Shown here piece after piece: positions 1-64,000 of a stretch of 64,000 bases of DNA (position 1 is the stretch's first letter; each line of letters begins with the position of its first letter). The notes beneath the pieces are model-generated. The model made no database searches, was not told the DNA's origin, and was given only the letters and a program-made list of their open reading frames with translations. The stretch is from Flavobacterium haoranii. GTDB taxonomy: Bacteria > Bacteroidota > Bacteroidia > Flavobacteriales > Flavobacteriaceae. The translations under genes and the position numbers were made by a program. The stretch is taken from assembly GCF_009363055.1 (NCBI RefSeq), contig NZ_CP045292.1:992001-1056000 (forward strand). Reading direction: 5' to 3'.

Positions 1-2
1 AT

Positions 3-284
3 AAAACTTGGAGAAACTTTGTATTTGACAGCTATAATATACGTTTAAAAGAAATGCTAGAAGCTATAGATACATTAGCTTTTATGAACTTAGACGAAAG
101 GTTGTATAAATATTTAACAGATAAAGCTAAAGTTATTGGTAATACAGAAATTAATAATACTCATCAGCAAATTGCATACGAAATGCATACGTCAAGAGTT
201 GTTATTTCAAGATTATTGAAAGCACTAGAAATGCAAGGCAAAATTAAACTACACCGAAATAAAATTGAAATTCTAGAATTTTAA
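3..284 (+). CDS. Crp/Fnr-family transcriptional regulator, C-terminal part
   Basis: The reading frame is open from the window edge, so the cyclic-nucleotide-binding-like sensor domain lies outside. What remains is the end of the dimerisation helix and a winged helix-turn-helix (IAYEMHTSRVVISRLLKALE), followed by a short wing. Family members bind DNA as dimers and activate or repress genes in response to redox, oxygen or sulfur signals. The stop codon overlaps the start of the TauE-like permease (TAATG), so the two are co-transcribed. Its place beside a persulfide-handling gene suggests a sulfide-responsive regulator. That specificity is inference; the family call rests on the HTH only. Confidence 0.8.
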   Translation, partial: KTWRNFVFDSYNIRLKEMLEAIDTLAFMNLDERLYKYLTDKAKVIGNTEINNTHQQIAYEMHTSRVVISRLLKALEMQGKIKLHRNKIEILEF

Positions 285-1072
285 TGGAACTACTTGGCTA
301 CATTGGAGCTTTATGCGTTGGATTAATTTTAGGTTTAACCGGAGGTGGTGGATCTATGCTTACAGTGCCAATATTGGTTTACATAATGTTTGTAAATCCT
401 GTAACTGCAACAGCATATTCGCTGTTTATTGTAGGAACAACATCTATATTTGGAGCATTTCAAAATTTTAAAAAAGGTTATGTAGATATTAAAAAGGGAT
501 TACTTTTTGCGGTACCATCTTTCATAGGGGTTTATTTAACTAGGAGTTTTATTGTACCAAAAATTCCAAATGATATTATAACCATTTCAAATTTTACGTT
601 AACAAAAGGTACTTTCTTAATGGTTTTTTTCGCTGTAATTATGTTTTTAGCAGCAATTTCAATGTTAAGAGAGAAAAATTCAACTAATACAGAAAACTTA
701 ACTAAAGAAGTACCAAACTCTGTAATTGTTTTACAAACTTTTTTAATTGGAGTCATTATTGGATTGGTTGGTGCTGGTGGCGGATTTTTAATTATTCCTT
801 CACTTGTCTTTTTTGCAAAACTTCCTATGAAAAAAGCAATTGGCACATCGCTATTCATTATAGCAATCAATTCATTAATTGGTTTTTTAGGCGATGTTCA
901 AAACATTCATATTGATTGGAATTTTTTACTAATCTTTACTTCAATTTCCATTTTAGGAATATTTATTGGAACTTATTTAAGTAAGTTTATCAATGAAAAA
1001 CAACTTAAAAAGCTATTTGCAATCTTTGTTCTCATTATGGCTTTTGTTATCCTTTTTAAGGAATTATTGTAA
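284..1072 (+). CDS. TauE/SafE-family sulfite/anion permease
   Basis: A 262-residue inner-membrane protein with about eight hydrophobic segments. It has two glycine-rich repeats typical of the family, LGLTGGGGSMLTVPIL near residue 15 and GLVGAGGGFLIIPSLVFF near residue 160, reflecting its internal duplication. The family exports or imports small sulfur or organic anions such as sulfite and sulfoacetate. The ATG overlaps the regulator's stop by one base, and a rhodanese protein gene follows after 67 bp, so export of sulfite or thiosulfate made during sulfide oxidation is a reasonable inference. The substrate cannot be read from sequence. Confidence 0.85.
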   Translation: MELLGYIGALCVGLILGLTGGGGSMLTVPILVYIMFVNPVTATAYSLFIVGTTSIFGAFQNFKKGYVDIKKGLLFAVPSFIGVYLTRSFIVPKIPNDIITISNFTLTKGTFLMVFFAVIMFLAAISMLREKNSTNTENLTKEVPNSVIVLQTFLIGVIIGLVGAGGGFLIIPSLVFFAKLPMKKAIGTSLFIIAINSLIGFLGDVQNIHIDWNFLLIFTSISILGIFIGTYLSKFINEKQLKKLFAIFVLIMAFVILFKELL

Positions 1073-1139
1073 CAATTGTTACTATAAAAACAATAATTTT
1101 AAGTAACTTTGATACACAAATTTTTTATAAAAAATAGTT

Positions 1140-2549
1140 ATGAAAATTGAACAAATATATACTGGGTGCATTGCCCATGCTGCTTATTATTTAGAAAATA
1201 ACGGAGAAGCTGCAATTTTTGATCCGTTACGTGAAGTTCAACCTTATATTGATAGAGCAACAAAAGATAATGCTAAAATTAAATACATTTTCGAAACTCA
1301 TTTCCATGCAGATTTCGTTTCGGGACATTTAGATTTAGCTAAAAAAACTGGTGCTCAAATTGTTTACGGTCCAACAGCAAAACCTAATTTTGAAGCTATT
1401 ATTGCAGAAGACGGACAGGAGTTTAAAATTGGTAATTACACTATTAAAGCTTTACACACACCCGGACACACATTAGAGAGTACAACTTATTTACTGATTG
1501 ATGAAAACGGAAAACAACACGGTATCATCACTGGGGATACTCTATTTATTGGAGATGTTGGTCGTCCCGATTTAGCTCAAAAATTAGTAGAAGATTTAAC
1601 TCAAGATGTTTTAGCAGAAAAATTATATTACTCTTTACGCAATAAGATCATGCCTTTATCAGATGATTTAATTGTGTATCCAAATCACGGAGCAGGAAGT
1701 GCTTGTGGTAAGAACATGAGTAAAGAAACTACTGATACTTTAGGAAACCAAAAGAAAACAAATTATGCACTTCGTGCAGATATGACTTTAGAGGAATTTA
1801 AAAAAGAATTACTAGATGGTTTAACTCCTCCTCCAGCCTATTTCCCTCAAAATGTTTTGATGAATATTAAAGGATATGATAGTTTAGAGGATGTAATGGC
1901 AAAAGGAAATAAACCATTAACTCCAAAAGAATTTGAAACGGTTGCCAACCAAACCGAAGCATTAATTGTTGATGTTCGTCACGAAAATGATTTTGTTAAA
2001 GAACATATTCCAGGTTCTATTTTTATTGGTCTTCACGGACAATTTGCTCCATGGGTTGGCGCTTTAATAAAAGATGTAAAACAACCTATTTTATTAGTCG
2101 TTCCAGAAGGAAAAGAAGAAGAAACTATTATGCGTTTATCTCGTGTAGGATTTGATAATACTTTAGGGTATTTAAGTGGAGGAATTGAGGCTTGGAAAGA
2201 TGCAGGCTTTGAAGTAGATTCTATATCTTCAGTTAGTCCAGATGAATTTGCAAATCACTACAAGGATGCTATTGTAATTGACGCAAGAAGACCAGGAGAG
2301 TTTACAGCAGAAAGAGTTGAAAATGCGGTAAATATTCCTTTAGATTATATCAATGATCATCTTGCTGAAATACCAAAAGAAGAAACTTTTTATGTGCATT
2401 GTGCTGGTGGATATCGTTCTGTAATTTGGGCTTCAATTATGAAAGCAAGAGGTTATCATAATATGATTAATGTTGAAAAAGGAATGAGCGGTATTAGAGA
2501 AACTTCAATTCCTTTAACAAATTATGTTTGTCCTTCTACACTAAAATAA
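1140..2549 (+). CDS. Metallo-beta-lactamase-fold hydrolase with two rhodanese domains (persulfide dioxygenase-like)
   Basis: 469 residues. Residues 1-250 form an ETHE1-like metallo-hydrolase domain with THFHAD at 53-58 and a later TPGHT metal-site histidine. Two rhodanese domains follow, at about 260-360 and 370-465. The second keeps a catalytic-loop cysteine (VHCAGGYRS). The first has VVPEGKEEET at that place and so has probably lost sulfur-transferase activity. Related proteins oxidise glutathione persulfide to sulfite or move sulfane sulfur. A possible -7 element (TAACTTTG, 1104-1111) lies ahead of the gene. With the upstream Fnr-type regulator and TauE permease it forms a cytosolic sulfide-detoxification unit. 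Confidence 0.88.
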   Translation: MKIEQIYTGCIAHAAYYLENNGEAAIFDPLREVQPYIDRATKDNAKIKYIFETHFHADFVSGHLDLAKKTGAQIVYGPTAKPNFEAIIAEDGQEFKIGNYTIKALHTPGHTLESTTYLLIDENGKQHGIITGDTLFIGDVGRPDLAQKLVEDLTQDVLAEKLYYSLRNKIMPLSDDLIVYPNHGAGSACGKNMSKETTDTLGNQKKTNYALRADMTLEEFKKELLDGLTPPPAYFPQNVLMNIKGYDSLEDVMAKGNKPLTPKEFETVANQTEALIVDVRHENDFVKEHIPGSIFIGLHGQFAPWVGALIKDVKQPILLVVPEGKEEETIMRLSRVGFDNTLGYLSGGIEAWKDAGFEVDSISSVSPDEFANHYKDAIVIDARRPGEFTAERVENAVNIPLDYINDHLAEIPKEETFYVHCAGGYRSVIWASIMKARGYHNMINVEKGMSGIRETSIPLTNYVCPSTLK

Positions 2550-2571
2550 AAGTAAGTACATATATGAAATC

Positions 2572-2595
2572 AAAATCAGGCAATTGCCTGATTTT
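2572..2595 (+). terminator. Rho-independent terminator after the sulfide cluster
   Basis: A perfect inverted repeat (aaaatcaggcaa / ttgcctgatttt) continues into a T-run, 22 bp after the stop of the rhodanese gene. Confidence 0.85.
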
Positions 2596-2645
2596 TTTAT
2601 GAAAAAATTAATATCAAATCTTTAATAAATAAGAGCAATATTGAA

Positions 2646-2653
2646 TACATTTG
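2646..2653 (+). promoter_or_regulatory. Bacteroidota -7 promoter element for the TlpA-like gene
   Basis: TACATTTG matches the Bacteroidota TAnnTTTG element and lies 18 bp before the ATG at 2672. No clear TTTG -33 box is present. Confidence 0.55.
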
Positions 2654-2671
2654 CGTAAATTTTAAAAAACA

Positions 2672-3787
2672 ATGAGAAAATTAACAATTTTATTTAGTGC
2701 CCTAATTACACTTGTTTCTTGTAACAAGAATTCAGATGGTTTTACCATCTCTGGAGAAGCTAATGGTGTAGGTAACGGTACAAAAGTATTTTTACAAGTA
2801 CAAGGAGAAAACGAGCTTATTGCTAAAGATACTGTAACTGTAGAAAATGGTAAATTCACTTTTAATGGTGCTGCCGATTTGCCAGAATTAGGTTTCCTAA
2901 CTATTGAAGGAAATAACGGAATTCCTTTCATTTTAGAAAATGGAGAAATTGTAATCAAATTCAACAAAGACTCAATCCAAAATACAAGCGTTGGTGGTAC
3001 ACCAGAAAATGAACTTTTTGAAAGTTTTTCTAAGAAAAACAAAGAAGTTAATGAGCGTATCAACAAATTTAAAAACGATAATGGTGAAAAATATATGACT
3101 GCTCAAACTAGCAATGATACTGCTACTATGAACGGTTTAATGAAACAATTGAATGTAATTCAAGACGAACTTAAAAACATCCCATTAGGCATCATTAAAA
3201 ATAATCCAAAAACATATTTGAGCATTATTTTAACTCAAAATGCTTTAATGCAACAATTCATTACTTCACAAGAAGCACAAGAATTCTTTAATAATTTTGA
3301 TAAAAAATTCGCTGAAACAAAAGCTTACAAATCATTAAATGATATTTTAAAAGCTGCTAATGCTGTAGAAGTTGGTAAAAAAGCTCCAGATTTCTCTGCT
3401 CCATCTCCAGAAGGCAAAACATTATCTTTAAAAGAATCATTAGGAAAAGTAACAATTATAGATTTTTGGGCTTCTTGGTGTGGACCATGTCGTATGGAAA
3501 ATCCAAATGTTGTAGCTTTATACAATGAATTACATGCTAAAGGATTAAATATCATTGGTGTTTCTTTAGATAAAGACGAAGCAAAATGGAAAGAAGCTAT
3601 TGCTAAAGATGGTTTAACTTGGAATCATGTATCTAATTTAAAGTTTTGGCAAGATCCAATTGCTGAAATGTATAATGTAAAAGCAATTCCAGCTACTTTT
3701 ATTCTAGATGCAAATGGCGTTATTGTTGCCAAAGATTTAAGAGGTGAAGAACTAAGAAATAAAGTTGAAGAACTACTAAATAAATAG
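2672..3787 (+). CDS. DUF4369/TlpA-family thiol-disulfide oxidoreductase lipoprotein
   Basis: 371 residues. A signal peptide ends in a lipobox (LVSC, Cys about 17), so the mature protein is a lipoprotein facing the periplasm. Residues about 22-115 resemble the beta-rich DUF4369 module common in Bacteroidota. The C-terminal 140 residues are an AhpC/TSA-thioredoxin domain with WASWCGPC around residue 266 and a cis-proline segment (KAIPATF). Such proteins reduce periplasmic disulfides, for example in cytochrome maturation or folding. The gene is a single transcription unit between two terminators. Confidence 0.88.
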   Translation: MRKLTILFSALITLVSCNKNSDGFTISGEANGVGNGTKVFLQVQGENELIAKDTVTVENGKFTFNGAADLPELGFLTIEGNNGIPFILENGEIVIKFNKDSIQNTSVGGTPENELFESFSKKNKEVNERINKFKNDNGEKYMTAQTSNDTATMNGLMKQLNVIQDELKNIPLGIIKNNPKTYLSIILTQNALMQQFITSQEAQEFFNNFDKKFAETKAYKSLNDILKAANAVEVGKKAPDFSAPSPEGKTLSLKESLGKVTIIDFWASWCGPCRMENPNVVALYNELHAKGLNIIGVSLDKDEAKWKEAIAKDGLTWNHVSNLKFWQDPIAEMYNVKAIPATFILDANGVIVAKDLRGEELRNKVEELLNK

Positions 3788-3803
3788 ATTTTCTCTTAAA
3801 AAT

Positions 3804-3831
3804 AAAAAAGCTCCGTAATGGAGCTTTTTTT
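3804..3831 (+). terminator. Rho-independent terminator
   Basis: The hairpin aaaaaagctcc / ggagctttttt has a 5-nt loop and a T-tail, 17 bp after the TlpA-like gene. Confidence 0.88.
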
Positions 3832-3886
3832 ATTTTTTTCATTACCAATTACTTATAAAATTTATTGAAAATTTATTGATTTTTCG

Positions 3887-3917
3887 TTTGCAACTAACAA
3901 AAACAATTCTATATTTG
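3887..3917 (+). promoter_or_regulatory. tRNA-Tyr promoter
   Basis: TTTG (3887-3890) and TATATTTG (3910-3917) are separated by 19 bp, a perfect Bacteroidota sigma-ABfr promoter, 27 bp before the tRNA. It serves here as an internal reference for promoter elements elsewhere in the window. Confidence 0.85.
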
Positions 3918-3944
3918 CAACCGCTTACAAGATAAGCACAGGCT

Positions 3945-4027
3945 GGGGAGATACTCAAGCGGCCAACGAGGGCAGACTGTAAATCTGCTGGTTTTCACCT
4001 TCGCAGGTTCGAATCCTGCTCTCCCCA
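3945..4027 (+). tRNA. tRNA-Tyr (anticodon GTA)
   Basis: An 83-nt class II tRNA. The acceptor stem is ggggaga/tctcccc with discriminator A, the anticodon loop ctGTAaatc reads Tyr, there is a long variable arm, and the T-loop is ggttcgaatcc. CCA is not encoded. Confidence 0.95.
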
Positions 4028-4126
4028 CAAAGAAAAAATCTCAGAATATGTTAAAAGTTTACTTTTATAAATATTTTGGGATTTTTTATTTGAGTAAGAT
4101 TCATCTTACTCGGGATGAACGTAGTT

Positions 4127-4146
4127 AATCCTGCTCTCCCCACAAG
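4127..4146 (+). repeat. Partial duplicate of the tRNA-Tyr 3' end (att-like scar)
   Basis: Nineteen bases (aatcctgctctccccacaa) repeat the tRNA 3' end at 4012-4030 exactly, 115 bp downstream. Integrating elements that use tRNA 3' ends leave such direct repeats. Only about 95 bp lie between the copies, so any element has been lost or the copy is a remnant. Confidence 0.7.
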
Positions 4147-4155
4147 ATATAAATT

Positions 4156-4187
4156 AAAAAAAAGCTCAAGTTAAACTTGAGCTTTTT
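4156..4187. terminator. Bidirectional terminator
   Basis: A symmetric hairpin (aaaaaagctcaagtt / aacttgagctttttt) has A- and T-tails. It lies between tRNA-Tyr and the convergent SIMPL gene and can end both transcripts. Confidence 0.85.
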
Positions 4188-4210
4188 TATTTTTATAAAC
4201 TTATGACTTT

Positions 4211-4900
4211 CTATAGTAATTCAAAAACAATGCTTACTGAAGTCGTAATCTCAATTTCTCCAATAGCTAATGTTTCTCTATTCATTCCTGCATCAGCAGA
4301 TTCTGCTGCCATTGCATATGTTTTGTACATTGGTCTGGGATAATTCGCCTGCGTATTATCTGAAATTGTAATTGCCTTACCAACTTTTTGATTTAAAACT
4401 GATACAAAATCTTCTGCTTTCTTTTTAGCATCTAAAATAGCATCTTTTCTGGCTTGAGATTCTAATTCTTTAATTTTTGAAGATTTAAATTCTACATTCT
4501 GAATAGCATTAACACCAGCATCAACTAAATCCATCATTAAACCATCATACTTATTCAAATCTTTTAAATGAATAGAAATATTTTGACTCGCTTGAAATTG
4601 ATTTTTCTTAGTATTATAATCATATGTTTTAAACAAAGAAACTCTTTCTGTTTGAAAATCTGCAACAGGAATTTTATGTTTCTTAATTACTTTTAAAACT
4701 TTATCTACAATTTCGTCGTTTTTCTTTTTTACTTCAGTAGCATCTTTACCTGAATTTTCTACACCAAATGAAATTATTGCCTCGTCAGGCGTTACTTTAA
4801 TTTTTCCTTCACCAGTTACACTAATTGAAGGAACTTGCTTTACTTCTTGTGCTTGTACCATTGCTGTTATAAATGTTAGTACTAAAATTAACTTTTTCAT
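4211..4900 (-). CDS. SIMPL-domain (DUF541) periplasmic protein
   Basis: 229 residues with an N-terminal signal peptide (cleavage near MVQAQ). The body carries the SIMPL/DUF541 pattern: ISVTGEGKIKVTPDEAIISFGVE at the start, alternating strands, and a helix rich in lysine and alanine (ARKDAILDAKKKAEDF). Family members are periplasmic or outer-membrane-associated proteins of poorly defined function, linked in some bacteria to oxidative stress. It is convergent with tRNA-Tyr and separated from the next minus-strand gene by 44 bp, so it may share a transcript with the rhomboid gene. Confidence 0.85.
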   Translation of the reverse strand: MKKLILVLTFITAMVQAQEVKQVPSISVTGEGKIKVTPDEAIISFGVENSGKDATEVKKKNDEIVDKVLKVIKKHKIPVADFQTERVSLFKTYDYNTKKNQFQASQNISIHLKDLNKYDGLMMDLVDAGVNAIQNVEFKSSKIKELESQARKDAILDAKKKAEDFVSVLNQKVGKAITISDNTQANYPRPMYKTYAMAAESADAGMNRETLAIGEIEITTSVSIVFELL

Positions 4901-4944
4901 ATAATTATTTTTTTAGTTTGAACTTTTACAATAACAATGCCAAA

Positions 4945-5583
4945 CTACAGCTTGTTTTTCTTTTGAAGGTAAAATAAAATAACTATTGGTATTAAAACTA
5001 AAACCACAATTAGGGATTCATTATAAATAATACTTGGATCTTTTATTAGTGTTATTACATAACCTCCTATTGCACCTCCAAAATGAGCTGTATGTCCAAT
5101 GTTATCGGTTCTTGATTTCATGCCATAAATTGAATACAACAAATATCCTATTCCAAAAATATAACCTGGAATGGGTAACACATAGAAAAGTAAAATTTGC
5201 ATTTCAGGATATAATAAAATTGAACTATATATTATACCTGAAACTGCACCTGAAGCTCCAACTGCTCTATAGTAATATTCATCTTTATGAATGAACAATG
5301 TAAGTAAACTACCCGCTAATAAACTCCCAAAATAAATAACTAAAAAATAAGCGCTATCAAATTGATTGATTACAACAGGTGCAAAAAAATAAAGTGTAAG
5401 CATGTTAAAAGCCAAATGAGCTATATCTACATGTAAAAAACCAGAAGTTAACATTCTTATTTGATCTCCTGCTTTAATACTTCCTATATGAAACTCGTAT
5501 TTTCTAAAAAAACTTTGGTCGTCGAAACCTTTTAAACTTGCTAAGACATTTGCAATAATTAATACGATAAGAACTAAACTCAT
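4945..5583 (-). CDS. Rhomboid-family intramembrane serine protease
   Basis: 212 residues with six hydrophobic segments. The catalytic serine motif GASGAVSG sits near residue 110, the partner histidine is in HTAHFGGAIGG near residue 165, and the upstream HLAFNMLTL segment supplies the conserved His and Asn. Rhomboids cleave transmembrane helices within the inner membrane. The gene lies just upstream of the SIMPL gene on the same strand. The physiological substrate is unknown. Confidence 0.9.
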   Translation of the reverse strand: MSLVLIVLIIANVLASLKGFDDQSFFRKYEFHIGSIKAGDQIRMLTSGFLHVDIAHLAFNMLTLYFFAPVVINQFDSAYFLVIYFGSLLAGSLLTLFIHKDEYYYRAVGASGAVSGIIYSSILLYPEMQILLFYVLPIPGYIFGIGYLLYSIYGMKSRTDNIGHTAHFGGAIGGYVITLIKDPSIIYNESLIVVLVLIPIVILFYLQKKNKL

Positions 5584-5630
5584 ACTCTTAAATTTTAGTA
5601 AAATTACAAATACAAAACAGATTTATAAAG

Positions 5631-5638
5631 TATATTTG
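5631..5638 (+). promoter_or_regulatory. -7 promoter element of the acyltransferase gene
   Basis: TATATTTG ends 15 bp before the ATG at 5654. The -33 box is weak. Confidence 0.5.
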
Positions 5639-5653
5639 TAAAAATAAAATTAC

Positions 5654-6529
5654 ATGCAGCGAATAGCTTTTTATTTAGTTTATGCTTTTTTATGGCTAAT
5701 TTCTATATTGCCATTTCCTATATTTTACTTTGTATCCGATTGTATTTTTGTTCTAATTTATTATATCATTGGATATCGTAAAAAAACAGTTCGATCAAAC
5801 ATACAGCTTACATTACCTCATCTTTCTAAAAAAGAACAATTAGAAGTTGAAAAGAAGTTTTACAGACATATGTGTGATATGTTTATGGAAATGATTAAAA
5901 CGATGTCTATTTCGAAAAAAGAAATTCAAAAACGTTTTGTTTTTAAAAATATTGAATTATTCCATGAATTTGAAAATAAAAACAAAAGTATCATTCTTTT
6001 TTATGCGCATTATGCCAGCTGGGAATGGTCTCCAACACTAGGTTTTTATACAAAATTTAAAGGATATGGTATTTATAAAAAAATTAGAAATCCATATTTT
6101 GATAAAATGGTTAGAGATATTCGTTCTAAATTTGGAGCTACTTTAATTGATACTAGAGCAACTACTAAAACTGTAACAGAGAATCAGCATAAGGGGATTC
6201 TTGGTGTTTATGGTTTCATTAGTGATCAAACTCCTGCGAAACAAAAAGCTAAATATTGGGACACTTTTATGGGACATGAAGTACCTATTCATACTGGTGG
6301 TGAAAGTTTAGCTAGAAGCTTAGATATGAATGTTCTTTATATGAAAGTAAGCAAGGTAAAGAGAGGTTATTATGAAGCAACATTTATTCCTATTACTGAC
6401 AATATAAAAGCTGAACCTGAATTTGAAGTTTCTAAAAAATTCATTAGAGAAGTAGAAAAACAAATTTATGAAGCACCAGAATATTACTTTTGGACACACA
6501 AACGTTGGAAACATAAAAAAGCTCAGTAA
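5654..6529 (+). CDS. LpxL/HtrB-type lipid A acyltransferase
   Basis: 291 residues with an N-terminal membrane anchor (residues 5-40). The HX4E acyltransferase motif is HYASWE near residue 118, and the family's segment around SDQTPAKQKAKYWDTFMG follows. These enzymes transfer a secondary acyl chain from acyl-ACP to lipid A precursors on the cytoplasmic face of the inner membrane. The length and motif order match the family. It is a single gene read convergently with the aminotransferase, sharing a terminator that overlaps its stop codon. Confidence 0.88.
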   Translation: MQRIAFYLVYAFLWLISILPFPIFYFVSDCIFVLIYYIIGYRKKTVRSNIQLTLPHLSKKEQLEVEKKFYRHMCDMFMEMIKTMSISKKEIQKRFVFKNIELFHEFENKNKSIILFYAHYASWEWSPTLGFYTKFKGYGIYKKIRNPYFDKMVRDIRSKFGATLIDTRATTKTVTENQHKGILGVYGFISDQTPAKQKAKYWDTFMGHEVPIHTGGESLARSLDMNVLYMKVSKVKRGYYEATFIPITDNIKAEPEFEVSKKFIREVEKQIYEAPEYYFWTHKRWKHKKAQ

Positions 6530-6545
6530 TTACTGAGCTTTTTTT
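6515..6545. terminator. Bidirectional terminator overlapping the acyltransferase stop
   Basis: The hairpin aaaaaagctcagtaa / ttactgagctttttt has a T-tail. The UAA stop of the acyltransferase is inside the stem, and the other strand ends the convergent aminotransferase transcript. Confidence 0.85.
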
Positions 6546-6546
6546 A

Positions 6547-8031
6547 TTAAAATTGGAACCAACTATCTACTTTTTCTTGAATTGTATTTTGTTGGCTTAT
6601 GTGCGTAAATTCATTTGTTTTATTACTATATGTATAATCTTTACTCCATTCTTTAAAATTTGAAGCTAAATCAAGAATAGCATTACAAACATATTCGATT
6701 TCTTTATTAGTTGTTGTAGGATGAATTGACATTCTAATCCAACCTGGTTTCTTCTCTAAATCACCATCTGAAATTTGACAAACAATAGAATTAGAAGTTT
6801 CCTGATCTACATGCAATAAATAATGACCGTAAGTTCCTGCGCAACTACAACCGCCACGTGTTTGAATTCCAAAACGATCGTTTAGTAGTTTTACACCTAA
6901 ATTATAATGTAAACCATCAATATAAAAGGAAATCACTCCTAACCTATCTTGATGTTGTGGAGCCAATATATTTATATTTTCAACATTACTTAATTTGCTA
7001 AAAATATAATCGACTAGTTCATGTTCACGATCCAAAATATTTTGAACACCCATTTGTTCTTTTAGCTTAATTGCCAAAGCGGTTTTTATAACTTGTAAAA
7101 AACCTGGAGTTCCACCATCTTCACGCTCTTCAATATTGTCGATGTATTTATGTTGACCCCAAGGATTTGTCCATTTTACAGTTCCACCACCTGGACAATC
7201 GGGTACATTATTTTTATATAAATTTTTATTAAAAACCATTACACCGCAAGTTCCGGGTCCACCTAAGAATTTATGAGGTGAAAAGAAAACTGCATCTAAA
7301 TAAGCTTCTTCATCATCTGGATGCATATTAATCTCTACATAAGGACCAGAGCAAGCAAAATCTACAAAACACACACCTTTATTTTGATGCATAATTTTAG
7401 CCACTTCATAATAAGGCGTTTTAATTCCGGTTACGTTAGAACAAGAAGTAATAGAAGCTATTTTAAAAGGTCGGTCTTTATATTTTTCGACAAGATTTCT
7501 AAAATTTTCCAAGCAAAATAACCCTTCATCATTTGCAGGAACCACCTCAACATCTGCAATTGTTTCTAACCAAGAAGTTTGATTAGAATGATGTTCCATG
7601 TGCGAAATAAACACAATTGGTTTTATATGTTCTGGAATAGCTGTAAAATCTTTTAAATTTTCTGCGATACGAAGTCCTAGAATTCTTTGTAACTTATTTA
7701 CAACTCCTGTCATTCCAGTTCCATCAGTAATCAACACATCATTATCGTTAGCATTTACATGTTTTTTGATAATATGACGTGCTTTGTGATAAGCCATAGT
7801 CATTGCAGTACCTGTTACAGAAGTTTCAGTGTGTGTATTGGCCACAAATGGACCGAATTCATATAGCATTTTTTCTTCAATTGGCTCATATAAACGACCA
7901 CTTGCCGTCCAATCGGTATAAATAATTGGTTGTATACCATAAGGTGAATCAAATGTTTCATTTAATCCAACAATGGCTTCTCTAAACTTTTGAAAATACT
8001 GTTCTAGTTGTGTCGTTTCAGTAGTTATCAT
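6547..8031 (-). CDS. Class V aminotransferase (cysteine desulfurase-like)
   Basis: 494 residues from the ATG at 8031. A longer frame up to 8127 would overlap the upstream gene, whereas this start leaves an 8-bp gap. The PLP-binding lysine motif is FFSPHKFLGGPGTCG, and the substrate-loop cysteines are RGGCSCAGTYGH, as in SufS/CsdA-like enzymes. The length exceeds that of ordinary desulfurases (about 400 residues), and no Suf or Isc genes are nearby. It may therefore act on a different amino-acid substrate rather than in Fe-S assembly. The fold is certain, the reaction is not. It is probably co-transcribed with the pseudouridine synthase. Confidence 0.82.
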   Translation of the reverse strand: MITTETTQLEQYFQKFREAIVGLNETFDSPYGIQPIIYTDWTASGRLYEPIEEKMLYEFGPFVANTHTETSVTGTAMTMAYHKARHIIKKHVNANDNDVLITDGTGMTGVVNKLQRILGLRIAENLKDFTAIPEHIKPIVFISHMEHHSNQTSWLETIADVEVVPANDEGLFCLENFRNLVEKYKDRPFKIASITSCSNVTGIKTPYYEVAKIMHQNKGVCFVDFACSGPYVEINMHPDDEEAYLDAVFFSPHKFLGGPGTCGVMVFNKNLYKNNVPDCPGGGTVKWTNPWGQHKYIDNIEEREDGGTPGFLQVIKTALAIKLKEQMGVQNILDREHELVDYIFSKLSNVENINILAPQHQDRLGVISFYIDGLHYNLGVKLLNDRFGIQTRGGCSCAGTYGHYLLHVDQETSNSIVCQISDGDLEKKPGWIRMSIHPTTTNKEIEYVCNAILDLASNFKEWSKDYTYSNKTNEFTHISQQNTIQEKVDSWFQF

Positions 8032-8038
8032 AATTGCC

Positions 8039-9076
8039 TTAATCTTCTTCTTCAAATTGTTGTGCTTTCGAATATACTCTCCATTTCTCGATACAATCTT
8101 GTATATCTTGTGGAATTTCACATTCAAAACGCATAAATTCTTTAGTTATTGGATGTTCAAAACCTAAAGTTCTTGCATGTAATGCTTGTCTTGGTAAAAC
8201 TTTAAAACAATTATCTACAAATTGCTTGTATTTTGTAAATGTTGTTCCTTTTAAGATTAAATTTCCACCGTAACGTTCATCATTAAAAAGAGTATGTCCA
8301 ATAAATTTCATGTGCACACGAATTTGGTGTGTTCTACCAGTTTCTAATTGGCACGAAATAACTGTAACATAACCTAATCGTTCTAAAACTTTATAATGTG
8401 TAACTGCATGCTTACCTCTATCTCCATCAGGATAAACAGCCATTTGCATACGATTTGTTATATGACGATCTATATTTCCTTCAATTGTTCCTTCGTCTTC
8501 TTCTAAATTTCCCCAAACTATTGCAACATATTCTCTTTCAGATGTTTTTTCTGCAAATTGTTTCGATAAATAATCCATTGCTAATTCCGTTTTAGCAACG
8601 ACTAACAATCCAGAAGTATCTTTATCTATTCGATGAACTAATCCTGGACGATTAGAACTATTCATTGGCAAATTATCAAAATGATAAGCCAAAGCATTTA
8701 CTAAAGTTCCGCTGTAATTTCCGTGACCAGGATGCACCACCATTCCAGCAGGTTTGTTTACAACAATAAGTTGGTCATCTTCATAAACAATATCCAACGG
8801 AATATTTTCGCCTTTAAGTAAATGTTCATAAGGCGGATGTTCCAACATCATTTGAACTACATCACCAGGTTTTACTTTGTAATTAGATTTTACAGCAACA
8901 TCATTTACTAAAATATTTCCGTTATCGGCAGCTTTTTGAATTTTACTACGTGTAGCATTTTCAATAAGATTCATTAAAAATTTATCTACACGAAGAGGCT
9001 GTTGCCCTTTTGTTACTTCAAAACGATGGTGTTCATATAATTCTTCGTCTAATTCTTCAATACTATTGTGCAGCAT
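8039..9076 (-). CDS. rluD: RluA/RluD-family 23S rRNA pseudouridine synthase
   Basis: 345 residues. An N-terminal S4 RNA-binding domain (RVDKFLMNLIENATRSKIQKA) is followed by the catalytic domain, with the active-site aspartate in HRIDKDTSGLLVVAK and the family motif TGRTHQIRVH. RluD modifies helix 69 of 23S rRNA. Assignment to RluD rather than RluC or RluA rests on the S4 domain and overall likeness, so the symbol is tentative. It overlaps the PASTA gene by 14 bp and reads on into the aminotransferase, a likely three-gene operon. Confidence 0.88.
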   Translation of the reverse strand: MLHNSIEELDEELYEHHRFEVTKGQQPLRVDKFLMNLIENATRSKIQKAADNGNILVNDVAVKSNYKVKPGDVVQMMLEHPPYEHLLKGENIPLDIVYEDDQLIVVNKPAGMVVHPGHGNYSGTLVNALAYHFDNLPMNSSNRPGLVHRIDKDTSGLLVVAKTELAMDYLSKQFAEKTSEREYVAIVWGNLEEDEGTIEGNIDRHITNRMQMAVYPDGDRGKHAVTHYKVLERLGYVTVISCQLETGRTHQIRVHMKFIGHTLFNDERYGGNLILKGTTFTKYKQFVDNCFKVLPRQALHARTLGFEHPITKEFMRFECEIPQDIQDCIEKWRVYSKAQQFEEED

Positions 9077-9698
9077 CTTCTACAGGTGTTTCCGTTTCAG
9101 GTTGTGTTGGGGTTGAACTTTCTTCTTCAAAAGTATCTGCGCTGTATAATTCTTTTCCGTCGCCCAAAACAAAATCAAGCGTAGAGTTCTTTTTTACTTT
9201 ATCTCCAGCTTTTAAGCGTTTTCCGTTTTGAGACACTTCTAGTACTACATCTTTAGCAATATGTTCTTTGTAAGTAATTTTACCTTCATTTAGTCCAAGC
9301 GCTTTAATATTTGCACTAACTTGTCTAAATGTTTTATCTTTTAAAGCAGGTAGTGTAACATCCATAAATTCTCCAGCATTTACTTTAACATAAATCTTTC
9401 TACCATCTTTAACTTTGATTGCAGCTTTTGGATCTTGCTCGACTATAGAAAAAGGAGGCATGTCTTTTCTAAAATCTACAGTATCTAATAAAATTAGTTC
9501 TAATCCTAGTTCATCTATTTTTTCTATAGCTGCTTGAACTTGCATTTTAGACAAATCGGGTACTTCAATTTCTTCACCATGATTGGTTCTAAAATCTAAA
9601 AATTTCAATAATAAAAAACTTAAAATCAACAAACTAACTAGAGCTATTGCCAGTTGTATAAAAAAGGTTTTGCTGGTTAAAAATTTACGTAAACTCAT
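9063..9698 (-). CDS. PASTA-domain membrane protein
   Basis: 211 residues: one N-terminal transmembrane helix (IQLAIALVSLLILSFLLLKF), then two to three PASTA repeats (EVPDLSKMQVQAAIEKIDELGLELIL; TLPALKDKTFRQVSANIKALGL), and a proline/threonine/glutamate-rich tail. PASTA modules bind peptidoglycan fragments or act as spacers. There is no kinase domain, so this is the stand-alone form common in Bacteroidota. It is divergent from D-Ala-D-Ala ligase and the first gene of the rluD operon. Confidence 0.88.
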   Translation of the reverse strand: MSLRKFLTSKTFFIQLAIALVSLLILSFLLLKFLDFRTNHGEEIEVPDLSKMQVQAAIEKIDELGLELILLDTVDFRKDMPPFSIVEQDPKAAIKVKDGRKIYVKVNAGEFMDVTLPALKDKTFRQVSANIKALGLNEGKITYKEHIAKDVVLEVSQNGKRLKAGDKVKKNSTLDFVLGDGKELYSADTFEEESSTPTQPETETPVEDAAQ

Positions 9699-9713
9699 AA
9701 ACTAGTGTTTTGG

Positions 9714-9721
9714 CAAAGATA
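9714..9721 (-). promoter_or_regulatory. -7 element of the PASTA-rluD operon
   Basis: The minus strand reads TATCTTTG 15 bp before the PASTA start codon. No clear -33 box is visible. Confidence 0.45.
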
Positions 9722-9747
9722 ACATTTATAGTTATCAATAAATAATG

Positions 9748-9755
9748 TAATTTTG
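9748..9755 (+). promoter_or_regulatory. -7 element of the ddl operon
   Basis: TAATTTTG, 23 bp before the ddl ATG, in the 80-bp divergent spacer. Confidence 0.45.
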
Positions 9756-9778
9756 TTTTTATTTAATAACGTATTTTA

Positions 9779-10753
9779 ATGACAAATGTTGCTATTGTAA
9801 TGGGGGGTTACTCGAGTGAGTATCAAATTTCCTTAAAAAGTGGAAATGTTGTTTATCAGCATTTAGACCAAAACAATTATCGTGTTTTTCGTGTCCATAT
9901 TTTACCCGAAAAATGGGTTTATGTCAACGATAGCAATGAAGAATTTACTATTAATAAAAATGATTTTTCTGTTGAAGTGAACGGTTCAAAAATAACTTTT
10001 GACGTTGTTTTTAATGCTATTCACGGAACGCCCGGAGAAGACGGATTATTACAAGCTTATTTTGAGTTATTAGGAATTCCGCAAACATCTTGTGACTATT
10101 ATCAAGCTGCTTTAACTTTTAATAAACGTGATTTACTTTCGGTATTGAAACCTTATGGCATAAAAACAGCCACTTCTTTCTATCTCAATTTAGGAGATCC
10201 TATTGATGCAAATCAAATTATTGAAAAAGTAGGTTTACCTTGTTTTGTAAAACCAAATAAATCGGGGTCTAGTTTTGGAATTTCAAAAGTAAAAACATTT
10301 GAAGAATTATTACCTGCAATTGAAAATGCTTACAAAGAAGATAATGAAATAATCATTGAAAGTTTCTTAGATGGAACCGAAGTTTCTGTTGGTGTTATCA
10401 ATTTTAAAGGAGAAACAAAAGTATTACCCATGACAGAAATTGTTTCAGAAAATGATTTCTTTGATTATGAAGCCAAATACTTAGGAAAATCTCAAGAAAT
10501 TACTCCAGCTAGGATTTCTGATGAGACTAGAATTAAAGTAGAAAAAGCTGCTAAAAAAGCTTACGAAGTTTTAAAAATGAAAGGTTTTTCGAGAAGTGAA
10601 TTCATTATTGTAAACGGAGAACCTCATATGTTAGAAATGAATACAGTTCCAGGAATGACTGCAGAAAGTATTTTACCTCAACAAGCAAAAGCTGCCGGTA
10701 TAACTTTACCTGAACTTTTTGGAAACGCCATTGAATTAGCCCTAAAAAAATAA
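9779..10753 (+). CDS. ddl: D-alanine--D-alanine ligase
   Basis: 324 residues of ATP-grasp architecture: an N-terminal Rossmann domain starting VAIVMGGYSSEYQISLKSG, the central motif FNAIHGTPGEDG, a glycine-rich lysine segment KPNKSGSSFGISKV, and the C-terminal metal site LEMNTVPGMTAESI. It joins two D-alanines for peptidoglycan synthesis in the cytosol. It starts a codirectional group with a secreted unknown protein (10-bp gap) and coaD. Confidence 0.95.
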   Translation: MTNVAIVMGGYSSEYQISLKSGNVVYQHLDQNNYRVFRVHILPEKWVYVNDSNEEFTINKNDFSVEVNGSKITFDVVFNAIHGTPGEDGLLQAYFELLGIPQTSCDYYQAALTFNKRDLLSVLKPYGIKTATSFYLNLGDPIDANQIIEKVGLPCFVKPNKSGSSFGISKVKTFEELLPAIENAYKEDNEIIIESFLDGTEVSVGVINFKGETKVLPMTEIVSENDFFDYEAKYLGKSQEITPARISDETRIKVEKAAKKAYEVLKMKGFSRSEFIIVNGEPHMLEMNTVPGMTAESILPQQAKAAGITLPELFGNAIELALKK

Positions 10754-10762
10754 AAAATCTAC

Positions 10763-11299
10763 ATGAAAAAATCAATTTACTATTTCGCATTTGTTTTAAG
10801 TTTTGTGACTCAATTTGCAATAGCTCAAGTTAAAATTTTAGAAAAAGGAAAAGCAAACGAAACAAATTCTATTAAAAAAGAACAAGTAAAATTAGAAATT
10901 CCGCAAAATCAATTGGCAACTATAAAAGAAACTTACAATTGGAACAAAGAAAAGTTCTTAATTGTGAATTTTAAAGGCATGCGCCATGCTTGTAATTATG
11001 ATATTTATGACGATTTAGTAAACGCATACAACCAATATGAAAAACCAGCTTTTGCTAAAATGGATTTAACAAATTGCCGAAATGTATTTTTATATGCCGA
11101 TGTGCAATATGCTAAACCAATTTTAGATAAAAAAACACACTATGAAGATGTAGGACATTATTTTTTAAAGCATTATTTTAATGATTTATCTACTTGTACA
11201 GGCGTTATGGTAATTAACCAAAAAGGGCAATATTTGCTTGCTAATGAAGAATATAGTACTTTTACTATTACTAAAATGATTGAAAATTTAAGCAAATAA
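10763..11299 (+). CDS. Secreted protein of unknown function
   Basis: 178 residues with a clear signal peptide (cleavage near AIAQ). The mature part contains three cysteines (HACNYD, LTNCRN, STCTGV) and a stretch with a thioredoxin-like flavour (KFLIVNFKGMRHAC), but no CXXC, so I do not assign redox activity. It sits between ddl and coaD. Its stop overlaps the coaD start by one base, giving tight co-transcription. Confidence 0.75.
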   Translation: MKKSIYYFAFVLSFVTQFAIAQVKILEKGKANETNSIKKEQVKLEIPQNQLATIKETYNWNKEKFLIVNFKGMRHACNYDIYDDLVNAYNQYEKPAFAKMDLTNCRNVFLYADVQYAKPILDKKTHYEDVGHYFLKHYFNDLSTCTGVMVINQKGQYLLANEEYSTFTITKMIENLSK

Positions 11300-11766
11300 T
11301 GACAAGAAAAGCAATATTTCCAGGTTCGTTTGATCCTATTACAAATGGCCATTATGATATTATAAAAAGAGGCGCTTCTTTATTTGATGAAGTTATAGTT
11401 GCTATTGGTGTTAATGCCGAAAAAAAATACATGTTTTCTTTAGAAGAAAGAAAACGTTTTATAGAAGAAGCATTTAAAGATGAACCCAAAGTGCGAGTAA
11501 TTACTTATACAGGATTAACTATTGATTTATGTAAAAAAGAAAAAGCTGATTTTATATTAAGAGGTTTACGAAATCCTGCTGATTTTGAATTTGAAAAAGC
11601 AATTGCACATACCAACAGAAGTTTGTCTCAAATTGAAACCGTTTTCCTATTAACAGCTGCTAGAACTTCATTTATTTCATCTAGTATTGTGCGAGATGTT
11701 TTAAGAAATGGTGGCGAAATTAAAAAATTAGTACCCGAAGCTGTTTGGGCTAGTATCGATAAGTAA
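11299..11766 (+). CDS. coaD: Phosphopantetheine adenylyltransferase
   Basis: 155 residues, the normal length. The nucleotidyltransferase signature is FPGSFDPITNGHYDII with the TxGH motif near residue 15, and the C-terminal ISSSIVRDVLRNGG motif is present. It makes dephospho-CoA from 4'-phosphopantetheine and ATP. It is the last gene of the ddl group and is followed by a hairpin terminator. Confidence 0.95.
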   Translation: MTRKAIFPGSFDPITNGHYDIIKRGASLFDEVIVAIGVNAEKKYMFSLEERKRFIEEAFKDEPKVRVITYTGLTIDLCKKEKADFILRGLRNPADFEFEKAIAHTNRSLSQIETVFLLTAARTSFISSSIVRDVLRNGGEIKKLVPEAVWASIDK

Positions 11767-11792
11767 AAATTAGAATTACCAATTATAAAAAT

Positions 11793-11831
11793 TAAGAGTT
11801 ATGAGTTTTTGTAAACTTGTAACTCTTTTTT
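11793..11831 (+). terminator. Probable terminator after coaD
   Basis: An imperfect stem (aagagtta / taactctt) is followed by a T-rich run, 27 bp after the coaD stop. Confidence 0.6.
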
Positions 11832-11887
11832 TCTTTATTGCTCATTATTAATTATTTAATTCATTTATCACTTTATAATTATAAAGG

Positions 11888-11959
11888 CTTCGACAAGCTC
11901 AGCCTGACTATGTATACATTTTGTCATTAGCATTAGAGATTGCCCCGAGTCAGTCGAAG
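11888..11959. repeat. Inverted repeat in the coaD-recombinase spacer
   Basis: cttcgac (11888) and gtcgaag (11953) face each other around gctcagcctgact ... cgagtcag. The piece resembles a dispersed intergenic repeat. It fills much of the 311-bp gap 11767-12077 and separates the housekeeping genes from the recombinase. No gene is seen in this gap. Confidence 0.45.
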
Positions 11960-12020
11960 TGTCACTATTAGAAAACGGCTTTTAATCGTTGTTCCAACAT
12001 TAGTTTTATGGATAAATAAA

Positions 12021-12051
12021 TTGTTTAATTACGAATAATTATTTATATTTG
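12021..12051 (+). promoter_or_regulatory. Promoter of the array recombinase
   Basis: TTG (12021-12023), 20 bp, then TATATTTG (12044-12051), 26 bp before the recombinase ATG. This is close to the tRNA-Tyr reference promoter. Confidence 0.65.
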
Positions 12052-12077
12052 ATGTATTATTTATACGCCTTTTTATT

Positions 12078-13808
12078 ATGATTATTCGCCTAGAAAAGAT
12101 TTGGCATCGCAATGCCTATCATATTGGTTTGTTCTTTAGTTATGAATCTGATTTGGTTCAAGCTGTAAAAGCATTTGGTGCAACTTACAGTAGATCGTTA
12201 AATTGTTGGTATTTTCCTTATGATAAAATTTGGTACCAAAAATTCAAGAAAGCCTTTCAGCATATAACTTTAGAAATAAGTACTTCAAATGAAACGGTGG
12301 CCGACAGTAACGTTCGTGAGCTTCCACCCATAGTTTCTCAAAACAAATTTCAGTTAGAATCGCGTGCGATTAAACCTGAACATAAGCCTAAATTAAATTG
12401 GGCTGAAAAACTTCGATTTAAAGTATTAGAACCAGTTGGGAAATATTGGGTTTTTAAAATGCATTATCACGATGTATTTACTCCTGAAATTTTAAAAATA
12501 AAAGGAGTTTTTTGGAATAAAACACAAAAAGTTTTCTTTGCAAAGAGAGTTCCGCTTGTTAAAGAAAAAATTGAAGCTTTATTTGAACAAGAAGGTTTGT
12601 TGCCTGATAATTTTTATTTTAAAGAACAGCATAATCTTGAAGGAACATTGGTACTAAAAATTCATCCTGAAGATTTTCAGTGGATGCAAGTTTATGTACC
12701 ACAACATTTTGCATTGAGAGAGCAAATTAAACGTTTTTCGATGGTGAAATTTAGCAAACCTTTTGGTTGTTTTTTATTACCCGCTGCTCCACAAATTTTG
12801 GAAACATTAGCGATACATTTTGAAGTTTACGGCATTTCGATTGACAATCAGTTGCCCAATAATTATTTAAAAAAGCAACATTTACCTAATAGAAAACGTT
12901 ATTTCCTAGAAAAAGCGAAAACCCAATTATTAGAAGTTGTTCCGTTTAAAGCAGAAGCTTTGATTTCGGAATATGTGGATATGTTACTAGCCATGAATTA
13001 TAGCGAATCGACTTTAAAAACCTATACGCAAGCGTTTATCCAGTTCTTAAGACATTTTGATTTTGAAAGACCCGAAAATTTGGAACAAAAACAAATTGTT
13101 AAGCATTTGGGCGACTTAATGTTACAAGGATTATCGGCAACAAGTGGGCATTCGCTAGTAAATGCATTACATTTTTATTACAAATACATTTTGAAGCGAC
13201 ACGATGTACAATTTGTATTGCCAAGACCAAAAAAAGAAAAGAAATTACCTGTTGTTTTTACAATGGAAGAATGTTTACAAATTTTTAGAGTGGTAGATAA
13301 CCCTAAACACAAATTGTTATTGCTTGTAGGATATGGTTCTGGACTGAGAGTTAGTGAAATTGTAAATTTAAAATGGGAAGATATTTATTTTGAAGAGCAA
13401 AAAATACATATTAAAAATGCCAAAGGTAAAAAAGATAGAATGGTGATGTTGCCCTACTCTATTTCGCAGTTTTTGACTAATTATTCGAAGCTTTACAAAA
13501 AAGGCACTTATGTTTTTGAAGGACAATTTGCAGGCGAACCCTACAGTACAACGACGGTACAAACTGTTATGCGAAATGCGATGCAGAAAGCAGGATTGAA
13601 TAAAAAAGGATCGGTTCATAGTTTACGGCATAGTTTTGCCACACATTTACTTGAAAGTGGAACTGATATAAGATATATTCAACTATTACTGGGACACAAC
13701 GATATAAAAACTACAATGGTTTACACACATGTAAGAAATGAGGCGCGAGATAAAATTATGAGTCCGCTTGATAAAATTGTGGAAATAAATAAAAAAATAG
13801 ATTCGTAA
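12078..13808 (+). CDS. Tyrosine recombinase of the cassette array, with a long N-terminal extension
   Basis: 576 residues. The C-terminal half is a complete XerC/D-like tyrosine recombinase: a SAM-like core-binding domain (about 295-370) and a catalytic domain with Arg424 (GSGLRVSE), the beta-hairpin lysine (GKKDR), His514-Arg517 (HSLRH), His540 (LGHND) and nucleophile Tyr549 (MVYTHV). The tail MSPLDKI recalls the IntI ending, but I see no long insert between the beta-hairpin lysine and HxxR box where integron integrases carry their extra helix. Residues 1-290 are unusual, with two or three related modules ending in an aromatic pattern (NCWYFPYDK about 42-50; KVFFAKR about 156-162). The gene ends 38 bp before the attI-like junction and reads in the same direction as the cassettes. 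Acting on the attC-like sites is inference from position. Confidence 0.85.
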   Translation: MIIRLEKIWHRNAYHIGLFFSYESDLVQAVKAFGATYSRSLNCWYFPYDKIWYQKFKKAFQHITLEISTSNETVADSNVRELPPIVSQNKFQLESRAIKPEHKPKLNWAEKLRFKVLEPVGKYWVFKMHYHDVFTPEILKIKGVFWNKTQKVFFAKRVPLVKEKIEALFEQEGLLPDNFYFKEQHNLEGTLVLKIHPEDFQWMQVYVPQHFALREQIKRFSMVKFSKPFGCFLLPAAPQILETLAIHFEVYGISIDNQLPNNYLKKQHLPNRKRYFLEKAKTQLLEVVPFKAEALISEYVDMLLAMNYSESTLKTYTQAFIQFLRHFDFERPENLEQKQIVKHLGDLMLQGLSATSGHSLVNALHFYYKYILKRHDVQFVLPRPKKEKKLPVVFTMEECLQIFRVVDNPKHKLLLLVGYGSGLRVSEIVNLKWEDIYFEEQKIHIKNAKGKKDRMVMLPYSISQFLTNYSKLYKKGTYVFEGQFAGEPYSTTTVQTVMRNAMQKAGLNKKGSVHSLRHSFATHLLESGTDIRYIQLLLGHNDIKTTMVYTHVRNEARDKIMSPLDKIVEINKKIDS

Positions 13809-13832
13809 TTTAAAAAAAGTTATATATATTTG
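13802..13832 (+). promoter_or_regulatory. Pc-like promoter reading into the cassette array
   Basis: TTCG (13802-13805), 19 bp, then TATATTTG (13825-13832). The -7 element is perfect and the -33 has one mismatch. A transcript would begin about 7 bp further on, just before the first cassette junction, the place expected for a cassette promoter. Confidence 0.55.
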
Positions 13833-13840
13833 AACATATT

Positions 13841-13855
13841 TACTAGTTGTGTGCA
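13841..13855 (+). other. attI-like recombination site (junction with cassette 1)
   Basis: GTTGTGTGC starts at 13846. Its reverse complement gcacacaac opens the palindrome that ends cassette 1 at 17755. Upstream there is no L''/R'' palindrome, only AT-rich DNA after the recombinase gene, so this is the array's fixed end. The upstream bases are taGTT, while every attC in the array has cGTT. Confidence 0.7.
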
Positions 13856-13912
13856 AGCTTAGACAACCGACACCGAGAGCATAAACCGACAGAAAGAGAA
13901 ATAAGAGAATAA

Positions 13913-15655
13913 ATGAATTTGAACTTAAAACTGTTTTATAGAATTGCATTTTGGATTAGTCTGATAGGACTGATTGCTATTATATCGGACTTTGGATTTT
14001 ATCAAAACGACTTTTCTCAACGACTTTTAGACACGTTTTACTTTGTTGTACTTGGAATTGGCTTGATTTCAACTTTTGCCCGATACATACAGGACAGAAA
14101 ATTATTTAAACGAAAGGCGTTTATTTTCGACCTTATATCCGTTGGGTTTACAATGTGGCTGTATTATATGTATCTGTTTGTTGGCGTGCCGTTTGAAACA
14201 GACTTGATACTTGAAAATCCCATTTGGGTAAAAATTGCGGTGCTATTCACGTTCATACGAGAATTTTCAGAACTCAAAATAAATTTCAATAGAACTTTTC
14301 TAAATCCTGCCCAACTTTTCATACTGAGTTTTTTGGTTATCATACTTATAGGCTCATTCTTATTGATTTTACCCAATGCCACTTATGACGGCATTTCTTA
14401 CTTGGACGCATTATTTACTTCAACAAGTGCAGTATGTGTTACAGGATTAGTGGTAGTTGACACAGGCACACATTTTACATTGTTCGGTCAGACCATCATA
14501 ATGATTTTGATACAAGTAGGTGGATTGGGAATTTTGACTTTTGCGAGTTATTTCAGCTATTTCTTTAAAGGTGGCACAACCTACGAAAACCAATTGGCAT
14601 TAAGTGATATGACCAGTTCAAGAAAATTGGGAGAAGTATTCTCAACCTTGAAATACATTATTCTCATTACATTTGGAATAGAGTTTTTTTCAGGAGCTTT
14701 GATTTACACGAGTATTGACTCCAGTAATTTTGCTTCGCAATCTGACCAACTTTTCTTTTCCGCTTTTCACTCAATTTCCGCCTTTTGCAATGCGGGTTTT
14801 TCCACATTGAACGATAGTTTATATGATACAGGTTTTCGCTTTAATTATTATCTGCAATTGGTTGTCATTTTGACGTTTGTCTTAGGCGGTTTGGGCTTCC
14901 CAATTGTTGTAAACATTCTTAAATTCTTAAAATACAAAATAATAACCCTGTTTTCGCCACGCAAAAGCAAATACAGACCTTGGGTGCTAAACTTAAACAG
15001 TCGAATTACATTAATTACAACCCTTTCCATTTCATTAGTCGCTTTTATAGTTTTCTATTTTCTTGAATACAACAACACCTTAGCCGAACACAGTGGATTT
15101 GGAAAAGTAGTTACGGCACTTTTTGGAGCAACCACACCAAGAACGGCAGGGTTTAACACTATAGACACAGCTGCAATGGCGTTTCCAACTTTGATGATGG
15201 TTTTTCTTTTAATGTGGATAGGGGCTTCGCCCCAATCTACAGGTGGTGGTATTAAAACCAGTACTTTTGCAATTGCAACATTGAATATTTTGAGTTTGGC
15301 GAAAGGGAAATCAAGAATTGAAATTTTTAGACGTGAAATAGCTGAAATTTCTGTGCGTAGAGCATTTGCTATAATTTCATTGTCTTTAGCTGTAATCGGC
15401 TTTGCCATAATGTTCATATCAATTTTTGACCCCGAAAAACAATTATTAGACATTGCATTTGAGTGTTTTTCGGCATATAGTACCGTTGGGCTAAGTTTAG
15501 GGATTACAGGAGATTTGAGCAGTGCCAGCAAATTTGTAATAATCGTAGTAATGTTTGTGGGTCGTATCAGTATGTTATCGTTGGTAATTGCGGTATTCAA
15601 GAAAATCAAACATAAAAACTATAGTTACCCAAAAGAAGAAATCACAATAAATTAA
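13913..15655 (+). CDS. TrkH/KtrB-family K+ channel-transporter subunit (cassette 1)
   Basis: 580 residues of integral membrane protein. Four selectivity-filter loops are visible: TSAVCVTGL, SAFCNAGF, TPRTAGF and AYSTVGL, each with the conserved glycine. This is the hallmark of the fourfold pore. The first roughly 125 residues hold extra transmembrane helices and make it longer than usual KtrB (about 450). It imports K+ through the inner membrane with a TrkA/KtrA gating ring, encoded 12 bp downstream. It is the first gene of the array, 66 bp after the attI-like junction, and so closest to the putative Pc promoter. Confidence 0.92.
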   Translation: MNLNLKLFYRIAFWISLIGLIAIISDFGFYQNDFSQRLLDTFYFVVLGIGLISTFARYIQDRKLFKRKAFIFDLISVGFTMWLYYMYLFVGVPFETDLILENPIWVKIAVLFTFIREFSELKINFNRTFLNPAQLFILSFLVIILIGSFLLILPNATYDGISYLDALFTSTSAVCVTGLVVVDTGTHFTLFGQTIIMILIQVGGLGILTFASYFSYFFKGGTTYENQLALSDMTSSRKLGEVFSTLKYIILITFGIEFFSGALIYTSIDSSNFASQSDQLFFSAFHSISAFCNAGFSTLNDSLYDTGFRFNYYLQLVVILTFVLGGLGFPIVVNILKFLKYKIITLFSPRKSKYRPWVLNLNSRITLITTLSISLVAFIVFYFLEYNNTLAEHSGFGKVVTALFGATTPRTAGFNTIDTAAMAFPTLMMVFLLMWIGASPQSTGGGIKTSTFAIATLNILSLAKGKSRIEIFRREIAEISVRRAFAIISLSLAVIGFAIMFISIFDPEKQLLDIAFECFSAYSTVGLSLGITGDLSSASKFVIIVVMFVGRISMLSLVIAVFKKIKHKNYSYPKEEITIN

Positions 15656-15667
15656 AAATATTTAAAG

Positions 15668-16360
15668 ATGAAATATATCATATTCGGACTTGGAAATTTT
15701 GGAGCCTCATTGGCTCAAAAACTCACCGAACAAGGAAACGAAGTAATTGGAATTGATTCCAGTATGGCAAAAGTAGATGCCTTCAAAGAAAAAATTTCAC
15801 ATACGATTTGTATGGACGCAACAGATGAATTTACCGTTTCAGGGCTTCCATTAAAAGAAACAGACATTGTACTTGTTGCCATTGGAGAAGACCAAGGTGC
15901 AAATATTATGGCAACGGCACTATTGAAATATTTTGAAGTAAAAAGGTTAATCAGCCGAGCTATAAATCCACTACACGAAAAAGTTTTACAAGCTATCGGA
16001 GTAGATGAAATTGTACACCCCGAAGAAGAAACAGCCGAAAGGTGGGCTAAAAAACTTTGCCTTAGTAATGTAGTAGATTCATTTGAACTGAATGACGATT
16101 ACAGCATCATTGAAGCAAAAGTTCCGAGCGACTATATTGGAAAAACAGTCCGTGAAGTCGGTTTTCGTAGAGAGTTTGATTTATTGGTGCTAACAATCAT
16201 CAAAAAAGTTGAAGTGAAAAGCATTGTCGGCAAATCCAAAATTGAAACTCAAATACAAGGTGTAGCATCAGCAGACAATCAACTTGAAGCAGACGATATT
16301 TTGGTTCTCTATGGTTCAAACAAGGATTTGCAAATATTCCTAAAACAAAAATTGAGATAA
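15668..16360 (+). CDS. TrkA/KtrA-family K+ uptake regulatory subunit (cassette 1)
   Basis: 230 residues, cytosolic. The N-terminal RCK/TrkA-N domain has the Rossmann motif FGLGNFG at residues 4-10 and the acidic end of strand two (GIDSS). Residues about 140-225 form a TrkA-C domain (DYIGKTVREVGFRREFDLLVLTI). RCK rings bind nucleotides and gate the TrkH/KtrB pore. It is paired with the TrkH gene upstream, and its stop overlaps the following lipoprotein's ATG by one base. Confidence 0.92.
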   Translation: MKYIIFGLGNFGASLAQKLTEQGNEVIGIDSSMAKVDAFKEKISHTICMDATDEFTVSGLPLKETDIVLVAIGEDQGANIMATALLKYFEVKRLISRAINPLHEKVLQAIGVDEIVHPEEETAERWAKKLCLSNVVDSFELNDDYSIIEAKVPSDYIGKTVREVGFRREFDLLVLTIIKKVEVKSIVGKSKIETQIQGVASADNQLEADDILVLYGSNKDLQIFLKQKLR

Positions 16361-16620
16361 TGAAGAAAGTAGCGACAATAATCTTGCTTTTGGGTTTGTT
16401 CACATCTTGTAATTTACCAGACGATAAAACAGAGAATGACAATTTTGAAAAGAGTTCGATAGAACAAGAAATTAAAAATATTCCTGAAAATAAATTGTCT
16501 GTAATTGTCATTGATGACTGCGAATACATCATTTACAAGGAAGACAAAGACGCAAATTCTTCTTATGGTTTTATGGCTCATAAGGGTAATTGTTCAAACC
16601 CATTTCATCAATGCAAGTAA
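16360..16620 (+). CDS. Small lipoprotein (cassette 1)
   Basis: 86 residues. The signal peptide ends in a lipobox (LFTSC, Cys about 16), then an acidic stretch and a compact cysteine-containing core (VIVIDDCEYIIYKEDKD ... GYGFMAHKGNC-like), similar to short DUF-type lipoproteins of Bacteroidota. Function is unknown. It overlaps the TrkA gene by one base and the porin gene by 10 bp, so it belongs to the same translationally coupled unit. Confidence 0.75.
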   Translation: MKKVATIILLLGLFTSCNLPDDKTENDNFEKSSIEQEIKNIPENKLSVIVIDDCEYIIYKEDKDANSSYGFMAHKGNCSNPFHQCK

Positions 16621-17717
16621 GAAGTTATTTGATATTACTTTTTGCCTGTGTGAGCAACATTGTTCTGGCTCAAAATGACAGCATTTGGCATCAAAAACCA
16701 AATTTGAATGTTTCAGGTTTTTTAGATGTGTTTTATGTTTATGATTTCAACCAACCACAAGGCACAGAAAGACAACCATTTCTATTTAATCACAACCGAC
16801 ATAACGAGTTTAACCTGAATTTAGGATTTGTAAAACTTGGCTTGGAACATTCAAAATATCGGGCAAATTTGGCTTTACAAACAGGTACATATTCAAACGA
16901 CAACTATTCAGCCGAACCCGGACTATTGAAAAATATCTTTGAAGCAAACGTTGGTTTATCGCTTAACAAGAAAAATAATCTTTGGATAGATGCAGGAGTT
17001 TTTGCCTCATACATTGGTTTTGAAAGTGCTATTTCCACCGACAATTTGACAATGACACGTTCTATATTGGCTGAAAACTCCCCTTATTTTTTATCAGGAG
17101 CAAAATTAACCTACAACCCAAACGACAAATTGGAAATAGCAGGATTAATTGTTAACGGTTGGCAACGTATCCAGCGACTTGAAGGAAATTCTTTACCCTC
17201 ATTTGGCACTCAAATAAATTTTAGTCCGACAGAAAAAGTAACTTTTAATTGGAGTACGTTCATTGGCACAGACGACCCAGACACGACAAGGAGAATGCGT
17301 TATTTCAACAATTTTTACGGACAGTTTCAATTCACAGACAAATTTGGCTTAATCGCAGGTTTTGACATTGGGACACAACAGAGAGCCAAGAATAGTGCAG
17401 TTTACGACCTTTGGTTTAGTCCAGTTCTTATTGGGAATTTTTCCATAAACAAGACTTGGAAAACCGCAATTAGAGCAGAATATTACCAAGACGAAACAGG
17501 AATCATCATCTCAACAGGCACACCAAACGGATTTAAAACAACAGGACTTTCATTAAACTTTGACTACTCACCGACAGAAAACATTATTTGCAGACTTGAA
17601 GGACGTTGGTTAAACAGCAGAGACCAAATTTTTGAGACTAAAACCGCTTTGACAGACAACAATTTTATCATAGCGACATCAATAGCAATCAGATTTTCAG
17701 AGACAATAAAGAAGTAA
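16611..17717 (+). CDS. Outer-membrane porin-like beta-barrel (cassette 1)
   Basis: 368 residues from the ATG at 16611, where a normal signal peptide begins (cleavage near VLAQN); a longer TTG-started frame exists. The mature part has the alternating amphipathic strands of a porin, such as NLNVSGFLDVFYVYDF, and ends in a C-terminal aromatic strand (FIIATSIAIRFSE). It resembles Bacteroidota porins that begin with an FLDVFY-type strand. With TrkH, TrkA and a lipoprotein in one cassette, an outer-membrane route for K+ or a counter-ion is a reasonable guess. Confidence 0.78.
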   Translation: MQVRSYLILLFACVSNIVLAQNDSIWHQKPNLNVSGFLDVFYVYDFNQPQGTERQPFLFNHNRHNEFNLNLGFVKLGLEHSKYRANLALQTGTYSNDNYSAEPGLLKNIFEANVGLSLNKKNNLWIDAGVFASYIGFESAISTDNLTMTRSILAENSPYFLSGAKLTYNPNDKLEIAGLIVNGWQRIQRLEGNSLPSFGTQINFSPTEKVTFNWSTFIGTDDPDTTRRMRYFNNFYGQFQFTDKFGLIAGFDIGTQQRAKNSAVYDLWFSPVLIGNFSINKTWKTAIRAEYYQDETGIIISTGTPNGFKTTGLSLNFDYSPTENIICRLEGRWLNSRDQIFETKTALTDNNFIIATSIAIRFSETIKK

Positions 17718-17754
17718 AATGCAATTCTATAAAACAGACGGAAGAAGAAAGCCA

Positions 17755-17891
17755 GCACACAACAGCGTGTATGAAAAATAGCGGGTTTAGTGGTATATCA
17801 AAGGTAAGTGCTTTTTATGAACTTTTGTACCAAACTGAAAGTGAAGTGCTTTTAAGTCCGCTACTTCTCATACACGCAAAACGTTATAGCC
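17755..17891 (+). repeat. attC of cassette 1
   Basis: R'' gcacacaac is complementary to the first bases of cassette 1 (gttgtgtgc, 13846). The inner arms gcgtgtatg / catacacgc and tagcgg / ccgcta pair. Junction G^TT at 17883. Confidence 0.85.
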
Positions 17892-17897
17892 AATGGT

Positions 17898-19034
17898 ATG
17901 ACATCAGAACCGCAAACAAAAATGACAAATATGGGACAACAATTTAGACAAATTAGATTAGGTCTTTTAATGATTATTACTTCAATATTATTGACTTCTT
18001 GTCAATTAGGACGCTTTGTTTTTTACAACTTTGCTGACATAAAAGACCATAAAAAATTTCAGTCAAGACCACTAACTGCTAATGCATCGTCTTTCCATTT
18101 TCAAACCACAAACAAAGGTAAATTTCCAAAAGAGTTAAATAATATACCTTTTGACAAATATCTGGAAGATAATAAAACAGTCGCTTTTATAATTATTAAA
18201 AACGACACAATCCAATATGAAAAATATTTCAAAGGTTATGATAAAGAAAGTATTGTTCCTTCTTTCTCGATGGCAAAATCTGTTACATCAATTTTGATTG
18301 GTTGTGCCATTGATGAAGGCTTAATAAAGTCTGTTGACGAGCCGATTACAAACTATATTCCCGAATTGAAAAAAAACGGATTTGACAAAGTGACTATTAA
18401 ACACCTTTTGCAAATGACATCTGGAATTAAGTTTAATGAAAGCTATGTAAACCCATTTGGCGATGCAGCTTCATTTTATTATGGACTTAATCTTAGAAAA
18501 GAAATAGGAAAAATGAAGCTAAAAACTGAACCTGGTAAAAAGTTTGAATACGTAAGTGGTAACACACAACTTTTAGGTTTAGTTTTAGAACGTTCATTAA
18601 AAGAAAAAACAATCACTTCATACTTGCAAGAAAAAATATGGACACCTCTTGAAATGGAATATGACGCATCTTGGAGCATTGACAGAAAAAAGAATGGACT
18701 TGAGAAAACATTTTGCTGTTTAAACGCAAGAGCAAGAGACTTTGCCAAAATAGGACGACTATATAAAAACAAAGGCAACTGGAACGGAAAACAAATTGTA
18801 TCTCAAAAATGGGTTGAAGAATCTACAAAACTCGACACATCCGAAGGAAGTGTAAACTTTTATCAATATCAATGGTGGTTGCCGAAACCAAATGAAGATT
18901 TTATGGCGGAAGGTATTTTAGGACAATTTGTTTATGTGAACCCATCAAAAGACTTAATTATAGTGAGACTTGGAAAGAAAGAAGGTAAGGCAGACTGGTG
19001 GACAATTTTCACCTCATTAGCAAAAGCATATTAA
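17898..19034 (+). CDS. Serine hydrolase of the class C beta-lactamase/penicillin-binding fold, lipoprotein (cassette 2)
   Basis: 378 residues. Met12 may be the true start, because it begins a clean lipoprotein signal (IITSILLTSC). The SxxK nucleophile motif is FSMAKS near residue 120, a YxG/N motif is YVSGN, and the fold's C-terminal strand WWLP...GILGQFVYV follows. The family includes esterases, D-aminopeptidases and carboxypeptidases, and antibiotic hydrolysis cannot be inferred. It is the only gene of cassette 2, starting 14 bp after the junction. Confidence 0.85.
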   Translation: MTSEPQTKMTNMGQQFRQIRLGLLMIITSILLTSCQLGRFVFYNFADIKDHKKFQSRPLTANASSFHFQTTNKGKFPKELNNIPFDKYLEDNKTVAFIIIKNDTIQYEKYFKGYDKESIVPSFSMAKSVTSILIGCAIDEGLIKSVDEPITNYIPELKKNGFDKVTIKHLLQMTSGIKFNESYVNPFGDAASFYYGLNLRKEIGKMKLKTEPGKKFEYVSGNTQLLGLVLERSLKEKTITSYLQEKIWTPLEMEYDASWSIDRKKNGLEKTFCCLNARARDFAKIGRLYKNKGNWNGKQIVSQKWVEESTKLDTSEGSVNFYQYQWWLPKPNEDFMAEGILGQFVYVNPSKDLIIVRLGKKEGKADWWTIFTSLAKAY

Positions 19035-19051
19035 AAATAGTAAGAACCACT

Positions 19052-19187
19052 GGCTATAACACGGGTTTTGCGTCAGGCGGGGTGACGTGCAAACTTCAAA
19101 CTTTGTGCTACTATTCAAGTGCAGTGCTAGTTGACAGTTTTGCACTCCGAAACCCGCCCGAACGCAAAGCCCGAAACCGTTATCTGC
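19052..19187 (+). repeat. attC of cassette 2 (family G)
   Basis: R'' ggctataac matches the cassette 2 start gttatagcc (17883). Arms gggttttgcgt / aacgcaaagccc pair. Junction at 19179. The same palindrome type recurs at 60720. Confidence 0.85.
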
Positions 19188-19287
19188 AAGCATATCCGAA
19201 CCCATTTCATAGAAGGAATTTCACAAAAAAACTATCTAAGAATTTAAATTATAGTAATTTTATCTTAACAAAAAGTAATAACAAACA

Positions 19288-19617
19288 ATGAAATATTTAT
19301 ATTTAGCATTAGCGATTGTTCTTGAAGTTTTAGGTTCAAGTTTTATGAAAGCATCTGACGGATTTTCAAAACTTTTACCCACGACAATAACAATAATAGC
19401 ATATATTGCTTGCTTTTTCTTCCTTTCTCAAGCATTAAAATTAATACCTTTAGGAATTGCTTATGCGATTTGGGGAGGTTTAGGAATTGTCTTAACTGCA
19501 TTGATTTCAGTAATTATCTTTAAACAATCTTTGGATTTACCAGCAATTATTGGAATTATTTTAATTGTTGCAGGTGTTTTTGTTATGAACTTTTTCTCTA
19601 AATCTTCAACACACTAA
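19288..19617 (+). CDS. SMR-family small multidrug efflux transporter (cassette 3)
   Basis: 109 residues, the standard family length, with four transmembrane helices. The membrane-embedded glutamate is in LAIVLEVLGSSFMKAS near residue 13, and the loop motif PLGIAYAIWGGLGIV is the SMR signature. These antiporters exchange protons for quaternary ammonium compounds or guanidinium as antiparallel dimers. It is the sole gene of cassette 3, with a leader of about 108 bp after the junction. SMR (qac) genes are also well-known passengers of clinical integrons. Confidence 0.92.
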   Translation: MKYLYLALAIVLEVLGSSFMKASDGFSKLLPTTITIIAYIACFFFLSQALKLIPLGIAYAIWGGLGIVLTALISVIIFKQSLDLPAIIGIILIVAGVFVMNFFSKSSTH

Positions 19618-19624
19618 AAAATGC

Positions 19625-19826
19625 CTGCAGATAACATGGGTTTTGCAAGATGCGGGGTTGAAGTAAATCTCAGAAAATTTGTAGAAAATACCCGCAAACA
19701 ACTTTTCCATTTTTTAGTTTTTTCGTAATTTTAAAAAATGGAAAAAGTTTTTGCTAGAGATTGGTTCTCCTCTCCACTTTCGGTTGCAGTAGTCCGCACC
19801 TCGCAAAGCCCTTTTCCGTTATGGGC
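19625..19826 (+). repeat. attC of cassette 3 (long variant)
   Basis: R'' tgcagataac matches the cassette 3 start gttatctgca (19179). Arms gggttttgc / gcaaagccc pair. It is about 200 bp because the loop holds a further hairpin (ccatttttta ... taaaaaatgg). Junction at 19818. Confidence 0.82.
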
Positions 19827-20576
19827 AAGGCTAATACGACACAAACGACAATGACAGCAATATGAATTTTGACGAAACAAAAGACAAAATATATCCTTGG
19901 ATAAAGGTCGTTTACGAGCCTGACGAAGAAGTTCCTAATTCGACACGGGAAATTGAACTTAAAGACGAAGAACAACCAGTTATGCAAAATTGGCTTGGAA
20001 ACTTGGCAATCTTTTACGCAGTTGATGAAGGTGAACAATTCAGCCTAATATTAAAAAGAGACTTGCCTCAAAATATTTCAATTGAAGACCTTCACGAAAC
20101 TGCAACAACAAATCTGGACAGAGATGTTGAATTTACTTTTAATGAAACAGGTTTTGGTGGACACGGCTTAATTGCGGGTGGAGACCACGAAACTGGCTCT
20201 TTGACATTGACAGGGATTTGGGAGTGGTGTGCTGACCAAATTAAAGACAATTTAATTGTTGCAGTTCCAGCAAAAGACTTGATAATGATGGTGCCAGAAA
20301 ATGACAAAGAGAAAATAAATTCTCTTAAAAATTTTGTGACAGAAATATTCAAGGACGGTGAACGACTTTTAACAAAGCAATTATATCGTTTCGACAAATC
20401 AAATAATAAATGGACACTATGGGGACAAGCGGACTGAAAAGAAGCCCAGCCCATAACAGGCGTTTGGCAAAAAAGCGGGTTCAGTGCTTAAATGAAGCTT
20501 TGTGCTTCGTATTAAGTTCAGTGCTGGCAGACAGTTTAGTGCTTCGAAATCCGCTTCTTCGCCAAGCGCCAAAACG
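19819..20576 (+). repeat. Tandemly duplicated cassette, copy 1 (cassette 4)
   Basis: This 758-bp cassette and the next (20577-21334) appear identical, including the attC. The duplicated unit begins exactly at the G^TT junction. Confidence 0.9.
19862..20437 (+). CDS. Unknown cytosolic protein, 191 residues (cassette 4)
   Basis: Not firmly recognised. It is acidic, without signal peptide or membrane segments. The second half (VAVPAKDLIMMVPENDKEK ... LYRFDKSNNKWTLW) resembles DUF1444-like proteins, in which a short two-domain fold ends with this kind of strand; this is a weak resemblance. The sole gene of cassette 4, identical at the protein level to the copy at 20620. Confidence 0.7.
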   Translation: MNFDETKDKIYPWIKVVYEPDEEVPNSTREIELKDEEQPVMQNWLGNLAIFYAVDEGEQFSLILKRDLPQNISIEDLHETATTNLDRDVEFTFNETGFGGHGLIAGGDHETGSLTLTGIWEWCADQIKDNLIVAVPAKDLIMMVPENDKEKINSLKNFVTEIFKDGERLLTKQLYRFDKSNNKWTLWGQAD

Positions 20577-20584
20577 TTATGGGC
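20449..20584 (+). repeat. attC of cassette 4 (family H)
   Basis: R'' gcccataac matches the start gttatgggc (19818). Arms ggcgtttggc / gccaagcgcc pair. Junction at 20576. Confidence 0.87.
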
Positions 20585-21334
20585 AAGGCTAATACGACAC
20601 AAACGACAATGACAGCAATATGAATTTTGACGAAACAAAAGACAAAATATATCCTTGGATAAAGGTCGTTTACGAGCCTGACGAAGAAGTTCCTAATTCG
20701 ACACGGGAAATTGAACTTAAAGACGAAGAACAACCAGTTATGCAAAATTGGCTTGGAAACTTGGCAATCTTTTACGCAGTTGATGAAGGTGAACAATTCA
20801 GCCTAATATTAAAAAGAGACTTGCCTCAAAATATTTCAATTGAAGACCTTCACGAAACTGCAACAACAAATCTGGACAGAGATGTTGAATTTACTTTTAA
20901 TGAAACAGGTTTTGGTGGACACGGCTTAATTGCGGGTGGAGACCACGAAACTGGCTCTTTGACATTGACAGGGATTTGGGAGTGGTGTGCTGACCAAATT
21001 AAAGACAATTTAATTGTTGCAGTTCCAGCAAAAGACTTGATAATGATGGTGCCAGAAAATGACAAAGAGAAAATAAATTCTCTTAAAAATTTTGTGACAG
21101 AAATATTCAAGGACGGTGAACGACTTTTAACAAAGCAATTATATCGTTTCGACAAATCAAATAATAAATGGACACTATGGGGACAAGCGGACTGAAAAGA
21201 AGCCCAGCCCATAACAGGCGTTTGGCAAAAAAGCGGGTTCAGTGCTTAAATGAAGCTTTGTGCTTCGTATTAAGTTCAGTGCTGGCAGACAGTTTAGTGC
21301 TTCGAAATCCGCTTCTTCGCCAAGCGCCAAAACG
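20577..21334 (+). repeat. Tandemly duplicated cassette, copy 2 (cassette 5)
   Basis: The second copy of the 758-bp unit, head-to-tail with copy 1. The absence of visible differences suggests a recent duplication, or an assembly artefact. Confidence 0.9.
20620..21195 (+). CDS. Unknown cytosolic protein, 191 residues, duplicate (cassette 5)
   Basis: The translation is identical to the gene at 19862. See that entry for features. Two tandem copies of one cassette would raise gene dosage, or simply record a recent cassette insertion beside its parent. Confidence 0.7.
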   Translation: MNFDETKDKIYPWIKVVYEPDEEVPNSTREIELKDEEQPVMQNWLGNLAIFYAVDEGEQFSLILKRDLPQNISIEDLHETATTNLDRDVEFTFNETGFGGHGLIAGGDHETGSLTLTGIWEWCADQIKDNLIVAVPAKDLIMMVPENDKEKINSLKNFVTEIFKDGERLLTKQLYRFDKSNNKWTLWGQAD

Positions 21335-21342
21335 TTGTACAA
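21207..21342 (+). repeat. attC of cassette 5 (family H)
   Basis: Same as the attC at 20449. R'' gcccataac matches gttatgggc (20576). The next cassette starts gttgtacaa at 21334, so the downstream half changes while the site's body is unchanged. Confidence 0.87.
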
Positions 21343-21358
21343 CATTTAACCAAAGATT

Positions 21359-21838
21359 ATGAAAAAAGCAATATTTTTATTTACGACGGGAATTTTAACT
21401 TTGTCATGTTCATCAGATGATGACTCAACGCCAAACTACACTAACGACAATATTGTAGGTAGTTGGAAAATAATTGATTACCACGACAATTATTTTAATA
21501 ATATACAAGAAGTTGAAGAAAATGATGAACCTTGTTTTTCATTACAAACAAAAGATTTTAATTCAAATTTGACATTAGACTTTAATTATAAGTATGGAAA
21601 TAGTTGCCAAAACTCAGGCACAACAAACAATACCTTTTCGATTAACGGAAATATCTTAACAGAAATAGAACCAAATGGAGGTTATGAGCCAAATACTGAT
21701 TATGTAGTAAAATATTATATTGAAGAATTAAATGACAATACTCTAAAACTCAAAGGATTTTATGTTGATGAAGGAGTTAGCGGCGAAAACCCAGAAAATG
21801 GCGAATATTTTTATGAAACTTGGCAAAAAATTGAATAA
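21359..21838 (+). CDS. Lipocalin-like lipoprotein (cassette 6)
   Basis: 159 residues. The signal peptide ends in LTLSCSSDDD, a typical Bacteroidota lipobox with an acidic tail after Cys17, which in this phylum often marks surface export. The body opens with IVGSWKIIDYHDNY and continues as beta strands, typical of the small lipocalin-like domain seen in Bacteroidota lipoproteins. Ligand unknown. The only gene of cassette 6, 25 bp from the junction. Confidence 0.75.
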   Translation: MKKAIFLFTTGILTLSCSSDDDSTPNYTNDNIVGSWKIIDYHDNYFNNIQEVEENDEPCFSLQTKDFNSNLTLDFNYKYGNSCQNSGTTNNTFSINGNILTEIEPNGGYEPNTDYVVKYYIEELNDNTLKLKGFYVDEGVSGENPENGEYFYETWQKIE

Positions 21839-21844
21839 AAAACA

Positions 21845-21981
21845 TTGTACAACAATGTATAACCGCAATTACGGCGGATTCGACTACGTCCGAATCCACT
21901 CGGAATTGCTAACGTCAGTGCTAAACCGAAAATTAACTCATATTAACCCGTAACTGACGGTTATACGAGACCGTTGTACAC
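21845..21981 (+). repeat. attC of cassette 6 (family A)
   Basis: R'' ttgtacaac matches gttgtacaa (21334). Arms gtataaccgcaatta / taactgacggttatac pair around a further inner hairpin (ggattcg / cgaatcc). Junction at 21973. Confidence 0.88.
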
Positions 21982-21987
21982 AAGCTA

Positions 21988-22872
21988 ATGAAAACAAAGT
22001 TACACATATTCAAAACTGTTGCTAAACACTTAAGTTTCACAAAAGCTGCCGAGCAATTATATATTTCACAACCTGCCATATCCAAAGCAATTAAAAATTT
22101 AGAACAAGAATACGAAACAACATTTTTTGTTAGAAAAAGGAACTCCATTGAATTAACAATAGAAGGAAAATCGTTCCTCATATATGTAAATAAAATATTA
22201 GCTATCTATTCTGAAATGGATGAGCAATTTCTACATAAAAATGAAACCTTTCCAGAATTAATAAATTTTGGAGTAAGTACAACCTTATCCAATTATGTCA
22301 TCCCTAAAGTAATTGCGAAGTTTAGAATGCAATTCCCTCAAACAAAGTTTGATATAATTAGTGATAATTCAGAAAATATTGAAAATTTAATTTTAAATGA
22401 GGAAATCGATTTTGGAATTACAGAAGGGAATTTTTCTAACCCAAAACTACATTTTGAAAAATTTATAAAGGACGAAATTGTTTTAATAACAAATATTAAT
22501 AATTCTTCATTTAAAAAAGGAAGTATTGATATAAAAACGCTACAAAAAATTCCCATAATTGAACGTGAAAAAGGCTCTGGAACTAGAGAAGTAATAGACA
22601 GTTTTTTAGTTGAAAATAAAATCTCAAAACTAAATTGTGTAGTAACATTGAACAGTACAGAAGCTATTAAAAATTATTTAAACAACTCTAACGATTTTGC
22701 ACTTCTTTCAATCAATGCTATTAATGATGATTTAATAAATAACAACCTCAAGGTAATTGACATACAAGGCTTGAGTATTGAAAGATGGTTTTATTTTGTA
22801 AAAAGAACAGGTTACCTTTCAAGTTCTTTGGAAAAATTTGAAAAATTTATTCGACTTAATCATAACCTTTAG
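21988..22872 (+). CDS. LysR-type transcriptional regulator (cassette 7)
   Basis: 294 residues. The N-terminal helix-turn-helix is of LysR type (KTVAKHLSFTKAAEQLYISQPAISKAIKNLEQEY), followed by a LysR substrate-binding domain with the usual GSGTREVIDSF segment at about 197-207. LysR proteins control an adjacent gene in response to a small molecule. Here the adjacent gene, YeiH, reads in the same direction 76 bp downstream with its own promoter element, so activation of it is likely. It starts 13 bp from the junction. Confidence 0.92.
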   Translation: MKTKLHIFKTVAKHLSFTKAAEQLYISQPAISKAIKNLEQEYETTFFVRKRNSIELTIEGKSFLIYVNKILAIYSEMDEQFLHKNETFPELINFGVSTTLSNYVIPKVIAKFRMQFPQTKFDIISDNSENIENLILNEEIDFGITEGNFSNPKLHFEKFIKDEIVLITNINNSSFKKGSIDIKTLQKIPIIEREKGSGTREVIDSFLVENKISKLNCVVTLNSTEAIKNYLNNSNDFALLSINAINDDLINNNLKVIDIQGLSIERWFYFVKRTGYLSSSLEKFEKFIRLNHNL

Positions 22873-22919
22873 TTATCTATGATAACAAATTAATTTGCTT
22901 ATAAGTTATTAATTCGATC

Positions 22920-22927
22920 TACTTTTG
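22920..22927 (+). promoter_or_regulatory. -7 element inside cassette 7, ahead of yeiH
   Basis: TACTTTTG, 21 bp before the ATG at 22949. A TTTG lies about 22 bp further upstream, a little too far. Such weak spacing fits an activator-dependent promoter. Confidence 0.5.
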
Positions 22928-22948
22928 TATCAAATAACACGAAATGAT

Positions 22949-23869
22949 ATGAAAGATATATTTTCCAAAACTGTTTACTTCCTTATAATTATTATTGCAC
23001 TTTTAGGTGTAATAAACAGTCCCACAGCATTGTTACTTGGTTTTGTATATACCATTATTTTCAATAATCCGTTTAAAGAATCCAGCCATAAAGCAATCCA
23101 TTATTTTTTAAAAATTTCGGTTGTTGGGTTAGGATTTGGAATGTTTATTAAAGAAACTTTAGAAACAAGTAAAGAGGGATTAAGTTTAACTATTTTTTCA
23201 ATACTTTTAACTGTAACGCTAGGTTTGCTAATAACAAGACTTCTAAAATTAGATTTAAAACTAGGTCATCTAATCACTTCTGGAACAGCAATTTGTGGCG
23301 GAAGTGCCATTGCTGCAATTTCTCCAGTTATTAAAGCTAAAAGCAAAACGATAAGTATTGCTTTAGGTATTGTTTTTCTACTAAATTCTATTGCGTTGTT
23401 CGTGTTTCCAGCAATTGGACATTTTTTAAATTTAACGCAAGAACAATTCGGTTTATGGTGTGCAATTGCTATACACGATACAAGTTCAGTAGTTGGAGCT
23501 GCACTAGGTTATGGAGACGAAGCATTGAGAATTGCAACAACAGTAAAACTATCTAGAACTTTGTGGATTATCCCTTTATCCATTTTTTCAATGTTTTTAT
23601 TCAAAACAAAGGGAGAAAGAATAAAAATCCCTTACTTTATAGTTTTATTTATTATTGCAATAATAATTAATAGCTACCATATTTTACCTGAAACAGCTAC
23701 TAACTTTATTGTATTGATGGCTAAACGTTTATTAATAATAACTTTGTTTTTAGTAGGCTCAACCATTTCTATAAAAGATTTGAAATCTACTGGAATGAAA
23801 CCTATTGTGTTAGCACTGATATTGTGGATTTTTATTTCAATTTTTTCATTAATTTATATTTTGAGTTAA
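22949..23869 (+). CDS. YeiH/PSE-family putative sulfate exporter (cassette 7)
   Basis: 306 residues, integral membrane protein with about ten helices. The conserved family core is GTAICGGSAIAAISPVIKAK (residues about 112-131) and AIAIHDTSSVVGAALGYG (about 175-192). I chose the ATG at 22949, because the longer frame starts with a TTG inside the promoter element. The family is widespread and poorly characterised; sulfur-compound or acid-related export has been proposed. The pairing with a LysR gene is typical of the family. Confidence 0.9.
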   Translation: MKDIFSKTVYFLIIIIALLGVINSPTALLLGFVYTIIFNNPFKESSHKAIHYFLKISVVGLGFGMFIKETLETSKEGLSLTIFSILLTVTLGLLITRLLKLDLKLGHLITSGTAICGGSAIAAISPVIKAKSKTISIALGIVFLLNSIALFVFPAIGHFLNLTQEQFGLWCAIAIHDTSSVVGAALGYGDEALRIATTVKLSRTLWIIPLSIFSMFLFKTKGERIKIPYFIVLFIIAIIINSYHILPETATNFIVLMAKRLLIITLFLVGSTISIKDLKSTGMKPIVLALILWIFISIFSLIYILS

Positions 23870-23874
23870 AGCCA

Positions 23875-24010
23875 GTGTACAACAACGTATATAAAAAATT
23901 GCTTGTAAGTGCTTAATTCAAAGAGGTTTTTGTATTTTAAATGTCAGTACTAAACCGAAAAGTTTCCGTTTATTTATACGCAACTTTTCATATACAAAAC
24001 CGTTGGCAAT
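23875..24010 (+). repeat. attC of cassette 7
   Basis: R'' gtgtacaac matches gttgtacac (21973). Arms gtatata / tatatac and attgc / gcaac pair. Junction at 24002. Confidence 0.85.
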
Positions 24011-24075
24011 AATTAAAAACATGTACTTTCCTGAAATAGGTTGACTAAAAATTAATCATTTAATTACAGTCACTT

Positions 24076-24534
24076 ATGAAAACAAAAAAAGAACACTGGC
24101 TAAAAAAAAGCTACCAAAAAGCAACCTTAGAGACTAAACTTTTAGTCGTTGATCAAATCTTAAACGGGCAGATTTCTACAAACTCTGCTTCCAAGAAGTA
24201 CGATGTTCCCAGAACCACCATTACCTATTGGTTAAAAAAATACAGTACCTTAGTGCAACAAAACACTGGTATGAGTAAAAACGATGAGATTAAAAAACTA
24301 AGGGAACGCATTGAAGAACTGGAGTTTGTAAAAGACTTCCAACAAGATATTATCGCTGATATGGAACTTATTACAGGCGTGGATATGTCAAAAAACTCAT
24401 TGCCCAAAACATTAGCAAAAGAGATAGCGCTAAAGAAGAAAAACCGTTTAAAAGAAAATGGCTCTATCAATGTTTTGGGATTAGCAAACAAGCCTTCTAC
24501 AAACGACTCAAGACCCAACAAAAGCAACAAATAG
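24076..24534 (+). CDS. IS3-family transposase OrfA
   Basis: 152 residues. An N-terminal helix-turn-helix (SAKKYDVPRTT-type: NSASKKYDVPRTTITYWLKKY) binds the IS ends, and a leucine-rich coiled coil follows (DEIKKLRERIEELEFVKDFQQDII). The natural product is probably a fusion with OrfB by -1 frameshifting: the -1 frame from about 24440 on reads LYQCFGISKQAFYKRLK, a classic OrfB beginning. A likely slippery site is the A-rich stretch gaaaaac near 24433-24440. Confidence 0.85.
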   Translation: MKTKKEHWLKKSYQKATLETKLLVVDQILNGQISTNSASKKYDVPRTTITYWLKKYSTLVQQNTGMSKNDEIKKLRERIEELEFVKDFQQDIIADMELITGVDMSKNSLPKTLAKEIALKKKNRLKENGSINVLGLANKPSTNDSRPNKSNK

Positions 24535-24554
24535 ACCATCAAAAACTAATCACA

Positions 24555-25328
24555 ATGGTCAAGGACTACCGTAAAAAAGTAGGCTCCAAAACGGGTGGGA
24601 CAAAGCTTTACAATGCTCTTAAACAAGACTTTATAAACGCTGATATCAAAATAGGCAGAGATAAGTTTTACCACTTTTTAAGGCTACAAAACCTATTAGT
24701 GCCCAAATCAAAAAACTACATCACAACAACAAACTCAAATCATATGTTTAAAAAATATAAAAACTTAGTAAAAGACCAAGTACCTACAAGGCCGGAACAG
24801 CTCTGGGTAAGTGATATCACCTATATTAAAACAGAAAACGGCCATAATTACCTAGCATTGGTAACGGACGCTTATTCAAAGCAAATTATGGGCTATAACC
24901 TGGACAACCATATGAGAACATCACTTTGCACAAAGGCACTCGCTATGGCTGTTAAAAACAGGAGATATCCCAGTAAAAAGCTCATCCATCACTCAGATAG
25001 AGGGTTTCAATATTGCAACCCTAAATACACCGAGTTTGCTGAAAACAACGGCATTACAATAAGTATGACCGAACAATACGATCCTTACGAAAATGCTGTA
25101 GCTGAACGTATTAACAGAACACTCAAATACGAATATGGACTTAAACAAACAATCAAAAATACGGATTTAGCGCAGAAAATGACAAAGCAAGCTGTTGCTA
25201 TTTACAACAATCTAAGGACCCATTTTAGCCTGGACTTAAGAAAACCAGCAGAGGTGCATTTAAATCCAAATATCAGATACAAATCATATCGAAAAAATAA
25301 AGTAAATTTACCTAAATTAACAATTTAG
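24555..25328 (+). CDS. IS3-family transposase OrfB (DDE integrase core)
   Basis: 257 residues from the first ATG-type start, but the open frame begins near 24440 and is most likely reached by -1 frameshift from OrfA. The rve/DDE core shows the first Asp in VSDITYIKTENG, the second in HHSDRGFQYC and the Glu in DPYENAVAERINRTLKYEY. It catalyses excision and integration of the IS as the OrfAB fusion. The reading frame is intact, so the element could be active. Confidence 0.9.
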   Translation: MVKDYRKKVGSKTGGTKLYNALKQDFINADIKIGRDKFYHFLRLQNLLVPKSKNYITTTNSNHMFKKYKNLVKDQVPTRPEQLWVSDITYIKTENGHNYLALVTDAYSKQIMGYNLDNHMRTSLCTKALAMAVKNRRYPSKKLIHHSDRGFQYCNPKYTEFAENNGITISMTEQYDPYENAVAERINRTLKYEYGLKQTIKNTDLAQKMTKQAVAIYNNLRTHFSLDLRKPAEVHLNPNIRYKSYRKNKVNLPKLTI

Positions 25329-25337
25329 CAATAACCT

Positions 25338-25400
25338 CGGAATGTTGGCAACTTTTTTAAAACCCGAAGGGAATTTTTGAAAAAAGTTGTCAATGTTCCG
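25338..25400 (+). terminator. Long hairpin at the IS right end
   Basis: Near-perfect 21-bp arms (cggaatgttggcaactttttt / aaaaaagttgtcaatgttccg written on the same strand) follow the transposase stop. It could end transposase transcription or shield the IS from read-through. Confidence 0.7.
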
Positions 25401-25463
25401 ACCAAATGGAAACCTAAAAAAGGTCAACCTATATCAGTATAATACAACAAACCAAAAAACAGA

Positions 25464-26921
25464 ATGAAAAACATTAAATTTTTATCAGTCTTTACATTAT
25501 TTTTTATTCTGTGTTCGTGCAATGAAAAAGTATCGAAAGAAAAACCAAAACCAGACGGAATTTGGAAACAAATTGGATATGGGAATATTATCGAATTGAA
25601 CGACACACTTATAAGCGTTTATAATATTTCAAAGCAAGATTGTAATTTATCCTTTAAAGAACATATTTTAGATTTTGGAAAAGTCAAAAAATATTCTAAA
25701 GATACATTAACAATTCAACACGGAAATGATGATTGGTTATTTACGAGATTAGATAAATTGCCAAATCTCTGTAAAACTGCGAGCGAATTAAATCACGACC
25801 CAAAAATTAACTTTCAAGTGTTTTGGGACACTTTCAATGAACATTATGCATCTTTTGATATTAAAAATATTGATTGGAACGAAATCTATAAAAAATACGA
25901 ACCTAAAGTAAACGAGAACACGACTGATTTAGAGCTTTACACAATCTTTAGGCAAATGATTGAACTTCTAAATGATGGACACGTCAAAATGGAAGTGCCT
26001 GAAAAAATTGAAAACGAGTTTAAAAATCAAATAGAAGAACAAGAAGAAAAGTATTCTAAATTGGACGAATTTAATCTCAACAAAGAAATTGCAGAATTTT
26101 ATGTTGACAGTTTACGCAATTACAATGCAGGAATGGTTCGTTACGGACTTATCGAAGAAAACGTAGGCTACATTCAAATCAATTCTATGCTAATGTTAGC
26201 GGATTATGACTTGGAGAAAGATTTAGATTTAAGAAATTTCTATGGTCAATATTGGGAAAAAGCAGAGAACAGAAAAGATGAAATACAAAGACAAGACGAA
26301 GTTGACGGAATCGACAAAATATTGAATTCAATTATTAAAAACTTGCCACAGGCAAAAAGCTATATTTTAGATTTGCGTTTTAATGGTGGCGGAAAAGATG
26401 CTGTTGCACTTAACATTTTAAACCACTTTTCAAATAAAGAAAAATTGGCTTACACAAAGAAAGCAAGAATAGAAAAAGGATTTGCAAATCCTCAAAAATT
26501 TAAAATTATTCCGTCAGAGAATCATTTTAGTGGAAATGTATATTTACTAACAAGCCATCTAACAGCAAGTGCTTCTGAAATTCTTGTTTTAGCATCTTTA
26601 GCTAATTCCAATTTCAAAAGAATTGGCTCGACAACCGAGGGAATTTTTTCTTCGACTTTAGATAAAGAACTTCCGAACGGTTGGGAATACGAGTTATCTA
26701 ATGAAGTTTATCAAGATTTAAATGGCAAAAATTATGAAAATGTGGGAATTTCCGCAGATTATCCATTGGAATATTCAACAAATAAAGATGAGTTTTTAGA
26801 CCAACTAACAAATGATTTAAAAAACAAAAAAGACAAAGCAATTGAATTAGTAATAGAACTTGAAAAGAGAAATCAGGAAAATAACTATTGCCAACAATGT
26901 ATAAAAATAATAGCGGTTTAG
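25464..26921 (+). CDS. S41-family peptidase (tail-specific protease-like) lipoprotein (cassette 8)
   Basis: 485 residues. The signal peptide has the lipobox LCSC. Residues about 110-190 form a helical region, and the C-terminal domain is a crotonase-like S41 fold with YILDLRFNGGGKD and the nucleophile serine in TSHLTASASEILVLA. Family members degrade misfolded or tagged periplasmic proteins, and many Bacteroidota copies act on unknown peptides. The last residues (CQQCIKIIAV) are read from the attC, and the stop lies inside it. The inserted IS separates the gene from its cassette junction and from any attC-borne promoter. Confidence 0.85.
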   Translation: MKNIKFLSVFTLFFILCSCNEKVSKEKPKPDGIWKQIGYGNIIELNDTLISVYNISKQDCNLSFKEHILDFGKVKKYSKDTLTIQHGNDDWLFTRLDKLPNLCKTASELNHDPKINFQVFWDTFNEHYASFDIKNIDWNEIYKKYEPKVNENTTDLELYTIFRQMIELLNDGHVKMEVPEKIENEFKNQIEEQEEKYSKLDEFNLNKEIAEFYVDSLRNYNAGMVRYGLIEENVGYIQINSMLMLADYDLEKDLDLRNFYGQYWEKAENRKDEIQRQDEVDGIDKILNSIIKNLPQAKSYILDLRFNGGGKDAVALNILNHFSNKEKLAYTKKARIEKGFANPQKFKIIPSENHFSGNVYLLTSHLTASASEILVLASLANSNFKRIGSTTEGIFSSTLDKELPNGWEYELSNEVYQDLNGKNYENVGISADYPLEYSTNKDEFLDQLTNDLKNKKDKAIELVIELEKRNQENNYCQQCIKIIAV

Positions 26922-27021
26922 TCGCTAAACCGAAAGTAAGTAAATATAAAAAAGGTCTGTGTTAACCGAAAAGTTAGTGCGTGAAAATCCGCTACTATTC
27001 TTATACTAGACCGTTAGCAAA
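26887..27021 (+). repeat. attC of cassette 8
   Basis: R'' attgccaac matches gttggcaat at 24002, on the other side of the IS, proving that the IS interrupted one cassette. Arms gtataaaaataatagcgg / ccgctactattcttatac pair. Junction at 27013. Confidence 0.87.
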
Positions 27022-27024
27022 CAT

Positions 27025-27399
27025 ATGTCACAAAAAATTATAAAGAAAAGAACAAGGTTTTACAATTTTTTAATTGACTTATTAATATTTTATATATTTG
27101 TTCTTATCTTTTCAAAGATTATGAATATTTATTTTGAAAAACATAAATTAAAATATTTAATGATTTTATTTTATTATCTATATTATTTTATTTTAGAATT
27201 GATTTATGGTCAAACAATTGGAAAGATGATTACAAAAACTAAAGTTGTAAATACAGATAACGATGAAAATCCAAATTTTACAAGAATTTTTATTAGAACA
27301 ATATCAAGATTAATACCAATTGACTTTTTATCCTATTTGATAACAAAAAATGGTTTACACGATATTTTATCCAAAACAGAATTAAAAAAGAGTGACTAA
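27025..27399 (+). CDS. RDD-family membrane protein (cassette 9)
   Basis: 124 residues with three hydrophobic segments. It starts KKRTRFYNFLIDLLIFYIFVLI, where family members keep Arg and Asp residues in the first helix, and contains YGQTIGKMITKTKVV, the RDD family's second signature. Function is unknown; some RDD proteins are proposed cation transporters. First of three genes in cassette 9, starting 10 bp after the junction. Confidence 0.82.
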   Translation: MSQKIIKKRTRFYNFLIDLLIFYIFVLIFSKIMNIYFEKHKLKYLMILFYYLYYFILELIYGQTIGKMITKTKVVNTDNDENPNFTRIFIRTISRLIPIDFLSYLITKNGLHDILSKTELKKSD

Positions 27400-27417
27400 T
27401 ATTGTAAATTTTAAAAA

Positions 27418-27693
27418 ATGAAAAAAATGAAAAATCTTATTGTTATTGGATTAGTTTCAATAATGCTAACAAGTTGTGCTACTCTTTTCGGAGGAAGAGT
27501 AACAGAACACCAAAAAACAAAACCAAAAGCAGGTGAACAACAACGGAAAGTCCGCGTTGGGGCCTTAATTGCTGATATTCTGTTGTTTTGGCCATCACTT
27601 GCTGTAGACTTTGCAACTGGAGCGATATATAAGCCTCTTAAGGCTGAAGAGCTAACGCCAAAAAAAGTAGAAACAAATAAAAAAATGTATTAA
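27418..27693 (+). CDS. Small lipoprotein (cassette 9)
   Basis: 91 residues. The start is at 27418 or the in-frame ATG at 27427. The lipobox is MLTSCATLFGG, followed by a lysine-rich segment and one hydrophobic stretch (VGALIADILLFWPSLAVDFATGAIY). This pattern recalls the small lipoproteins with a C-terminal helix that are common in Gram-negative bacteria. Function unknown. It lies 18 bp after the RDD gene and 13 bp before the beta-propeller gene. Confidence 0.7.
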   Translation: MKKMKNLIVIGLVSIMLTSCATLFGGRVTEHQKTKPKAGEQQRKVRVGALIADILLFWPSLAVDFATGAIYKPLKAEELTPKKVETNKKMY

Positions 27694-27706
27694 TAAAACA
27701 ACAAAA

Positions 27707-28663
27707 ATGAAAAAAACTTATTTAACTCTCGTTGTAATCTTTTCTTTAACATCTTGCTCAGTACTTAAAAAAGAGGTTGAATACAACAAACTATCAGCCC
27801 CACAAGTAACAGCTAACGCTAAAGAACTTGTTAGAATTACAAATGATGTTGTTGGTGAATACCAACCTTGCTTATCGCCAAATGGAGAAAAATTACTTTA
27901 TGCTATAAGGGATGATTCTAAAATAGGGTCTAAAAAATTTAGTATTAGATTAAAAAATAATTTAAAAACTCCTGGTTTTACACCTTTAATTGGAGATGGT
28001 ACTGATGGAGCTTCTTGGATGAATAATTCCGAAGATATTATTTTTACCTACTGGGCTTCAAAACCTGTAATAGTTACGAGTAATATAAATAAGTTAGGCA
28101 TAAAATATATTGGTCAAAATGCATATGGGGATTATGATAATTCACCAAAATTATCTCCAAAAGGTGACAGAATACTTTTAACAACTAAATTACAAGGGAC
28201 TAATAGTATCTGTCTTGTTAATAAAGATGGAAGTGATTTTACAGTTTTATCAGATGGAGAAAATCCTATTTGGCATCCAAATGGAGAAAAAATTATATAT
28301 TCAAAAAATTCTGGGGATTATTCACAATTGTTTGAATTAAGTCTCGATAGTTTTCAAAGTACGCAAATAACTGTTGGAGAATATAATTCTTTCAACGGAG
28401 TTTATTCGCCTGACGGTAAATACATCGCTTTTATTTCTTCAAAAGACAATGAATTCAATCATCTATTTGTTATGAATACTTCAACAAGAGGTGTTTCTCA
28501 GTTAACAGGTGGTAATTCATCTGAAATTCAACCCTTTTGGGGTATAGATGGATTTATTTATTTTTCATCAAATGCAGGTGCTAAAACACCAGACGATACT
28601 GTTATCAATCCAAAAGATTTAACTTTCTCTGATATATGGAGAGTTAAACCACTAATTAAATAG
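27707..28663 (+). CDS. TolB-like beta-propeller lipoprotein (cassette 9)
   Basis: 318 residues. The lipobox is LTSCSVL. At least four PD40/WD40-like blades are visible by their repeated motif: CLSPNGEKLLYAIRDD, LSPKGDRILLTTKL, WHPNGEKIIYSKNS and YSPDGKYIAFISSKD. Such propellers bind proteins or peptides in the periplasm or at the surface. It has no peptidase domain, so it is not a full prolyl oligopeptidase. Last gene of cassette 9, in an apparent three-gene operon. Confidence 0.82.
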   Translation: MKKTYLTLVVIFSLTSCSVLKKEVEYNKLSAPQVTANAKELVRITNDVVGEYQPCLSPNGEKLLYAIRDDSKIGSKKFSIRLKNNLKTPGFTPLIGDGTDGASWMNNSEDIIFTYWASKPVIVTSNINKLGIKYIGQNAYGDYDNSPKLSPKGDRILLTTKLQGTNSICLVNKDGSDFTVLSDGENPIWHPNGEKIIYSKNSGDYSQLFELSLDSFQSTQITVGEYNSFNGVYSPDGKYIAFISSKDNEFNHLFVMNTSTRGVSQLTGGNSSEIQPFWGIDGFIYFSSNAGAKTPDDTVINPKDLTFSDIWRVKPLIK

Positions 28664-28683
28664 GTTCTAGAGAAACTAAATAC

Positions 28684-28818
28684 GTTTGCTAACAATGTAT
28701 AAAAGTAATAGCGGTTTGGGTGAATACTCAAACCGTTTTTACATTTAATTAAGTACCTTTCTTTCCGAAAAGCAGGTATCTTTTATCCGCTACTACTCTT
28801 ATACCAACCGTTGCCATC
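28684..28818 (+). repeat. attC of cassette 9
   Basis: R'' gtttgctaac matches gttagcaaac (27013), 10 of 10 bases. Arms like those of cassette 8. Junction at 28810. Confidence 0.87.
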
Positions 28819-28834
28819 AATTTTAACCCAAACA

Positions 28835-29614
28835 ATGAAAATTTCAATTCTTACAATATTATTCCTTTCAATAAATTCAGTATTCGGACAAAATAAAAGT
28901 GTTGAATACAACGAAATTATTCCTGAATATATAATTTCAATTTGGGAAAATAATGGAACTTCATCGGACTCAAAGTTTGACTCTACTGACCTAAATGAAA
29001 CAAAGGCATTTTTTTCGGAACTGAGTAAAAGAGAAAATGCAATTACTTCAAACCAATTCTTGAAGAAACCGACTGATAATACACTTGTTGCCAATTATTT
29101 GAACACAAAACTTAAATGGAATTCATTTAATGAACCTCACGTTGGATTAAAAAAGGAATTAACCAAAAAAGTTGTAGAGAATTCTTTAAAAAAATTACCC
29201 GAAAGAAATGAACTTTTGGCATTTTATTATAGCTCTATTTTCATTGACGTTTTGAACAAACAAAAACCAATGAATTTATCTGACACTAATATTGACCTTG
29301 AGAACCTAAACCTTGATAACGATACAGAAAAAGCAATCCTTTTTTTAACGGCAATGAGACACGTTGGAAATCAACTAACATCTTATGCTACCACCAGATT
29401 TCCAAATAATTGTTTTAGAGCAATAGAATATTTAGAGAATATGCCAAAATTTAACGGTAAACCATTTTACGAATTTGACTTACCAGAGTTTGAGGATTTT
29501 GAAATAGAAGTAGACAAGAGGAAACCAAAAATGAGTTTTAAGGAAAGATATATTCCAGAATTTGAGAATGCTAAATTAGGTATAGAAAAATGTTTAGCGG
29601 AAGAAAAAAACTAA
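28835..29614 (+). CDS. Secreted protein of unknown function (cassette 10)
   Basis: 259 residues from the ATG at 28835; an alternative TTG sits at the very junction (28811). A standard signal peptide is present (cleavage near VFGQN). The mature protein is helical and acidic, with no recognised domain. Its TAA stop overlaps the first base of R''. The sole gene of cassette 10. Confidence 0.7.
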   Translation: MKISILTILFLSINSVFGQNKSVEYNEIIPEYIISIWENNGTSSDSKFDSTDLNETKAFFSELSKRENAITSNQFLKKPTDNTLVANYLNTKLKWNSFNEPHVGLKKELTKKVVENSLKKLPERNELLAFYYSSIFIDVLNKQKPMNLSDTNIDLENLNLDNDTEKAILFLTAMRHVGNQLTSYATTRFPNNCFRAIEYLENMPKFNGKPFYEFDLPEFEDFEIEVDKRKPKMSFKERYIPEFENAKLGIEKCLAEEKN

Positions 29615-29749
29615 TGGCAACAATGTATAACCGCAATTACGGCGGATTCGACTACGTCCGAATCCACTCGGAATTGCTAACGCCAATTCTTAACCGAAAA
29701 TTATTAACTTTAAAACCGTAACTGACGGTTATACGAGACCGTTGTGTTT
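29614..29749 (+). repeat. attC of cassette 10 (family A)
   Basis: R'' atggcaac matches gttgccat (28810). The body is nearly identical to the attC at 21845 although the cassette gene is unrelated. Junction at 29741. Confidence 0.88.
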
Positions 29750-30384
29750 AATTGTCGAAAAAACTTAATTAATATAAAATGGAACAAAAGAAAAAAAAGA
29801 GTTTAATTGGAACAGCTATTACTGTTGCAATAATGGTAATTGCTGTGAACTTCGGTTCAAGATTATTCAAGTCTAAAAAAGAGCTGACTTTGAGCAATGA
29901 AAACACTATTGCGGAAAGAGCCGAAATTATGAATAAAGACTGTCCATTTACTTTTGACTCAAATACAAGACTTGATAGTGTCACTTCGCCTGAAAAGAAT
30001 GTTTTAAGACAAAATTACACACTTCTGAATGACAGCAAATCTGATATTGACACACAGGCTTTTGAGGATTTATTTAAGCCTGAATTCAAGAAAAATCTGC
30101 AAAACCAAAATCAAGCTGAATATTTCAAAAAATATAATGCTAAATTAGTTTATAGATTTTATGATAAAGATAAAAATCACGTAACTGACATCGTTCTTAA
30201 CTCAAATGAATATTAGAACCGAAATCTGAATTGAACAATCTGAAAAAACAACTAAAACACAACACCGGCTATAGTTCATTGCTTCTGACTTTCCTAATCG
30301 GAAAGTCCTCGCAAATTTGCTATCTTCGTTTTACGGCGGAAAATCCTCGCGGATTTTCACGCAACGAAACCATAGCCAAACACG
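29742..30384 (+). repeat. Duplicated cassette X, copy 1 (cassette 11)
   Basis: 643-bp unit with a near-identical copy at 32767-33408 (cassette 16). The attC loops differ slightly (ctaatcgg versus cttgcgg). Confidence 0.9.
29779..30216 (+). CDS. Membrane-anchored protein of unknown function (cassette 11)
   Basis: 145 residues. Lysine-rich N-terminus, then one transmembrane helix (LIGTAITVAIMVIAVNFG), then a charged soluble domain with KDCPFTFDSNTRLDSV near residue 53. Not recognised. The copy in cassette 16 differs by one residue (Thr to Ile in CPFTFD). Purifying selection or a recent duplication could explain this. Confidence 0.7.
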   Translation: MEQKKKKSLIGTAITVAIMVIAVNFGSRLFKSKKELTLSNENTIAERAEIMNKDCPFTFDSNTRLDSVTSPEKNVLRQNYTLLNDSKSDIDTQAFEDLFKPEFKKNLQNQNQAEYFKKYNAKLVYRFYDKDKNHVTDIVLNSNEY

Positions 30385-30392
30385 TTGCCAAC
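30255..30392 (+). repeat. attC of cassette 11 (family E)
   Basis: R'' aaacacaac matches gttgtgttt (29741). Arms ggctatagttcattgc / gcaacgaaaccatagcc pair. The loop has TATCTTCG, one mismatch from the -7 element. Junction at 30384. Confidence 0.88.
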
Positions 30393-30413
30393 AATTTAAA
30401 CCGACCAAAATCA

Positions 30414-30889
30414 ATGGGAATATTTGACTTTAATAAATCATCCGAAAAAAGTTTAAAAACGCTTTTTGAATTGGATTTTGACAATTCCCCAAACGCCGAA
30501 TTTTATGAGCAAGGCGAACCGACTGAATTTGACGGACAAACAGTTCGGACTTTTTCAAAAAGTTTCATCGAAGAATATGAATTTGAATGCGGACTTTTTG
30601 ACGTTATTGACATAAAAACTTTCGAGGGACTACCAAATAAAAACTTCATTTTCACGAATGAGGCAATTGCAATCGGACAAGAAGAAATTGACCTAATTCA
30701 AAAACTGACAAACGGAATTCATAGCTGTTACGGAAAAGATGATGACGGAAATAAATCCTTTTCTCAAAAGACATTGAGGATATTGAATTTGGGTATTGGC
30801 ATCGGAATTGGTCTGACCGAAAAAACCCAGCAATGTTGAATTTTGATTCCGAAACTGGATTGGCATTGACAATATGGATAACCGAATAA
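30414..30889 (+). pseudogene. Frameshifted copy of the cassette-15 gene (cassette 12)
   Basis: Base-for-base copy of 32154-32630 except that the A-run at 30766-30769 has four A instead of five. The -1 shift replaces the last third of the 158-residue protein with an unrelated tail. All else, including the attC, is kept, so the lesion occurred after duplication (or is a sequencing error in a homopolymer). Confidence 0.85.
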
Positions 30890-30895
30890 AAAAAC

Positions 30896-31033
30896 TGTTG
30901 GCAACAATGTATAACCGCAATTACGGCGGATTCGACTACGTCCGAATCCACTCGGAATTGCTAAAGTCAGTGTCAAACCGAAAATAAACGCATATAAACC
31001 CGTAACTGACGGTTATACGAGACCGTTGTAATT
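30896..31033 (+). repeat. attC of cassette 12 (family A)
   Basis: R'' tgttggcaac matches gttgccaaca (30384), 10 of 10 bases. Junction at 31025. Confidence 0.88.
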
Positions 31034-31399
31034 CAGTGTTGTTGGAACGTGTAAACTTTGCGGAATAACGAAACTTCTACTCTATTTTTAAACCAAATGT
31101 TTGCCGAATAACTTTCCGCAGAATTTTGCCGAACTTTGCGTCGAAAGTTTCGCGAAATCTGAATTGATTTTCTTTGCTTCGAAATTTACCAAACTAAGCA
31201 CAGAATTTACTTTCTGAACCGAATTTTGAAAAACTTTACGGAATTTCTTTGCGCTTAAAAACACCGAAATTACAACAACAGTTTACACTCAGCGCTTAGT
31301 TCGCGCATTTTTGCCGAAAAAATTCTTCCCGAATTTTTTCTAATCGGAATTTTTGCTATCTTTACCATAAGGTTTGCGCCGAAGTGTAAGCCGCGACCG
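31026..31399 (+). other. ORF-less cassette, family II (cassette 13)
   Basis: 374 bp bounded by two good junctions, with no plausible reading frame. It starts TTGTAATTCAGTGTTG and ends with a family F attC. Cassettes 27 and 44 start almost alike and share the same attC type. The body is rich in gaattttg and tttgcg words. It could encode an RNA, carry a regulatory site, or be a decayed cassette. Confidence 0.75.
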
Positions 31400-31407
31400 T
31401 TAGCAAC
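31268..31407 (+). repeat. attC of cassette 13 (family F)
   Basis: R'' aattacaac matches gttgtaatt (31025). Arms tttacactcagcgc / gcgccgaagtgtaa pair. The loop has TATCTTTA, one mismatch from the -7 element. Junction at 31399. Confidence 0.87.
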
Positions 31408-31425
31408 AATTTTAAGAAATACTAA

Positions 31426-31989
31426 ATGAAATCTATTAAATTACTTACCATTTTGATATGCTTCTCTACTTCTATTTCGTGTGGAACTTTTAACAAAACA
31501 TCTAAAATAGATAGTAAAACTGGATACTTTCCAGCTAAAAAAAACAAAGCTGTAACAGTGATTAAAGAAGAAAAAATTAGTAAAGACATTCTAAAAAAAT
31601 TAATAATTGTTCCAAACGATGAGTACACACTTGAGATGGTTAAAAATTTGAATTTTTTTGACAAAATAATGACGTTTGAAGAATTTCAAAAAGATATTAT
31701 TTCTAAAAATTTAGAAGATAAAATTCCAAGTGTTTCTGATAGAATTGGTTTAAAAAACGCTTATAATCATTATGGTTCTTTTGTAATACTTCACTTTACA
31801 AAAGAAAGAAAAGAAACTAACAACAATACTTCTTTATACACTGGAATATCTATTTATGACCCAAGCAAAGCTGATTTTATTTATCAAAATGAAATTTATG
31901 TAAATTTAATGTGGGACGGTTGGACAGACCAGGGAACTATGTATCCTTTATATAATTCACTAATTGATTATTTGAACAAGCAAGAATAA
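31426..31989 (+). CDS. Lipoprotein of unknown function (cassette 14)
   Basis: 187 residues. The signal peptide ends in SISCGTF. The mature part has a short lysine-rich stretch and an alpha/beta domain around EEFQKDIISKNLEDKIPSVSDRIG and FVILHFTKERKETNN. It resembles secreted proteins that assemble from strands and long loops, but no family is recognised. The sole gene, 27 bp after the junction. Confidence 0.7.
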   Translation: MKSIKLLTILICFSTSISCGTFNKTSKIDSKTGYFPAKKNKAVTVIKEEKISKDILKKLIIVPNDEYTLEMVKNLNFFDKIMTFEEFQKDIISKNLEDKIPSVSDRIGLKNAYNHYGSFVILHFTKERKETNNNTSLYTGISIYDPSKADFIYQNEIYVNLMWDGWTDQGTMYPLYNSLIDYLNKQE

Positions 31990-31993
31990 AAAC

Positions 31994-32132
31994 TGTTGCT
32001 AACAGCGGTTTAAATCAATGGCTTGGTTTGTGTTTGTTCCGAAAATTCTCCGAATTTTCTAAAGTTTGTGTATATTTGGAATGGCTTAGGTAAACACAAC
32101 GCCACTAATTTAAGCCACAAAACGTTGCCAAC
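31994..32132 (+). repeat. attC of cassette 14
   Basis: R'' tgttgctaac matches gttagcaaca (31399), 10 of 10 bases. The loop holds a -7 element TATATTTG at 32071-32078 oriented to the next cassette. Junction at 32124. Confidence 0.87.
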
Positions 32133-32766
32133 AATTTAAACCGACCAAAATCAATGGGAATATTTGACTTTAATAAATCATCCGAAAAAAGTTTAAAAAC
32201 GCTTTTTGAATTGGATTTTGACAATTCCCCAAACGCCGAATTTTATGAGCAAGGCGAACCGACTGAATTTGACGGACAAACAGTTCGGACTTTTTCAAAA
32301 AGTTTCATCGAAGAATATGAATTTGAATGCGGACTTTTTGACGTTATTGACATAAAAACTTTCGAGGGACTACCAAATAAAAACTTCATTTTCACGAATG
32401 AGGCAATTGCAATCGGACAAGAAGAAATTGACCTAATTCAAAAACTGACAAACGGAATTCATAGCTGTTACGGAAAAGATGATGACGGAAATAAATCCTT
32501 TTCTCAAAAAGACATTGAGGATATTGAATTTGGGTATTGGCATCGGAATTGGTCTGACCGAAAAAACCCAGCAATGTTGAATTTTGATTCCGAAACTGGA
32601 TTGGCATTGACAATATGGATAACCGAATAAAAAAACTGTTGGCAACAATGTATAACCGCAATTACGGCGGATTCGACTACGTCCGAATCCACTCGGAATT
32701 GCTAAAGTCAGTGTCAAACCGAAAATAAACGCATATAAACCCGTAACTGACGGTTATACGAGACCG
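32125..32766 (+). repeat. Duplicated cassette Y, copy 2 (cassette 15)
   Basis: 642-bp copy of cassette 12 (30385-31025). Homology begins exactly at the G^TT; the bases before it belong to unrelated attC sites (E type there, another type here). Confidence 0.9.
32154..32630 (+). CDS. Unknown acidic cytosolic protein, 158 residues (cassette 15)
   Basis: No signal peptide or membrane helix. Starts MGIFDFNKSSEKSLKTLFELDFDNSP and has a compact alpha/beta core with a terminal GLALTIWITE strand. Not recognised. It is the intact version of the frameshifted gene in cassette 12. Confidence 0.72.
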   Translation: MGIFDFNKSSEKSLKTLFELDFDNSPNAEFYEQGEPTEFDGQTVRTFSKSFIEEYEFECGLFDVIDIKTFEGLPNKNFIFTNEAIAIGQEEIDLIQKLTNGIHSCYGKDDDGNKSFSQKDIEDIEFGYWHRNWSDRKNPAMLNFDSETGLALTIWITE

Positions 32767-32774
32767 TTGTGTTT
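32637..32774 (+). repeat. attC of cassette 15 (family A)
   Basis: Same as the attC at 30896. R'' tgttggcaac matches gttgccaaca (32124). Junction at 32766. Confidence 0.88.
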
Positions 32775-33408
32775 AATTGTCGAAAAAACTTAATTAATAT
32801 AAAATGGAACAAAAGAAAAAAAAGAGTTTAATTGGAACAGCTATTACTGTTGCAATAATGGTAATTGCTGTGAACTTCGGTTCAAGATTATTCAAGTCTA
32901 AAAAAGAGCTGACTTTGAGCAATGAAAACACTATTGCGGAAAGAGCCGAAATTATGAATAAAGACTGTCCATTTATTTTTGACTCAAATACAAGACTTGA
33001 TAGTGTCACTTCGCCTGAAAAGAATGTTTTAAGACAAAATTACACACTTCTGAATGACAGCAAATCTGATATTGACACACAGGCTTTTGAGGATTTATTT
33101 AAGCCTGAATTCAAGAAAAATCTGCAAAACCAAAATCAAGCTGAATATTTCAAAAAATATAATGCTAAATTAGTTTATAGATTTTATGATAAAGATAAAA
33201 ATCACGTAACTGACATCGTTCTTAACTCGAATGAATATTAGAACCGAAATCTGAATTGAACAATCTGAAAAAACAACTAAAACACAACACCGGCTATAGT
33301 TCATTGCTTCTGACTTTCCTTGCGGAAAGTCCTCGCAAATTTGCTATCTTCGTTTTACGGCGGAAAATCCTCGCGGATTTTCACGCAACGAAACCATAGC
33401 CAAACACG
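32767..33408 (+). repeat. Duplicated cassette X, copy 2 (cassette 16)
   Basis: Copy of cassette 11. In the array the order is X-Y-13-14-Y-X, so the copies are not one block duplication but separate cassette moves. Confidence 0.9.
32804..33241 (+). CDS. Membrane-anchored protein of unknown function, duplicate (cassette 16)
   Basis: 145 residues, one substitution away from the product of 29779 (Ile for Thr in CPFIFD). One N-terminal transmembrane helix and a soluble charged domain. Unknown function. Confidence 0.7.
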   Translation: MEQKKKKSLIGTAITVAIMVIAVNFGSRLFKSKKELTLSNENTIAERAEIMNKDCPFIFDSNTRLDSVTSPEKNVLRQNYTLLNDSKSDIDTQAFEDLFKPEFKKNLQNQNQAEYFKKYNAKLVYRFYDKDKNHVTDIVLNSNEY

Positions 33409-33416
33409 TTGGCGGT
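33280..33416 (+). repeat. attC of cassette 16 (family E)
   Basis: R'' aaacacaac matches gttgtgttt (32766). Loop hairpin gactttcc / ggaaagtc. Junction at 33408. Confidence 0.88.
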
Positions 33417-33431
33417 AATTTAAAAAAACAA

Positions 33432-34130
33432 ATGAAGTACATAATAATAGGCGTAATCGCAATTGTAATTATTTTAATTTTTTTCAATCAGCTTGGAGGA
33501 AAAAAGGGAAATAATCCAAGTAGTCAAAACACTAATAGTTTTGAGACTAAAATAAATACAGTTGAACAAGAAAAGTCGACTCTCGGAACATTAAAGAAAA
33601 TAAAGAGTGAAGATTACAACAGATTCATACTTACAAAAAGTACAACTGAAAGTTACATTCTCAAAGGAATAAAAGAATATGGAGAACTTTCAGGAAATGA
33701 AGAATATAAAATATACAATTTCGGAATTGCGGAATACGGAGATTGGAAAATAATCAAAGTTGACCAATCGATTAGTTTTTATGTTTATCACAATCTTGTT
33801 GGTTGGTTAAGTGGATATGAGGAAAATACAGCGATTCCCGAACTTTCAATTGGATTTTCTAAAAATAAAACTGACACGCAAGAAGACTACTTATTCTTTT
33901 TAGACCCTAAAAACGAATACGGAGACACGCAAATCGGAACTTTTAGAAACGGAAAATCATTTTCAATCTATTTACCAGAAGCCTATGAAGAATATGGAAA
34001 TTTAACCGTTAAAAAAGAAATTCAAGTTTCAATGAAAGAAAATGTGGACTATATTTCTGAACAAGGTTTTAGTATTTCGGACATTGAATCTTTGAAATAT
34101 ACTGAACACAAAATAAAAATGAACGAATAA
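33432..34130 (+). CDS. Membrane-anchored protein of unknown function (cassette 17)
   Basis: 232 residues. N-terminal transmembrane helix (IIIGVIAIVIILIFF), a low-complexity Ser/Asn linker (NNPSSQNTNS), then a soluble domain of about 170 residues with alternating strands (YKIYNFGIAEYGDWKIIKVD). Not recognised. The domain faces the periplasm if the helix is a simple anchor. The only gene of its cassette. Confidence 0.7.
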   Translation: MKYIIIGVIAIVIILIFFNQLGGKKGNNPSSQNTNSFETKINTVEQEKSTLGTLKKIKSEDYNRFILTKSTTESYILKGIKEYGELSGNEEYKIYNFGIAEYGDWKIIKVDQSISFYVYHNLVGWLSGYEENTAIPELSIGFSKNKTDTQEDYLFFLDPKNEYGDTQIGTFRNGKSFSIYLPEAYEEYGNLTVKKEIQVSMKENVDYISEQGFSISDIESLKYTEHKIKMNE

Positions 34131-34135
34131 AAAAC

Positions 34136-34271
34136 TACCGCCAACAATGGCTATAAGTAATTGCTCGTTCTCGCCTATTTTGGAAATTCCTGCGGAATTT
34201 CCAACTTGGTGCGTACTTGCAAAGTTAAGTGCTAATCCACGCAACTACTCATAGCCGAGACCGTTAGTGGC
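34136..34271 (+). repeat. attC of cassette 17 (family B)
   Basis: R'' taccgccaac matches gttggcggta (33408), 10 of 10 bases. Arms ggctataagtaattgc / gcaactactcatagcc pair. UCS-like asymmetry: aat on the 5' side, gagacc on the 3' side. Junction at 34263. Confidence 0.88.
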
Positions 34272-34305
34272 AAGACTACAGAAAATCTGCAAAAAAGAAA
34301 ACAAA

Positions 34306-34785
34306 ATGAAATACGGACTTTGGTTTTTATTCTACTTTTTAAGTTTAAATTGTTTCTCTCAAATAAAAATAGAGCTGACAAAAACAAAAGATAATAGGAA
34401 AGATTACATTTTCAATAAACCGAGTGATAGCATTTATCTCAAAGTTGGGCACCATGAAGATATGGGCGCTTGGTATGGGTTTTACTTTGAATTCAAAAAA
34501 AGCGTTCCCGATGACGAGTATGAAGTATATATAAATGATAAAATAAAAAGTAAAGGATTAATAAAAGGTTACCATAAACAAGGTTTTTGGAGAGAATATA
34601 ATGATTTTGGTGAATTAGTTGTTATATACAAATTCAAAAATGGAAATCTAAACGGTAAAACAATCCGCTATCACAAAAACAAAAAGAAAAAGCGAATCTC
34701 TAAATATAAAAATGGAAAAGCGATTTGGTATGAAGACTATAATGAAGATGGAAAATTAGTTTCAAAAACATATTTCTATGAATAA
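34306..34785 (+). CDS. Secreted MORN/YwqK-like repeat protein (cassette 18)
   Basis: 159 residues from the ATG at 34306, which begins a signal peptide (LSLNCFSQ). The GTG at the junction would give an unlikely extension. The C-terminal half has MORN-variant repeats: KGYHKQGFWREYNDFGELVVIYKFKNGNLNGKTIRYHKN and KYKNGKAIWYEDYNEDGKLV. Proteins of the YwqK type carry such repeats and some are antitoxins of polymorphic toxins; many Bacteroidota homologues are secreted and of unknown role. It overlaps the next gene by 8 bp. Confidence 0.72.
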   Translation: MKYGLWFLFYFLSLNCFSQIKIELTKTKDNRKDYIFNKPSDSIYLKVGHHEDMGAWYGFYFEFKKSVPDDEYEVYINDKIKSKGLIKGYHKQGFWREYNDFGELVVIYKFKNGNLNGKTIRYHKNKKKKRISKYKNGKAIWYEDYNEDGKLVSKTYFYE

Positions 34786-35371
34786 ATATGCTTTAATATT
34801 TTGCTTTCTTTTTTGGGGCTATTTCGCAATGGCTCAAACTAATGATATTATGGAGTTTCAATCCATTCGATTGCACGACACAATTAAAACTAAACAAACA
34901 TTTAAAACTATAAATGAAGTAGATAAAATTAACGATACTTTTTTCTTTACAACAAAGTATCTAAAAGAAGAAGGTTTGTTTTTAATTGAAAAAAGAGAAA
35001 GTTATTGGATTGTTTATGATTATAATGATTTTGCTTCTAATTATGTTGTTGGTAAACATCATAAATTAAATAATCAATATGTATCAATTGAAATTAATGT
35101 TTCACGTTCAGGATATGGGATAAACCTTTACAGTTGGTATCTAATATTTGATTTAAAAAATAAAACTTACTTGACTTTAGACAAATCGTCATATAATGCT
35201 GATGAAAAAAACATAGTTTTAAACAAGTGCGAATCAATGATAAAGTTCAAAAATAATACTTTCACAGTTATACGAAATTGCCTTCCAAAGAATGAATGTG
35301 GAAATTGCATCGAAAGTGGAATTTATAAAGTCAAAAATGGAAAGTTTATAAAAATTAAGTCCAGCCACTAA
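34778..35371 (+). CDS. Secreted protein of unknown function (cassette 18)
   Basis: 197 residues with a signal peptide (cleavage near AMAQT). The mature part is strand-rich and has a C-terminal cysteine cluster (VIRNCLPKNECGNCIESG), perhaps a metal site or disulfides. Not recognised. Its ATG overlaps the MORN-like gene by 8 bp, so the two proteins are made together. The stop lies next to R''. Confidence 0.7.
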   Translation: MNKYALIFCFLFWGYFAMAQTNDIMEFQSIRLHDTIKTKQTFKTINEVDKINDTFFFTTKYLKEEGLFLIEKRESYWIVYDYNDFASNYVVGKHHKLNNQYVSIEINVSRSGYGINLYSWYLIFDLKNKTYLTLDKSSYNADEKNIVLNKCESMIKFKNNTFTVIRNCLPKNECGNCIESGIYKVKNGKFIKIKSSH

Positions 35372-35500
35372 CAGCGGTTACAAGTAATGGCTAGTTCAGT
35401 ATTATTCCGAAAATTCTCCGAATTTTCTAAAATAAGTTTATATTTGTTATGGCTTGGTAATGGTTTACGCCACTACTTGTAGCCGCAAAACGTTAGCAAA
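35364..35500 (+). repeat. attC of cassette 18 (family C)
   Basis: R'' gccactaac matches gttagtggc (34263). Arms ggttacaagtaatggc / gccactacttgtagcc pair. -7 element TATATTTG at 35439-35446. Junction at 35492. Confidence 0.88.
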
Positions 35501-35525
35501 TATTATAAACAAAAAAAACGATAAA

Positions 35526-36038
35526 ATGAAAAAAATTTTATTACCGTTAGTCTTCTTATTTTTTAACAATCTTTTTTCTCAAGAAAATATTGTAAAAGCA
35601 AGTTCAATCGTTGGAAATATAGGAGTTCAATATGAACGCTCTTTGTCTCCTCATTTTTCTGTTGTTGGACAAGTAGGATATTCAATGACAAGAATATTTA
35701 TAAACGACAACGACTATTCATCAACAGGAATCGGGTATTATGTTGAAGGTAGATATTATTTTTCAAAGAATAATGCGTTAATGGAAGGTTGGCATATTGG
35801 ACCATATTATAACAGTATTAATACAAAATCTAAAGAATTGAATGATGCGAAAACTACTATGACTTCATTAGGCATAACAGCTGGTTATCAATGGCAAACA
35901 GATTCTGGTTTTGCTTTTGGTCTAATATTTGGTGGCGGTAATTTAGATTTCAAATCAGACATTCCTCAAGCAGAAAGTTTTTTGGGTGACATCAATTTCT
36001 TACCAAATTTAGGTTTAACACTAGGATATAACTTTTAA
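35526..36038 (+). CDS. Small outer-membrane beta-barrel protein (cassette 19)
   Basis: 170 residues from the ATG at 35526; a longer frame starts inside the attC. Signal peptide (cleavage near LFSQE), then about eight amphipathic strands (IGVQYERSLSPHFSVVGQVGYS; GIGYYVEGRYYFSK), closing with LGLTLGYNF, the terminal aromatic strand recognised by the BAM machinery. It resembles OmpA/OmpX-like eight-strand barrels such as the DUF3575-type proteins. Function unknown. Paired with the gene 10 bp downstream. Confidence 0.78.
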   Translation: MKKILLPLVFLFFNNLFSQENIVKASSIVGNIGVQYERSLSPHFSVVGQVGYSMTRIFINDNDYSSTGIGYYVEGRYYFSKNNALMEGWHIGPYYNSINTKSKELNDAKTTMTSLGITAGYQWQTDSGFAFGLIFGGGNLDFKSDIPQAESFLGDINFLPNLGLTLGYNF

Positions 36039-36047
36039 TTATTTATT

Positions 36048-36614
36048 ATGAGAAAATTATTTATTTTATTATTTACTTTATCAAATTTCATTGTGTTTTC
36101 ACAATATAGCAAGGGTAAAATAACCTTTAACAATGGTGATGAACTAATAGGGCTAATAAAAATAACTAAAGGTGATGATGTAAAATTCAAAAGTGATAAT
36201 GATTCAAAAGTTATTGAATATGATGATGATTTGATAAAATCTTTTGAGTTTACTGAAAATGGTATTTTAAGAAAGTATATTTATAGCGAAACTATTCATC
36301 TTGATAATGAAAAGAGTAGAACTGATAAATGGAATAAACTTTTAGAAGTTATCGTTGAAGGAAAAGTTTCATTATTCAGATATGTTACATCAGTCAACAA
36401 TATGGGACATGTATCTTACTATCTTAAAAAAGAAAGCGATAAATTACCTGTATTTTATTATGGAGAAGGATATTTTTATAAACAAAAATTTATTCCTTTT
36501 GTTTCAAAATATTTTTCTGACTGCAAAAATCTTGTTGCAAAAGTAAAATCAAAAGAATTAAAGCATAAAGAGTTTGAAAAAGTTGTTGAATTTTACAATA
36601 ATGAATGCAAATAA
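36048..36614 (+). CDS. Secreted protein of unknown function (cassette 19)
   Basis: 188 residues. Signal peptide (VFSQYSKG), then a strand-rich N-terminal domain opening with KGKITFNNGDELIGLIKI, a pattern I have seen described in Bacteroidota secreted proteins with small beta-sandwich folds, and a helical C-terminus with two cysteines (SDCKNL, NNECK). No family assigned. Likely co-transcribed with the beta-barrel gene. Confidence 0.7.
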   Translation: MRKLFILLFTLSNFIVFSQYSKGKITFNNGDELIGLIKITKGDDVKFKSDNDSKVIEYDDDLIKSFEFTENGILRKYIYSETIHLDNEKSRTDKWNKLLEVIVEGKVSLFRYVTSVNNMGHVSYYLKKESDKLPVFYYGEGYFYKQKFIPFVSKYFSDCKNLVAKVKSKELKHKEFEKVVEFYNNECK

Positions 36615-36616
36615 CG

Positions 36617-36753
36617 TTTGCTAACAACGGTTACAAGTAATGGCTAGTTCAGGAATATTCCGAAAATTCTCCGAATTTTCTAAAATAAGTTTATATTTGT
36701 TATGGCTTGGTAATGGTTTACGCCACTACTTGTAGCCGCAAAACGTTAACCAC
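36617..36753 (+). repeat. attC of cassette 19 (family C)
   Basis: R'' tttgctaac matches gttagcaaa (35492). -7 element TATATTTG at 36692-36699. Junction at 36745. Confidence 0.88.
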
Positions 36754-37134
36754 AACGTGATTTTACTTCGTAAAAAACCAATTGGAACGTTATCTTTCGC
36801 ACGTTCATAAAAATAGTCTAGAAAGCTTTAGTTATGTTTTGCTTACGAATTGGCTCAATTTGGTGGAATGCTTTCTGTTTGCTGATTTTCGCTAGTCAAC
36901 TTTTGGAATTTGATTGGTTAAATTGAACCGAATATTTTGCATTTGGAAAATTCTAGCTTTTTTTCGGTTTTAAACTATTTTCATTCTCTACAGCAAACGC
37001 TGTTGTTAACAACAGTTTACACTCAGCGCAAGGTTTTGCTCTTTTGCCGAAAAAATTCTTTCCGAATTTTTTCTAATCGGATTTTTTGCTATCTTTGGTT
37101 CATAAGGTTTGCGCCGAAGTGTAAGCCGTGACCG
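36746..37134 (+). other. ORF-less cassette, family I, copy 1 (cassette 20)
   Basis: 389 bp, starting TTAACCACAACGTGATTT. Three further copies lie at 40471, 45989 and 50468. The body has short hairpins (cgtgattttacttcg; gaacgt / acgttc) and a tract gctttttttcggttttaaac. Reading frames are not conserved among copies, so a protein is unlikely. Confidence 0.78.
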
Positions 37135-37142
37135 TTGTACAA
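37003..37142 (+). repeat. attC of cassette 20 (family F)
   Basis: R'' ttgttaac matches the start gttaac (36745) over 6 bases, with partial agreement beyond. -7 element TATCTTTG at 37090-37097. Junction at 37134. Confidence 0.82.
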
Positions 37143-37146
37143 CATT

Positions 37147-37815
37147 ATGGGAATCCTATCAAGCATCTTCGGAAATAGCAAAAAATTACCTTTCAAAAAG
37201 ACTGTTCGTTTTGAAAGAGTAAAATCTGACTTTGAAATAAATGTTGGAGACGAAATTAATATTTGGAATAAACCGAATACAAAACAAGTGAATTTATACG
37301 CAAAAGGTTCTGTGGGTGGAAATGGACTTGTAGGAACCAAAATTGATTCCACTATAAGTTATCATTTAGACAAAACGGAAAACCTATTTGTTGAGAATAA
37401 AATTGTTGGAATAACGAATAATTCAATTGACTTATTTGTCAATATGTACGCTGATAAAAAAGCAGTTCAACAAATCGAACAGAATTATAAAACTGAATGG
37501 ATTGAAAAACTAAATAAAAAATATAACCCAAAATCAAGTTGGGAGCTACGTTTTTTCTCTGAAAATAAAATTGGAAAAAATGATTTTCAAATTCAGACAA
37601 TCGATAAAAGTCAAATTGAGGAATTTTATCAAAAAGACGAACAAACAATTTGGCTGACTGATAAAAATGGGAATAAACTTCCAGCAGAAAATAGAATACG
37701 TTCTGGTGGAACTGAAAAAACTTTAAGAGCAGTTTTTACTGGACACGAACTTGAGGTTGTAGATTTTAAAAAAGAAAATTATTGGTATTATATAGAAATC
37801 GGAATAAAAAAATAA
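37147..37815 (+). CDS. Unknown cytosolic protein, 222 residues (cassette 21)
   Basis: No signal peptide. Starts MGILSSIFGNSKKLPFKKTV, a short amphipathic N-terminus shared in style with the products at 32154 and 59224, and contains several predicted strands with a final VDFKKENYWYYIEIGIKK. No family recognised. The ATG lies 12 bp after the junction. Confidence 0.7.
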   Translation: MGILSSIFGNSKKLPFKKTVRFERVKSDFEINVGDEINIWNKPNTKQVNLYAKGSVGGNGLVGTKIDSTISYHLDKTENLFVENKIVGITNNSIDLFVNMYADKKAVQQIEQNYKTEWIEKLNKKYNPKSSWELRFFSENKIGKNDFQIQTIDKSQIEEFYQKDEQTIWLTDKNGNKLPAENRIRSGGTEKTLRAVFTGHELEVVDFKKENYWYYIEIGIKK

Positions 37816-37817
37816 CG

Positions 37818-37954
37818 TTGTACAACACCGGCTATAATTCATTGCTTCTGACTTTCCTTTCGGAAAGTCCTCGCAAATTTGCTATCTTCGGTTTACGGCG
37901 GAAAATCCTTGCGGATTTTCACGCAACGAAATCATAGCCAAAACCGTTGGCAGC
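37818..37954 (+). repeat. attC of cassette 21 (family E)
   Basis: R'' ttgtacaac matches gttgtacaa (37134). Loop TATCTTCG is one mismatch from a -7 element. Junction at 37946. Confidence 0.88.
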
Positions 37955-37984
37955 AATTTGAAAAAAACCTAAAATCGTAATTAT

Positions 37985-38602
37985 ATGAAAAATATAATTT
38001 TAACAACCATTTGCTTTTTAGCAATATTCTCGCTTTCATTTGGACAAGAGACAGAGAAAAGTAAATTTAGTTACGGACTGAATTTTGGTGTAGGAAATTC
38101 TACATTGGAAAACAATCAAATCGGAGTTTTAAGTGGCAATCTAATCGCTATCGATTTTAATGTCGATTATAGCTTTACCGACAGCGATAAGACCAAACTA
38201 ACTTCAGGCGTCAATATTTTAGACTTCAATTCCAATTTTTATAATGGAACTGACCAAAGTCGATTAAAAAATGAATATTTTCAGATTCCATTTAAATTAT
38301 CCCATCGAGTTAACTTCGACAAAGAAGAAAAACTGAATTTGGTTGCTGGAATTGGTGCGTATGCGAATTTCTTATTGCGCTCAAAAATCTTAAATTTAAA
38401 CGAAGAAATTAATACAAAAAGTGGTGGATTTAATTTTGGATATAGCATATCAATGGGAGCAGAATATAAAATTAACACAAACACTTCATTTGGATTAATG
38501 CTTGACTTAATGAACGAAATAAGCGAAATAAAAAAAAATAATTACGAACAAAAACAAACTGAAATCATATTGTTAAGCATTGGATTTTCAACAAGATTTT
38601 AG
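37985..38602 (+). CDS. PorT-like outer-membrane beta-barrel (cassette 22)
   Basis: 205 residues. Signal peptide (SLSFGQE), then strands typical of the Bacteroidota outer-membrane beta-barrel family: FSYGLNFGVGNSTLE, LIAIDFNVDYSFT, FQIPFKLSHRVNF, LNLVAGIGAYANFLL and the terminal EIILLSIGFSTRF. The pattern 'FQIPFKLSHR' (imported peptide-strand) is characteristic of the family. Its role is unknown; some relatives are gliding or secretion components, many are not. The only gene of cassette 22. Confidence 0.8.
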   Translation: MKNIILTTICFLAIFSLSFGQETEKSKFSYGLNFGVGNSTLENNQIGVLSGNLIAIDFNVDYSFTDSDKTKLTSGVNILDFNSNFYNGTDQSRLKNEYFQIPFKLSHRVNFDKEEKLNLVAGIGAYANFLLRSKILNLNEEINTKSGGFNFGYSISMGAEYKINTNTSFGLMLDLMNEISEIKKNNYEQKQTEIILLSIGFSTRF

Positions 38603-38613
38603 CGAAAAAAAAC

Positions 38614-38752
38614 TGCTGCCAACACCGTGTATAAGCCATTGCTTGGTCTGTGCTCATCTTGAAAATTCCTGCGGAATTTCCAAGCGCAGTTTTTTGTTTG
38701 GCAAGGTTCGGGAAATCCCACGCAACGGCTCATACACAAAAACGTTAGTAGA
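38614..38752 (+). repeat. attC of cassette 22
   Basis: R'' tgctgccaac matches gttggcagca (37946), 10 of 10 bases. Arms gtgtataagccattgc / gcaacggctcatacac pair. Junction at 38744. Confidence 0.87.
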
Positions 38753-38816
38753 TATTGTAAATTAAAAACCTTAAATAAATATACAAAATGAAAAAATTTT
38801 ACTTTTAGGAACTTTT

Positions 38817-40334
38817 ATGAGTTCTTTTATAGCTTTTTCTCAAGATGGTACATTAGATTTATCTTTTGGCTCTGGAGGTAAAGTTATTACATCAATTAAT
38901 TCAGGAGAAGATAAGGCCAGAAGTGTTTCATTACAAAACGATGGGAAAATAGTTGTAGTTGGATATACATATAATCCTGTTTTTGGCTATGATTTTGCAT
39001 GTGTAAGATATAATTCAGACGGTAGTCTTGATAATACATTTGGAGCAAATGGTAAAGTTTCTTATGACTTACAAACAGGTAGTGATGATAAAGCATATTC
39101 TGTAGATATTCAAATGGATGGGAAAATAGTAATTGCGGGATATTCTGATGATGGTAGTGATAGAGCTGGAGCAGTTATAAGATTAAACACAAATGGTACT
39201 TTAGATACCACTTTTAATTCAACTGGTAAAGTATTAACTAATTTTACAATTTACAATTCAAACCCAAGAACAGATGTTTTTAGAGTTGTAAAAATTCATC
39301 ATGTTACAGGTAATATAGTTGTGGGAGGTGAATGTATTTGGAATTCAGACGAATCACGAGGAATTTTTGCAAGATATACTTCTTCTGGGCAACTGGATAC
39401 AACATTTGCAGATAATGGAAAATTGATTGATTTACCATTTCCAGAAAGCAACTCAATCGGATTTATGTTTTCAATCGAAGATTTAAAAATAAAATCAAAT
39501 GGTAAAATTACTGCAATTGGATGGAGCGATATTCCAGGAAACGGGTCTTTACTTTATGCCAGACAATATGTCTGTAGGTTAAATAGTAACGGAACATTAG
39601 ATACAACATTTTCAACAGACGGTTTTTCTTCTAATTCATTTACAACAAGTGATAATAAATCGTATTCAATTTTGTTAAATCCAGATGACTCAAGTCTTTT
39701 TAGTGGTAGTAGTCGATGGTCTTCAACTGATTACAAATATTATTTTGGGACTGTAACTAGTGGCGGAACTGTAAATTCACAAGGTTCGATTGATTTTTCG
39801 TCTAATACAATTGATATGTGTTATGGAATGGCAAAAGCAGGTGATGGAAAGATTTTACTATCTGGTTCTTCTATAAATAACAGTTCTTCTACTTCTACTT
39901 TTTCAATGGCGAGAATTAATACTAATTATTCTACAGACACTACATTTGGTACAAATGGTTTAGTGATTACTGATTTTGGAACAAATACATATAGTGAATC
40001 ATTTGATATTGCAATACAACCTGACGAAAAAATAATACTGGTAGGATACACTGGCAATGATTTTGCAATTGCGAGATATACAGGTAATGTTTTATCTACC
40101 GTATCATTTGATTCTAGTACTTTAAAATTATATCCAAACCCTACTACCTCAATATTAAATGTTAAAGGACATTTTGAAGATAAATCATATCAGATTTTCG
40201 ACATAAATTCAAAATTGGTTAAAATTGGGGAATTAAATACAATTGAAGAAAATGCAATATCAATTGAAGACTTAAAAAGTGGGATATATTTAATTGTTAT
40301 AGATAATATTGTATCTAAGTTTATTAAAAAATAA
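38817..40334 (+). CDS. Delta-60 repeat protein with a type IX secretion sorting domain, 5' end frameshifted (cassette 23)
   Basis: 505 residues from the first usable ATG. At least six delta-60-type repeats are visible (DGTLDLSFGSGGKV, DGSLDNTFGANGKV, NGTLDTTFNSTGKV, SGQLDTTFADNGKL, NGTLDTTFSTDGFS), forming a propeller-like chain. The last 80 residues are a type A T9SS sorting domain (LKLYPNPTTSILNVKG). The real start should be the ATG at 38788: one more A in the six-A run (38791-38796) would give MKKILLLGTFMSSFIAFSQ, a perfect signal peptide. As read, that frame stops after six codons. The protein is probably not secreted from this allele. Confidence 0.82.
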   Translation: MSSFIAFSQDGTLDLSFGSGGKVITSINSGEDKARSVSLQNDGKIVVVGYTYNPVFGYDFACVRYNSDGSLDNTFGANGKVSYDLQTGSDDKAYSVDIQMDGKIVIAGYSDDGSDRAGAVIRLNTNGTLDTTFNSTGKVLTNFTIYNSNPRTDVFRVVKIHHVTGNIVVGGECIWNSDESRGIFARYTSSGQLDTTFADNGKLIDLPFPESNSIGFMFSIEDLKIKSNGKITAIGWSDIPGNGSLLYARQYVCRLNSNGTLDTTFSTDGFSSNSFTTSDNKSYSILLNPDDSSLFSGSSRWSSTDYKYYFGTVTSGGTVNSQGSIDFSSNTIDMCYGMAKAGDGKILLSGSSINNSSSTSTFSMARINTNYSTDTTFGTNGLVITDFGTNTYSESFDIAIQPDEKIILVGYTGNDFAIARYTGNVLSTVSFDSSTLKLYPNPTTSILNVKGHFEDKSYQIFDINSKLVKIGELNTIEENAISIEDLKSGIYLIVIDNIVSKFIKK

Positions 40335-40340
40335 ACAACA

Positions 40341-40478
40341 TCTACTAACACAGGTTTTGCAAGATTGCGGGTTTTGGACTTAATTTAAAGTTGGTTTTGT
40401 ATCTTTGAGTTCCGTGATTAACCGAAAGTTTCGGGTTATTTAGTTCGCAACCTCGCAAAGCCTGGGAACGTTAACTAC
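40341..40478 (+). repeat. attC of cassette 23
   Basis: R'' atctactaac matches gttagtagat (38744), 10 of 10 bases. Arms aggttttgc / gcaaagcct pair. -7 element TATCTTTG at 40400-40407. Junction at 40470. Confidence 0.87.
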
Positions 40479-40860
40479 AACGTGATTTTACTTCGTAAAA
40501 AACCAATTGGAACGTTATCTTTCGCACGTTCATAAAAATAGTTTAGAAAGCTTTAGTTATTTTTTGCTTCCGAATTGGCTCAATTTGGCAGAATGTTTTC
40601 TGTTTGCCGATTTTTGCTAGTCAACTTTTGGATTTTGATTAGTTTAATTCAACCGAATATTTTGCGCTTGGAAAATTCTAGCTTTTTTTCGGTTTTAAAC
40701 TATTTTCATTCTCTACAGCAAACGCTGTTGTTAACAACAGTTTACACTCAGCGCTTAGTTCGCGCATTTTTGCCGAAAAAATTCTTCCCGAATTTTTTCT
40801 AATCGGATTTTTTGCTATCTTTGGTTCATAAGGTTTGCGCCGAAGTGTAAGCCGTGACCG
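40471..40860 (+). other. ORF-less cassette, family I, copy 2 (cassette 24)
   Basis: 390 bp, starting TTAACTACAACGTGATTT. Near-identical to cassettes 20, 32 and 38. A 75-codon frame exists here but is broken in two of the four copies and runs into the attC. Confidence 0.78.
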
Positions 40861-40868
40861 TTGCCATT
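40728..40868 (+). repeat. attC of cassette 24 (family F)
   Basis: R'' ttgttaac against the start gttaac. -7 element TATCTTTG at 40816-40823. Junction at 40860. Confidence 0.82.
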
Positions 40869-41009
40869 CATTGTAAAAAAACACTTATTGTAAAAATATG
40901 TTTGATTTAATTAGTACAAATTAAGATTACTTAGTAAGTAAAAAAAGATTTAAAAATGATTGGTTAAGTTCTGTATAAAATATCAAATAACTCTTTAATA
41001 ATTTTAAAA

Positions 41010-41234
41010 ATGAAAAAAACATCTTATTTTTTGATCGCTCTCAACATTATTTCAATCGGTTTAATTGTTTATGTTAGTTCGTTTGGAAACATAACAAAAG
41101 ATTTAACTCAAAATGGAGAAATAATCGGAAAAGAAACTTTGAAGTCATTTAATATTTTTGCACTTCCTTTTATGATTTTTATCTTGAATATAATTTATAT
41201 TTTTAAAACTAGTCTGAAATTAAAGAATCTATAA
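41010..41234 (+). CDS. Small membrane protein, 74 residues (cassette 25)
   Basis: Two transmembrane helices (YFLIALNIISIGLIVYVSSF and IFALPFMIFILNIIYIF) with a polar loop between. Not recognised. The gene has an unusually long leader: about 148 bp of AT-rich DNA between the junction at 40860 and the ATG, in which I see no other gene. It may hold its own promoter. Confidence 0.65.
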   Translation: MKKTSYFLIALNIISIGLIVYVSSFGNITKDLTQNGEIIGKETLKSFNIFALPFMIFILNIIYIFKTSLKLKNL

Positions 41235-41284
41235 AAACAAAGATTATATTTGGTACCAGCTCTACTTTCGATAAAAAACAACGA

Positions 41285-41424
41285 AATGGCAACATCAGTT
41301 TGCGTTCAGCGCTAGGCTTGTGCATTCTTGCCGAAAAAACTTCGTTCCGAATTTTTTCGTATGTTTTTTTGCTATCTTTGAGCTTAATTCAGCGCCGAAT
41401 CGCAAGCTGAGGACCGTTAGCACC
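41285..41424 (+). repeat. attC of cassette 25 (related to family F)
   Basis: R'' aatggcaac matches gttgccatt (40860). Arms gtttgcgttcagcgc / gcgccgaatcgcaagc pair. -7 element TATCTTTG at 41373-41380. Junction at 41416. Confidence 0.87.
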
Positions 41425-41439
41425 AATATAAACTCAACC

Positions 41440-42054
41440 TTGAACAAAAAAACATTATTCCGAATATTATTATCGACTGGAGCCATTTTATGGGTTTTAT
41501 CTTGGATTGGCGACTTAAATGGAAAGTTACCTGAATCAACTTACGGAATGATTTTATCAGTTATAGTAACGGGATTTGGAATTTATTTTTGGTTAAAATC
41601 CTACAAAGAAACAAGAGGACATTATCCGAACTTTTACAAAAAATATCAGGAAATGATTAAATCAATGAAAAAGAATCCATTTAATGGATTTTTCTTCTTG
41701 GTAAAAAACTTACTCAAATTTTACACTTTCGTTCTTATCTTCTCAATGATTTTAGTTCTTATTGGATATTTGACAATTGGACAATCTGAACCAGTAAAAG
41801 TGACTCAAAAATATTGCGAAAACAACATCGATATTCAAAAAATAACTGGAGAAATCAAACACTATGGAATTTTAAGAAATGTAAGTTCTAAATGGAATTC
41901 CGAAACTGGAAGTTCTCATTTATCCCTAATTTTTGTCGCTGAAAATGGAGTTTTCAATATTTCCTCAAAATTAGAAAAGGAAAATGGAGAATGGGAAGTA
42001 AAAGAATATGAATTAATAAATAAAAATACTGGTGCTAACAATGGCTATAAGTAA
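41440..42054 (+). CDS. Membrane protein with a Coa1-like C-terminal domain (cassette 26)
   Basis: 204 residues if started at TTG 41440, the first usable start inside the cassette (the open frame extends back into the attC). Three hydrophobic segments (ILLSTGAILWVLSWIG, TYGMILSVIVTGFGIYFWL, FYTFVLIFSMILVLIGYLTIG), then a soluble tail (KYCENNIDIQKITGEIKHYG ... LEKENGEWEVKEYELI) that loosely resembles the Coa1-type cytochrome oxidase assembly fold; this is a weak guess. The last residues NTGANNGYK are encoded by attC, and the stop lies within it. Confidence 0.65.
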   Translation: MNKKTLFRILLSTGAILWVLSWIGDLNGKLPESTYGMILSVIVTGFGIYFWLKSYKETRGHYPNFYKKYQEMIKSMKKNPFNGFFFLVKNLLKFYTFVLIFSMILVLIGYLTIGQSEPVKVTQKYCENNIDIQKITGEIKHYGILRNVSSKWNSETGSSHLSLIFVAENGVFNISSKLEKENGEWEVKEYELINKNTGANNGYK

Positions 42055-42165
42055 TTGCTTGTTCTCGCCTACTTCTGAAAATCCTCGCGGATTTTCAGTT
42101 TGGTGTGTACTTGCAAAGTTAAGTGCTAACCCACGCAACTACTCATAGCCGAGACCGTTGTAGTT
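42031..42165 (+). repeat. attC of cassette 26 (family B)
   Basis: R'' ggtgctaac matches gttagcacc (41416). Arms as at 34136. Junction at 42157. Confidence 0.88.
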
Positions 42166-42517
42166 AAGTGTTGTTGGAATCTATAAATTGATTTTTGACA
42201 CTTAGAATTTCCAAATTTGATGCGTGAATTTTCTCAGGCGGAATTTTGACAAAACTGTGCGTGACTTTTCACATTCTACACGTTGACTTTTTTCCAAACT
42301 TGCGTCGAATTGAATTGCTTTGCGTTCAGATTTTTTCAAAATAACTGAATTACGACACATTACTTTATGTTGAAAAACACCTAAACTACAACAACAGTTT
42401 ACACTCAGCGCAAGGTTCTCGCCTATTTGCCGAAAAAATTCTTCCCGAATTTTTTCTAATCGGATTTTTTGCTATCTTTGGTTCATTAGGTTTGCGCCGA
42501 AGTGTAAGCCGAGACCG
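42158..42517 (+). other. ORF-less cassette, family II, copy 2 (cassette 27)
   Basis: 360 bp, starting TTGTAGTTAAGTGTTGTTGG like cassette 13. The body shares words such as tgcgtgaattt and acttttc with cassette 44. No credible reading frame. Confidence 0.75.
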
Positions 42518-42525
42518 TTGTGCGA
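42384..42525 (+). repeat. attC of cassette 27 (family F)
   Basis: R'' aactacaac matches gttgtagtt at 9 of 9 (42157). -7 element TATCTTTG at 42473-42480. Junction at 42517. Confidence 0.87.
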
Positions 42526-42582
42526 TATGCTAAAACTTAGATACAAAAAGAAGGAAATATTACCATAATAAAAACACTATTT

Positions 42583-43169
42583 ATGAAACTTTTTAAACTT
42601 TCACTTTTTTTATTAGTATTATTCGTTTTAGTTGGTTGCCGTTTTGAAAACGCACCTAAAGGCTTAATGATTGATGAACCATATTTTATAACAACGGAGT
42701 CAATGATTATTAAAAAAATAACAGTGCCAAAAGGAACAAAATTAGTCTATAAATCAGATTTAATCTATGAAGTGGGTTCTTCTAATCAAGGAAAGCAAAT
42801 ACAAATGATGGATGAAAAGCTGCTCAAGAGTATCGAATTCAAAAACGGCAATACGATCGATTGGGGGGTGTTCCTGTCAATGAAATTGAAATTTTTTTTA
42901 ACGAGGAAATGCATGGTTTTACAGTTTACGCAGACTTTGGAAAATTAAGCAAGGATAAAAGAACCAAATTTTCCGAGTTGTGGGAAAGTTGCAATGATGG
43001 CTTAGGGATTATTGTCAAAAATATTGATGATTGGTCTTTTAATTTGAAAAATATTACTGACATCCAAAGTTGTAGCGTAAACTATCAGCGATATTTCAAA
43101 GAAAATGCAGAACAGCAAAAATTTTTAGATTCCATTTATATTGAAATAAATAAAATAGATTTAAAATAA
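42583..43169 (+). pseudogene. Lipoprotein gene split by a frameshift in a G-run (cassette 28)
   Basis: The first frame encodes a lipoprotein (lipobox LVGCRF) up to NGNTIDWG. The six-G run at 42863-42868 then throws it out of frame. With seven Gs the reading continues WGGVPVNEIEIFFNEEMHG and on through the second frame to the stop at 43169, giving about 195 residues of a single protein. Function unknown. It is either a true lesion, a phase-variable tract, or a homopolymer sequencing error. Confidence 0.8.
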
Positions 43170-43186
43170 AATTTACTTGAAAGCAC

Positions 43187-43329
43187 ATCGCACAACAGCG
43201 GTTTGCTTCAATGGCTACTTCCGGATTTTCCTGCTGAAAATCCGCTGCTGAATGGAATGTTTTATTATATTTGTAATGGCTTGGTGTTGGTTCAAAGCCA
43301 CTGAAAGCAAGCCACAGAACGTTAGCAGC
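43187..43329 (+). repeat. attC of cassette 28
   Basis: R'' atcgcacaac matches gttgtgcgat (42517), 10 of 10 bases. Arms ggtttgcttcaatggc / gccactgaaagcaagcc pair. -7 element TATATTTG at 43266-43273. Junction at 43321. Confidence 0.87.
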
Positions 43330-43373
43330 AAGCTTAACGCAGACTCAAGAACCAAATAATAAATTAAGCCAAA

Positions 43374-43922
43374 ATGAAAATCTTTACAATTATTTTATTT
43401 TTTACATCGTTATCATATTCCCAAATAACTAAAAATAATTGGTTAGTTGGCGGAAGCGGTAATTTTAAAACAACGAAAACTGAAAAATTATCAGATGGAA
43501 CTAAACCTTATGATGACAGAACTATATTTTCTATTTCACCGAATATCGGTTATTTTTTTTATGACAAATTAGCTGGTGGAATTAGTTTAAGTTATACTTA
43601 TGACAATATATTTGAAGACTATCAATATTTTGGAGTTGGACCTTTTGTTAGATATTACTTTTTAAATTCAGAAAAAAGAATAAACATATTTTTACAAGGA
43701 AATTATAACTATTACGAAGGTGGTTCAAAAACAGTTGATGGTAATGATAATGGAAAGTTTCACAACAATGGATACGGATTCAAAGCTGGATCGGCAATTT
43801 TTTTAAATAGTAGTGTTGCTGTAGAACTATCATTAGACTACATTTCTAATAAATTAAATAGTACATTAAGAGAAGAAACATTTATGATTGGAGTTGGCTT
43901 TCAAATTCATTTAGAAAAATAA
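43374..43922 (+). CDS. Outer-membrane beta-barrel protein (cassette 29)
   Basis: 182 residues. Signal peptide (SLSYSQI), then strands of a small barrel: NNWLVGGSGNFKTTK, FSISPNIGYFFYDKLAGGISLSYTY, GVGPFVRYYFL, INIFLQGNYNYYEG, GFKAGSAIFLNSSVAVELSLDYIS and the terminal MIGVGFQIHL. This matches the outer-membrane protein beta-barrel family of Bacteroidota in length and strand pattern. Function unknown. The sole gene of the cassette. Confidence 0.8.
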   Translation: MKIFTIILFFTSLSYSQITKNNWLVGGSGNFKTTKTEKLSDGTKPYDDRTIFSISPNIGYFFYDKLAGGISLSYTYDNIFEDYQYFGVGPFVRYYFLNSEKRINIFLQGNYNYYEGGSKTVDGNDNGKFHNNGYGFKAGSAIFLNSSVAVELSLDYISNKLNSTLREETFMIGVGFQIHLEK

Positions 43923-43927
43923 AGCCA

Positions 43928-44069
43928 GCTGCTAACAGCTTTTTGCTTCAATGGCTACTTCCGGATTTTCCTACGGAAAATCCGCTGCTGAATGGAATGT
44001 TTTGTTATATTTGTAATGGCTTGGTGTTGGTGCAACGCCACTGAGAGCAAGCCGCAGAACGTTAGCGGT
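43928..44069 (+). repeat. attC of cassette 29
   Basis: R'' gctgctaac matches gttagcagc (43321). The body closely resembles the attC at 43187, though the two cassettes' genes differ. -7 element TATATTTG at 44006-44013. Junction at 44061. Confidence 0.87.
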
Positions 44070-44100
44070 AATGTTCACACACATCTAAAAAACAGACGAA

Positions 44101-44994
44101 TTGAAAATAAATATAATATCTATACTAGCATTTTTAATTTTACCTCATGGACTTTTTGCTAGTCCACAAGTTCCAGATTACATTATTTTCAAAAATGATA
44201 CAATACCAACCTACAATCTAATTGTGGAACAATTCCTTCAACAAAAGGAAAAAGACAATGGTCAATTATTTGGGTTAAGTTTTAGAAATTCAGTTGATGG
44301 AAGTTTAGGAACTTCATTCAATTGTTGGCGTGGCTATCAAGCAATCTATAAATTTGAAAATGATAGTTTATTTGTCATTGATATTATTAATTGTCATTCA
44401 ATAAAGAATTTCAATAAGCAAACTTCAAAAAAATTTCTAACCGAAATTTTTGGAGAAAAAATAAAAAACAATAAAGTTTTTGTTGATTGGTACACTGGAA
44501 TTATTAGCTTTCCATCAAAAAATGACAAAAACACAATGCTTCGGTGGGATGGCGTATTTGAAAGAATTTTTCTTTATGAGACAGTCATAAAAATTGAAAA
44601 CGGAAAGGTTATCAAAATTAGTGATGAGGAAAATTATACTGATATTGAAAATGGAATTGAAAGATTAGAAAGAGACTCAATCAAGAATATTTTGTTTGAT
44701 AGAGTAAAAAATTACAGTTGGAAAAAACTTGATAAATTTGATTGTTCTGACAAATATATCATAACGATTAATGAAGATGGAAAAGTCGGTGATATAAGGA
44801 TGGCTTGGAGTGATGAGGAAATAAAAGAGTTCTTTACTAAAAGAGAATATAATCATTGTATAAAATCAATGAAAAACGCATTATCAACCTTACAATTTGA
44901 CATAATTAAGAGAAAAGGAATACCAATCAGGGAAGATATTATAATTGAAATTTGGATTGAAGAGAATGGAAATATTGAAAATTGGTCCGATTAA
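44101..44994 (+). CDS. Secreted protein of unknown function (cassette 30)
   Basis: 297 residues, TTG start (the only start that gives the signal peptide, IISILAFLILPHGLFAS). The mature protein has a conserved-looking NSVDGSLGTSFNCWRGYQAIYKFENDSLFVIDIINCHS segment and a C-terminal domain (IITINEDGKVGDIRMAWSD ... IREDIIIEIWIEENGNIE) that looks like the TonB C-terminal-type or secretin-like energy-transducer fold seen in secreted Bacteroidota proteins. This resemblance is weak. The sole gene, about 40 bp from the junction. Confidence 0.7.
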   Translation: MKINIISILAFLILPHGLFASPQVPDYIIFKNDTIPTYNLIVEQFLQQKEKDNGQLFGLSFRNSVDGSLGTSFNCWRGYQAIYKFENDSLFVIDIINCHSIKNFNKQTSKKFLTEIFGEKIKNNKVFVDWYTGIISFPSKNDKNTMLRWDGVFERIFLYETVIKIENGKVIKISDEENYTDIENGIERLERDSIKNILFDRVKNYSWKKLDKFDCSDKYIITINEDGKVGDIRMAWSDEEIKEFFTKREYNHCIKSMKNALSTLQFDIIKRKGIPIREDIIIEIWIEENGNIENWSD

Positions 44995-45001
44995 AAAACA
45001 C

Positions 45002-45139
45002 TACCGCTAACAGCGGTTACAAGTAATGGCTAGTTCAGTACTATTCCGAAAATTCTCCGAATTTTCTAAAATAAGTTTATATTTGTTATGGCTTGGTAAT
45101 GGTTTACGCCACTACTTGTAGCCGCAAAACGTTAGCAGT
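45002..45139 (+). repeat. attC of cassette 30 (family C)
   Basis: R'' taccgctaac matches gttagcggta (44061), 10 of 10 bases. -7 element TATATTTG at 45078-45085. Junction at 45131. Confidence 0.88.
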
Positions 45140-45163
45140 AATATTATTTTAAAAAACGAATAA

Positions 45164-45853
45164 ATGAAATTTATAATTTTAACATATATTACATTATTCT
45201 CTTTAAATTTATTTTGCCAAGAATATAATATAAATAAAAAATATCTATTTTGGACATTTCATACACAGAACACTACAATAAATGGAATCTCATTAGGTGC
45301 TTTTCCTCAATTGAATGACAAAGATAGATTTGTAAGGACAAATGGAATTCGATTAGAAATTCCTGGATTTGGATTTCTTGCACCATTAGGAAATGGAAGT
45401 CCAATTTCAAGAATTGATAGTGTAAGTGGAAAATTTGAAAGAAACAAATATAAGTTTGATGAAATTATTAATGGAATAAATATTTCATCAGGAACAGTTG
45501 GAAAAATAAACTACAATGGAATTACCATAGCAGCAATAGCACAATTTTGAGAATTAAATAATGGAATTGCTCTTGCTGGACTTTGGAATGCTATGGATAA
45601 ATCAAATGGTATCCAAATTTCTGGTTTAGTAAATGAAGCTTTATATAGCAGTGGAGTACAAATTTCGTTGGCGAACTCAGCAATAATTATGAGTGGAATA
45701 CAAATTGGAATAAATAATTACTCAAATGAAATGTATGGAATTCAAATTGGTTTATTAAATAAAAGTAAAAAGACTAATGGAATTCAATTGGGACTTTGTA
45801 ATGTAAACGAAAAACGGAAATTTCCAATATTTAATTGGAATTTTGGGATATAA
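45164..45853 (+). pseudogene. LA_2272-like surface-repeat protein interrupted by an in-frame stop (cassette 31)
   Basis: The first part is 128 codons with a signal peptide (LNLFCQE). A TGA at 45548-45550 stops it. The same frame continues without a break to 45853 with a repeat array (GIQISGLVNEALYSSGVQISL, GIQIGINNYSNEMYGIQIGLLNKSKKTNGIQLGLCN), ending in FPIFNWNFGI. This repeat and terminus match the LA_2272-type surface repeat family. One substitution would restore a protein of about 229 residues, so a recent nonsense mutation is likely. Confidence 0.8.
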
Positions 45854-45858
45854 AATAC

Positions 45859-45996
45859 TACTGCTAACATTGGTTAGCTGTTATTGTGGCTGCTCGCCTA
45901 CTTCCGAATTTTCTCCGAAAATCCGAAAGTTTATTTATATTTGTTTTAGCTAGTAATGAAAACCACAACAGCAGCTAGCCAAGGACCGTTAACTAC
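45859..45996 (+). repeat. attC of cassette 31
   Basis: R'' tactgctaac matches gttagcagta (45131), 10 of 10 bases. Arms ggttagctgttattgtggc / aaccacaacagcagctagcc pair. -7 element TATATTTG at 45936-45943. Junction at 45988. Confidence 0.87.
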
Positions 45997-46378
45997 AACG
46001 TGATTTTACTTCGTAAAAAACCAATTGGAACGTTATCTTTCGCACGTTCATAAAAATAGTTTAGAAAGCTTTAGTCATGTTTTGCTTCCGAATTGGCTCA
46101 ATTTGGCAGAATGTTTTCTGTTTGCCGATTTTCGCTAGACAACTTTTGGATTTTGATTGGTTTAATTCAACCGAATATTTTGCGCTTGGAAAATTTTAGC
46201 TTTTTTTCGGTTTTAAACTATTTTCATTCTCTACAGCAAACGCTGTTGTTAACAACAGTTTACACTCAGCGCTTAGTTCGCGCATTTTTGCCGAAAAAAT
46301 TCTTCCCGAATTTTTTCTAATCGGATTTTTTGTTATCTTTGGTTCATAAGGTTTGCGCCGAAGTGTAAGCCGTGACCG
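45989..46378 (+). other. ORF-less cassette, family I, copy 3 (cassette 32)
   Basis: 390 bp, near-identical to cassette 24 with a few substitutions. Same start and same family F attC. Confidence 0.78.
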
Positions 46379-46386
46379 TTAGCAGT
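46246..46386 (+). repeat. attC of cassette 32 (family F)
   Basis: R'' ttgttaac against the start gttaac. -7 element TATCTTTG at 46334-46341. Junction at 46378. Confidence 0.82.
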
Positions 46387-46413
46387 AACTTTAACCAAAA
46401 TCGAAATATTCGA

Positions 46414-47523
46414 ATGAAATACAAAATTTCAATTTTCTTGATAATTCTGAGTCAATTTGCTAAAGCGCAGGTTTTCTCAGATTATGTTGACAGTTCAAAT
46501 TTAAACATTAAAAAAGCAGTAGATTTTTATAAGCAATATTTATCAGAGTTTGAAGGAACTTCACTTCCAGATTATAGTAAATATTGGTCTAAAGATGATT
46601 GTAAAAGATTCAAAACACCTGACCCTATTGTTTATTCAATAACATCCGATTATCCAACCTATAATTTTGGTGCTCAAAAAACTATTTTTTATGCACGAGA
46701 ATATACTAATTATGTTCACTTAAAAACATTAATGACTCAAACTGATTCATTAAATAACATTTCAGTATATGCTATTACCAACCATTATATTTCAATAAAC
46801 GACAATTCTGAAAAAATCCATTTTATTTCTCCAATTAAAATTAATTCTCACCTATACTCTACCGAAAAAAATGGTAATATTAGGTACTATTTTCTAAAAA
46901 CACATCAATTCAATAAAGCTAAAAGTGATCAACTAATCACTTTACTCAAAAAGTTTGAAAAGGATTGGGGTTTTGAACCAATACAATTTGATTACTACTT
47001 CTCCAATACTCAAGATGAATTAGGTGCAATGAAAGGTTTAGACTATTATTACGGTATGGAACAAACTTATCCTTCCGGTATTGCTTTTCCTGAAGACAAA
47101 ATAGTTTATTGCAACGGTTATGATGAAAACAATTTACATGAAGTTCTACATCTATACCTTAATCCTACACATGAAAAATCTCCAGTTAATCATGGACTGA
47201 TTTATTATTTGGGTGGCTCAATAGGTCAAAACTTCAACTATTTAATCAACAAGATGAATGAGTATTTATCAAAATATCCTGATACTGATTTGAGTACGTT
47301 TGAAACTTTAGAAACAAAAGACATAACATTACATATAAATCACACCGTAATTGGTCTTATTTGCAAAATAATTGATGAAAAAGAAGGTGTAAATGGATTG
47401 AAAAGACTTTTAACATATAATGATATAAATACTTTGTTTAAAAAAGAATTTGGTTTGGACAAAAAAGAATGGGATAGTTTTCTAAAACGAAAATTCAAAA
47501 AATATAACACTTTAAAAAAATAA
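46414..47523 (+). CDS. Secreted putative zinc metallopeptidase (cassette 33)
   Basis: 369 residues from the ATG at 46414. Signal peptide (FAKAQVF). A HEVLH zinc-binding motif occupies residues 242-246, followed by NHGLIYYLGGSIG, where gluzincins place the third ligand region. Before it lie a KDDCKRFKTPDPIV segment and the strand-rich N-terminal domain. The fold resembles collagenase-like or peptidase MA gluzincins, though no exact family is assigned. If active, it would cleave proteins in the periplasm or outside the cell. Confidence 0.72.
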   Translation: MKYKISIFLIILSQFAKAQVFSDYVDSSNLNIKKAVDFYKQYLSEFEGTSLPDYSKYWSKDDCKRFKTPDPIVYSITSDYPTYNFGAQKTIFYAREYTNYVHLKTLMTQTDSLNNISVYAITNHYISINDNSEKIHFISPIKINSHLYSTEKNGNIRYYFLKTHQFNKAKSDQLITLLKKFEKDWGFEPIQFDYYFSNTQDELGAMKGLDYYYGMEQTYPSGIAFPEDKIVYCNGYDENNLHEVLHLYLNPTHEKSPVNHGLIYYLGGSIGQNFNYLINKMNEYLSKYPDTDLSTFETLETKDITLHINHTVIGLICKIIDEKEGVNGLKRLLTYNDINTLFKKEFGLDKKEWDSFLKRKFKKYNTLKK

Positions 47524-47528
47524 AAAGC

Positions 47529-47673
47529 TACTGCTAACATCGGTTATAAATTATGGCGGCGTTTGCGCATATTTTCCGAATTTTCTCCGAAAATTCGAAA
47601 TTAAATTTTATATTTGGAATCGCTCGGTCTGCGGTTTTCCGCCACAATTTTATAGCCGAGGACCGTTACCTGC
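47529..47673 (+). repeat. attC of cassette 33
   Basis: R'' tactgctaac matches gttagcagta (46378), 10 of 10 bases. Arms ggttataaattatggcgg / ccgccacaattttatagcc pair. -7 element TATATTTG at 47607-47614. Junction at 47665. Confidence 0.87.
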
Positions 47674-47713
47674 AAGTTTATACAAAATTGTGTAAATAAA
47701 CTATTGAGAAAAA

Positions 47714-48259
47714 ATGGAAGATTATACAAGTCAAGAAATGAAAGCGTGGTATGAGAATTTTAGAGTCAATTCAAAAACCAAATCTGAAAACGCAAAAGTA
47801 AAATCTATTTATGACATAATTCTCAGAAACGAATATACGGATAGTGATTATTGGTATATGGGTGGTGGTGCAGATGAGTTTATTAAATATTTACAAAACT
47901 TTAATGTTGAAGATATAAAAGATTTAGAAAATGATATCCAAAATTGGACAAGTGATCAATTATGGATTTTAAGAGAATGCTTAGTATATGGTTACAGATA
48001 TGATGATAACCATAAAAAATCGAATACATTTAAAAATCAAAGTTATCTATTAACATTTTTATTCTCAGCAACAGAAGACGAGGATATAAAAATCGATATT
48101 TTTGAAAACGCAGAATTAATAAACGATGGAGATTCTAAACCTTTAGAGCTATTATTAAATATAAAAAAATGGGCGGAAAATAAAATCCATAATTCTGAAA
48201 ATTTAGATAAAATTCATTTTGAACAAATTGAGGAAGCAATAAAAAAAACCAGCAGGTAA
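47714..48259 (+). CDS. Unknown acidic cytosolic protein, 181 residues (cassette 34)
   Basis: No signal peptide. Helical and strongly acidic (ADEFIKYLQNFNVEDIKDLENDIQNWTSDQLWILRECLVYGY), in the style of small immunity or HEAT-like helical proteins, but no family is recognised. The final codons and the TAA stop are contributed by the R'' box (agc agg TAA C). Confidence 0.7.
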   Translation: MEDYTSQEMKAWYENFRVNSKTKSENAKVKSIYDIILRNEYTDSDYWYMGGGADEFIKYLQNFNVEDIKDLENDIQNWTSDQLWILRECLVYGYRYDDNHKKSNTFKNQSYLLTFLFSATEDEDIKIDIFENAELINDGDSKPLELLLNIKKWAENKIHNSENLDKIHFEQIEEAIKKTSR

Positions 48260-48388
48260 CAGCGGTTAAAGTAAATGGCTTGGTCAAGAATTTCCCGAAA
48301 ATTCTCCGAATTTTCTAAATTTTGTCTATTTTTGGGTTGGCTTGGTTTTGGCTCACGCCACTTTCTTTAGCCGCGGACCGTTACCTGC
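48252..48388 (+). repeat. attC of cassette 34 (family D)
   Basis: R'' gcaggtaac matches gttacctgc (47665). Arms ggttaaagtaaatggc / gccactttctttagcc pair. -7 element TATTTTTG at 48327-48334. Junction at 48380. Confidence 0.88.
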
Positions 48389-48406
48389 AAGCTTAAAAAA
48401 TTGAAA

Positions 48407-49096
48407 ATGTTAAAAAAAACAACGCTTCTGATTTTAATATTTATTTTATCAAGTTGTTCTTCACAAGAAAACGATAAAAATTATTACTATCAAATTGGAA
48501 AAGAAAAAAAGGTTCAAATTTTTAAATTTGTTGACAAGAACAATCTAAAGAATATAGAATATTGGAAAGTTACTTCAAATCCTCAAACAAATAAAATTCT
48601 AACTGAATCTTTCACATCTGATTTAAGACTTTATAATTTATTTGAGGAAGAATTTAAAACTGATGGTACTGAAATAATCCGTTACGCAGATTTTGAAGTA
48701 AATGAGAATGGACAAAATATTAAAATAGAAGGAATAATTGTCGATGATGATGTTTATAAATGGTCTGACAATAATAAATACAGCTATTCCGTAAAATATA
48801 CAAATCCAAAATACGGAAATGAACTATTCACAAAAAAAAGAACAAAAAACAAGTTTGAAAATATAAATATTAATGGAATTGTATACTCAACTTTAAAATT
48901 TAAAGATGAATATGAGATTAAATCTCTCGAAAAGAATCAGAAATATGAATTTTATCAATATACTTATTATGCAAATGGTATTGGAATGGTAAAGTATCTA
49001 AGATATCATCCAGACGGAACAATAATTGAATTAGAATTAACAGAAACCCTAACTGAAACGGAATTTGATAAATTAAAAGAAAAAGCCAGCAGGTAA
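48407..49096 (+). CDS. Lipoprotein of unknown function (cassette 35)
   Basis: 229 residues from the ATG at 48407 (TTG 48401 is an alternative). Lipobox ILSSCSSQEND with acidic residues after the cysteine, suggesting surface export. The mature part consists of beta strands (ILTESFTSDLRLYNLFEEEFKTDGTEIIRYADFEV). No family recognised. As in cassette 34, the last codons (GCC AGC AGG TAA) come from R''. Confidence 0.72.
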   Translation: MLKKTTLLILIFILSSCSSQENDKNYYYQIGKEKKVQIFKFVDKNNLKNIEYWKVTSNPQTNKILTESFTSDLRLYNLFEEEFKTDGTEIIRYADFEVNENGQNIKIEGIIVDDDVYKWSDNNKYSYSVKYTNPKYGNELFTKKRTKNKFENININGIVYSTLKFKDEYEIKSLEKNQKYEFYQYTYYANGIGMVKYLRYHPDGTIIELELTETLTETEFDKLKEKASR

Positions 49097-49225
49097 CAGC
49101 GGTTAAAGCAAATGGCTTGGTCAAGAATTTCCCGAAAATTCTCCGAATTTTCTAAATTTTGTCTATTTTTGGGTTGGCTTAGTTTTGGCTCACGCCACTT
49201 TCTTTAGCCGCAAAACGTTAGCGGT
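49089..49225 (+). repeat. attC of cassette 35 (family D)
   Basis: R'' gcaggtaac matches gttacctgc (48380). -7 element TATTTTTG at 49164-49171. Junction at 49217. Confidence 0.88.
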
Positions 49226-49297
49226 AATTTTAACATCGTTCGCTTAAATTCGAGAATACAACGTAATCATTTATAAGAAATTTGAAACCGTTAAACA

Positions 49298-49768
49298 ATG
49301 AATAAAATAGATTTCAATTTAGCCATGCAAGGCGTTATTGATGAAAACTTAGATATGCCAACTGAAGAATTAATTATGAATGTTACTGCATCTCGTTGGG
49401 AATATCATGATTGGGAAGTTGCTGGATTTGAAAAAATTCTTGAGGAACGAAATTTGCAATTTAATATATATACTGAAAGCTTTTTTAAGAAAAAATTCAT
49501 TGAAAAGTTCTCCAAATTATATCCCGGTTGGATTATAGATATTAAAAAAATGATGACTCAATTGATTGAAAATGGATGGAATTTATCAATTCCCATAAGA
49601 GCTAAAAATTATCATGGCAGTTTCAAATGTTACATTTCTACTGACGATATTATTTTAAAACAAATAGTGGAATCAAACTGCGAAACTATAAATTTGAAAT
49701 GTTCATTATGTGGAAATTCAGAAGACGAGAATTATGATGGAATTTGCGAAAAATGCCGTATATATTAA
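49298..49768 (+). CDS. Unknown protein with a C-terminal zinc-ribbon-like motif (cassette 36)
   Basis: 156 residues, cytosolic. A helical body (EELIMNVTASRWEYHDWEVAGFEKILEER) is followed by two CxxC pairs (CSLCGNSEDENYDGICEKC), a likely zinc ribbon at residues about 137-155. Such endings occur in small regulators and toxin- or immunity-like proteins, but no family is recognised. The gene has an 80-bp leader after the junction. Confidence 0.72.
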   Translation: MNKIDFNLAMQGVIDENLDMPTEELIMNVTASRWEYHDWEVAGFEKILEERNLQFNIYTESFFKKKFIEKFSKLYPGWIIDIKKMMTQLIENGWNLSIPIRAKNYHGSFKCYISTDDIILKQIVESNCETINLKCSLCGNSEDENYDGICEKCRIY

Positions 49769-49773
49769 AAAAC

Positions 49774-49911
49774 TACCGCTAACAGCGGTTAAAAAAAATG
49801 GCTTGGTCAAGAATTTCCCGAAAATTCTCCGAATTTTCTAAATTTTGTCTATTTTTGGGTTGGCTTGGTTTTGGCTCACGCCACTTTCTTTAGCCGCGGA
49901 CCGTTAGCCAC
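49774..49911 (+). repeat. attC of cassette 36 (family D)
   Basis: R'' taccgctaac matches gttagcggta (49217), 10 of 10 bases. -7 element TATTTTTG at 49850-49857. Junction at 49903. Confidence 0.88.
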
Positions 49912-49931
49912 AAGTTTAAAACCAAAACGAA

Positions 49932-50345
49932 ATGATTGAATTTGATTTTACCGAATTAAACTTACTAAATAAACTTTTGAATAAAGTCAAATATACGGAA
50001 TTGGACTCTTATGATTTGAATCAATTTGCAAATAGTCCGATAACAAATAGGATTATGGAAAAAATCCAAACTGAATTTAAACCGTTGGCAGAAAAAACTC
50101 CTAGAATTCATAACAACGGAATACCAAAATTTGAATTCAAATTGGAAAATTACGTTGGAAAAGCGATTACGAATCGACTTGAGCATATGGATTTGAGTTC
50201 TTTTCGGACAATTGCCGAATGGGACAAATCACAAACAGAAAAATTTGCTAAAGATATTCTCGGAATTATTGACTTTGAGGAATCTGAATTGAATAAACTG
50301 ACTGAATATATAACTGAAAAAGCAAAAGAAAAAACCAGTGGCTAA
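49932..50345 (+). CDS. Unknown cytosolic protein, 137 residues (cassette 37)
   Basis: Helical and charged, no signal peptide or membrane segments. Starts MIEFDFTELNLLNKLLNKVKYTEL and ends EKAKEKTSG, where the last codons and the stop (agt ggc TAA C) are provided by R''. No family recognised. ATG 28 bp after the junction. Confidence 0.68.
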   Translation: MIEFDFTELNLLNKLLNKVKYTELDSYDLNQFANSPITNRIMEKIQTEFKPLAEKTPRIHNNGIPKFEFKLENYVGKAITNRLEHMDLSSFRTIAEWDKSQTEKFAKDILGIIDFEESELNKLTEYITEKAKEKTSG

Positions 50346-50475
50346 CAATGTATAACCGCAATTACGGCGGATTCGACTAGGTCCGAATCCACTCGGAATT
50401 GCTAACGTCAGGGTTTAATCTGAAAATTAACGCATATTAACCCATAACTGACGGTTATACGAGACCGTTAACCAC
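50338..50475 (+). repeat. attC of cassette 37 (family A)
   Basis: R'' gtggctaac matches gttagccac (49903). The loop hairpin has gactag rather than gactac, breaking one pair. Junction at 50467. Confidence 0.87.
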
Positions 50476-50855
50476 AACGTGATTTTACTTCGTAAAAAAC
50501 CAATTGGAACGTAATCTTTCGCACGTTCATAAAAATAGTTTAGAAAGCTTTAGTTATGTTTTGCTTCCGAATTGGCTCAATTTGGCAGAATGTTTTCTGT
50601 TTGCTGATTTTCGCTAGTCAACTTTTGGAATTTGATTGGTTAAATTGAACCGAATATTTTGCATTTGGAAAATTCTAGCTTTTTTTCGGTTTTAAACTAT
50701 TTTCATTCTCTACAGCAAACGCTGTTGTTAACAACAGTTTACACTCAGCGCAAGGTTTTGCTCTTTTGCCGAAAAAATTCTTTCCGAATTTTTTCTTTAG
50801 GATTTTTTGTTATCTTTGGTTCATAAGGATCGCGCCGAAGTGTAAGCCGCGACCG
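50468..50855 (+). other. ORF-less cassette, family I, copy 4 (cassette 38)
   Basis: 388 bp, most like cassette 20 (both start TTAACCACAACG and share gaatttgattggttaaattg). Contains no conserved frame. Confidence 0.78.
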
Positions 50856-50863
50856 TTGTGTGT
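50725..50863 (+). repeat. attC of cassette 38 (family F)
   Basis: R'' ttgttaac against the start gttaac. -7 element TATCTTTG at 50811-50818. Junction at 50855. Confidence 0.82.
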
Positions 50864-50867
50864 AATT

Positions 50868-52087
50868 ATGAAAATGACATTCAGAACAATAAATATCATT
50901 CTATTCATACTTTGTTTTAATCCAATTTTTGGACAAACAAATGTGCTTATTCCGAATAAAGGAATTGAAGGAATACCTATTGTGATTGACTCATCAACAA
51001 TTTCGGATGTAATTGAAATTTATGGTACTGATTACACTCTGTCCGAAAAGACTTTAATTACAAACTATCGTTTTGACAAAATCGGACTGACATTTCAAAT
51101 TGACCCTTATGACAAAAATAAAATTGTAAGGTCAATTTCAGTTGAATCGCCATTTAAGGCTAAAACAGAAAACGGAATTGTACTAAATGAAAGTACAATG
51201 AAAGATGTCTGGAATACATACAATGACAAAGGCTGTTTCACATCAAAGACTTATGCTTGGAACACTCAAAATGGAATTTCTTACTATATCAAAAAAGACC
51301 CAAATGAAAAAGGATATGATACAGAAGAGAAAATATTCAAAATAGAAATAAATAATAATGGCGATTTTGGAATTTCTTCGAGAACAAACTTCGAGTTTAA
51401 CGATGAACCTGTAAAAGAAAAATTAAACAGCTTGATAGCAATTCTTAAATCGGAAAATTTCAACTTTAAGAAATTGGACAGTTTTTGGAGTACAGAAAAA
51501 ATTACCGAAAAAGAACCTTATGGCCTTGAAAAACGGACAAGCTTAAATAGAAAGATTGAGAACAATTTAACTCAAGAAAGCTCTGAATTATGGCTTGTAG
51601 GTAGCACTTATAATCTAAACATAATTAAATCATCAAATAATCAATTGGTTTATTTAAAACTAACGGATAATAACGAACAAAAGACATTATTTGAAAGAAT
51701 TGAAAACTCGAACTTTGAGAAAACCGACTTTGATGTTTACACATACGGAACTTTTTGTGGAATTGCAGGAACACCACCAGACAAATGTCAACAAATGCTT
51801 GACCTAGTTAATAAAAAGACTTTAATGAATTGGCAAAATGGTTAAAATCAATAAATCCCGAAATCGCTACTTACGGTTACATCGGACTTGAATTTTTAAA
51901 GAGAAAAGGAAAAACTATCGAAAAAATAGAATTGCAAAGAATGACGGAATTAAGTGAATTTGAAATACAACTTAATACTTGTCAAGGTTGCATTTTTGGA
52001 GTTACTGAACAGGTAAAAGACGTTTTAAAAAATAAAAATATTAACCAAATATATCGTTCGTTTCAACAAAGCGGATGGATAAAATAA
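50868..52087 (+). pseudogene. Secreted protein gene with a probable one-base deletion (cassette 39)
   Basis: The first frame (50868-51845, 325 codons) has a signal peptide (PIFGQTN) and a strand-rich mature domain (GIPIVIDSSTISDVIEIYGTDYTL). Near 51822 the text reads actttaatgaattggc. One more A would give TLNELAKWLKSINPEIATYGYIGLEFLKRKGK, joining it to the second frame that ends at 52087 with a further CQGCIFG motif. The whole would be about 406 residues. Alternatively these are two genes overlapping by 16 bp with a TTG start. I favour a frameshift. Function unknown. Confidence 0.65.
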
Positions 52088-52088
52088 C

Positions 52089-52224
52089 TACACACAACAA
52101 TGGCTATAAGTAATTGCTTGTTCTCGCCTACTTCTGAAAATCCTCGCGGATTTTCAGTTTGGTGTGTACTTGTAAAGTTAAGTGCTAAACCATGCAACTA
52201 CTCATAGCCGAGACCGTTACCAGC
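52089..52224 (+). repeat. attC of cassette 39 (family B)
   Basis: R'' tacacacaac matches gttgtgtgta (50855), 10 of 10 bases. Junction at 52216. Confidence 0.88.
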
Positions 52225-52253
52225 AAGCTTAAAAAATGACAAAAAACTAAAAT

Positions 52254-53201
52254 ATGAAAAAAATAAATCTTTTAACATTCTTTTTATTTCTAAATTTCGC
52301 ATCATATGCTCAAGAAAGAGAATTAGAAACATTCAGAGACAAAGTTTATACTTATGTAAACTATGACAAAAACAATAATAGTGAAATAAAATCAATACAA
52401 TTACAAAAAGACAAATTATTAAAAGAATTAGAAAAATCTTTTTTATCATTTATTCTTAATGAGAAAAGTCATAATTTCGATACAATTAAAAAAAATGCAG
52501 CTTCAATTGGGAAAGGAATTCGTTGTACTGAAATAAGAAAAGATTATTCAATAAAAAGTAAAGAACATAATATAGATATTTTAGTTTCTTTAAATGGTAT
52601 TTATGACTTTGGACGACCAGAATTTGTTTCATTTTTTATACAGCCTTTTCATATAGAAAATGAAGATTATATTGTATATTATTACAAGTTAAATGGAAAA
52701 GGAAAATACTACATAAAAAATTTAAAAGACAACAAACTGCTTTTAGAAAGTGAAGCATTTTCAAGCCATAGAGCAATAGCTAATATGTTTCAAATTGATG
52801 AAAATCACTTGTTAATAATTGAATATATGGATAGCAAAGGACAAAGAGCTTATGTTTTAAATAAGTCAAAAAACAATTTAGAACAAGCTTTATCCTTTAA
52901 AGGAAAAACTTTTATTAAAAACACTACAAACTATACTAAATCAACTAAACTTACTTACGAACCAAGTAGAAAATATTTGCATATTGCAGGAAATGAAAAC
53001 ATAATAGACCATAATAATTTATATAAAAAGTTTATATTTTATGACAAAGAAAGTCAAACAATTTCTTATGTAATTAATAATAAAGGAGAGCTATCTTCTG
53101 CAAAATGGATAAACAATTCATTTGAAATAGATGACTTCTATTTAGGAAATTATATGCACGACGAACCAATGCCAATGCCAGAACCTTTAAAAACTGATTG
53201 A
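52254..53201 (+). CDS. Secreted protein of unknown function (cassette 40)
   Basis: 315 residues. Signal peptide (FASYAQERE). Lysine-rich helical segment (NNSEIKSIQLQKDKLLKELEKSFLSFIL) and then strands with a propeller-like rhythm (ISLNGIYDFGRPEFVSFFIQ; HLLIIEYMDSKGQRAYVLNKSKNNLEQA; KYLHIAGNENI). The C-terminus is proline-methionine rich (MHDEPMPMPEPLK). No family recognised. The only gene of the cassette. Confidence 0.7.
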   Translation: MKKINLLTFFLFLNFASYAQERELETFRDKVYTYVNYDKNNNSEIKSIQLQKDKLLKELEKSFLSFILNEKSHNFDTIKKNAASIGKGIRCTEIRKDYSIKSKEHNIDILVSLNGIYDFGRPEFVSFFIQPFHIENEDYIVYYYKLNGKGKYYIKNLKDNKLLLESEAFSSHRAIANMFQIDENHLLIIEYMDSKGQRAYVLNKSKNNLEQALSFKGKTFIKNTTNYTKSTKLTYEPSRKYLHIAGNENIIDHNNLYKKFIFYDKESQTISYVINNKGELSSAKWINNSFEIDDFYLGNYMHDEPMPMPEPLKTD

Positions 53202-53217
53202 TTAAATTAAAAAGCCA

Positions 53218-53353
53218 GCAGGTAACAACAGTTTGGCAAAATGGCGGGTTCAGTGCTAAATTGAACATTTGGTTTTCAAATAAACATTAGTGCTAAATTG
53301 AAAGTAAGTGCTTCTAAATCCGCCACTTCGCCAAGCTGGAAAACGTTGTACCT
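53218..53353 (+). repeat. attC of cassette 40 (related to family H)
   Basis: R'' gcaggtaac against the start gttaccagc (52216): one mismatch at the seventh position (ct versus ca), the only such internal mismatch among long matches. Arms agtttggc / gccaagct pair. Junction at 53345. Confidence 0.8.
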
Positions 53354-53392
53354 CATTGTGAAAATACAATATCGTTCATAAATAATTAAAAA

Positions 53393-53677
53393 ATGCTAAA
53401 TTATTACATTTCAAAGAAAGGGAATTTTACTCATCAAGAATTCAATAATGAAATTGAGCTTGCTATAGCATACTTTTCTGAAAATTTGAAACCTAATAAA
53501 GTGATTTTTAATAAAACCAGACATTCAATCAATATTTGCTACACAATAAATGATATTGAATACGAAGGTACTTATATTAGTATTCAGATAACTATTAAAG
53601 AAAAAACAATTGGTGTAATTGATTGTTTTCTAGATAATAAAAAAATATTTATGGAACTATCTTATACATCCGTATAA
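53393..53677 (+). CDS. Unknown small protein, 94 residues (cassette 41)
   Basis: No signal peptide. Beta-rich in the second half (TINDIEYEGTYISIQITIKEKTIGVIDCFLD). No family recognised. First of two genes in cassette 41, 18 bp before the aspartic protease gene, so likely co-transcribed with it. Confidence 0.65.
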   Translation: MLNYYISKKGNFTHQEFNNEIELAIAYFSENLKPNKVIFNKTRHSINICYTINDIEYEGTYISIQITIKEKTIGVIDCFLDNKKIFMELSYTSV

Positions 53678-53695
53678 CTTTTTAAAAAATAAAAT

Positions 53696-54721
53696 ATGAA
53701 TAAATTTAAATTAAATAAAATAATCATTCTTATATTTTTTCTATTCAATATATCTACTTTTTCTCAAACAAGAATTGAAATGGAAGAAGTTAATGGTGTA
53801 TACATGATACCATGTAAGGTAAACGGTCTTCCTTTAAAATTCATTTTTGATACAGGAGCTTCAGATGTGACCATTTCAAAAACCGAAGCCTTATTTATGA
53901 TTAAAAATGGTTATTTAAGAAACGAAGATATTGGTGACAAAGAATATTATACTTTAGCAAATGGTAATACTGTTGAAGGCATCGTAATAAATTTAAAAGA
54001 AATTGAAATTGGAGGTGTTAAAATTGAAAATATAAAAGCTTCAGTAGTTCTTGAACAAAAAGCCCCTTTATTATTAGGGCAATCTGCTTTACAAAAGCTA
54101 GGAACCTATAAAATTATAGGCAGTACTTTTGTTTTAGAAGATTATTCTTCTAATACAGTTTTATCAATTTTAGATAAAAAAAATGGTTTTAAAACTCTAA
54201 AACTTGGTACTAAATTCAACGAACTTCCTTATTTTTTTAAAACAGCTGAGTTTGCTGTAAATAAAAAAGAAAATTTAGCAATTGGTATAATCAAAGACGC
54301 TCCGGATGAATTCAAAACTATTTTTGATATAAAAATGGATTTTTTAGTGGTTACAATTGATTTAGATACGAAAACACTTAATGGAATACAACTTCTTAAA
54401 GTTTATAGTACAATCATAGAAGATGATAAAACAGTCTTACCTTCAGTAGAAGATTATAAATATTTAAATTATATGTATTATAGAGTTTTAGGCGTAAAAC
54501 CCAGCTTTTTCAAACAAGATTTTCTAGACTCAAAAAAAATAGCTTCAACAGAAGGAGGCTATTCCTATTGGAAAGGTGAAAATGTTTTATTAAGCGTAGG
54601 AAATGAGTTATCAGAAGTTAAATTAACGAAGGATTACAAACCTGCTTCTATATTTAATCTTAAAATTACATATACAAAAAATGAAAATCAATCCTTGGAT
54701 AGCCTTTTTGATAAATTTTAA
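53696..54721 (+). CDS. Retropepsin-like aspartic protease, secreted (cassette 41)
   Basis: 341 residues. Signal peptide (STFSQTR). The active-site loop FIFDTGASDVTIS (Asp about 53) and the later hydrophobic-glycine motif LLLGQSALQKLGTYKI (about 125-140) are the two landmarks of clan AA retropepsin-like domains in bacteria. The following 170 residues are not recognised and may be a specific binding part. Bacterial members work as dimers on periplasmic proteins. Second gene of cassette 41. Confidence 0.82.
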   Translation: MNKFKLNKIIILIFFLFNISTFSQTRIEMEEVNGVYMIPCKVNGLPLKFIFDTGASDVTISKTEALFMIKNGYLRNEDIGDKEYYTLANGNTVEGIVINLKEIEIGGVKIENIKASVVLEQKAPLLLGQSALQKLGTYKIIGSTFVLEDYSSNTVLSILDKKNGFKTLKLGTKFNELPYFFKTAEFAVNKKENLAIGIIKDAPDEFKTIFDIKMDFLVVTIDLDTKTLNGIQLLKVYSTIIEDDKTVLPSVEDYKYLNYMYYRVLGVKPSFFKQDFLDSKKIASTEGGYSYWKGENVLLSVGNELSEVKLTKDYKPASIFNLKITYTKNENQSLDSLFDKF

Positions 54722-54740
54722 ATAAAACTTAAAAACAACA

Positions 54741-54877
54741 AGGTACAACAGCGGTTAAAAAAAATGGCTTGTTCAAGAATTTCCCGAAAATTCTCCGAAT
54801 TTTCTAAATTTTGTCTATTTTTGGGTTGGCTTGGTTTTGGCTCACGCCACTTTCTTTAGCCGCGGACCGTTGTGGTG
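54741..54877 (+). repeat. attC of cassette 41 (family D)
   Basis: R'' aggtacaac matches gttgtacct (53345). -7 element TATTTTTG at 54816-54823. Junction at 54869. Confidence 0.88.
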
Positions 54878-54881
54878 CATT

Positions 54882-55382
54882 ATGATGAACGATAAAGAAA
54901 AAGCTATACGAATTACAAAGACCTTTCTCGAAAAGAATGAGATATATAAGGATTATATTGTTGACTCTTCTAATATTTTGGAACGAGAATCTCTTTGGTA
55001 CATCCCATTTAAAGAATTAAATCCTGACTCAAACAATTTTTTAGTTGGAGCTTATAATGGAATTATTGTTGACAAAAGTTCATCTGATTTTCTTCAACCA
55101 GGAAGCGCTTTGAGTCTTGACGAATGGATTTACGGATTTGAAATAGGAATTAGAGGAGAACGATATGATTTGATAATTGAAAAAGTAATCGACTTCCAAA
55201 AAACTTTAGATATTTTAAGTAAAATTGGACTAAGCTACGTGGAAATAGAAATTGAAAACGGAACGGAATGGAAAATTCCTAAAAACTTCAAGCAGAAAGA
55301 AATAAAAAGCCGACTTGACAAACTGCCATGTAAATTTAAGAATCAATCGTTTACTTATTCAATTAATGAATTTAAAAAATAA
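54882..55382 (+). CDS. YrhB/Imm35-like protein (cassette 42)
   Basis: 166 residues, cytosolic, starting at the first ATG of ATGATG, 12 bp after the junction. Residues 1-75 (KAIRITKTFLEKNE ... ESLWYIPFKELNPDSNNFLVGAYNGIIVDKSSS) resemble the YrhB/Imm35 domain found in immunity proteins of polymorphic toxins: a W-(I/V)PF strand, a G-N-x-I-V-D-K turn. I treat this as a weak resemblance. The C-terminal 90 residues are not recognised. No toxin gene is nearby. Confidence 0.62.
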   Translation: MMNDKEKAIRITKTFLEKNEIYKDYIVDSSNILERESLWYIPFKELNPDSNNFLVGAYNGIIVDKSSSDFLQPGSALSLDEWIYGFEIGIRGERYDLIIEKVIDFQKTLDILSKIGLSYVEIEIENGTEWKIPKNFKQKEIKSRLDKLPCKFKNQSFTYSINEFKK

Positions 55383-55473
55383 GAAGTGAACGAATATTTG
55401 AATATAAACTCGTAACAACAGAAAATACAGACTCTTCAATACTTGGAGAATTGTTAAATTAATAAAATAACGA

Positions 55474-55607
55474 CACCACAACAATGGCTATAAGTAATTG
55501 CTTGTTCTCACCTACTTCTGAAAATCCTTACGGTTTTCAGTTTGGTGTGTACTTGCAGAGTTTAGTGCTAAACCACGCAACTACTCATAGCCGAGACCGT
55601 TACCTGT
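55474..55607 (+). repeat. attC of cassette 42 (family B)
   Basis: R'' caccacaac matches gttgtggtg (54869). The loop is slightly diverged (cttacggttt for ctcgcggatt). Junction at 55599. Confidence 0.87.
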
Positions 55608-55639
55608 AATTGTAATAAAAACTTTTAATTATATAAATT

Positions 55640-55831
55640 ATGAAAACAAAAAAACAATCAATTTTAATCTTATTAATTTTCATCACAGTATTTGCTGGAA
55701 AAACATTTTTTGGTAAAGGAATAGATAGCGGAATTGAAAATTGGAGATTTTATGTTTCTCTTATAGGATTTTTGATTTTACTAACCACTTCAATTATCTT
55801 TTATAAAAATTTAAAAAAAGACAGCCAATAA
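55640..55831 (+). CDS. Small membrane protein, 63 residues (cassette 43)
   Basis: Two transmembrane helices (ILILLIFITVFAGKTFFG and FYVSLIGFLILLTTSIIFY) separated by a short polar loop. No family recognised. It has its own cassette, and about 100 bp of AT-rich, gene-free DNA separate it from the attC. Confidence 0.65.
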   Translation: MKTKKQSILILLIFITVFAGKTFFGKGIDSGIENWRFYVSLIGFLILLTTSIIFYKNLKKDSQ

Positions 55832-55931
55832 TAAAAAGAATTAGTTGTGCTAAGCATTTAATAGAATTTGGCGAAAATTAAAATTTTATGAGAGATTAAA
55901 TTCTGGAAATTCTAAACTGTAAAAAAACAAC

Positions 55932-56069
55932 TACAGGTAACAGCGGTTAAAAAAAATGGCTTGGTCAGGTTCATTCCGAAAATTCTCCGAATTTTCAGAA
56001 TTTTATTTATTTTTGGGTTGGCTTGGTTTTGGCTCACGCCACTTTCTTTAGCCGCGGACCGTTGTAGTT
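55932..56069 (+). repeat. attC of cassette 43 (family D)
   Basis: R'' tacaggtaac matches gttacctgta (55599), 10 of 10 bases. -7 element TATTTTTG at 56008-56015. Junction at 56061. Confidence 0.88.
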
Positions 56070-56403
56070 CAGCTTATTCGTGATGTTCTTCTTTAAATTT
56101 AAAATCTAGTATTTGAACTAAAGATTTTAAAATTGTTGCGTGAATTTTTAACTTGAATTACGAACTTAAAAAAACTTTACGCTGACTTTTGATAAACTAT
56201 GATTACTGAATTGCGTTGTGTTGAATTTTGACTAACGTTGCGGAAAAGCGTTGTAAATAATAAAGCCGAAACTACAACAACAGTTTACACTCAGCGCAAG
56301 GTTCTCGCCTATTTGCTGAAAAAATTCGTGCCGAATTTTTTCTAATCGGATTTTTTGTTATCTTTGGTTCATAAGGTTTGCGCCGAAGTGTAAGCCGTGA
56401 CCG
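56062..56403 (+). other. ORF-less cassette, family II, copy 3 (cassette 44)
   Basis: 342 bp, starting TTGTAGTTCAGC like cassettes 13 and 27 and ending in a family F attC. The body is more diverged, with repeated words (ttgcgtgaattttt; tacgctgacttttg). No credible reading frame. Confidence 0.75.
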
Positions 56404-56411
56404 TTAGCAGT
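56270..56411 (+). repeat. attC of cassette 44 (family F)
   Basis: R'' aactacaac matches gttgtagtt (56061). -7 element TATCTTTG at 56359-56366. Junction at 56403. Confidence 0.87.
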
Positions 56412-56435
56412 AATAATAAAAAACATACACAATTA

Positions 56436-57230
56436 ATGAGAAAATATTTTATTTATAATGGTGAAACTGAAGTTGGACCATTTGATTTTGAACAATTAAA
56501 ATCCTTACAAATAAAAAGTGACACGCCAATTTGGTATGAAGGATTAGAAAATTGGACAACTGTAGATAAAATAGATGAACTTAAAACAATAATTGTTTCT
56601 ACTCCACCGAAATTTGAAAATACAAAACAAAATTTTTCAAATCCACCTAAATTTTCAAATTACGAAAAACCAACGAAAAAGAATAACGTTTTACGAAACG
56701 TTTTAATTGGTTTAGGTATTTTACTAATTAGTGTTTTGGTTATTTCTGCCATTAACTCTGAACCAAGTGAAGCAGAATTAGAATTAATGGATATTAAGGC
56801 TGACTCTATAATTCAAAAATCGGAGCGTGAAAGAATAAATTCTGAAAAAACAATAAAGAATAGAAATTACAGAAATAATTGGCAAGATTTCTTAACAGTA
56901 ACTACAAATAAATATTCTTATTACGAAATTGGTGGAATTGAGAATCTGCAAATTATTGTTACAAATAAAACTGAATACAAAATAGACGAATTTAAAGTAA
57001 ATGTTTGTTATGTTATTGACAATGGAGATTGTTATAAAAATGAGCAAATAACAATTTACAATATACCAGCAAAATCACAAAAAAGTGAACCTGCACCAAA
57101 TTCGAATAGAGGAAAACGTGTTGACCTTTTTGTTGAAGAAATTTATAGCGATGAATTAAATTTTGGATATGCTCCAGGAAATTGGTCGAAAAATTCTGAT
57201 GACCCATTTTTTACAAAGGAAAAACGATAA
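56436..57230 (+). CDS. GYF_2-domain membrane protein (cassette 45)
   Basis: 264 residues from the ATG at 56436. Residues 1-50 form a GYF_2 domain (YFIYNGETEVGPFDFEQLKSLQIKSDTPIWYEGLENWTTV), a protein-interaction module for proline-rich ligands. A linker and one transmembrane helix (VLIGLGILLISVLVISAI, about 92-110) follow, then a soluble domain with two cysteines (NVCYVIDNGDCYK). Topology: the GYF domain is cytosolic and the C-terminal domain periplasmic. Target unknown. The only gene of its cassette. Confidence 0.8.
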   Translation: MRKYFIYNGETEVGPFDFEQLKSLQIKSDTPIWYEGLENWTTVDKIDELKTIIVSTPPKFENTKQNFSNPPKFSNYEKPTKKNNVLRNVLIGLGILLISVLVISAINSEPSEAELELMDIKADSIIQKSERERINSEKTIKNRNYRNNWQDFLTVTTNKYSYYEIGGIENLQIIVTNKTEYKIDEFKVNVCYVIDNGDCYKNEQITIYNIPAKSQKSEPAPNSNRGKRVDLFVEEIYSDELNFGYAPGNWSKNSDDPFFTKEKR

Positions 57231-57235
57231 ATTAC

Positions 57236-57373
57236 TACTGCTAACAACGGTTACAAGTAATGGCTAGTTTAGGAATATTCCGAAAATTCTCCGAATTTTC
57301 TAAAATAAGTTTATATTTGTTATAGCTTGGTGTTGATTTACGCCACTACTTGTAGCCACATACCGTTGTACAC
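57236..57373 (+). repeat. attC of cassette 45 (family C)
   Basis: R'' tactgctaac matches gttagcagta (56403), 10 of 10 bases. -7 element TATATTTG at 57312-57319. Junction at 57365. Confidence 0.88.
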
Positions 57374-57415
57374 CATTTGAGCAACACGCTCGAAAAGAAA
57401 AATGAATTAAACATT

Positions 57416-58426
57416 ATGAAAGAAAATAGCATACCGAAAATTTATCAGATTACAGGATTGATTGCATTCATCTATTCAATATTATTAGTTGTATATGCAA
57501 TTTATAATCAATTTTTCTATGTAGATGGTACTTGGTTTCACGGATTTACAGCAAATGGATTTGCAGTTTTGAGCGGATTAATTTGGTTTGGAATTCTATT
57601 TATTTTTAAATGGTTTTTAAACAGAGTTCTTTATTATTCAAAATCTAACTTACTTATAAATGCTTATCTGATTTTTTTAGGAATTTCAACCTTATCTACA
57701 GCAACAGTTTTGTATAAATCAATAAAAGTTTACTCATCACTCGAAGAAGGTGATAAATTCAACTCTTTGACTGCTTTTGCTACTTCATCAATTTCAGGTG
57801 CAATATTTCTTTTTATCTCAAGCTTTGCAATTATTCTAATAAGTGTACTGTTAGGAAATCAAATAAGAAAAATAGATATAGTTCAAAAACAATTATTTCA
57901 AATACTTGGCTTTACATTTATTGGTTATGGTGTTGTTTCTGTATTAGGAACATTTGGACTATTAGGAACTGACGTTTTTCAATTCTTAACAAAAGCTGGC
58001 TTATCAATTTTAATCGGACTAATTATTAAAAAAGTATTTAGTATGGACTATTCAGACCTAATTACTTTGACCGATTTTGAAAATCGAACAGAAAAATCAG
58101 CACCTAAACCTAAACCTGAACAAAGAAAAGAATATAAAACGCCTGAAATAACAACTACTTATAAAAATACGGTTGTCAAAGAAAAACCGAAAGAAACCTT
58201 TTCACACAATGAGGAATTACCAAAAATAAATTTAGAAGAACTTGAAGACAAAGATTTAATTCTTTCGTATTTCGAAAATTTACCTGAAGTAGAATTAAAC
58301 CGATTGGAAGCTTTAATACAGAATAAATACAAACAGGTTTTGACAAAAGAACAAAAACAGAATTTAGTTTTACATTATATTTCAGAAAAAAAATTATACG
58401 ACCATCAACGATTTTTACCAAAATAA
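57416..58426 (+). CDS. Polytopic membrane protein of unknown function (cassette 46)
   Basis: 336 residues from the ATG at 57416; TTG 57377 would add 13. Six hydrophobic segments in the first 215 residues (IYQITGLIAFIYSILLVVYAIY; VLSGLIWFGILFIFKWFL; AIFLFISSFAIILISVLLG), then a charged cytosolic tail with KPKPEQ repeats and a helical C-terminus (LPEVELNRLEALIQNKYKQVLTKEQK). No family recognised. The tail may bind a partner protein. Confidence 0.7.
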   Translation: MKENSIPKIYQITGLIAFIYSILLVVYAIYNQFFYVDGTWFHGFTANGFAVLSGLIWFGILFIFKWFLNRVLYYSKSNLLINAYLIFLGISTLSTATVLYKSIKVYSSLEEGDKFNSLTAFATSSISGAIFLFISSFAIILISVLLGNQIRKIDIVQKQLFQILGFTFIGYGVVSVLGTFGLLGTDVFQFLTKAGLSILIGLIIKKVFSMDYSDLITLTDFENRTEKSAPKPKPEQRKEYKTPEITTTYKNTVVKEKPKETFSHNEELPKINLEELEDKDLILSYFENLPEVELNRLEALIQNKYKQVLTKEQKQNLVLHYISEKKLYDHQRFLPK

Positions 58427-58440
58427 CTGAATAAAAAAAC

Positions 58441-58576
58441 GGTGTACAACAATGGCTATAAGTAATTGCTGGTTCTCGCCTACTTCTGAAAATCCTCGCG
58501 GATTTTCAGTTTGGTGTGTACTTGCAAACTTAAGTGCTAACCCACGCAACTACTCATAGCCGAGACCGTTGTGTGT
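58441..58576 (+). repeat. attC of cassette 46 (family B)
   Basis: R'' ggtgtacaac matches gttgtacacc (57365), 10 of 10 bases. Junction at 58568. Confidence 0.88.
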
Positions 58577-58597
58577 AAGCTAAAAAAAGCATCGTAA

Positions 58598-59092
58598 ATG
58601 ACAAAAGAAAGTGCTGAAAAAATTGGAATTCGAGTCGCGACAATTTCTGTGTCAATTGGAATTGTTTTAGCTTATTTGATTCCGACTTGGATATTTTGGG
58701 ACGGAACTTCAAAATCATTCACGTGGATTTTTGATATTGGATTTTGGTTTAATGTGATTATGGGAATCGCATTCTTTTACGGAATGGGATACTTTTTCGG
58801 TAAAAAAGCAGGAATTGAAATTCTCGTAAAAAAACGGAATTATATTCTAACTGGAATAAAATACGGAATTCTGACTTTGATTACAGCTACTTTTTTGACA
58901 AGTCTAATCGGATTTTTCCAAGAGGGAATTGACAATATTGGCGGATTTAGCAATCCTTTTTACGATTACATTTTTAAACCAATGTATTGGATTTTAATGT
59001 ATGGAATTATTCCAGCTATTATTGTTGGAATTTTATTCGGACTGACAATAAAACTAAATGGAAATAAAAAGCCTACACACAACAATGTATAA
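58598..59092 (+). CDS. Polytopic membrane protein, 164 residues (cassette 47)
   Basis: Four hydrophobic segments (VATISVSIGIVLAYLIPTWI; FWFNVIMGIAFFYGMGYFFG; ILTLITATFLTSLIGF; ILMYGIIPAIIVGILFGL). No family recognised. The C-terminal residues THNNV and the stop TAA come from the attC. Confidence 0.7.
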   Translation: MTKESAEKIGIRVATISVSIGIVLAYLIPTWIFWDGTSKSFTWIFDIGFWFNVIMGIAFFYGMGYFFGKKAGIEILVKKRNYILTGIKYGILTLITATFLTSLIGFFQEGIDNIGGFSNPFYDYIFKPMYWILMYGIIPAIIVGILFGLTIKLNGNKKPTHNNV

Positions 59093-59211
59093 CCGCAATT
59101 ACGGCGGATTCGACTACGTCCGAATCCACTCGGAATTGCTAACGCCAGTTCTTAACCGAAAAACATTATCTTTAATCCCGTAACTGACGGTTATACGAGA
59201 CCGTTAGCAGT
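59074..59211 (+). repeat. attC of cassette 47 (family A)
   Basis: R'' tacacacaac matches gttgtgtgta (58568), 10 of 10 bases. Junction at 59203. Confidence 0.88.
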
Positions 59212-59223
59212 AATTTAAAACAA

Positions 59224-59856
59224 ATGAATATATTTAAGAAAATATTCAAGAAGACTCAAATAAAGGAAATTGATTCTCAAGAAAATAAAACGGAGACACT
59301 TCAAATTAAGCATATTCCATTTCCTGAATTTGCTATTGAGGGTATTGAACAAAATGACTTAATTAAAATTTTAAATTTTGACATTGAAGATACTTTGGAT
59401 TTAGAAGATGCTGAACGTTTTATTTGGCCATACTGGAATAAACCAAATCAAGAAAATAAAATAAGAACTATAATAAGCGAAAAATTAGATAATTGGATTT
59501 TCATTTATGGATACAATTATAATCCAATTGAAATAATAAAAATGCTAATTAAACATTCAAATTATAGAATTAATTATTATTCTGCAGATTCACAGACTAG
59601 TGATTATGAATGGATTATTGCAAATAATGGAAAAATAATTCGTGAATTTTATAGCTGTTGGAATATCGAAATCAATAAAGGTGAACCTTTAACAGAACTA
59701 GAAAATAAATTCGTTAAGAGTTTTAGCAACAAGGAATTTGTTTTTGGCGAAGAAGTTTGTATATCAATTTATAATCACACTTGTGGTTTAGATTTTAAAA
59801 AATATACAGCAGAAACAAAATTCAAAGTTGGAACCATACCTATAACTTCAAACTGA
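59224..59856 (+). CDS. Unknown cytosolic protein, 210 residues (cassette 48)
   Basis: No signal peptide. A short basic N-terminus (MNIFKKIFKKTQIKEID) is shared in style with the products at 60023 and 63121. The body is alpha/beta with aromatic patches (DAERFIWPYWNKPNQENK; DNWIFIYGYNYNPIEIIKML; YEWIIANNGKIIREFYSCW). It recalls SMI1/KNR4- or SUKH-neighbour immunity proteins in composition, but I assign no family. Confidence 0.68.
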   Translation: MNIFKKIFKKTQIKEIDSQENKTETLQIKHIPFPEFAIEGIEQNDLIKILNFDIEDTLDLEDAERFIWPYWNKPNQENKIRTIISEKLDNWIFIYGYNYNPIEIIKMLIKHSNYRINYYSADSQTSDYEWIIANNGKIIREFYSCWNIEINKGEPLTELENKFVKSFSNKEFVFGEEVCISIYNHTCGLDFKKYTAETKFKVGTIPITSN

Positions 59857-59866
59857 TTAGAAAAAC

Positions 59867-60004
59867 TACTGCTAACAACGGTTAAAGTAAATGGCTTGGT
59901 CAAGAATTTACCGAAAATTCTCCGAATTTTCTAAATTTTGTCTATTTTTGGGTTGGCTTGGTTTTGGCTCACGCCACTTTCTTTAGCCGCGGACCGTTAG
60001 TGGC
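59867..60004 (+). repeat. attC of cassette 48 (family D)
   Basis: R'' tactgctaac matches gttagcagta (59203), 10 of 10 bases. -7 element TATTTTTG at 59943-59950. Junction at 59996. Confidence 0.88.
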
Positions 60005-60022
60005 AACTCTAAAAAGACGATA

Positions 60023-60709
60023 GTGAAACTATTCAACTTCATAAAAAGACAACCTAAAATAGACTTCTCGTCTGAGGAGACTATAAGACGTTTGGTTGAT
60101 TATATGCCTAAATTTTATAGAACACACAGACAGTTTATTAATTGCGTTGAATTTTTAGAGAACAGAGAATGGGACCTTGCACTTGACAGCTTAATTGAAC
60201 TTGCTGACGAAACGGAACATTATTTTTCTGAAGACTTTTGGCGTGGGCTTGCTGACTCTGCCGAAAAAATGAACTTAACAGACAAAGCAAATTATTGTAG
60301 AAAGCAAATCAAGCGAAACGCAGAAGATATAAAATCAACGACACCATTTGGTTGGACTACTATAAAATTTGACGACACACATTTTCAACATCACATCTCG
60401 GAGAAACTTAAAGAAGAATGGGCGACAGACAGACGTGAGAAAGATAAAGTTCAAGAATTACTAACAAAAGAAGGAGTTCATTTAAAATCACACGGACGTA
60501 GCGGATTTTTATACATTACTGACAATGGGAGAAATGCCGAAGTTGAGTTTGAATTAGGAATGAATGGACTTATCCTCTATTTCAGTAGCTTGAAAAATTG
60601 GTCATTACCGACAAAGCAAACACTGACGGTTGATGATAAGCAGAAAGTAAGAAATGATATTATTAACTGGGCGACAAAGACAAAAAATGCAATCGAATTT
60701 GACGACTGA
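60023..60709 (+). CDS. Unknown cytosolic protein, 228 residues (cassette 49)
   Basis: GTG start, 26 bp after the junction. The N-terminal half is helical (RRLVDYMPKFYRTHRQFINCVEFLENREWDLALDSLIELADE ... FWRGLADSAEKMNLTDKANYCRKQIKRN), a TPR-like pair of helices similar to proteins often found with immunity genes. The second half is a strand-rich domain (GVHLKSHGRSGFLYITDNGRNAEVEFELG). No catalytic motif seen. The codon choice is a little more C-rich than that of its neighbours, as in cassettes 1-5. Confidence 0.68.
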   Translation: MKLFNFIKRQPKIDFSSEETIRRLVDYMPKFYRTHRQFINCVEFLENREWDLALDSLIELADETEHYFSEDFWRGLADSAEKMNLTDKANYCRKQIKRNAEDIKSTTPFGWTTIKFDDTHFQHHISEKLKEEWATDRREKDKVQELLTKEGVHLKSHGRSGFLYITDNGRNAEVEFELGMNGLILYFSSLKNWSLPTKQTLTVDDKQKVRNDIINWATKTKNAIEFDD

Positions 60710-60719
60710 AAGAAGAGCA

Positions 60720-60855
60720 GCCACTAACACGGGTTTTGCGTCAGGCGGGCTGACGTGCAAACATTGAGCTTAGTTCTTCGAATAAACTTTGGTAATAAAT
60801 TGAAACTTTGTGCTCCGAAACCCGCCCGAACGCAAAGCCCGAAAACGTTGTGGTT
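60720..60855 (+). repeat. attC of cassette 49 (family G)
   Basis: R'' gccactaac matches gttagtggc (59996). The body is close to the attC at 19052, 41 kb away. Junction at 60847. Confidence 0.87.
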
Positions 60856-60879
60856 AATGTTGAAAAACCAAGAAACTTA

Positions 60880-61674
60880 ATGAATAAAACAATATTTGAG
60901 ATTACCAAAATGGACTGTCCTTCAGAGGAAAATCTAATTCGAATGAAATTGGACGGAATTTCAAGTATTGCGAATTTGGACTTTGACATTCCCAACCGAA
61001 AATTGACCGTTTTTCACATCGGAGAAACTGACCAAATTGAAAAATCAGTTCTTGAACTAAATTTAGGCGGAAAGAAAATATCGACTGAACAAACCGAACA
61101 AACAGAATTTAATGAAAATGCAAACCAAAAAAAACTACTCTGGTCTGTACTTGCCATAAATTTTGCGTTTTTCATAATTGAAATGACAACAGGAATAATC
61201 TCAAAATCAATGGGATTGGTTGCCGACAGTTTAGATATGCTTGCGGACAGTTTCGTTTACGGAATTAGCTTGTTTGCGGTTGGCGGAACAGTAATAAAGA
61301 AAAAACGGATTGCCAAAATTGCTGGATATTTTCAAATAACACTTGCAATTATTGGATTTGTAGAAGTTTTAAGGAGATTTTTCGGAGACGAGAAATTACC
61401 CAACTTTTCGACAATGATTATAGTTTCAATTTTCGCACTTATTGCAAACGGAATTTGTCTTTACATTTTACAAAAATCAAAAAGTAAAGAAGAGGCACAT
61501 ATGAAAGCAAGTATGATTTTCACATCAAACGATGTGATTATAAATTTAGGAGTAATAACAGCTGGACTTTTGGTAAACTGGTTGAGTTCAAGCAAACCTG
61601 ATTTGATTATCGGAACAATAGTTTTTGTTTTGGTAATTCAAGGAGCTTTTAGAATTTTAAAATTGAGTAAATAA
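60880..61674 (+). CDS. Cation diffusion facilitator with an N-terminal HMA-like domain (cassette 50)
   Basis: 264 residues from the ATG at 60880. Residues 1-70 resemble a heavy-metal-associated fold (FEITKMDCPSEENLIRMKLDGI; a single Cys in MDCPSEE). Residues about 85-262 form a CDF transporter with the metal site in SMGLVADSLDMLADSFVYG (Asp residues spaced by four) and the partner site MKASMIFTSNDVIINLG. Such proteins export Zn2+, Co2+ or similar from the cytosol against protons. The protein is shorter than usual CDF exporters (about 300) and lacks the large C-terminal domain. A single-gene cassette. Confidence 0.85.
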   Translation: MNKTIFEITKMDCPSEENLIRMKLDGISSIANLDFDIPNRKLTVFHIGETDQIEKSVLELNLGGKKISTEQTEQTEFNENANQKKLLWSVLAINFAFFIIEMTTGIISKSMGLVADSLDMLADSFVYGISLFAVGGTVIKKKRIAKIAGYFQITLAIIGFVEVLRRFFGDEKLPNFSTMIIVSIFALIANGICLYILQKSKSKEEAHMKASMIFTSNDVIINLGVITAGLLVNWLSSSKPDLIIGTIVFVLVIQGAFRILKLSK

Positions 61675-61685
61675 ATAAAAAACAC

Positions 61686-61821
61686 TAACCACAACAATGG
61701 CTATAAGTAATTGCTTGTTCTCGTCTACTTCTGAAAATCCTCGCGGATTTTCAGTTTGGTGTATATTTGCAAAGTTAAGTACTAACCCACGCAACTACTC
61801 ATAGCCGAGACCGTTACAAGT
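61686..61821 (+). repeat. attC of cassette 50 (family B)
   Basis: R'' taaccacaac matches gttgtggtta (60847), 10 of 10 bases. Unlike other family B sites (tgtacttg), the loop here has TATATTTG at 61762-61769. Junction at 61813. Confidence 0.88.
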
Positions 61822-61956
61822 AACCTTATGAAAATTGGAACGCAAAAAATAGTAGAAATTTTAACAAAATGTACAGAAAATCTGTAACCAAAATAAAATA
61901 AAAAATAATATTTTAGCGTTTTAACATTTGTAATATTTTTAATCGTGTTAATTTAT

Positions 61957-62559
61957 ATGATTAAACACTTTTCAATTAAGCAAGGAAGTATTTTAACTTC
62001 CTTGCTACTTTTCTCTTTCATATTATTAACTTCATGTGTTCAGGGTAGTTTCAAAGGGTTATATAGTTATTATGACAGGTCAATAAAAGAAAAACCAGAA
62101 ATTTTTATTAATACTAAGAATTTAGACACAATCAATGGTAAATTTTCTAAATTAGAAAACTATGTTTTTATAATTAATGGTAACGATTTAAAAAAATGTT
62201 TAAAAGAAAACGACAAATCCTTCATATATATTTGGGGAGCAAAATGTAGTAGTAAAATCTGTTATCCTTTAGAATTAATAGACAATCATTGTAAAAAAAA
62301 TAATGTTTCTCTTTTTATAGTTGCTGAATATTATGATTCAGAAAACATGTCATATGATTATGAACTAGACAAAAATATATTGGCTATAGATACTAAACAT
62401 TACAATACAAATTTAACTTCTAAATACTTAAATTTATTTTTAAAGGACATTGATAATAATTTAAATTATGATAATATTCCTGAAAGATATTTATATTTTG
62501 AAAAAGATAAATATATTAAAAGTTATGAATCGATATATGATTATAATGATGAAAAATAA
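61957..62559 (+). CDS. Lipoprotein with a thioredoxin-like flavour (cassette 51)
   Basis: 200 residues from the ATG at 61957. Signal peptide with lipobox LTSCVQG. The core FIYIWGAKCSSKICYPLELIDNHCKKNNVSLFIVAEYYD looks like a thioredoxin-type strand-helix (WGAKCSSKIC; the pair is CSSKIC, not CxxC), so redox activity is doubtful. A 140-bp AT-rich leader precedes the gene; I see no other gene in it. Its stop overlaps the next gene by 14 bp. Confidence 0.7.
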   Translation: MIKHFSIKQGSILTSLLLFSFILLTSCVQGSFKGLYSYYDRSIKEKPEIFINTKNLDTINGKFSKLENYVFIINGNDLKKCLKENDKSFIYIWGAKCSSKICYPLELIDNHCKKNNVSLFIVAEYYDSENMSYDYELDKNILAIDTKHYNTNLTSKYLNLFLKDIDNNLNYDNIPERYLYFEKDKYIKSYESIYDYNDEK

Positions 62560-62950
62560 ATTCTTATTTTTTCTTCTATTAATTCCTACAATTAATTACT
62601 CGCAATCCGATGTTGATAAAATCTTAAAAGGTGGAGAAATAATTATTAATGGGTTATCATTTCTTAAAAAAGATAAATCAGAAGTCAAAGAAAACAATTC
62701 TAAAATAATTGAAAGTATTTGTATAAAAAACAAACTTACAGACAAAATAACTTTTATCATTGTTGGAAAAGACGAGGAAGATAATACTATCAAAAAAGAA
62801 ATGGTCATTCAAAAAGACGGAAAAGAATGCGTTTTTGACATTCCAAAAGGCATTTATACATATGAAATTGTTTTAGCCAACAAAGAAATTTATAAAAAAG
62901 GTGAATACAAATTCAATGACGAAATTACTATAACAGTGAAGCCCGAATAA
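62546..62950 (+). CDS. Secreted protein of unknown function (cassette 51)
   Basis: 134 residues from the ATG at 62546 (62549 also possible), where a signal peptide begins (FFLLLIPTINYSQSD). Longer frames run back into the upstream gene and are unlikely. The mature domain is a small beta-sandwich (SICIKNKLTDKITFIIVGKDEEDNTIKKEMVIQKDGKECVFDIPKGIYTYEIVL). No family recognised. Translationally coupled to the lipoprotein upstream. Confidence 0.7.
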   Translation: MMKNKFLFFLLLIPTINYSQSDVDKILKGGEIIINGLSFLKKDKSEVKENNSKIIESICIKNKLTDKITFIIVGKDEEDNTIKKEMVIQKDGKECVFDIPKGIYTYEIVLANKEIYKKGEYKFNDEITITVKPE

Positions 62951-62955
62951 AAGGC

Positions 62956-63093
62956 TACTTGTAACATTGCATATATTCAATAGCGGTTTTTGGGTAACAC
63001 CAAAAGCCGTTTTTGCACTTGTAATGTAATGTAAAAAACAAATAATATAGTAAATTTGTCCGCTACTAGAGTATATGCGGAACCGTTAGCTGC
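62956..63093 (+). repeat. attC of cassette 51
   Basis: R'' tacttgtaac matches gttacaagta (61813), 10 of 10 bases. Arms gcatatattcaatagcgg / ccgctactagagtatatgc pair. -7 element TAAATTTG at 63051-63058. Junction at 63085. Confidence 0.87.
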
Positions 63094-63120
63094 TATATTA
63101 CCCAACAGAACGAATAAACA

Positions 63121-63669
63121 ATGTTTAAAAAAATCTTTTCAATATTTAGTAAAAAACTGGAACTTGAAAATTTTGACGCTCTGCATCAAATTGAAAATAT
63201 TGGAGAGAGAAAAAAGATTGATTTATTAATTGGAGATAAAATTCTGGAAATAAAAACCCATTTTGAATATAGAAAAATAAATGATTGGCTTGATACAAGC
63301 ATTGCGTTCATACGTTTGGAGCGAAATGGAATAATTTGTTTTCCATATTCTGGAGATGAGGATTTTGAAAATGTGAATATTGAAATTAAAGCTGAACCAA
63401 TTCTTGAGAAATTCCAAAACATAATTTACGGAACCACAATTGAGGATATATATTATATTGTTGATGGCAATGAAGAATTTGATGAAATGCAAATGGGATA
63501 TTTTCTATTAAATAACGATTATATTTTAGAAGAAAACAGAATGTCCCCATCTGGAATTGGTGGAGCGGACATGTTTTGCAAAACTTCAGCAGAATTTGAA
63601 AAAGAAATACTTGAAAATAATATTTCAATTTATTCAGTAAAAAATAAAGCTATAAAATACAGCAGCTAA
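63121..63669 (+). CDS. Unknown cytosolic protein, 182 residues (cassette 52)
   Basis: No signal peptide; the basic N-terminus is MFKKIFSIFSKK. Alpha/beta with acidic C-terminal half (YYIVDGNEEFDEMQMGYFLLNNDYILEENRMSPSGIGGADMFC). No family recognised. The last codons and the stop (agc agc TAA C) come from R''. ATG 35 bp after the junction. Confidence 0.7.
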   Translation: MFKKIFSIFSKKLELENFDALHQIENIGERKKIDLLIGDKILEIKTHFEYRKINDWLDTSIAFIRLERNGIICFPYSGDEDFENVNIEIKAEPILEKFQNIIYGTTIEDIYYIVDGNEEFDEMQMGYFLLNNDYILEENRMSPSGIGGADMFCKTSAEFEKEILENNISIYSVKNKAIKYSS

Positions 63670-63830
63670 CAGCGGTTTTGTGAAAGCGGGGTTTTAGGAT
63701 TTATCGGTAATGGTCAGTGTTTGCACTTCGCTCCTATTTTTGAGCTTTTTTCTTTCAATCTTTTCGGTATATTTGTAAACATCAGTAACAAAAATCCCCG
63801 CCTTCACAAAGCCGGCGGGACGTTATAAGC
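63662..63830 (+). repeat. attC of cassette 52
   Basis: R'' gcagctaac matches gttagctgc (63085). Arms ttttgtgaaagcgggg / ccccgccttcacaaa pair. Two -7 elements: TATTTTTG at 63735-63742 and TATATTTG at 63768-63775. Junction at 63822. Confidence 0.87.
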
Positions 63831-63837
63831 TATTTTA

Positions 63838-64000
63838 TGAAAAACTTGATAATCAAATTATTAAGTTTGTTTTTTTCAATTTGTTTTTTAAGTTGTAATC
63901 CAAATAAAAAAATTGATCGAGAAAACGAACCAACAATCTACAATATTCAAAGTGATGATTCTGAAATGAATCAAGCAATTGAAAATGCAAAACAAACACT
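63838..64000 (+). CDS. Lipoprotein, 5' part (cassette 53, cut by window end)
   Basis: The frame is open from the ATG at 63838 to the edge (54 codons). Signal peptide with lipobox (FSICFLSCNPNKK) and an acidic, asparagine-rich start of the mature protein. The cassette begins gttataagc at 63822, and its end, which should read gcttataac, lies beyond the window. This predicts what the next attC should start with. Confidence 0.75.

Follow-up and report, generated by a model that had tools for sequence, protein, structure and literature searches.

An integron-like cassette array in Flavobacterium haoranii beside a tyrosine recombinase outside the IntI family

Can gene cassettes be inserted and excised in the manner of an integron by a tyrosine recombinase that is not an integron integrase? 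This question is raised by a locus of Flavobacterium haoranii, where a long row of units follows a tyrosine recombinase gene. We analyzed a window of 64,000 nucleotides, corresponding to bases 992001–1056000 of a one-contig 2.87 Mb genome, and all coordinates given below are positions in this window. The original prediction had left the choice between a deeply divergent integron lineage and an independent system, and our results support this formulation: the recombinase falls outside both Xer and IntI, and the arrays of relatives differ by whole cassettes. We consider it very probable that the locus is an integron-like array adjoined by a tyrosine recombinase outside the IntI family. This enzyme likely inserts cassettes, as circles, at G^TT beside its own gene and likely excises them by way of predicted bottom-strand hairpins. 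Searches of the open-access PMC literature gave, among the matches listed, no report of such a system, which may have been described elsewhere.

The cassette array and its recombination sites

The array comprises 52 complete cassettes in the window (13846–63822, + strand), delimited by unit-end pairing and a covariance model, from the first G at 13846 to the end of the last site at 63822, and a 53rd cassette is cut by the window end (63822–64000, +). With flanking DNA included, the array continues to about 66.5 kb, yielding 54 units up to position 65323 and a 55th that starts there, whose own end matches its start at 10 of 10 positions and whose site is incomplete near 66.5 kb. The first unit follows the end of the recombinase gene after a gap of 37 nt, as expected of an array directly behind that gene; of the predicted span of 12078–64000, however, position 12078 is the start of the recombinase, and the array proper begins at 13846. 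The predicted count of 52 complete units starting with GTT(A/G) was confirmed, with this start present in 55/55 units when the flanks are included. The canonical integron site core is GTTRRRY/RYYYAAC. Here this core is absent as a rule, base 5 being T or C in 31 of the 55 unit starts, which agrees with the shorter GTTR core described originally. The claim that all genes lie on one strand held for 52 of 54 units, in which the longest ATG frame is on the + strand, but not for the other two; an ATG frame of 80 aa is absent from nine units.

Our site list contains 54 sites, picked by hand from candidates with rows deviating from the regular pattern left out, and a covariance model was built from 49 of them. 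The covariance-model search that had been proposed recovered 54/54 sites, every one on the + strand, and nothing further in the window at an E-value of 0.1, while tRNA was the sole match in an Rfam search at gathering cut-offs. The sites in the window, based on the unit-end pairing list and recovery by the model, run from AAC to GTT and all lie on the + strand. Those of cassettes 1 to 13 are located, in order, at 17761–17885, 19058–19181, 19633–19820 (long loop), 20455–20578, 21213–21336, 21851–21975, 23881–24004, 26893–27015, 28691–28812, 29619–29743, 30261–30386, 30903–31027 and 31274–31401. Cassettes 14 to 26 have theirs at 32001–32126, 32644–32768, 33286–33410, 34143–34265, 35370–35494, 36623–36747, 37008–37136, 37824–37948, 38621–38746, 40347–40472, 40733–40862, 41291–41418 and 42037–42159, followed for cassettes 27 to 39 by 42390–42519, 43194–43323, 43934–44063, 45009–45133, 45866–45990, 46251–46380, 47536–47667, 48258–48382, 49095–49219, 49781–49905, 50344–50469, 50730–50857 and 52096–52218. 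The sites of cassettes 40 to 52 occupy 53224–53347, 54747–54871, 55480–55601, 55939–56063, 56276–56405, 57243–57367, 58448–58570, 59081–59205, 59874–59998, 60726–60849, 61693–61815, 62963–63087 and 63668–63824 (long loop).

Most sites are 119–129 nt in length (~122), the two long-loop exceptions measuring 185 and 154. The first 14 nt of a unit pair with the 14 nt at its own end, A.C being fixed at position 11, such that the outer (R) arm would close only in an excised circle. Over 8 bases, own start and own end paired at 354 of 432 positions, compared to a mean of 146 and a maximum of 192 in 10,000 shuffles, and pairing averaged 6.56/8 with the own end versus 2.67/8 with the next unit. Because this pairing is specific to each unit, it points to a circle-like step. 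Among 49 distinct units, positions 4–9 of the R arm pair in 46–49, position 10 in 30, and positions 12, 13 and 14 in 46, 46 and 43, respectively; A stands opposite C at position 11 in 43, and pairing is at chance level from position 15 onward. The L arm mirrors this plan, with ten positions, A.C at position 11 (47/49) and then four pairs. RNAalifold assigned 14 L-arm pairs, 13 of which changed on both sides (covariation), which, along with recovery of all 54 sites by the model, substantiates the imperfect palindromes at the unit ends of the original prediction. The A.C of the top strand corresponds to T.G on the bottom strand; in the L arm A.C outnumbers G.T by 74 to 32, with position 11 supplying 47 of the 74 and position 2 following the opposite trend (T.G in 29/49).

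DNA folding of the circle form predicted the bottom strand to be more stable in 50 of 52 sites, with mean energies of −30.3 versus −26.5 kcal/mol for the top strand (the mean difference in random stretches being −0.5). In 51 of 52 sites the predicted energy was lower for the circle form than for the array form. The end-pairing rule is kept in 140 units from 14 stretches of other Flavobacterium-genus genomes, where position 11 is A in 140/140 and A.C in 124, and where position 15 pairs as well in 115. In other families (23 units from 7 loci), A occupies position 11 in 23/23 and forms A.C in 21.

We also considered own-end pairing of more than 7 nt as a distinguishing mark, using 10 IntI stretches and one class 1 integron as a thin control. 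The first two scans for canonical sites gave 0 chained units and one pair, seen from both strands; a third gave 8 chains with 9–14 paired nt, five of which overlap in one locus, compared to 0 in shuffled DNA (one shuffle per stretch). Given these eight chains, pairing length alone is not distinctive, and the mark was rejected. A feature that may distinguish the system from canonical integrons is the A fixed at position 11.

The site loops frequently contain TAnnTTTG, which we take to be the Bacteroidota −7 box. It occurs on the + strand in 28 of 52 distinct sites and on the − strand in 5 (shuffled mean 3.7, maximum 9), and in 73 of the 165 sites examined from elsewhere in the genus (shuffled mean 12.9, maximum 19). 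In other families it occurs in only 4 of 37 sites (shuffled 2.7). These are counts that are not independent because the sites are related copies. A search for a −33 element at the expected distance from TAnnTTTG in the site loops found none, and we treat a possible promoter within the loop as a lead.

A tyrosine recombinase lacking the insert of IntI

The recombinase gene (12078–13808, +) encodes a 576-aa protein with the catalytic R-K-H-R-H-Y residues present, and it reads in the same direction as the cassettes, as originally described. The nearest named relatives are a Flavobacteriaceae MAG protein (94%) and a partial Flavobacterium haoranii protein (96% over 63% of the length). Profile searches gave NCBIfam IntI as the best match at 215 bits, below its cut-off of 265, followed by XerA (196.5), XerC (173; cut-off 335) and XerD (170; cut-off 330), and the best solved relative by sequence was the V. 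cholerae IntI.

An additional domain, the insert, is given as a defining trait of IntI in PMC9668308, and as essential for integron function in PMC8138268. We found this insert to be absent in 61/61 array-type enzymes (the window protein and 60 relatives) and present in 21/21 IntI. Between the catalytic Lys and the first His lie 61–69 residues in the array type, compared to 72 in eight Xer enzymes and 106 in 21/21 IntI, in agreement with the earlier suggestion of a recombinase without the insert. Catalytic residues are kept in 58–61 of the 61 array-type rows, window included, with a gap at the Tyr in two.

In a 90-row tree built without five rows that were long or odd (L003, L151, L108, L128_578 and L100), array enzymes, IntI and Xer were each split off by a single branch (85/83, 100/100 and 100/100, respectively). 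With these five rows kept, IntI nests inside the array recombinases, an arrangement that we do not claim, as it is gone once they are dropped. IntI forms its own clade at 100/100 in both trees, with the window recombinase outside, and Bacteroidota Xer rows form a separate clade (99–100); XerA is absent from the trees, and row L034, labelled as array, turned out to be Xer-like and was relabelled. A wider quick tree with other phyla united 16 IntI-type rows in one group (100), again with the window recombinase outside, and Xer in another (99), the remainder being poorly resolved, with non-Bacteroidota rows without sites falling among or beside the array recombinases. The profile search and tree proposed at the outset therefore place the recombinase below the IntI, XerC and XerD cut-offs and outside both clades, and a position inside the XerD clade, named beforehand as speaking against the reading, was not seen in the trees. 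The recombinase thus stands beside, not inside, the IntI family. It shares the catalytic fold and residues, as well as the absence of the IntI insert, with XerC, XerD and XerA, but differs from them in its scores below the family cut-offs, the separate clade of Bacteroidota Xer rows, the adjoining arrays and its N-terminal modules.

The long N-terminal extension, estimated earlier at 290 residues, spans residues 1–286 (12078–12935, +) and contains one clear module (residues 5–56, 39.8 bits) and two weak repeats of it (residues 130–153 and 205–245). The small module weakly resembles XPB-DRD and HARP domains, and eIF1-like folds, which are unrelated, score as high. At the level of sequence, the extension gave no match above the Pfam cut-off to the HARP (SMARCAL1; PF07443), XPB damage-recognition or MutS mismatch domains.

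Distribution in Bacteroidota

At least one site at an E-value of 0.001 was detected in 97 of 121 genomes of the genus, with 29 candidates scored per genome. Sites are present in 26 of 37 recombinase-bearing stretches overall, including 14 of 18 with recombinases of the genus, a set partly chosen for having sites, and 12 of 19 from other Bacteroidota with recombinases under the IntI cut-off, one of them weak (L115). Applied to 30 stretches surrounding 20 IntI genes, the site model detected no site. Among the best 80 of 589 matching stretches, 19 named loci carry sites, all Bacteroidota by title (Winogradskyella, Algibacter, Algoriphagus, Alkalitalea, Rufibacter and others), and the non-Bacteroidota loci among these 80 gave no site by covariance model; a model-free scan of 31 of these non-Bacteroidota loci, which also misses many true units, gave none either. 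Sites further occur on a Chryseobacterium plasmid, which carries 5, and on viral contigs.

We analyzed 25 loci with both sites and a recombinase, leaving out L115. The own-start of the first site adjoins the recombinase in 25/25, in one case tied with a distant candidate (L149), and lies between 16 nt inside and 371 nt beyond the end of the recombinase frame. The gene is oriented toward the array in 24 of the 25 loci and away from it in L130. The layout of recombinase, insertion point and array is present in several Bacteroidota families.

Probable cassette exchange, competing explanations and cargo

An attI-like insertion point, ...GAACATATTTACTA^GTT, lies between the recombinase gene and the first cassette (13809–13848, +). 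A close relative, G397, has an identical layout up to GTT, with 96% identity over 3,180 bp ending at 13848, and carries another cassette behind it, a cassette-32-type unit replacing unit 1 past the GTT at 13846–13848; the search for array sequence in G397 covered the array outside 32001–44199 (12.2 kb). Cassette 50 (60847–61812, +), which encodes a cation-efflux protein, is found whole in G397 (97%) and in a second genome, G022 (89%), with other neighbours, adjoining a 24/32-type unit in G397. The strain comparison that had been called for thus revealed that the arrays of relatives differ by whole cassettes and break at G^TT, and exchange at this point between genomes is consistent with attI x attC-type recombination. 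Just before the first GTT, a TAT-rich run (TAT within 12 nt) is present at 22 of 26 junctions (shuffled mean 9, maximum 17) and an upstream stem of at least 5 at 12 of 26 (shuffled mean 4.9, maximum 10). The exact sequence RTATAAACGA occurs there at only 3 of 26 junctions and was discarded as a common motif.

Copies of cassettes also occur within the array: cassette 32 (45988–46377, +) is one of four dispersed 388–390-nt copies without a long frame (cassettes 20, 24, 32 and 38; 93–97.5% identity), units 4 and 5 are identical, and units 12/15 (99.5%) and 11/16 (98.6%) are duplicates whose order is swapped. Copy likeness begins and stops at most 12 bases from the unit borders, except for 11/16, where it extends beyond the two borders by 31 and 16 bases. 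Together, the unit borders, the self-complementary 14-nt ends, the covarying arms and the switched first cassette at an unchanged G^TT joint can be read directly from the sequences.

These features could belong to a canonical integron whose IntI has merely drifted very far within the same enzyme family. An insertion point and hairpin sites are present, IntI is the best NCBIfam match (215 bits, ahead of XerA at 196.5 and XerC/XerD at 170–173), the best sequence match among solved structures is the V. cholerae IntI, own ends pair over 9–14 nt in a few IntI-side units as well, and IntI lies inside the array recombinases in one of two trees. We nevertheless judge this improbable, as the score lies under the IntI cut-off of 265, the insert is absent in 61/61 with a K-to-H distance of 61–69 versus 106 in 21/21 IntI, IntI forms its own clade at 100/100, the core differs from GTTRRRY, and no site was detected by the model in the surroundings of 20 IntI genes. 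It is slightly less probable still that host XerC/XerD, or homologous recombination between repeats, moves the cassettes and that the neighbouring recombinase is incidental. The same recombinase group adjoins the first cassette in 25 loci of several families, the joint in G397 falls at G^TT, copies stop at unit borders, and the unit-specific end pairing points to a circle-like step, which together outweigh the observations that some genomes have sites with no such recombinase detected and that site copies are similar enough for homologous exchange. A static family of tandem repeats, or a dispersed MITE-like repeat, that lacks site-specific movement, to which the grouping of the sites into sequence families would conform, appears very improbable: unit content varies, whole units recur with other neighbours in the array and in other genomes, and the G397 junction already speaks against it.

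Returning to an integron-like array served by its own recombinase, we propose that this enzyme would perform the strand exchange, inserting circular cassettes at the G^TT point adjoining its own gene and excising them by reading the predicted bottom-strand hairpin sites. Cassettes would be excised as, and pass through, circles, and one strand would presumably be cut at the sites during exchange. The longer 14-bp arms and the N-terminal module or modules likely compensate for the missing insert; from weak resemblances in fold, we guess that these modules would bind DNA in a distorted or hairpin form. As in integrons, an insertion point (attI) adjoins the recombinase gene, same-strand cassettes each end in a structured site, the sites are imperfect hairpins with an unpaired centre, the exchange point is G^TT, and the bottom strand is favoured (here by prediction, 50/52) with the outer arm closed in the circle. 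Unlike in integrons, the recombinase lies outside IntI and lacks its insert, carries N-terminal modules and reads into the array in 24/25 loci, the core is GTTR with variable bases 5–9, and the sites, in most cases ~122 nt long, have 14-bp arms in which the A at position 11 is fixed.

The system likely functions like an integron yet lacks two defining marks, the IntI insert and the GTTRRRY core, and recombinase and array likely constitute a second type of integron, present in several Bacteroidota families. More tentatively, and with somewhat less than even confidence, Bacteroidota may own a second, parallel integron class, in which an insert-less tyrosine recombinase would read single-strand hairpins by means of HARP/DRD-like N-terminal modules and two dyad-symmetric 14-bp arms, and from whose stock IntI perhaps arose by gaining its insert. 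An integron-like system without IntI would let these bacteria swap whole genes, would show the integron principle to be independent of IntI's special domain, would give access to a large pool of cassettes, in Flavobacteriia and further Bacteroidota, that searches relying on IntI would overlook, and would make the origin of integrons testable.

For the cargo, we scanned 30 unit proteins chosen from the longer frames against Pfam at 0.001, obtaining a match for 16 and none for 14. The matches include TrkH, TrkA, a beta-lactamase-family protein (PF00144), LysR, an S41 peptidase, the cation-efflux protein and outer-membrane domains. Unit 8 carries an IS-like pair (HTH and rve).

Site loops and unit content

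The motif TAnnTTTG, oriented toward the next unit, lies in the loops of 28 of 52 distinct sites here and of many other sites of the genus, with the site at 45009-45133 providing an example of this class. The motif resembles a promoter element. Unit 8 contains an IS-like pair with HTH and rve domains (24076-25325), and four dispersed units of 388-390 nt, starting at 36745, 40470, 45988 and 50467, lack a long reading frame. This frame-less type is also repeated in the close relative G397, where one of the repeats occupies the first position.

Related units at other loci

A further small cluster of four sites is located in L008 (10971-14903), ~28 kb past the downstream end of the array and close to another tyrosine recombinase match. 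The Chryseobacterium plasmid NZ_CP041688.1 carries a related recombinase with five sites downstream of it on the same strand. Units of the same kind were also observed on two viral contigs, IMGVR_UViG_3300020045_007874 (six sites) and the 170-kb IMGVR_UViG_3300043411_001575 (four sites), the units of the latter lying in divergent orientation to a recombinase match (41% identical).

Own-end pairing at an IntI locus

Complementarity between a unit's first and last bases was also found in the IntI-side units of L379, the IntI locus of genome G183, where the pairing spans 13 nt and exceeds the textbook core length.
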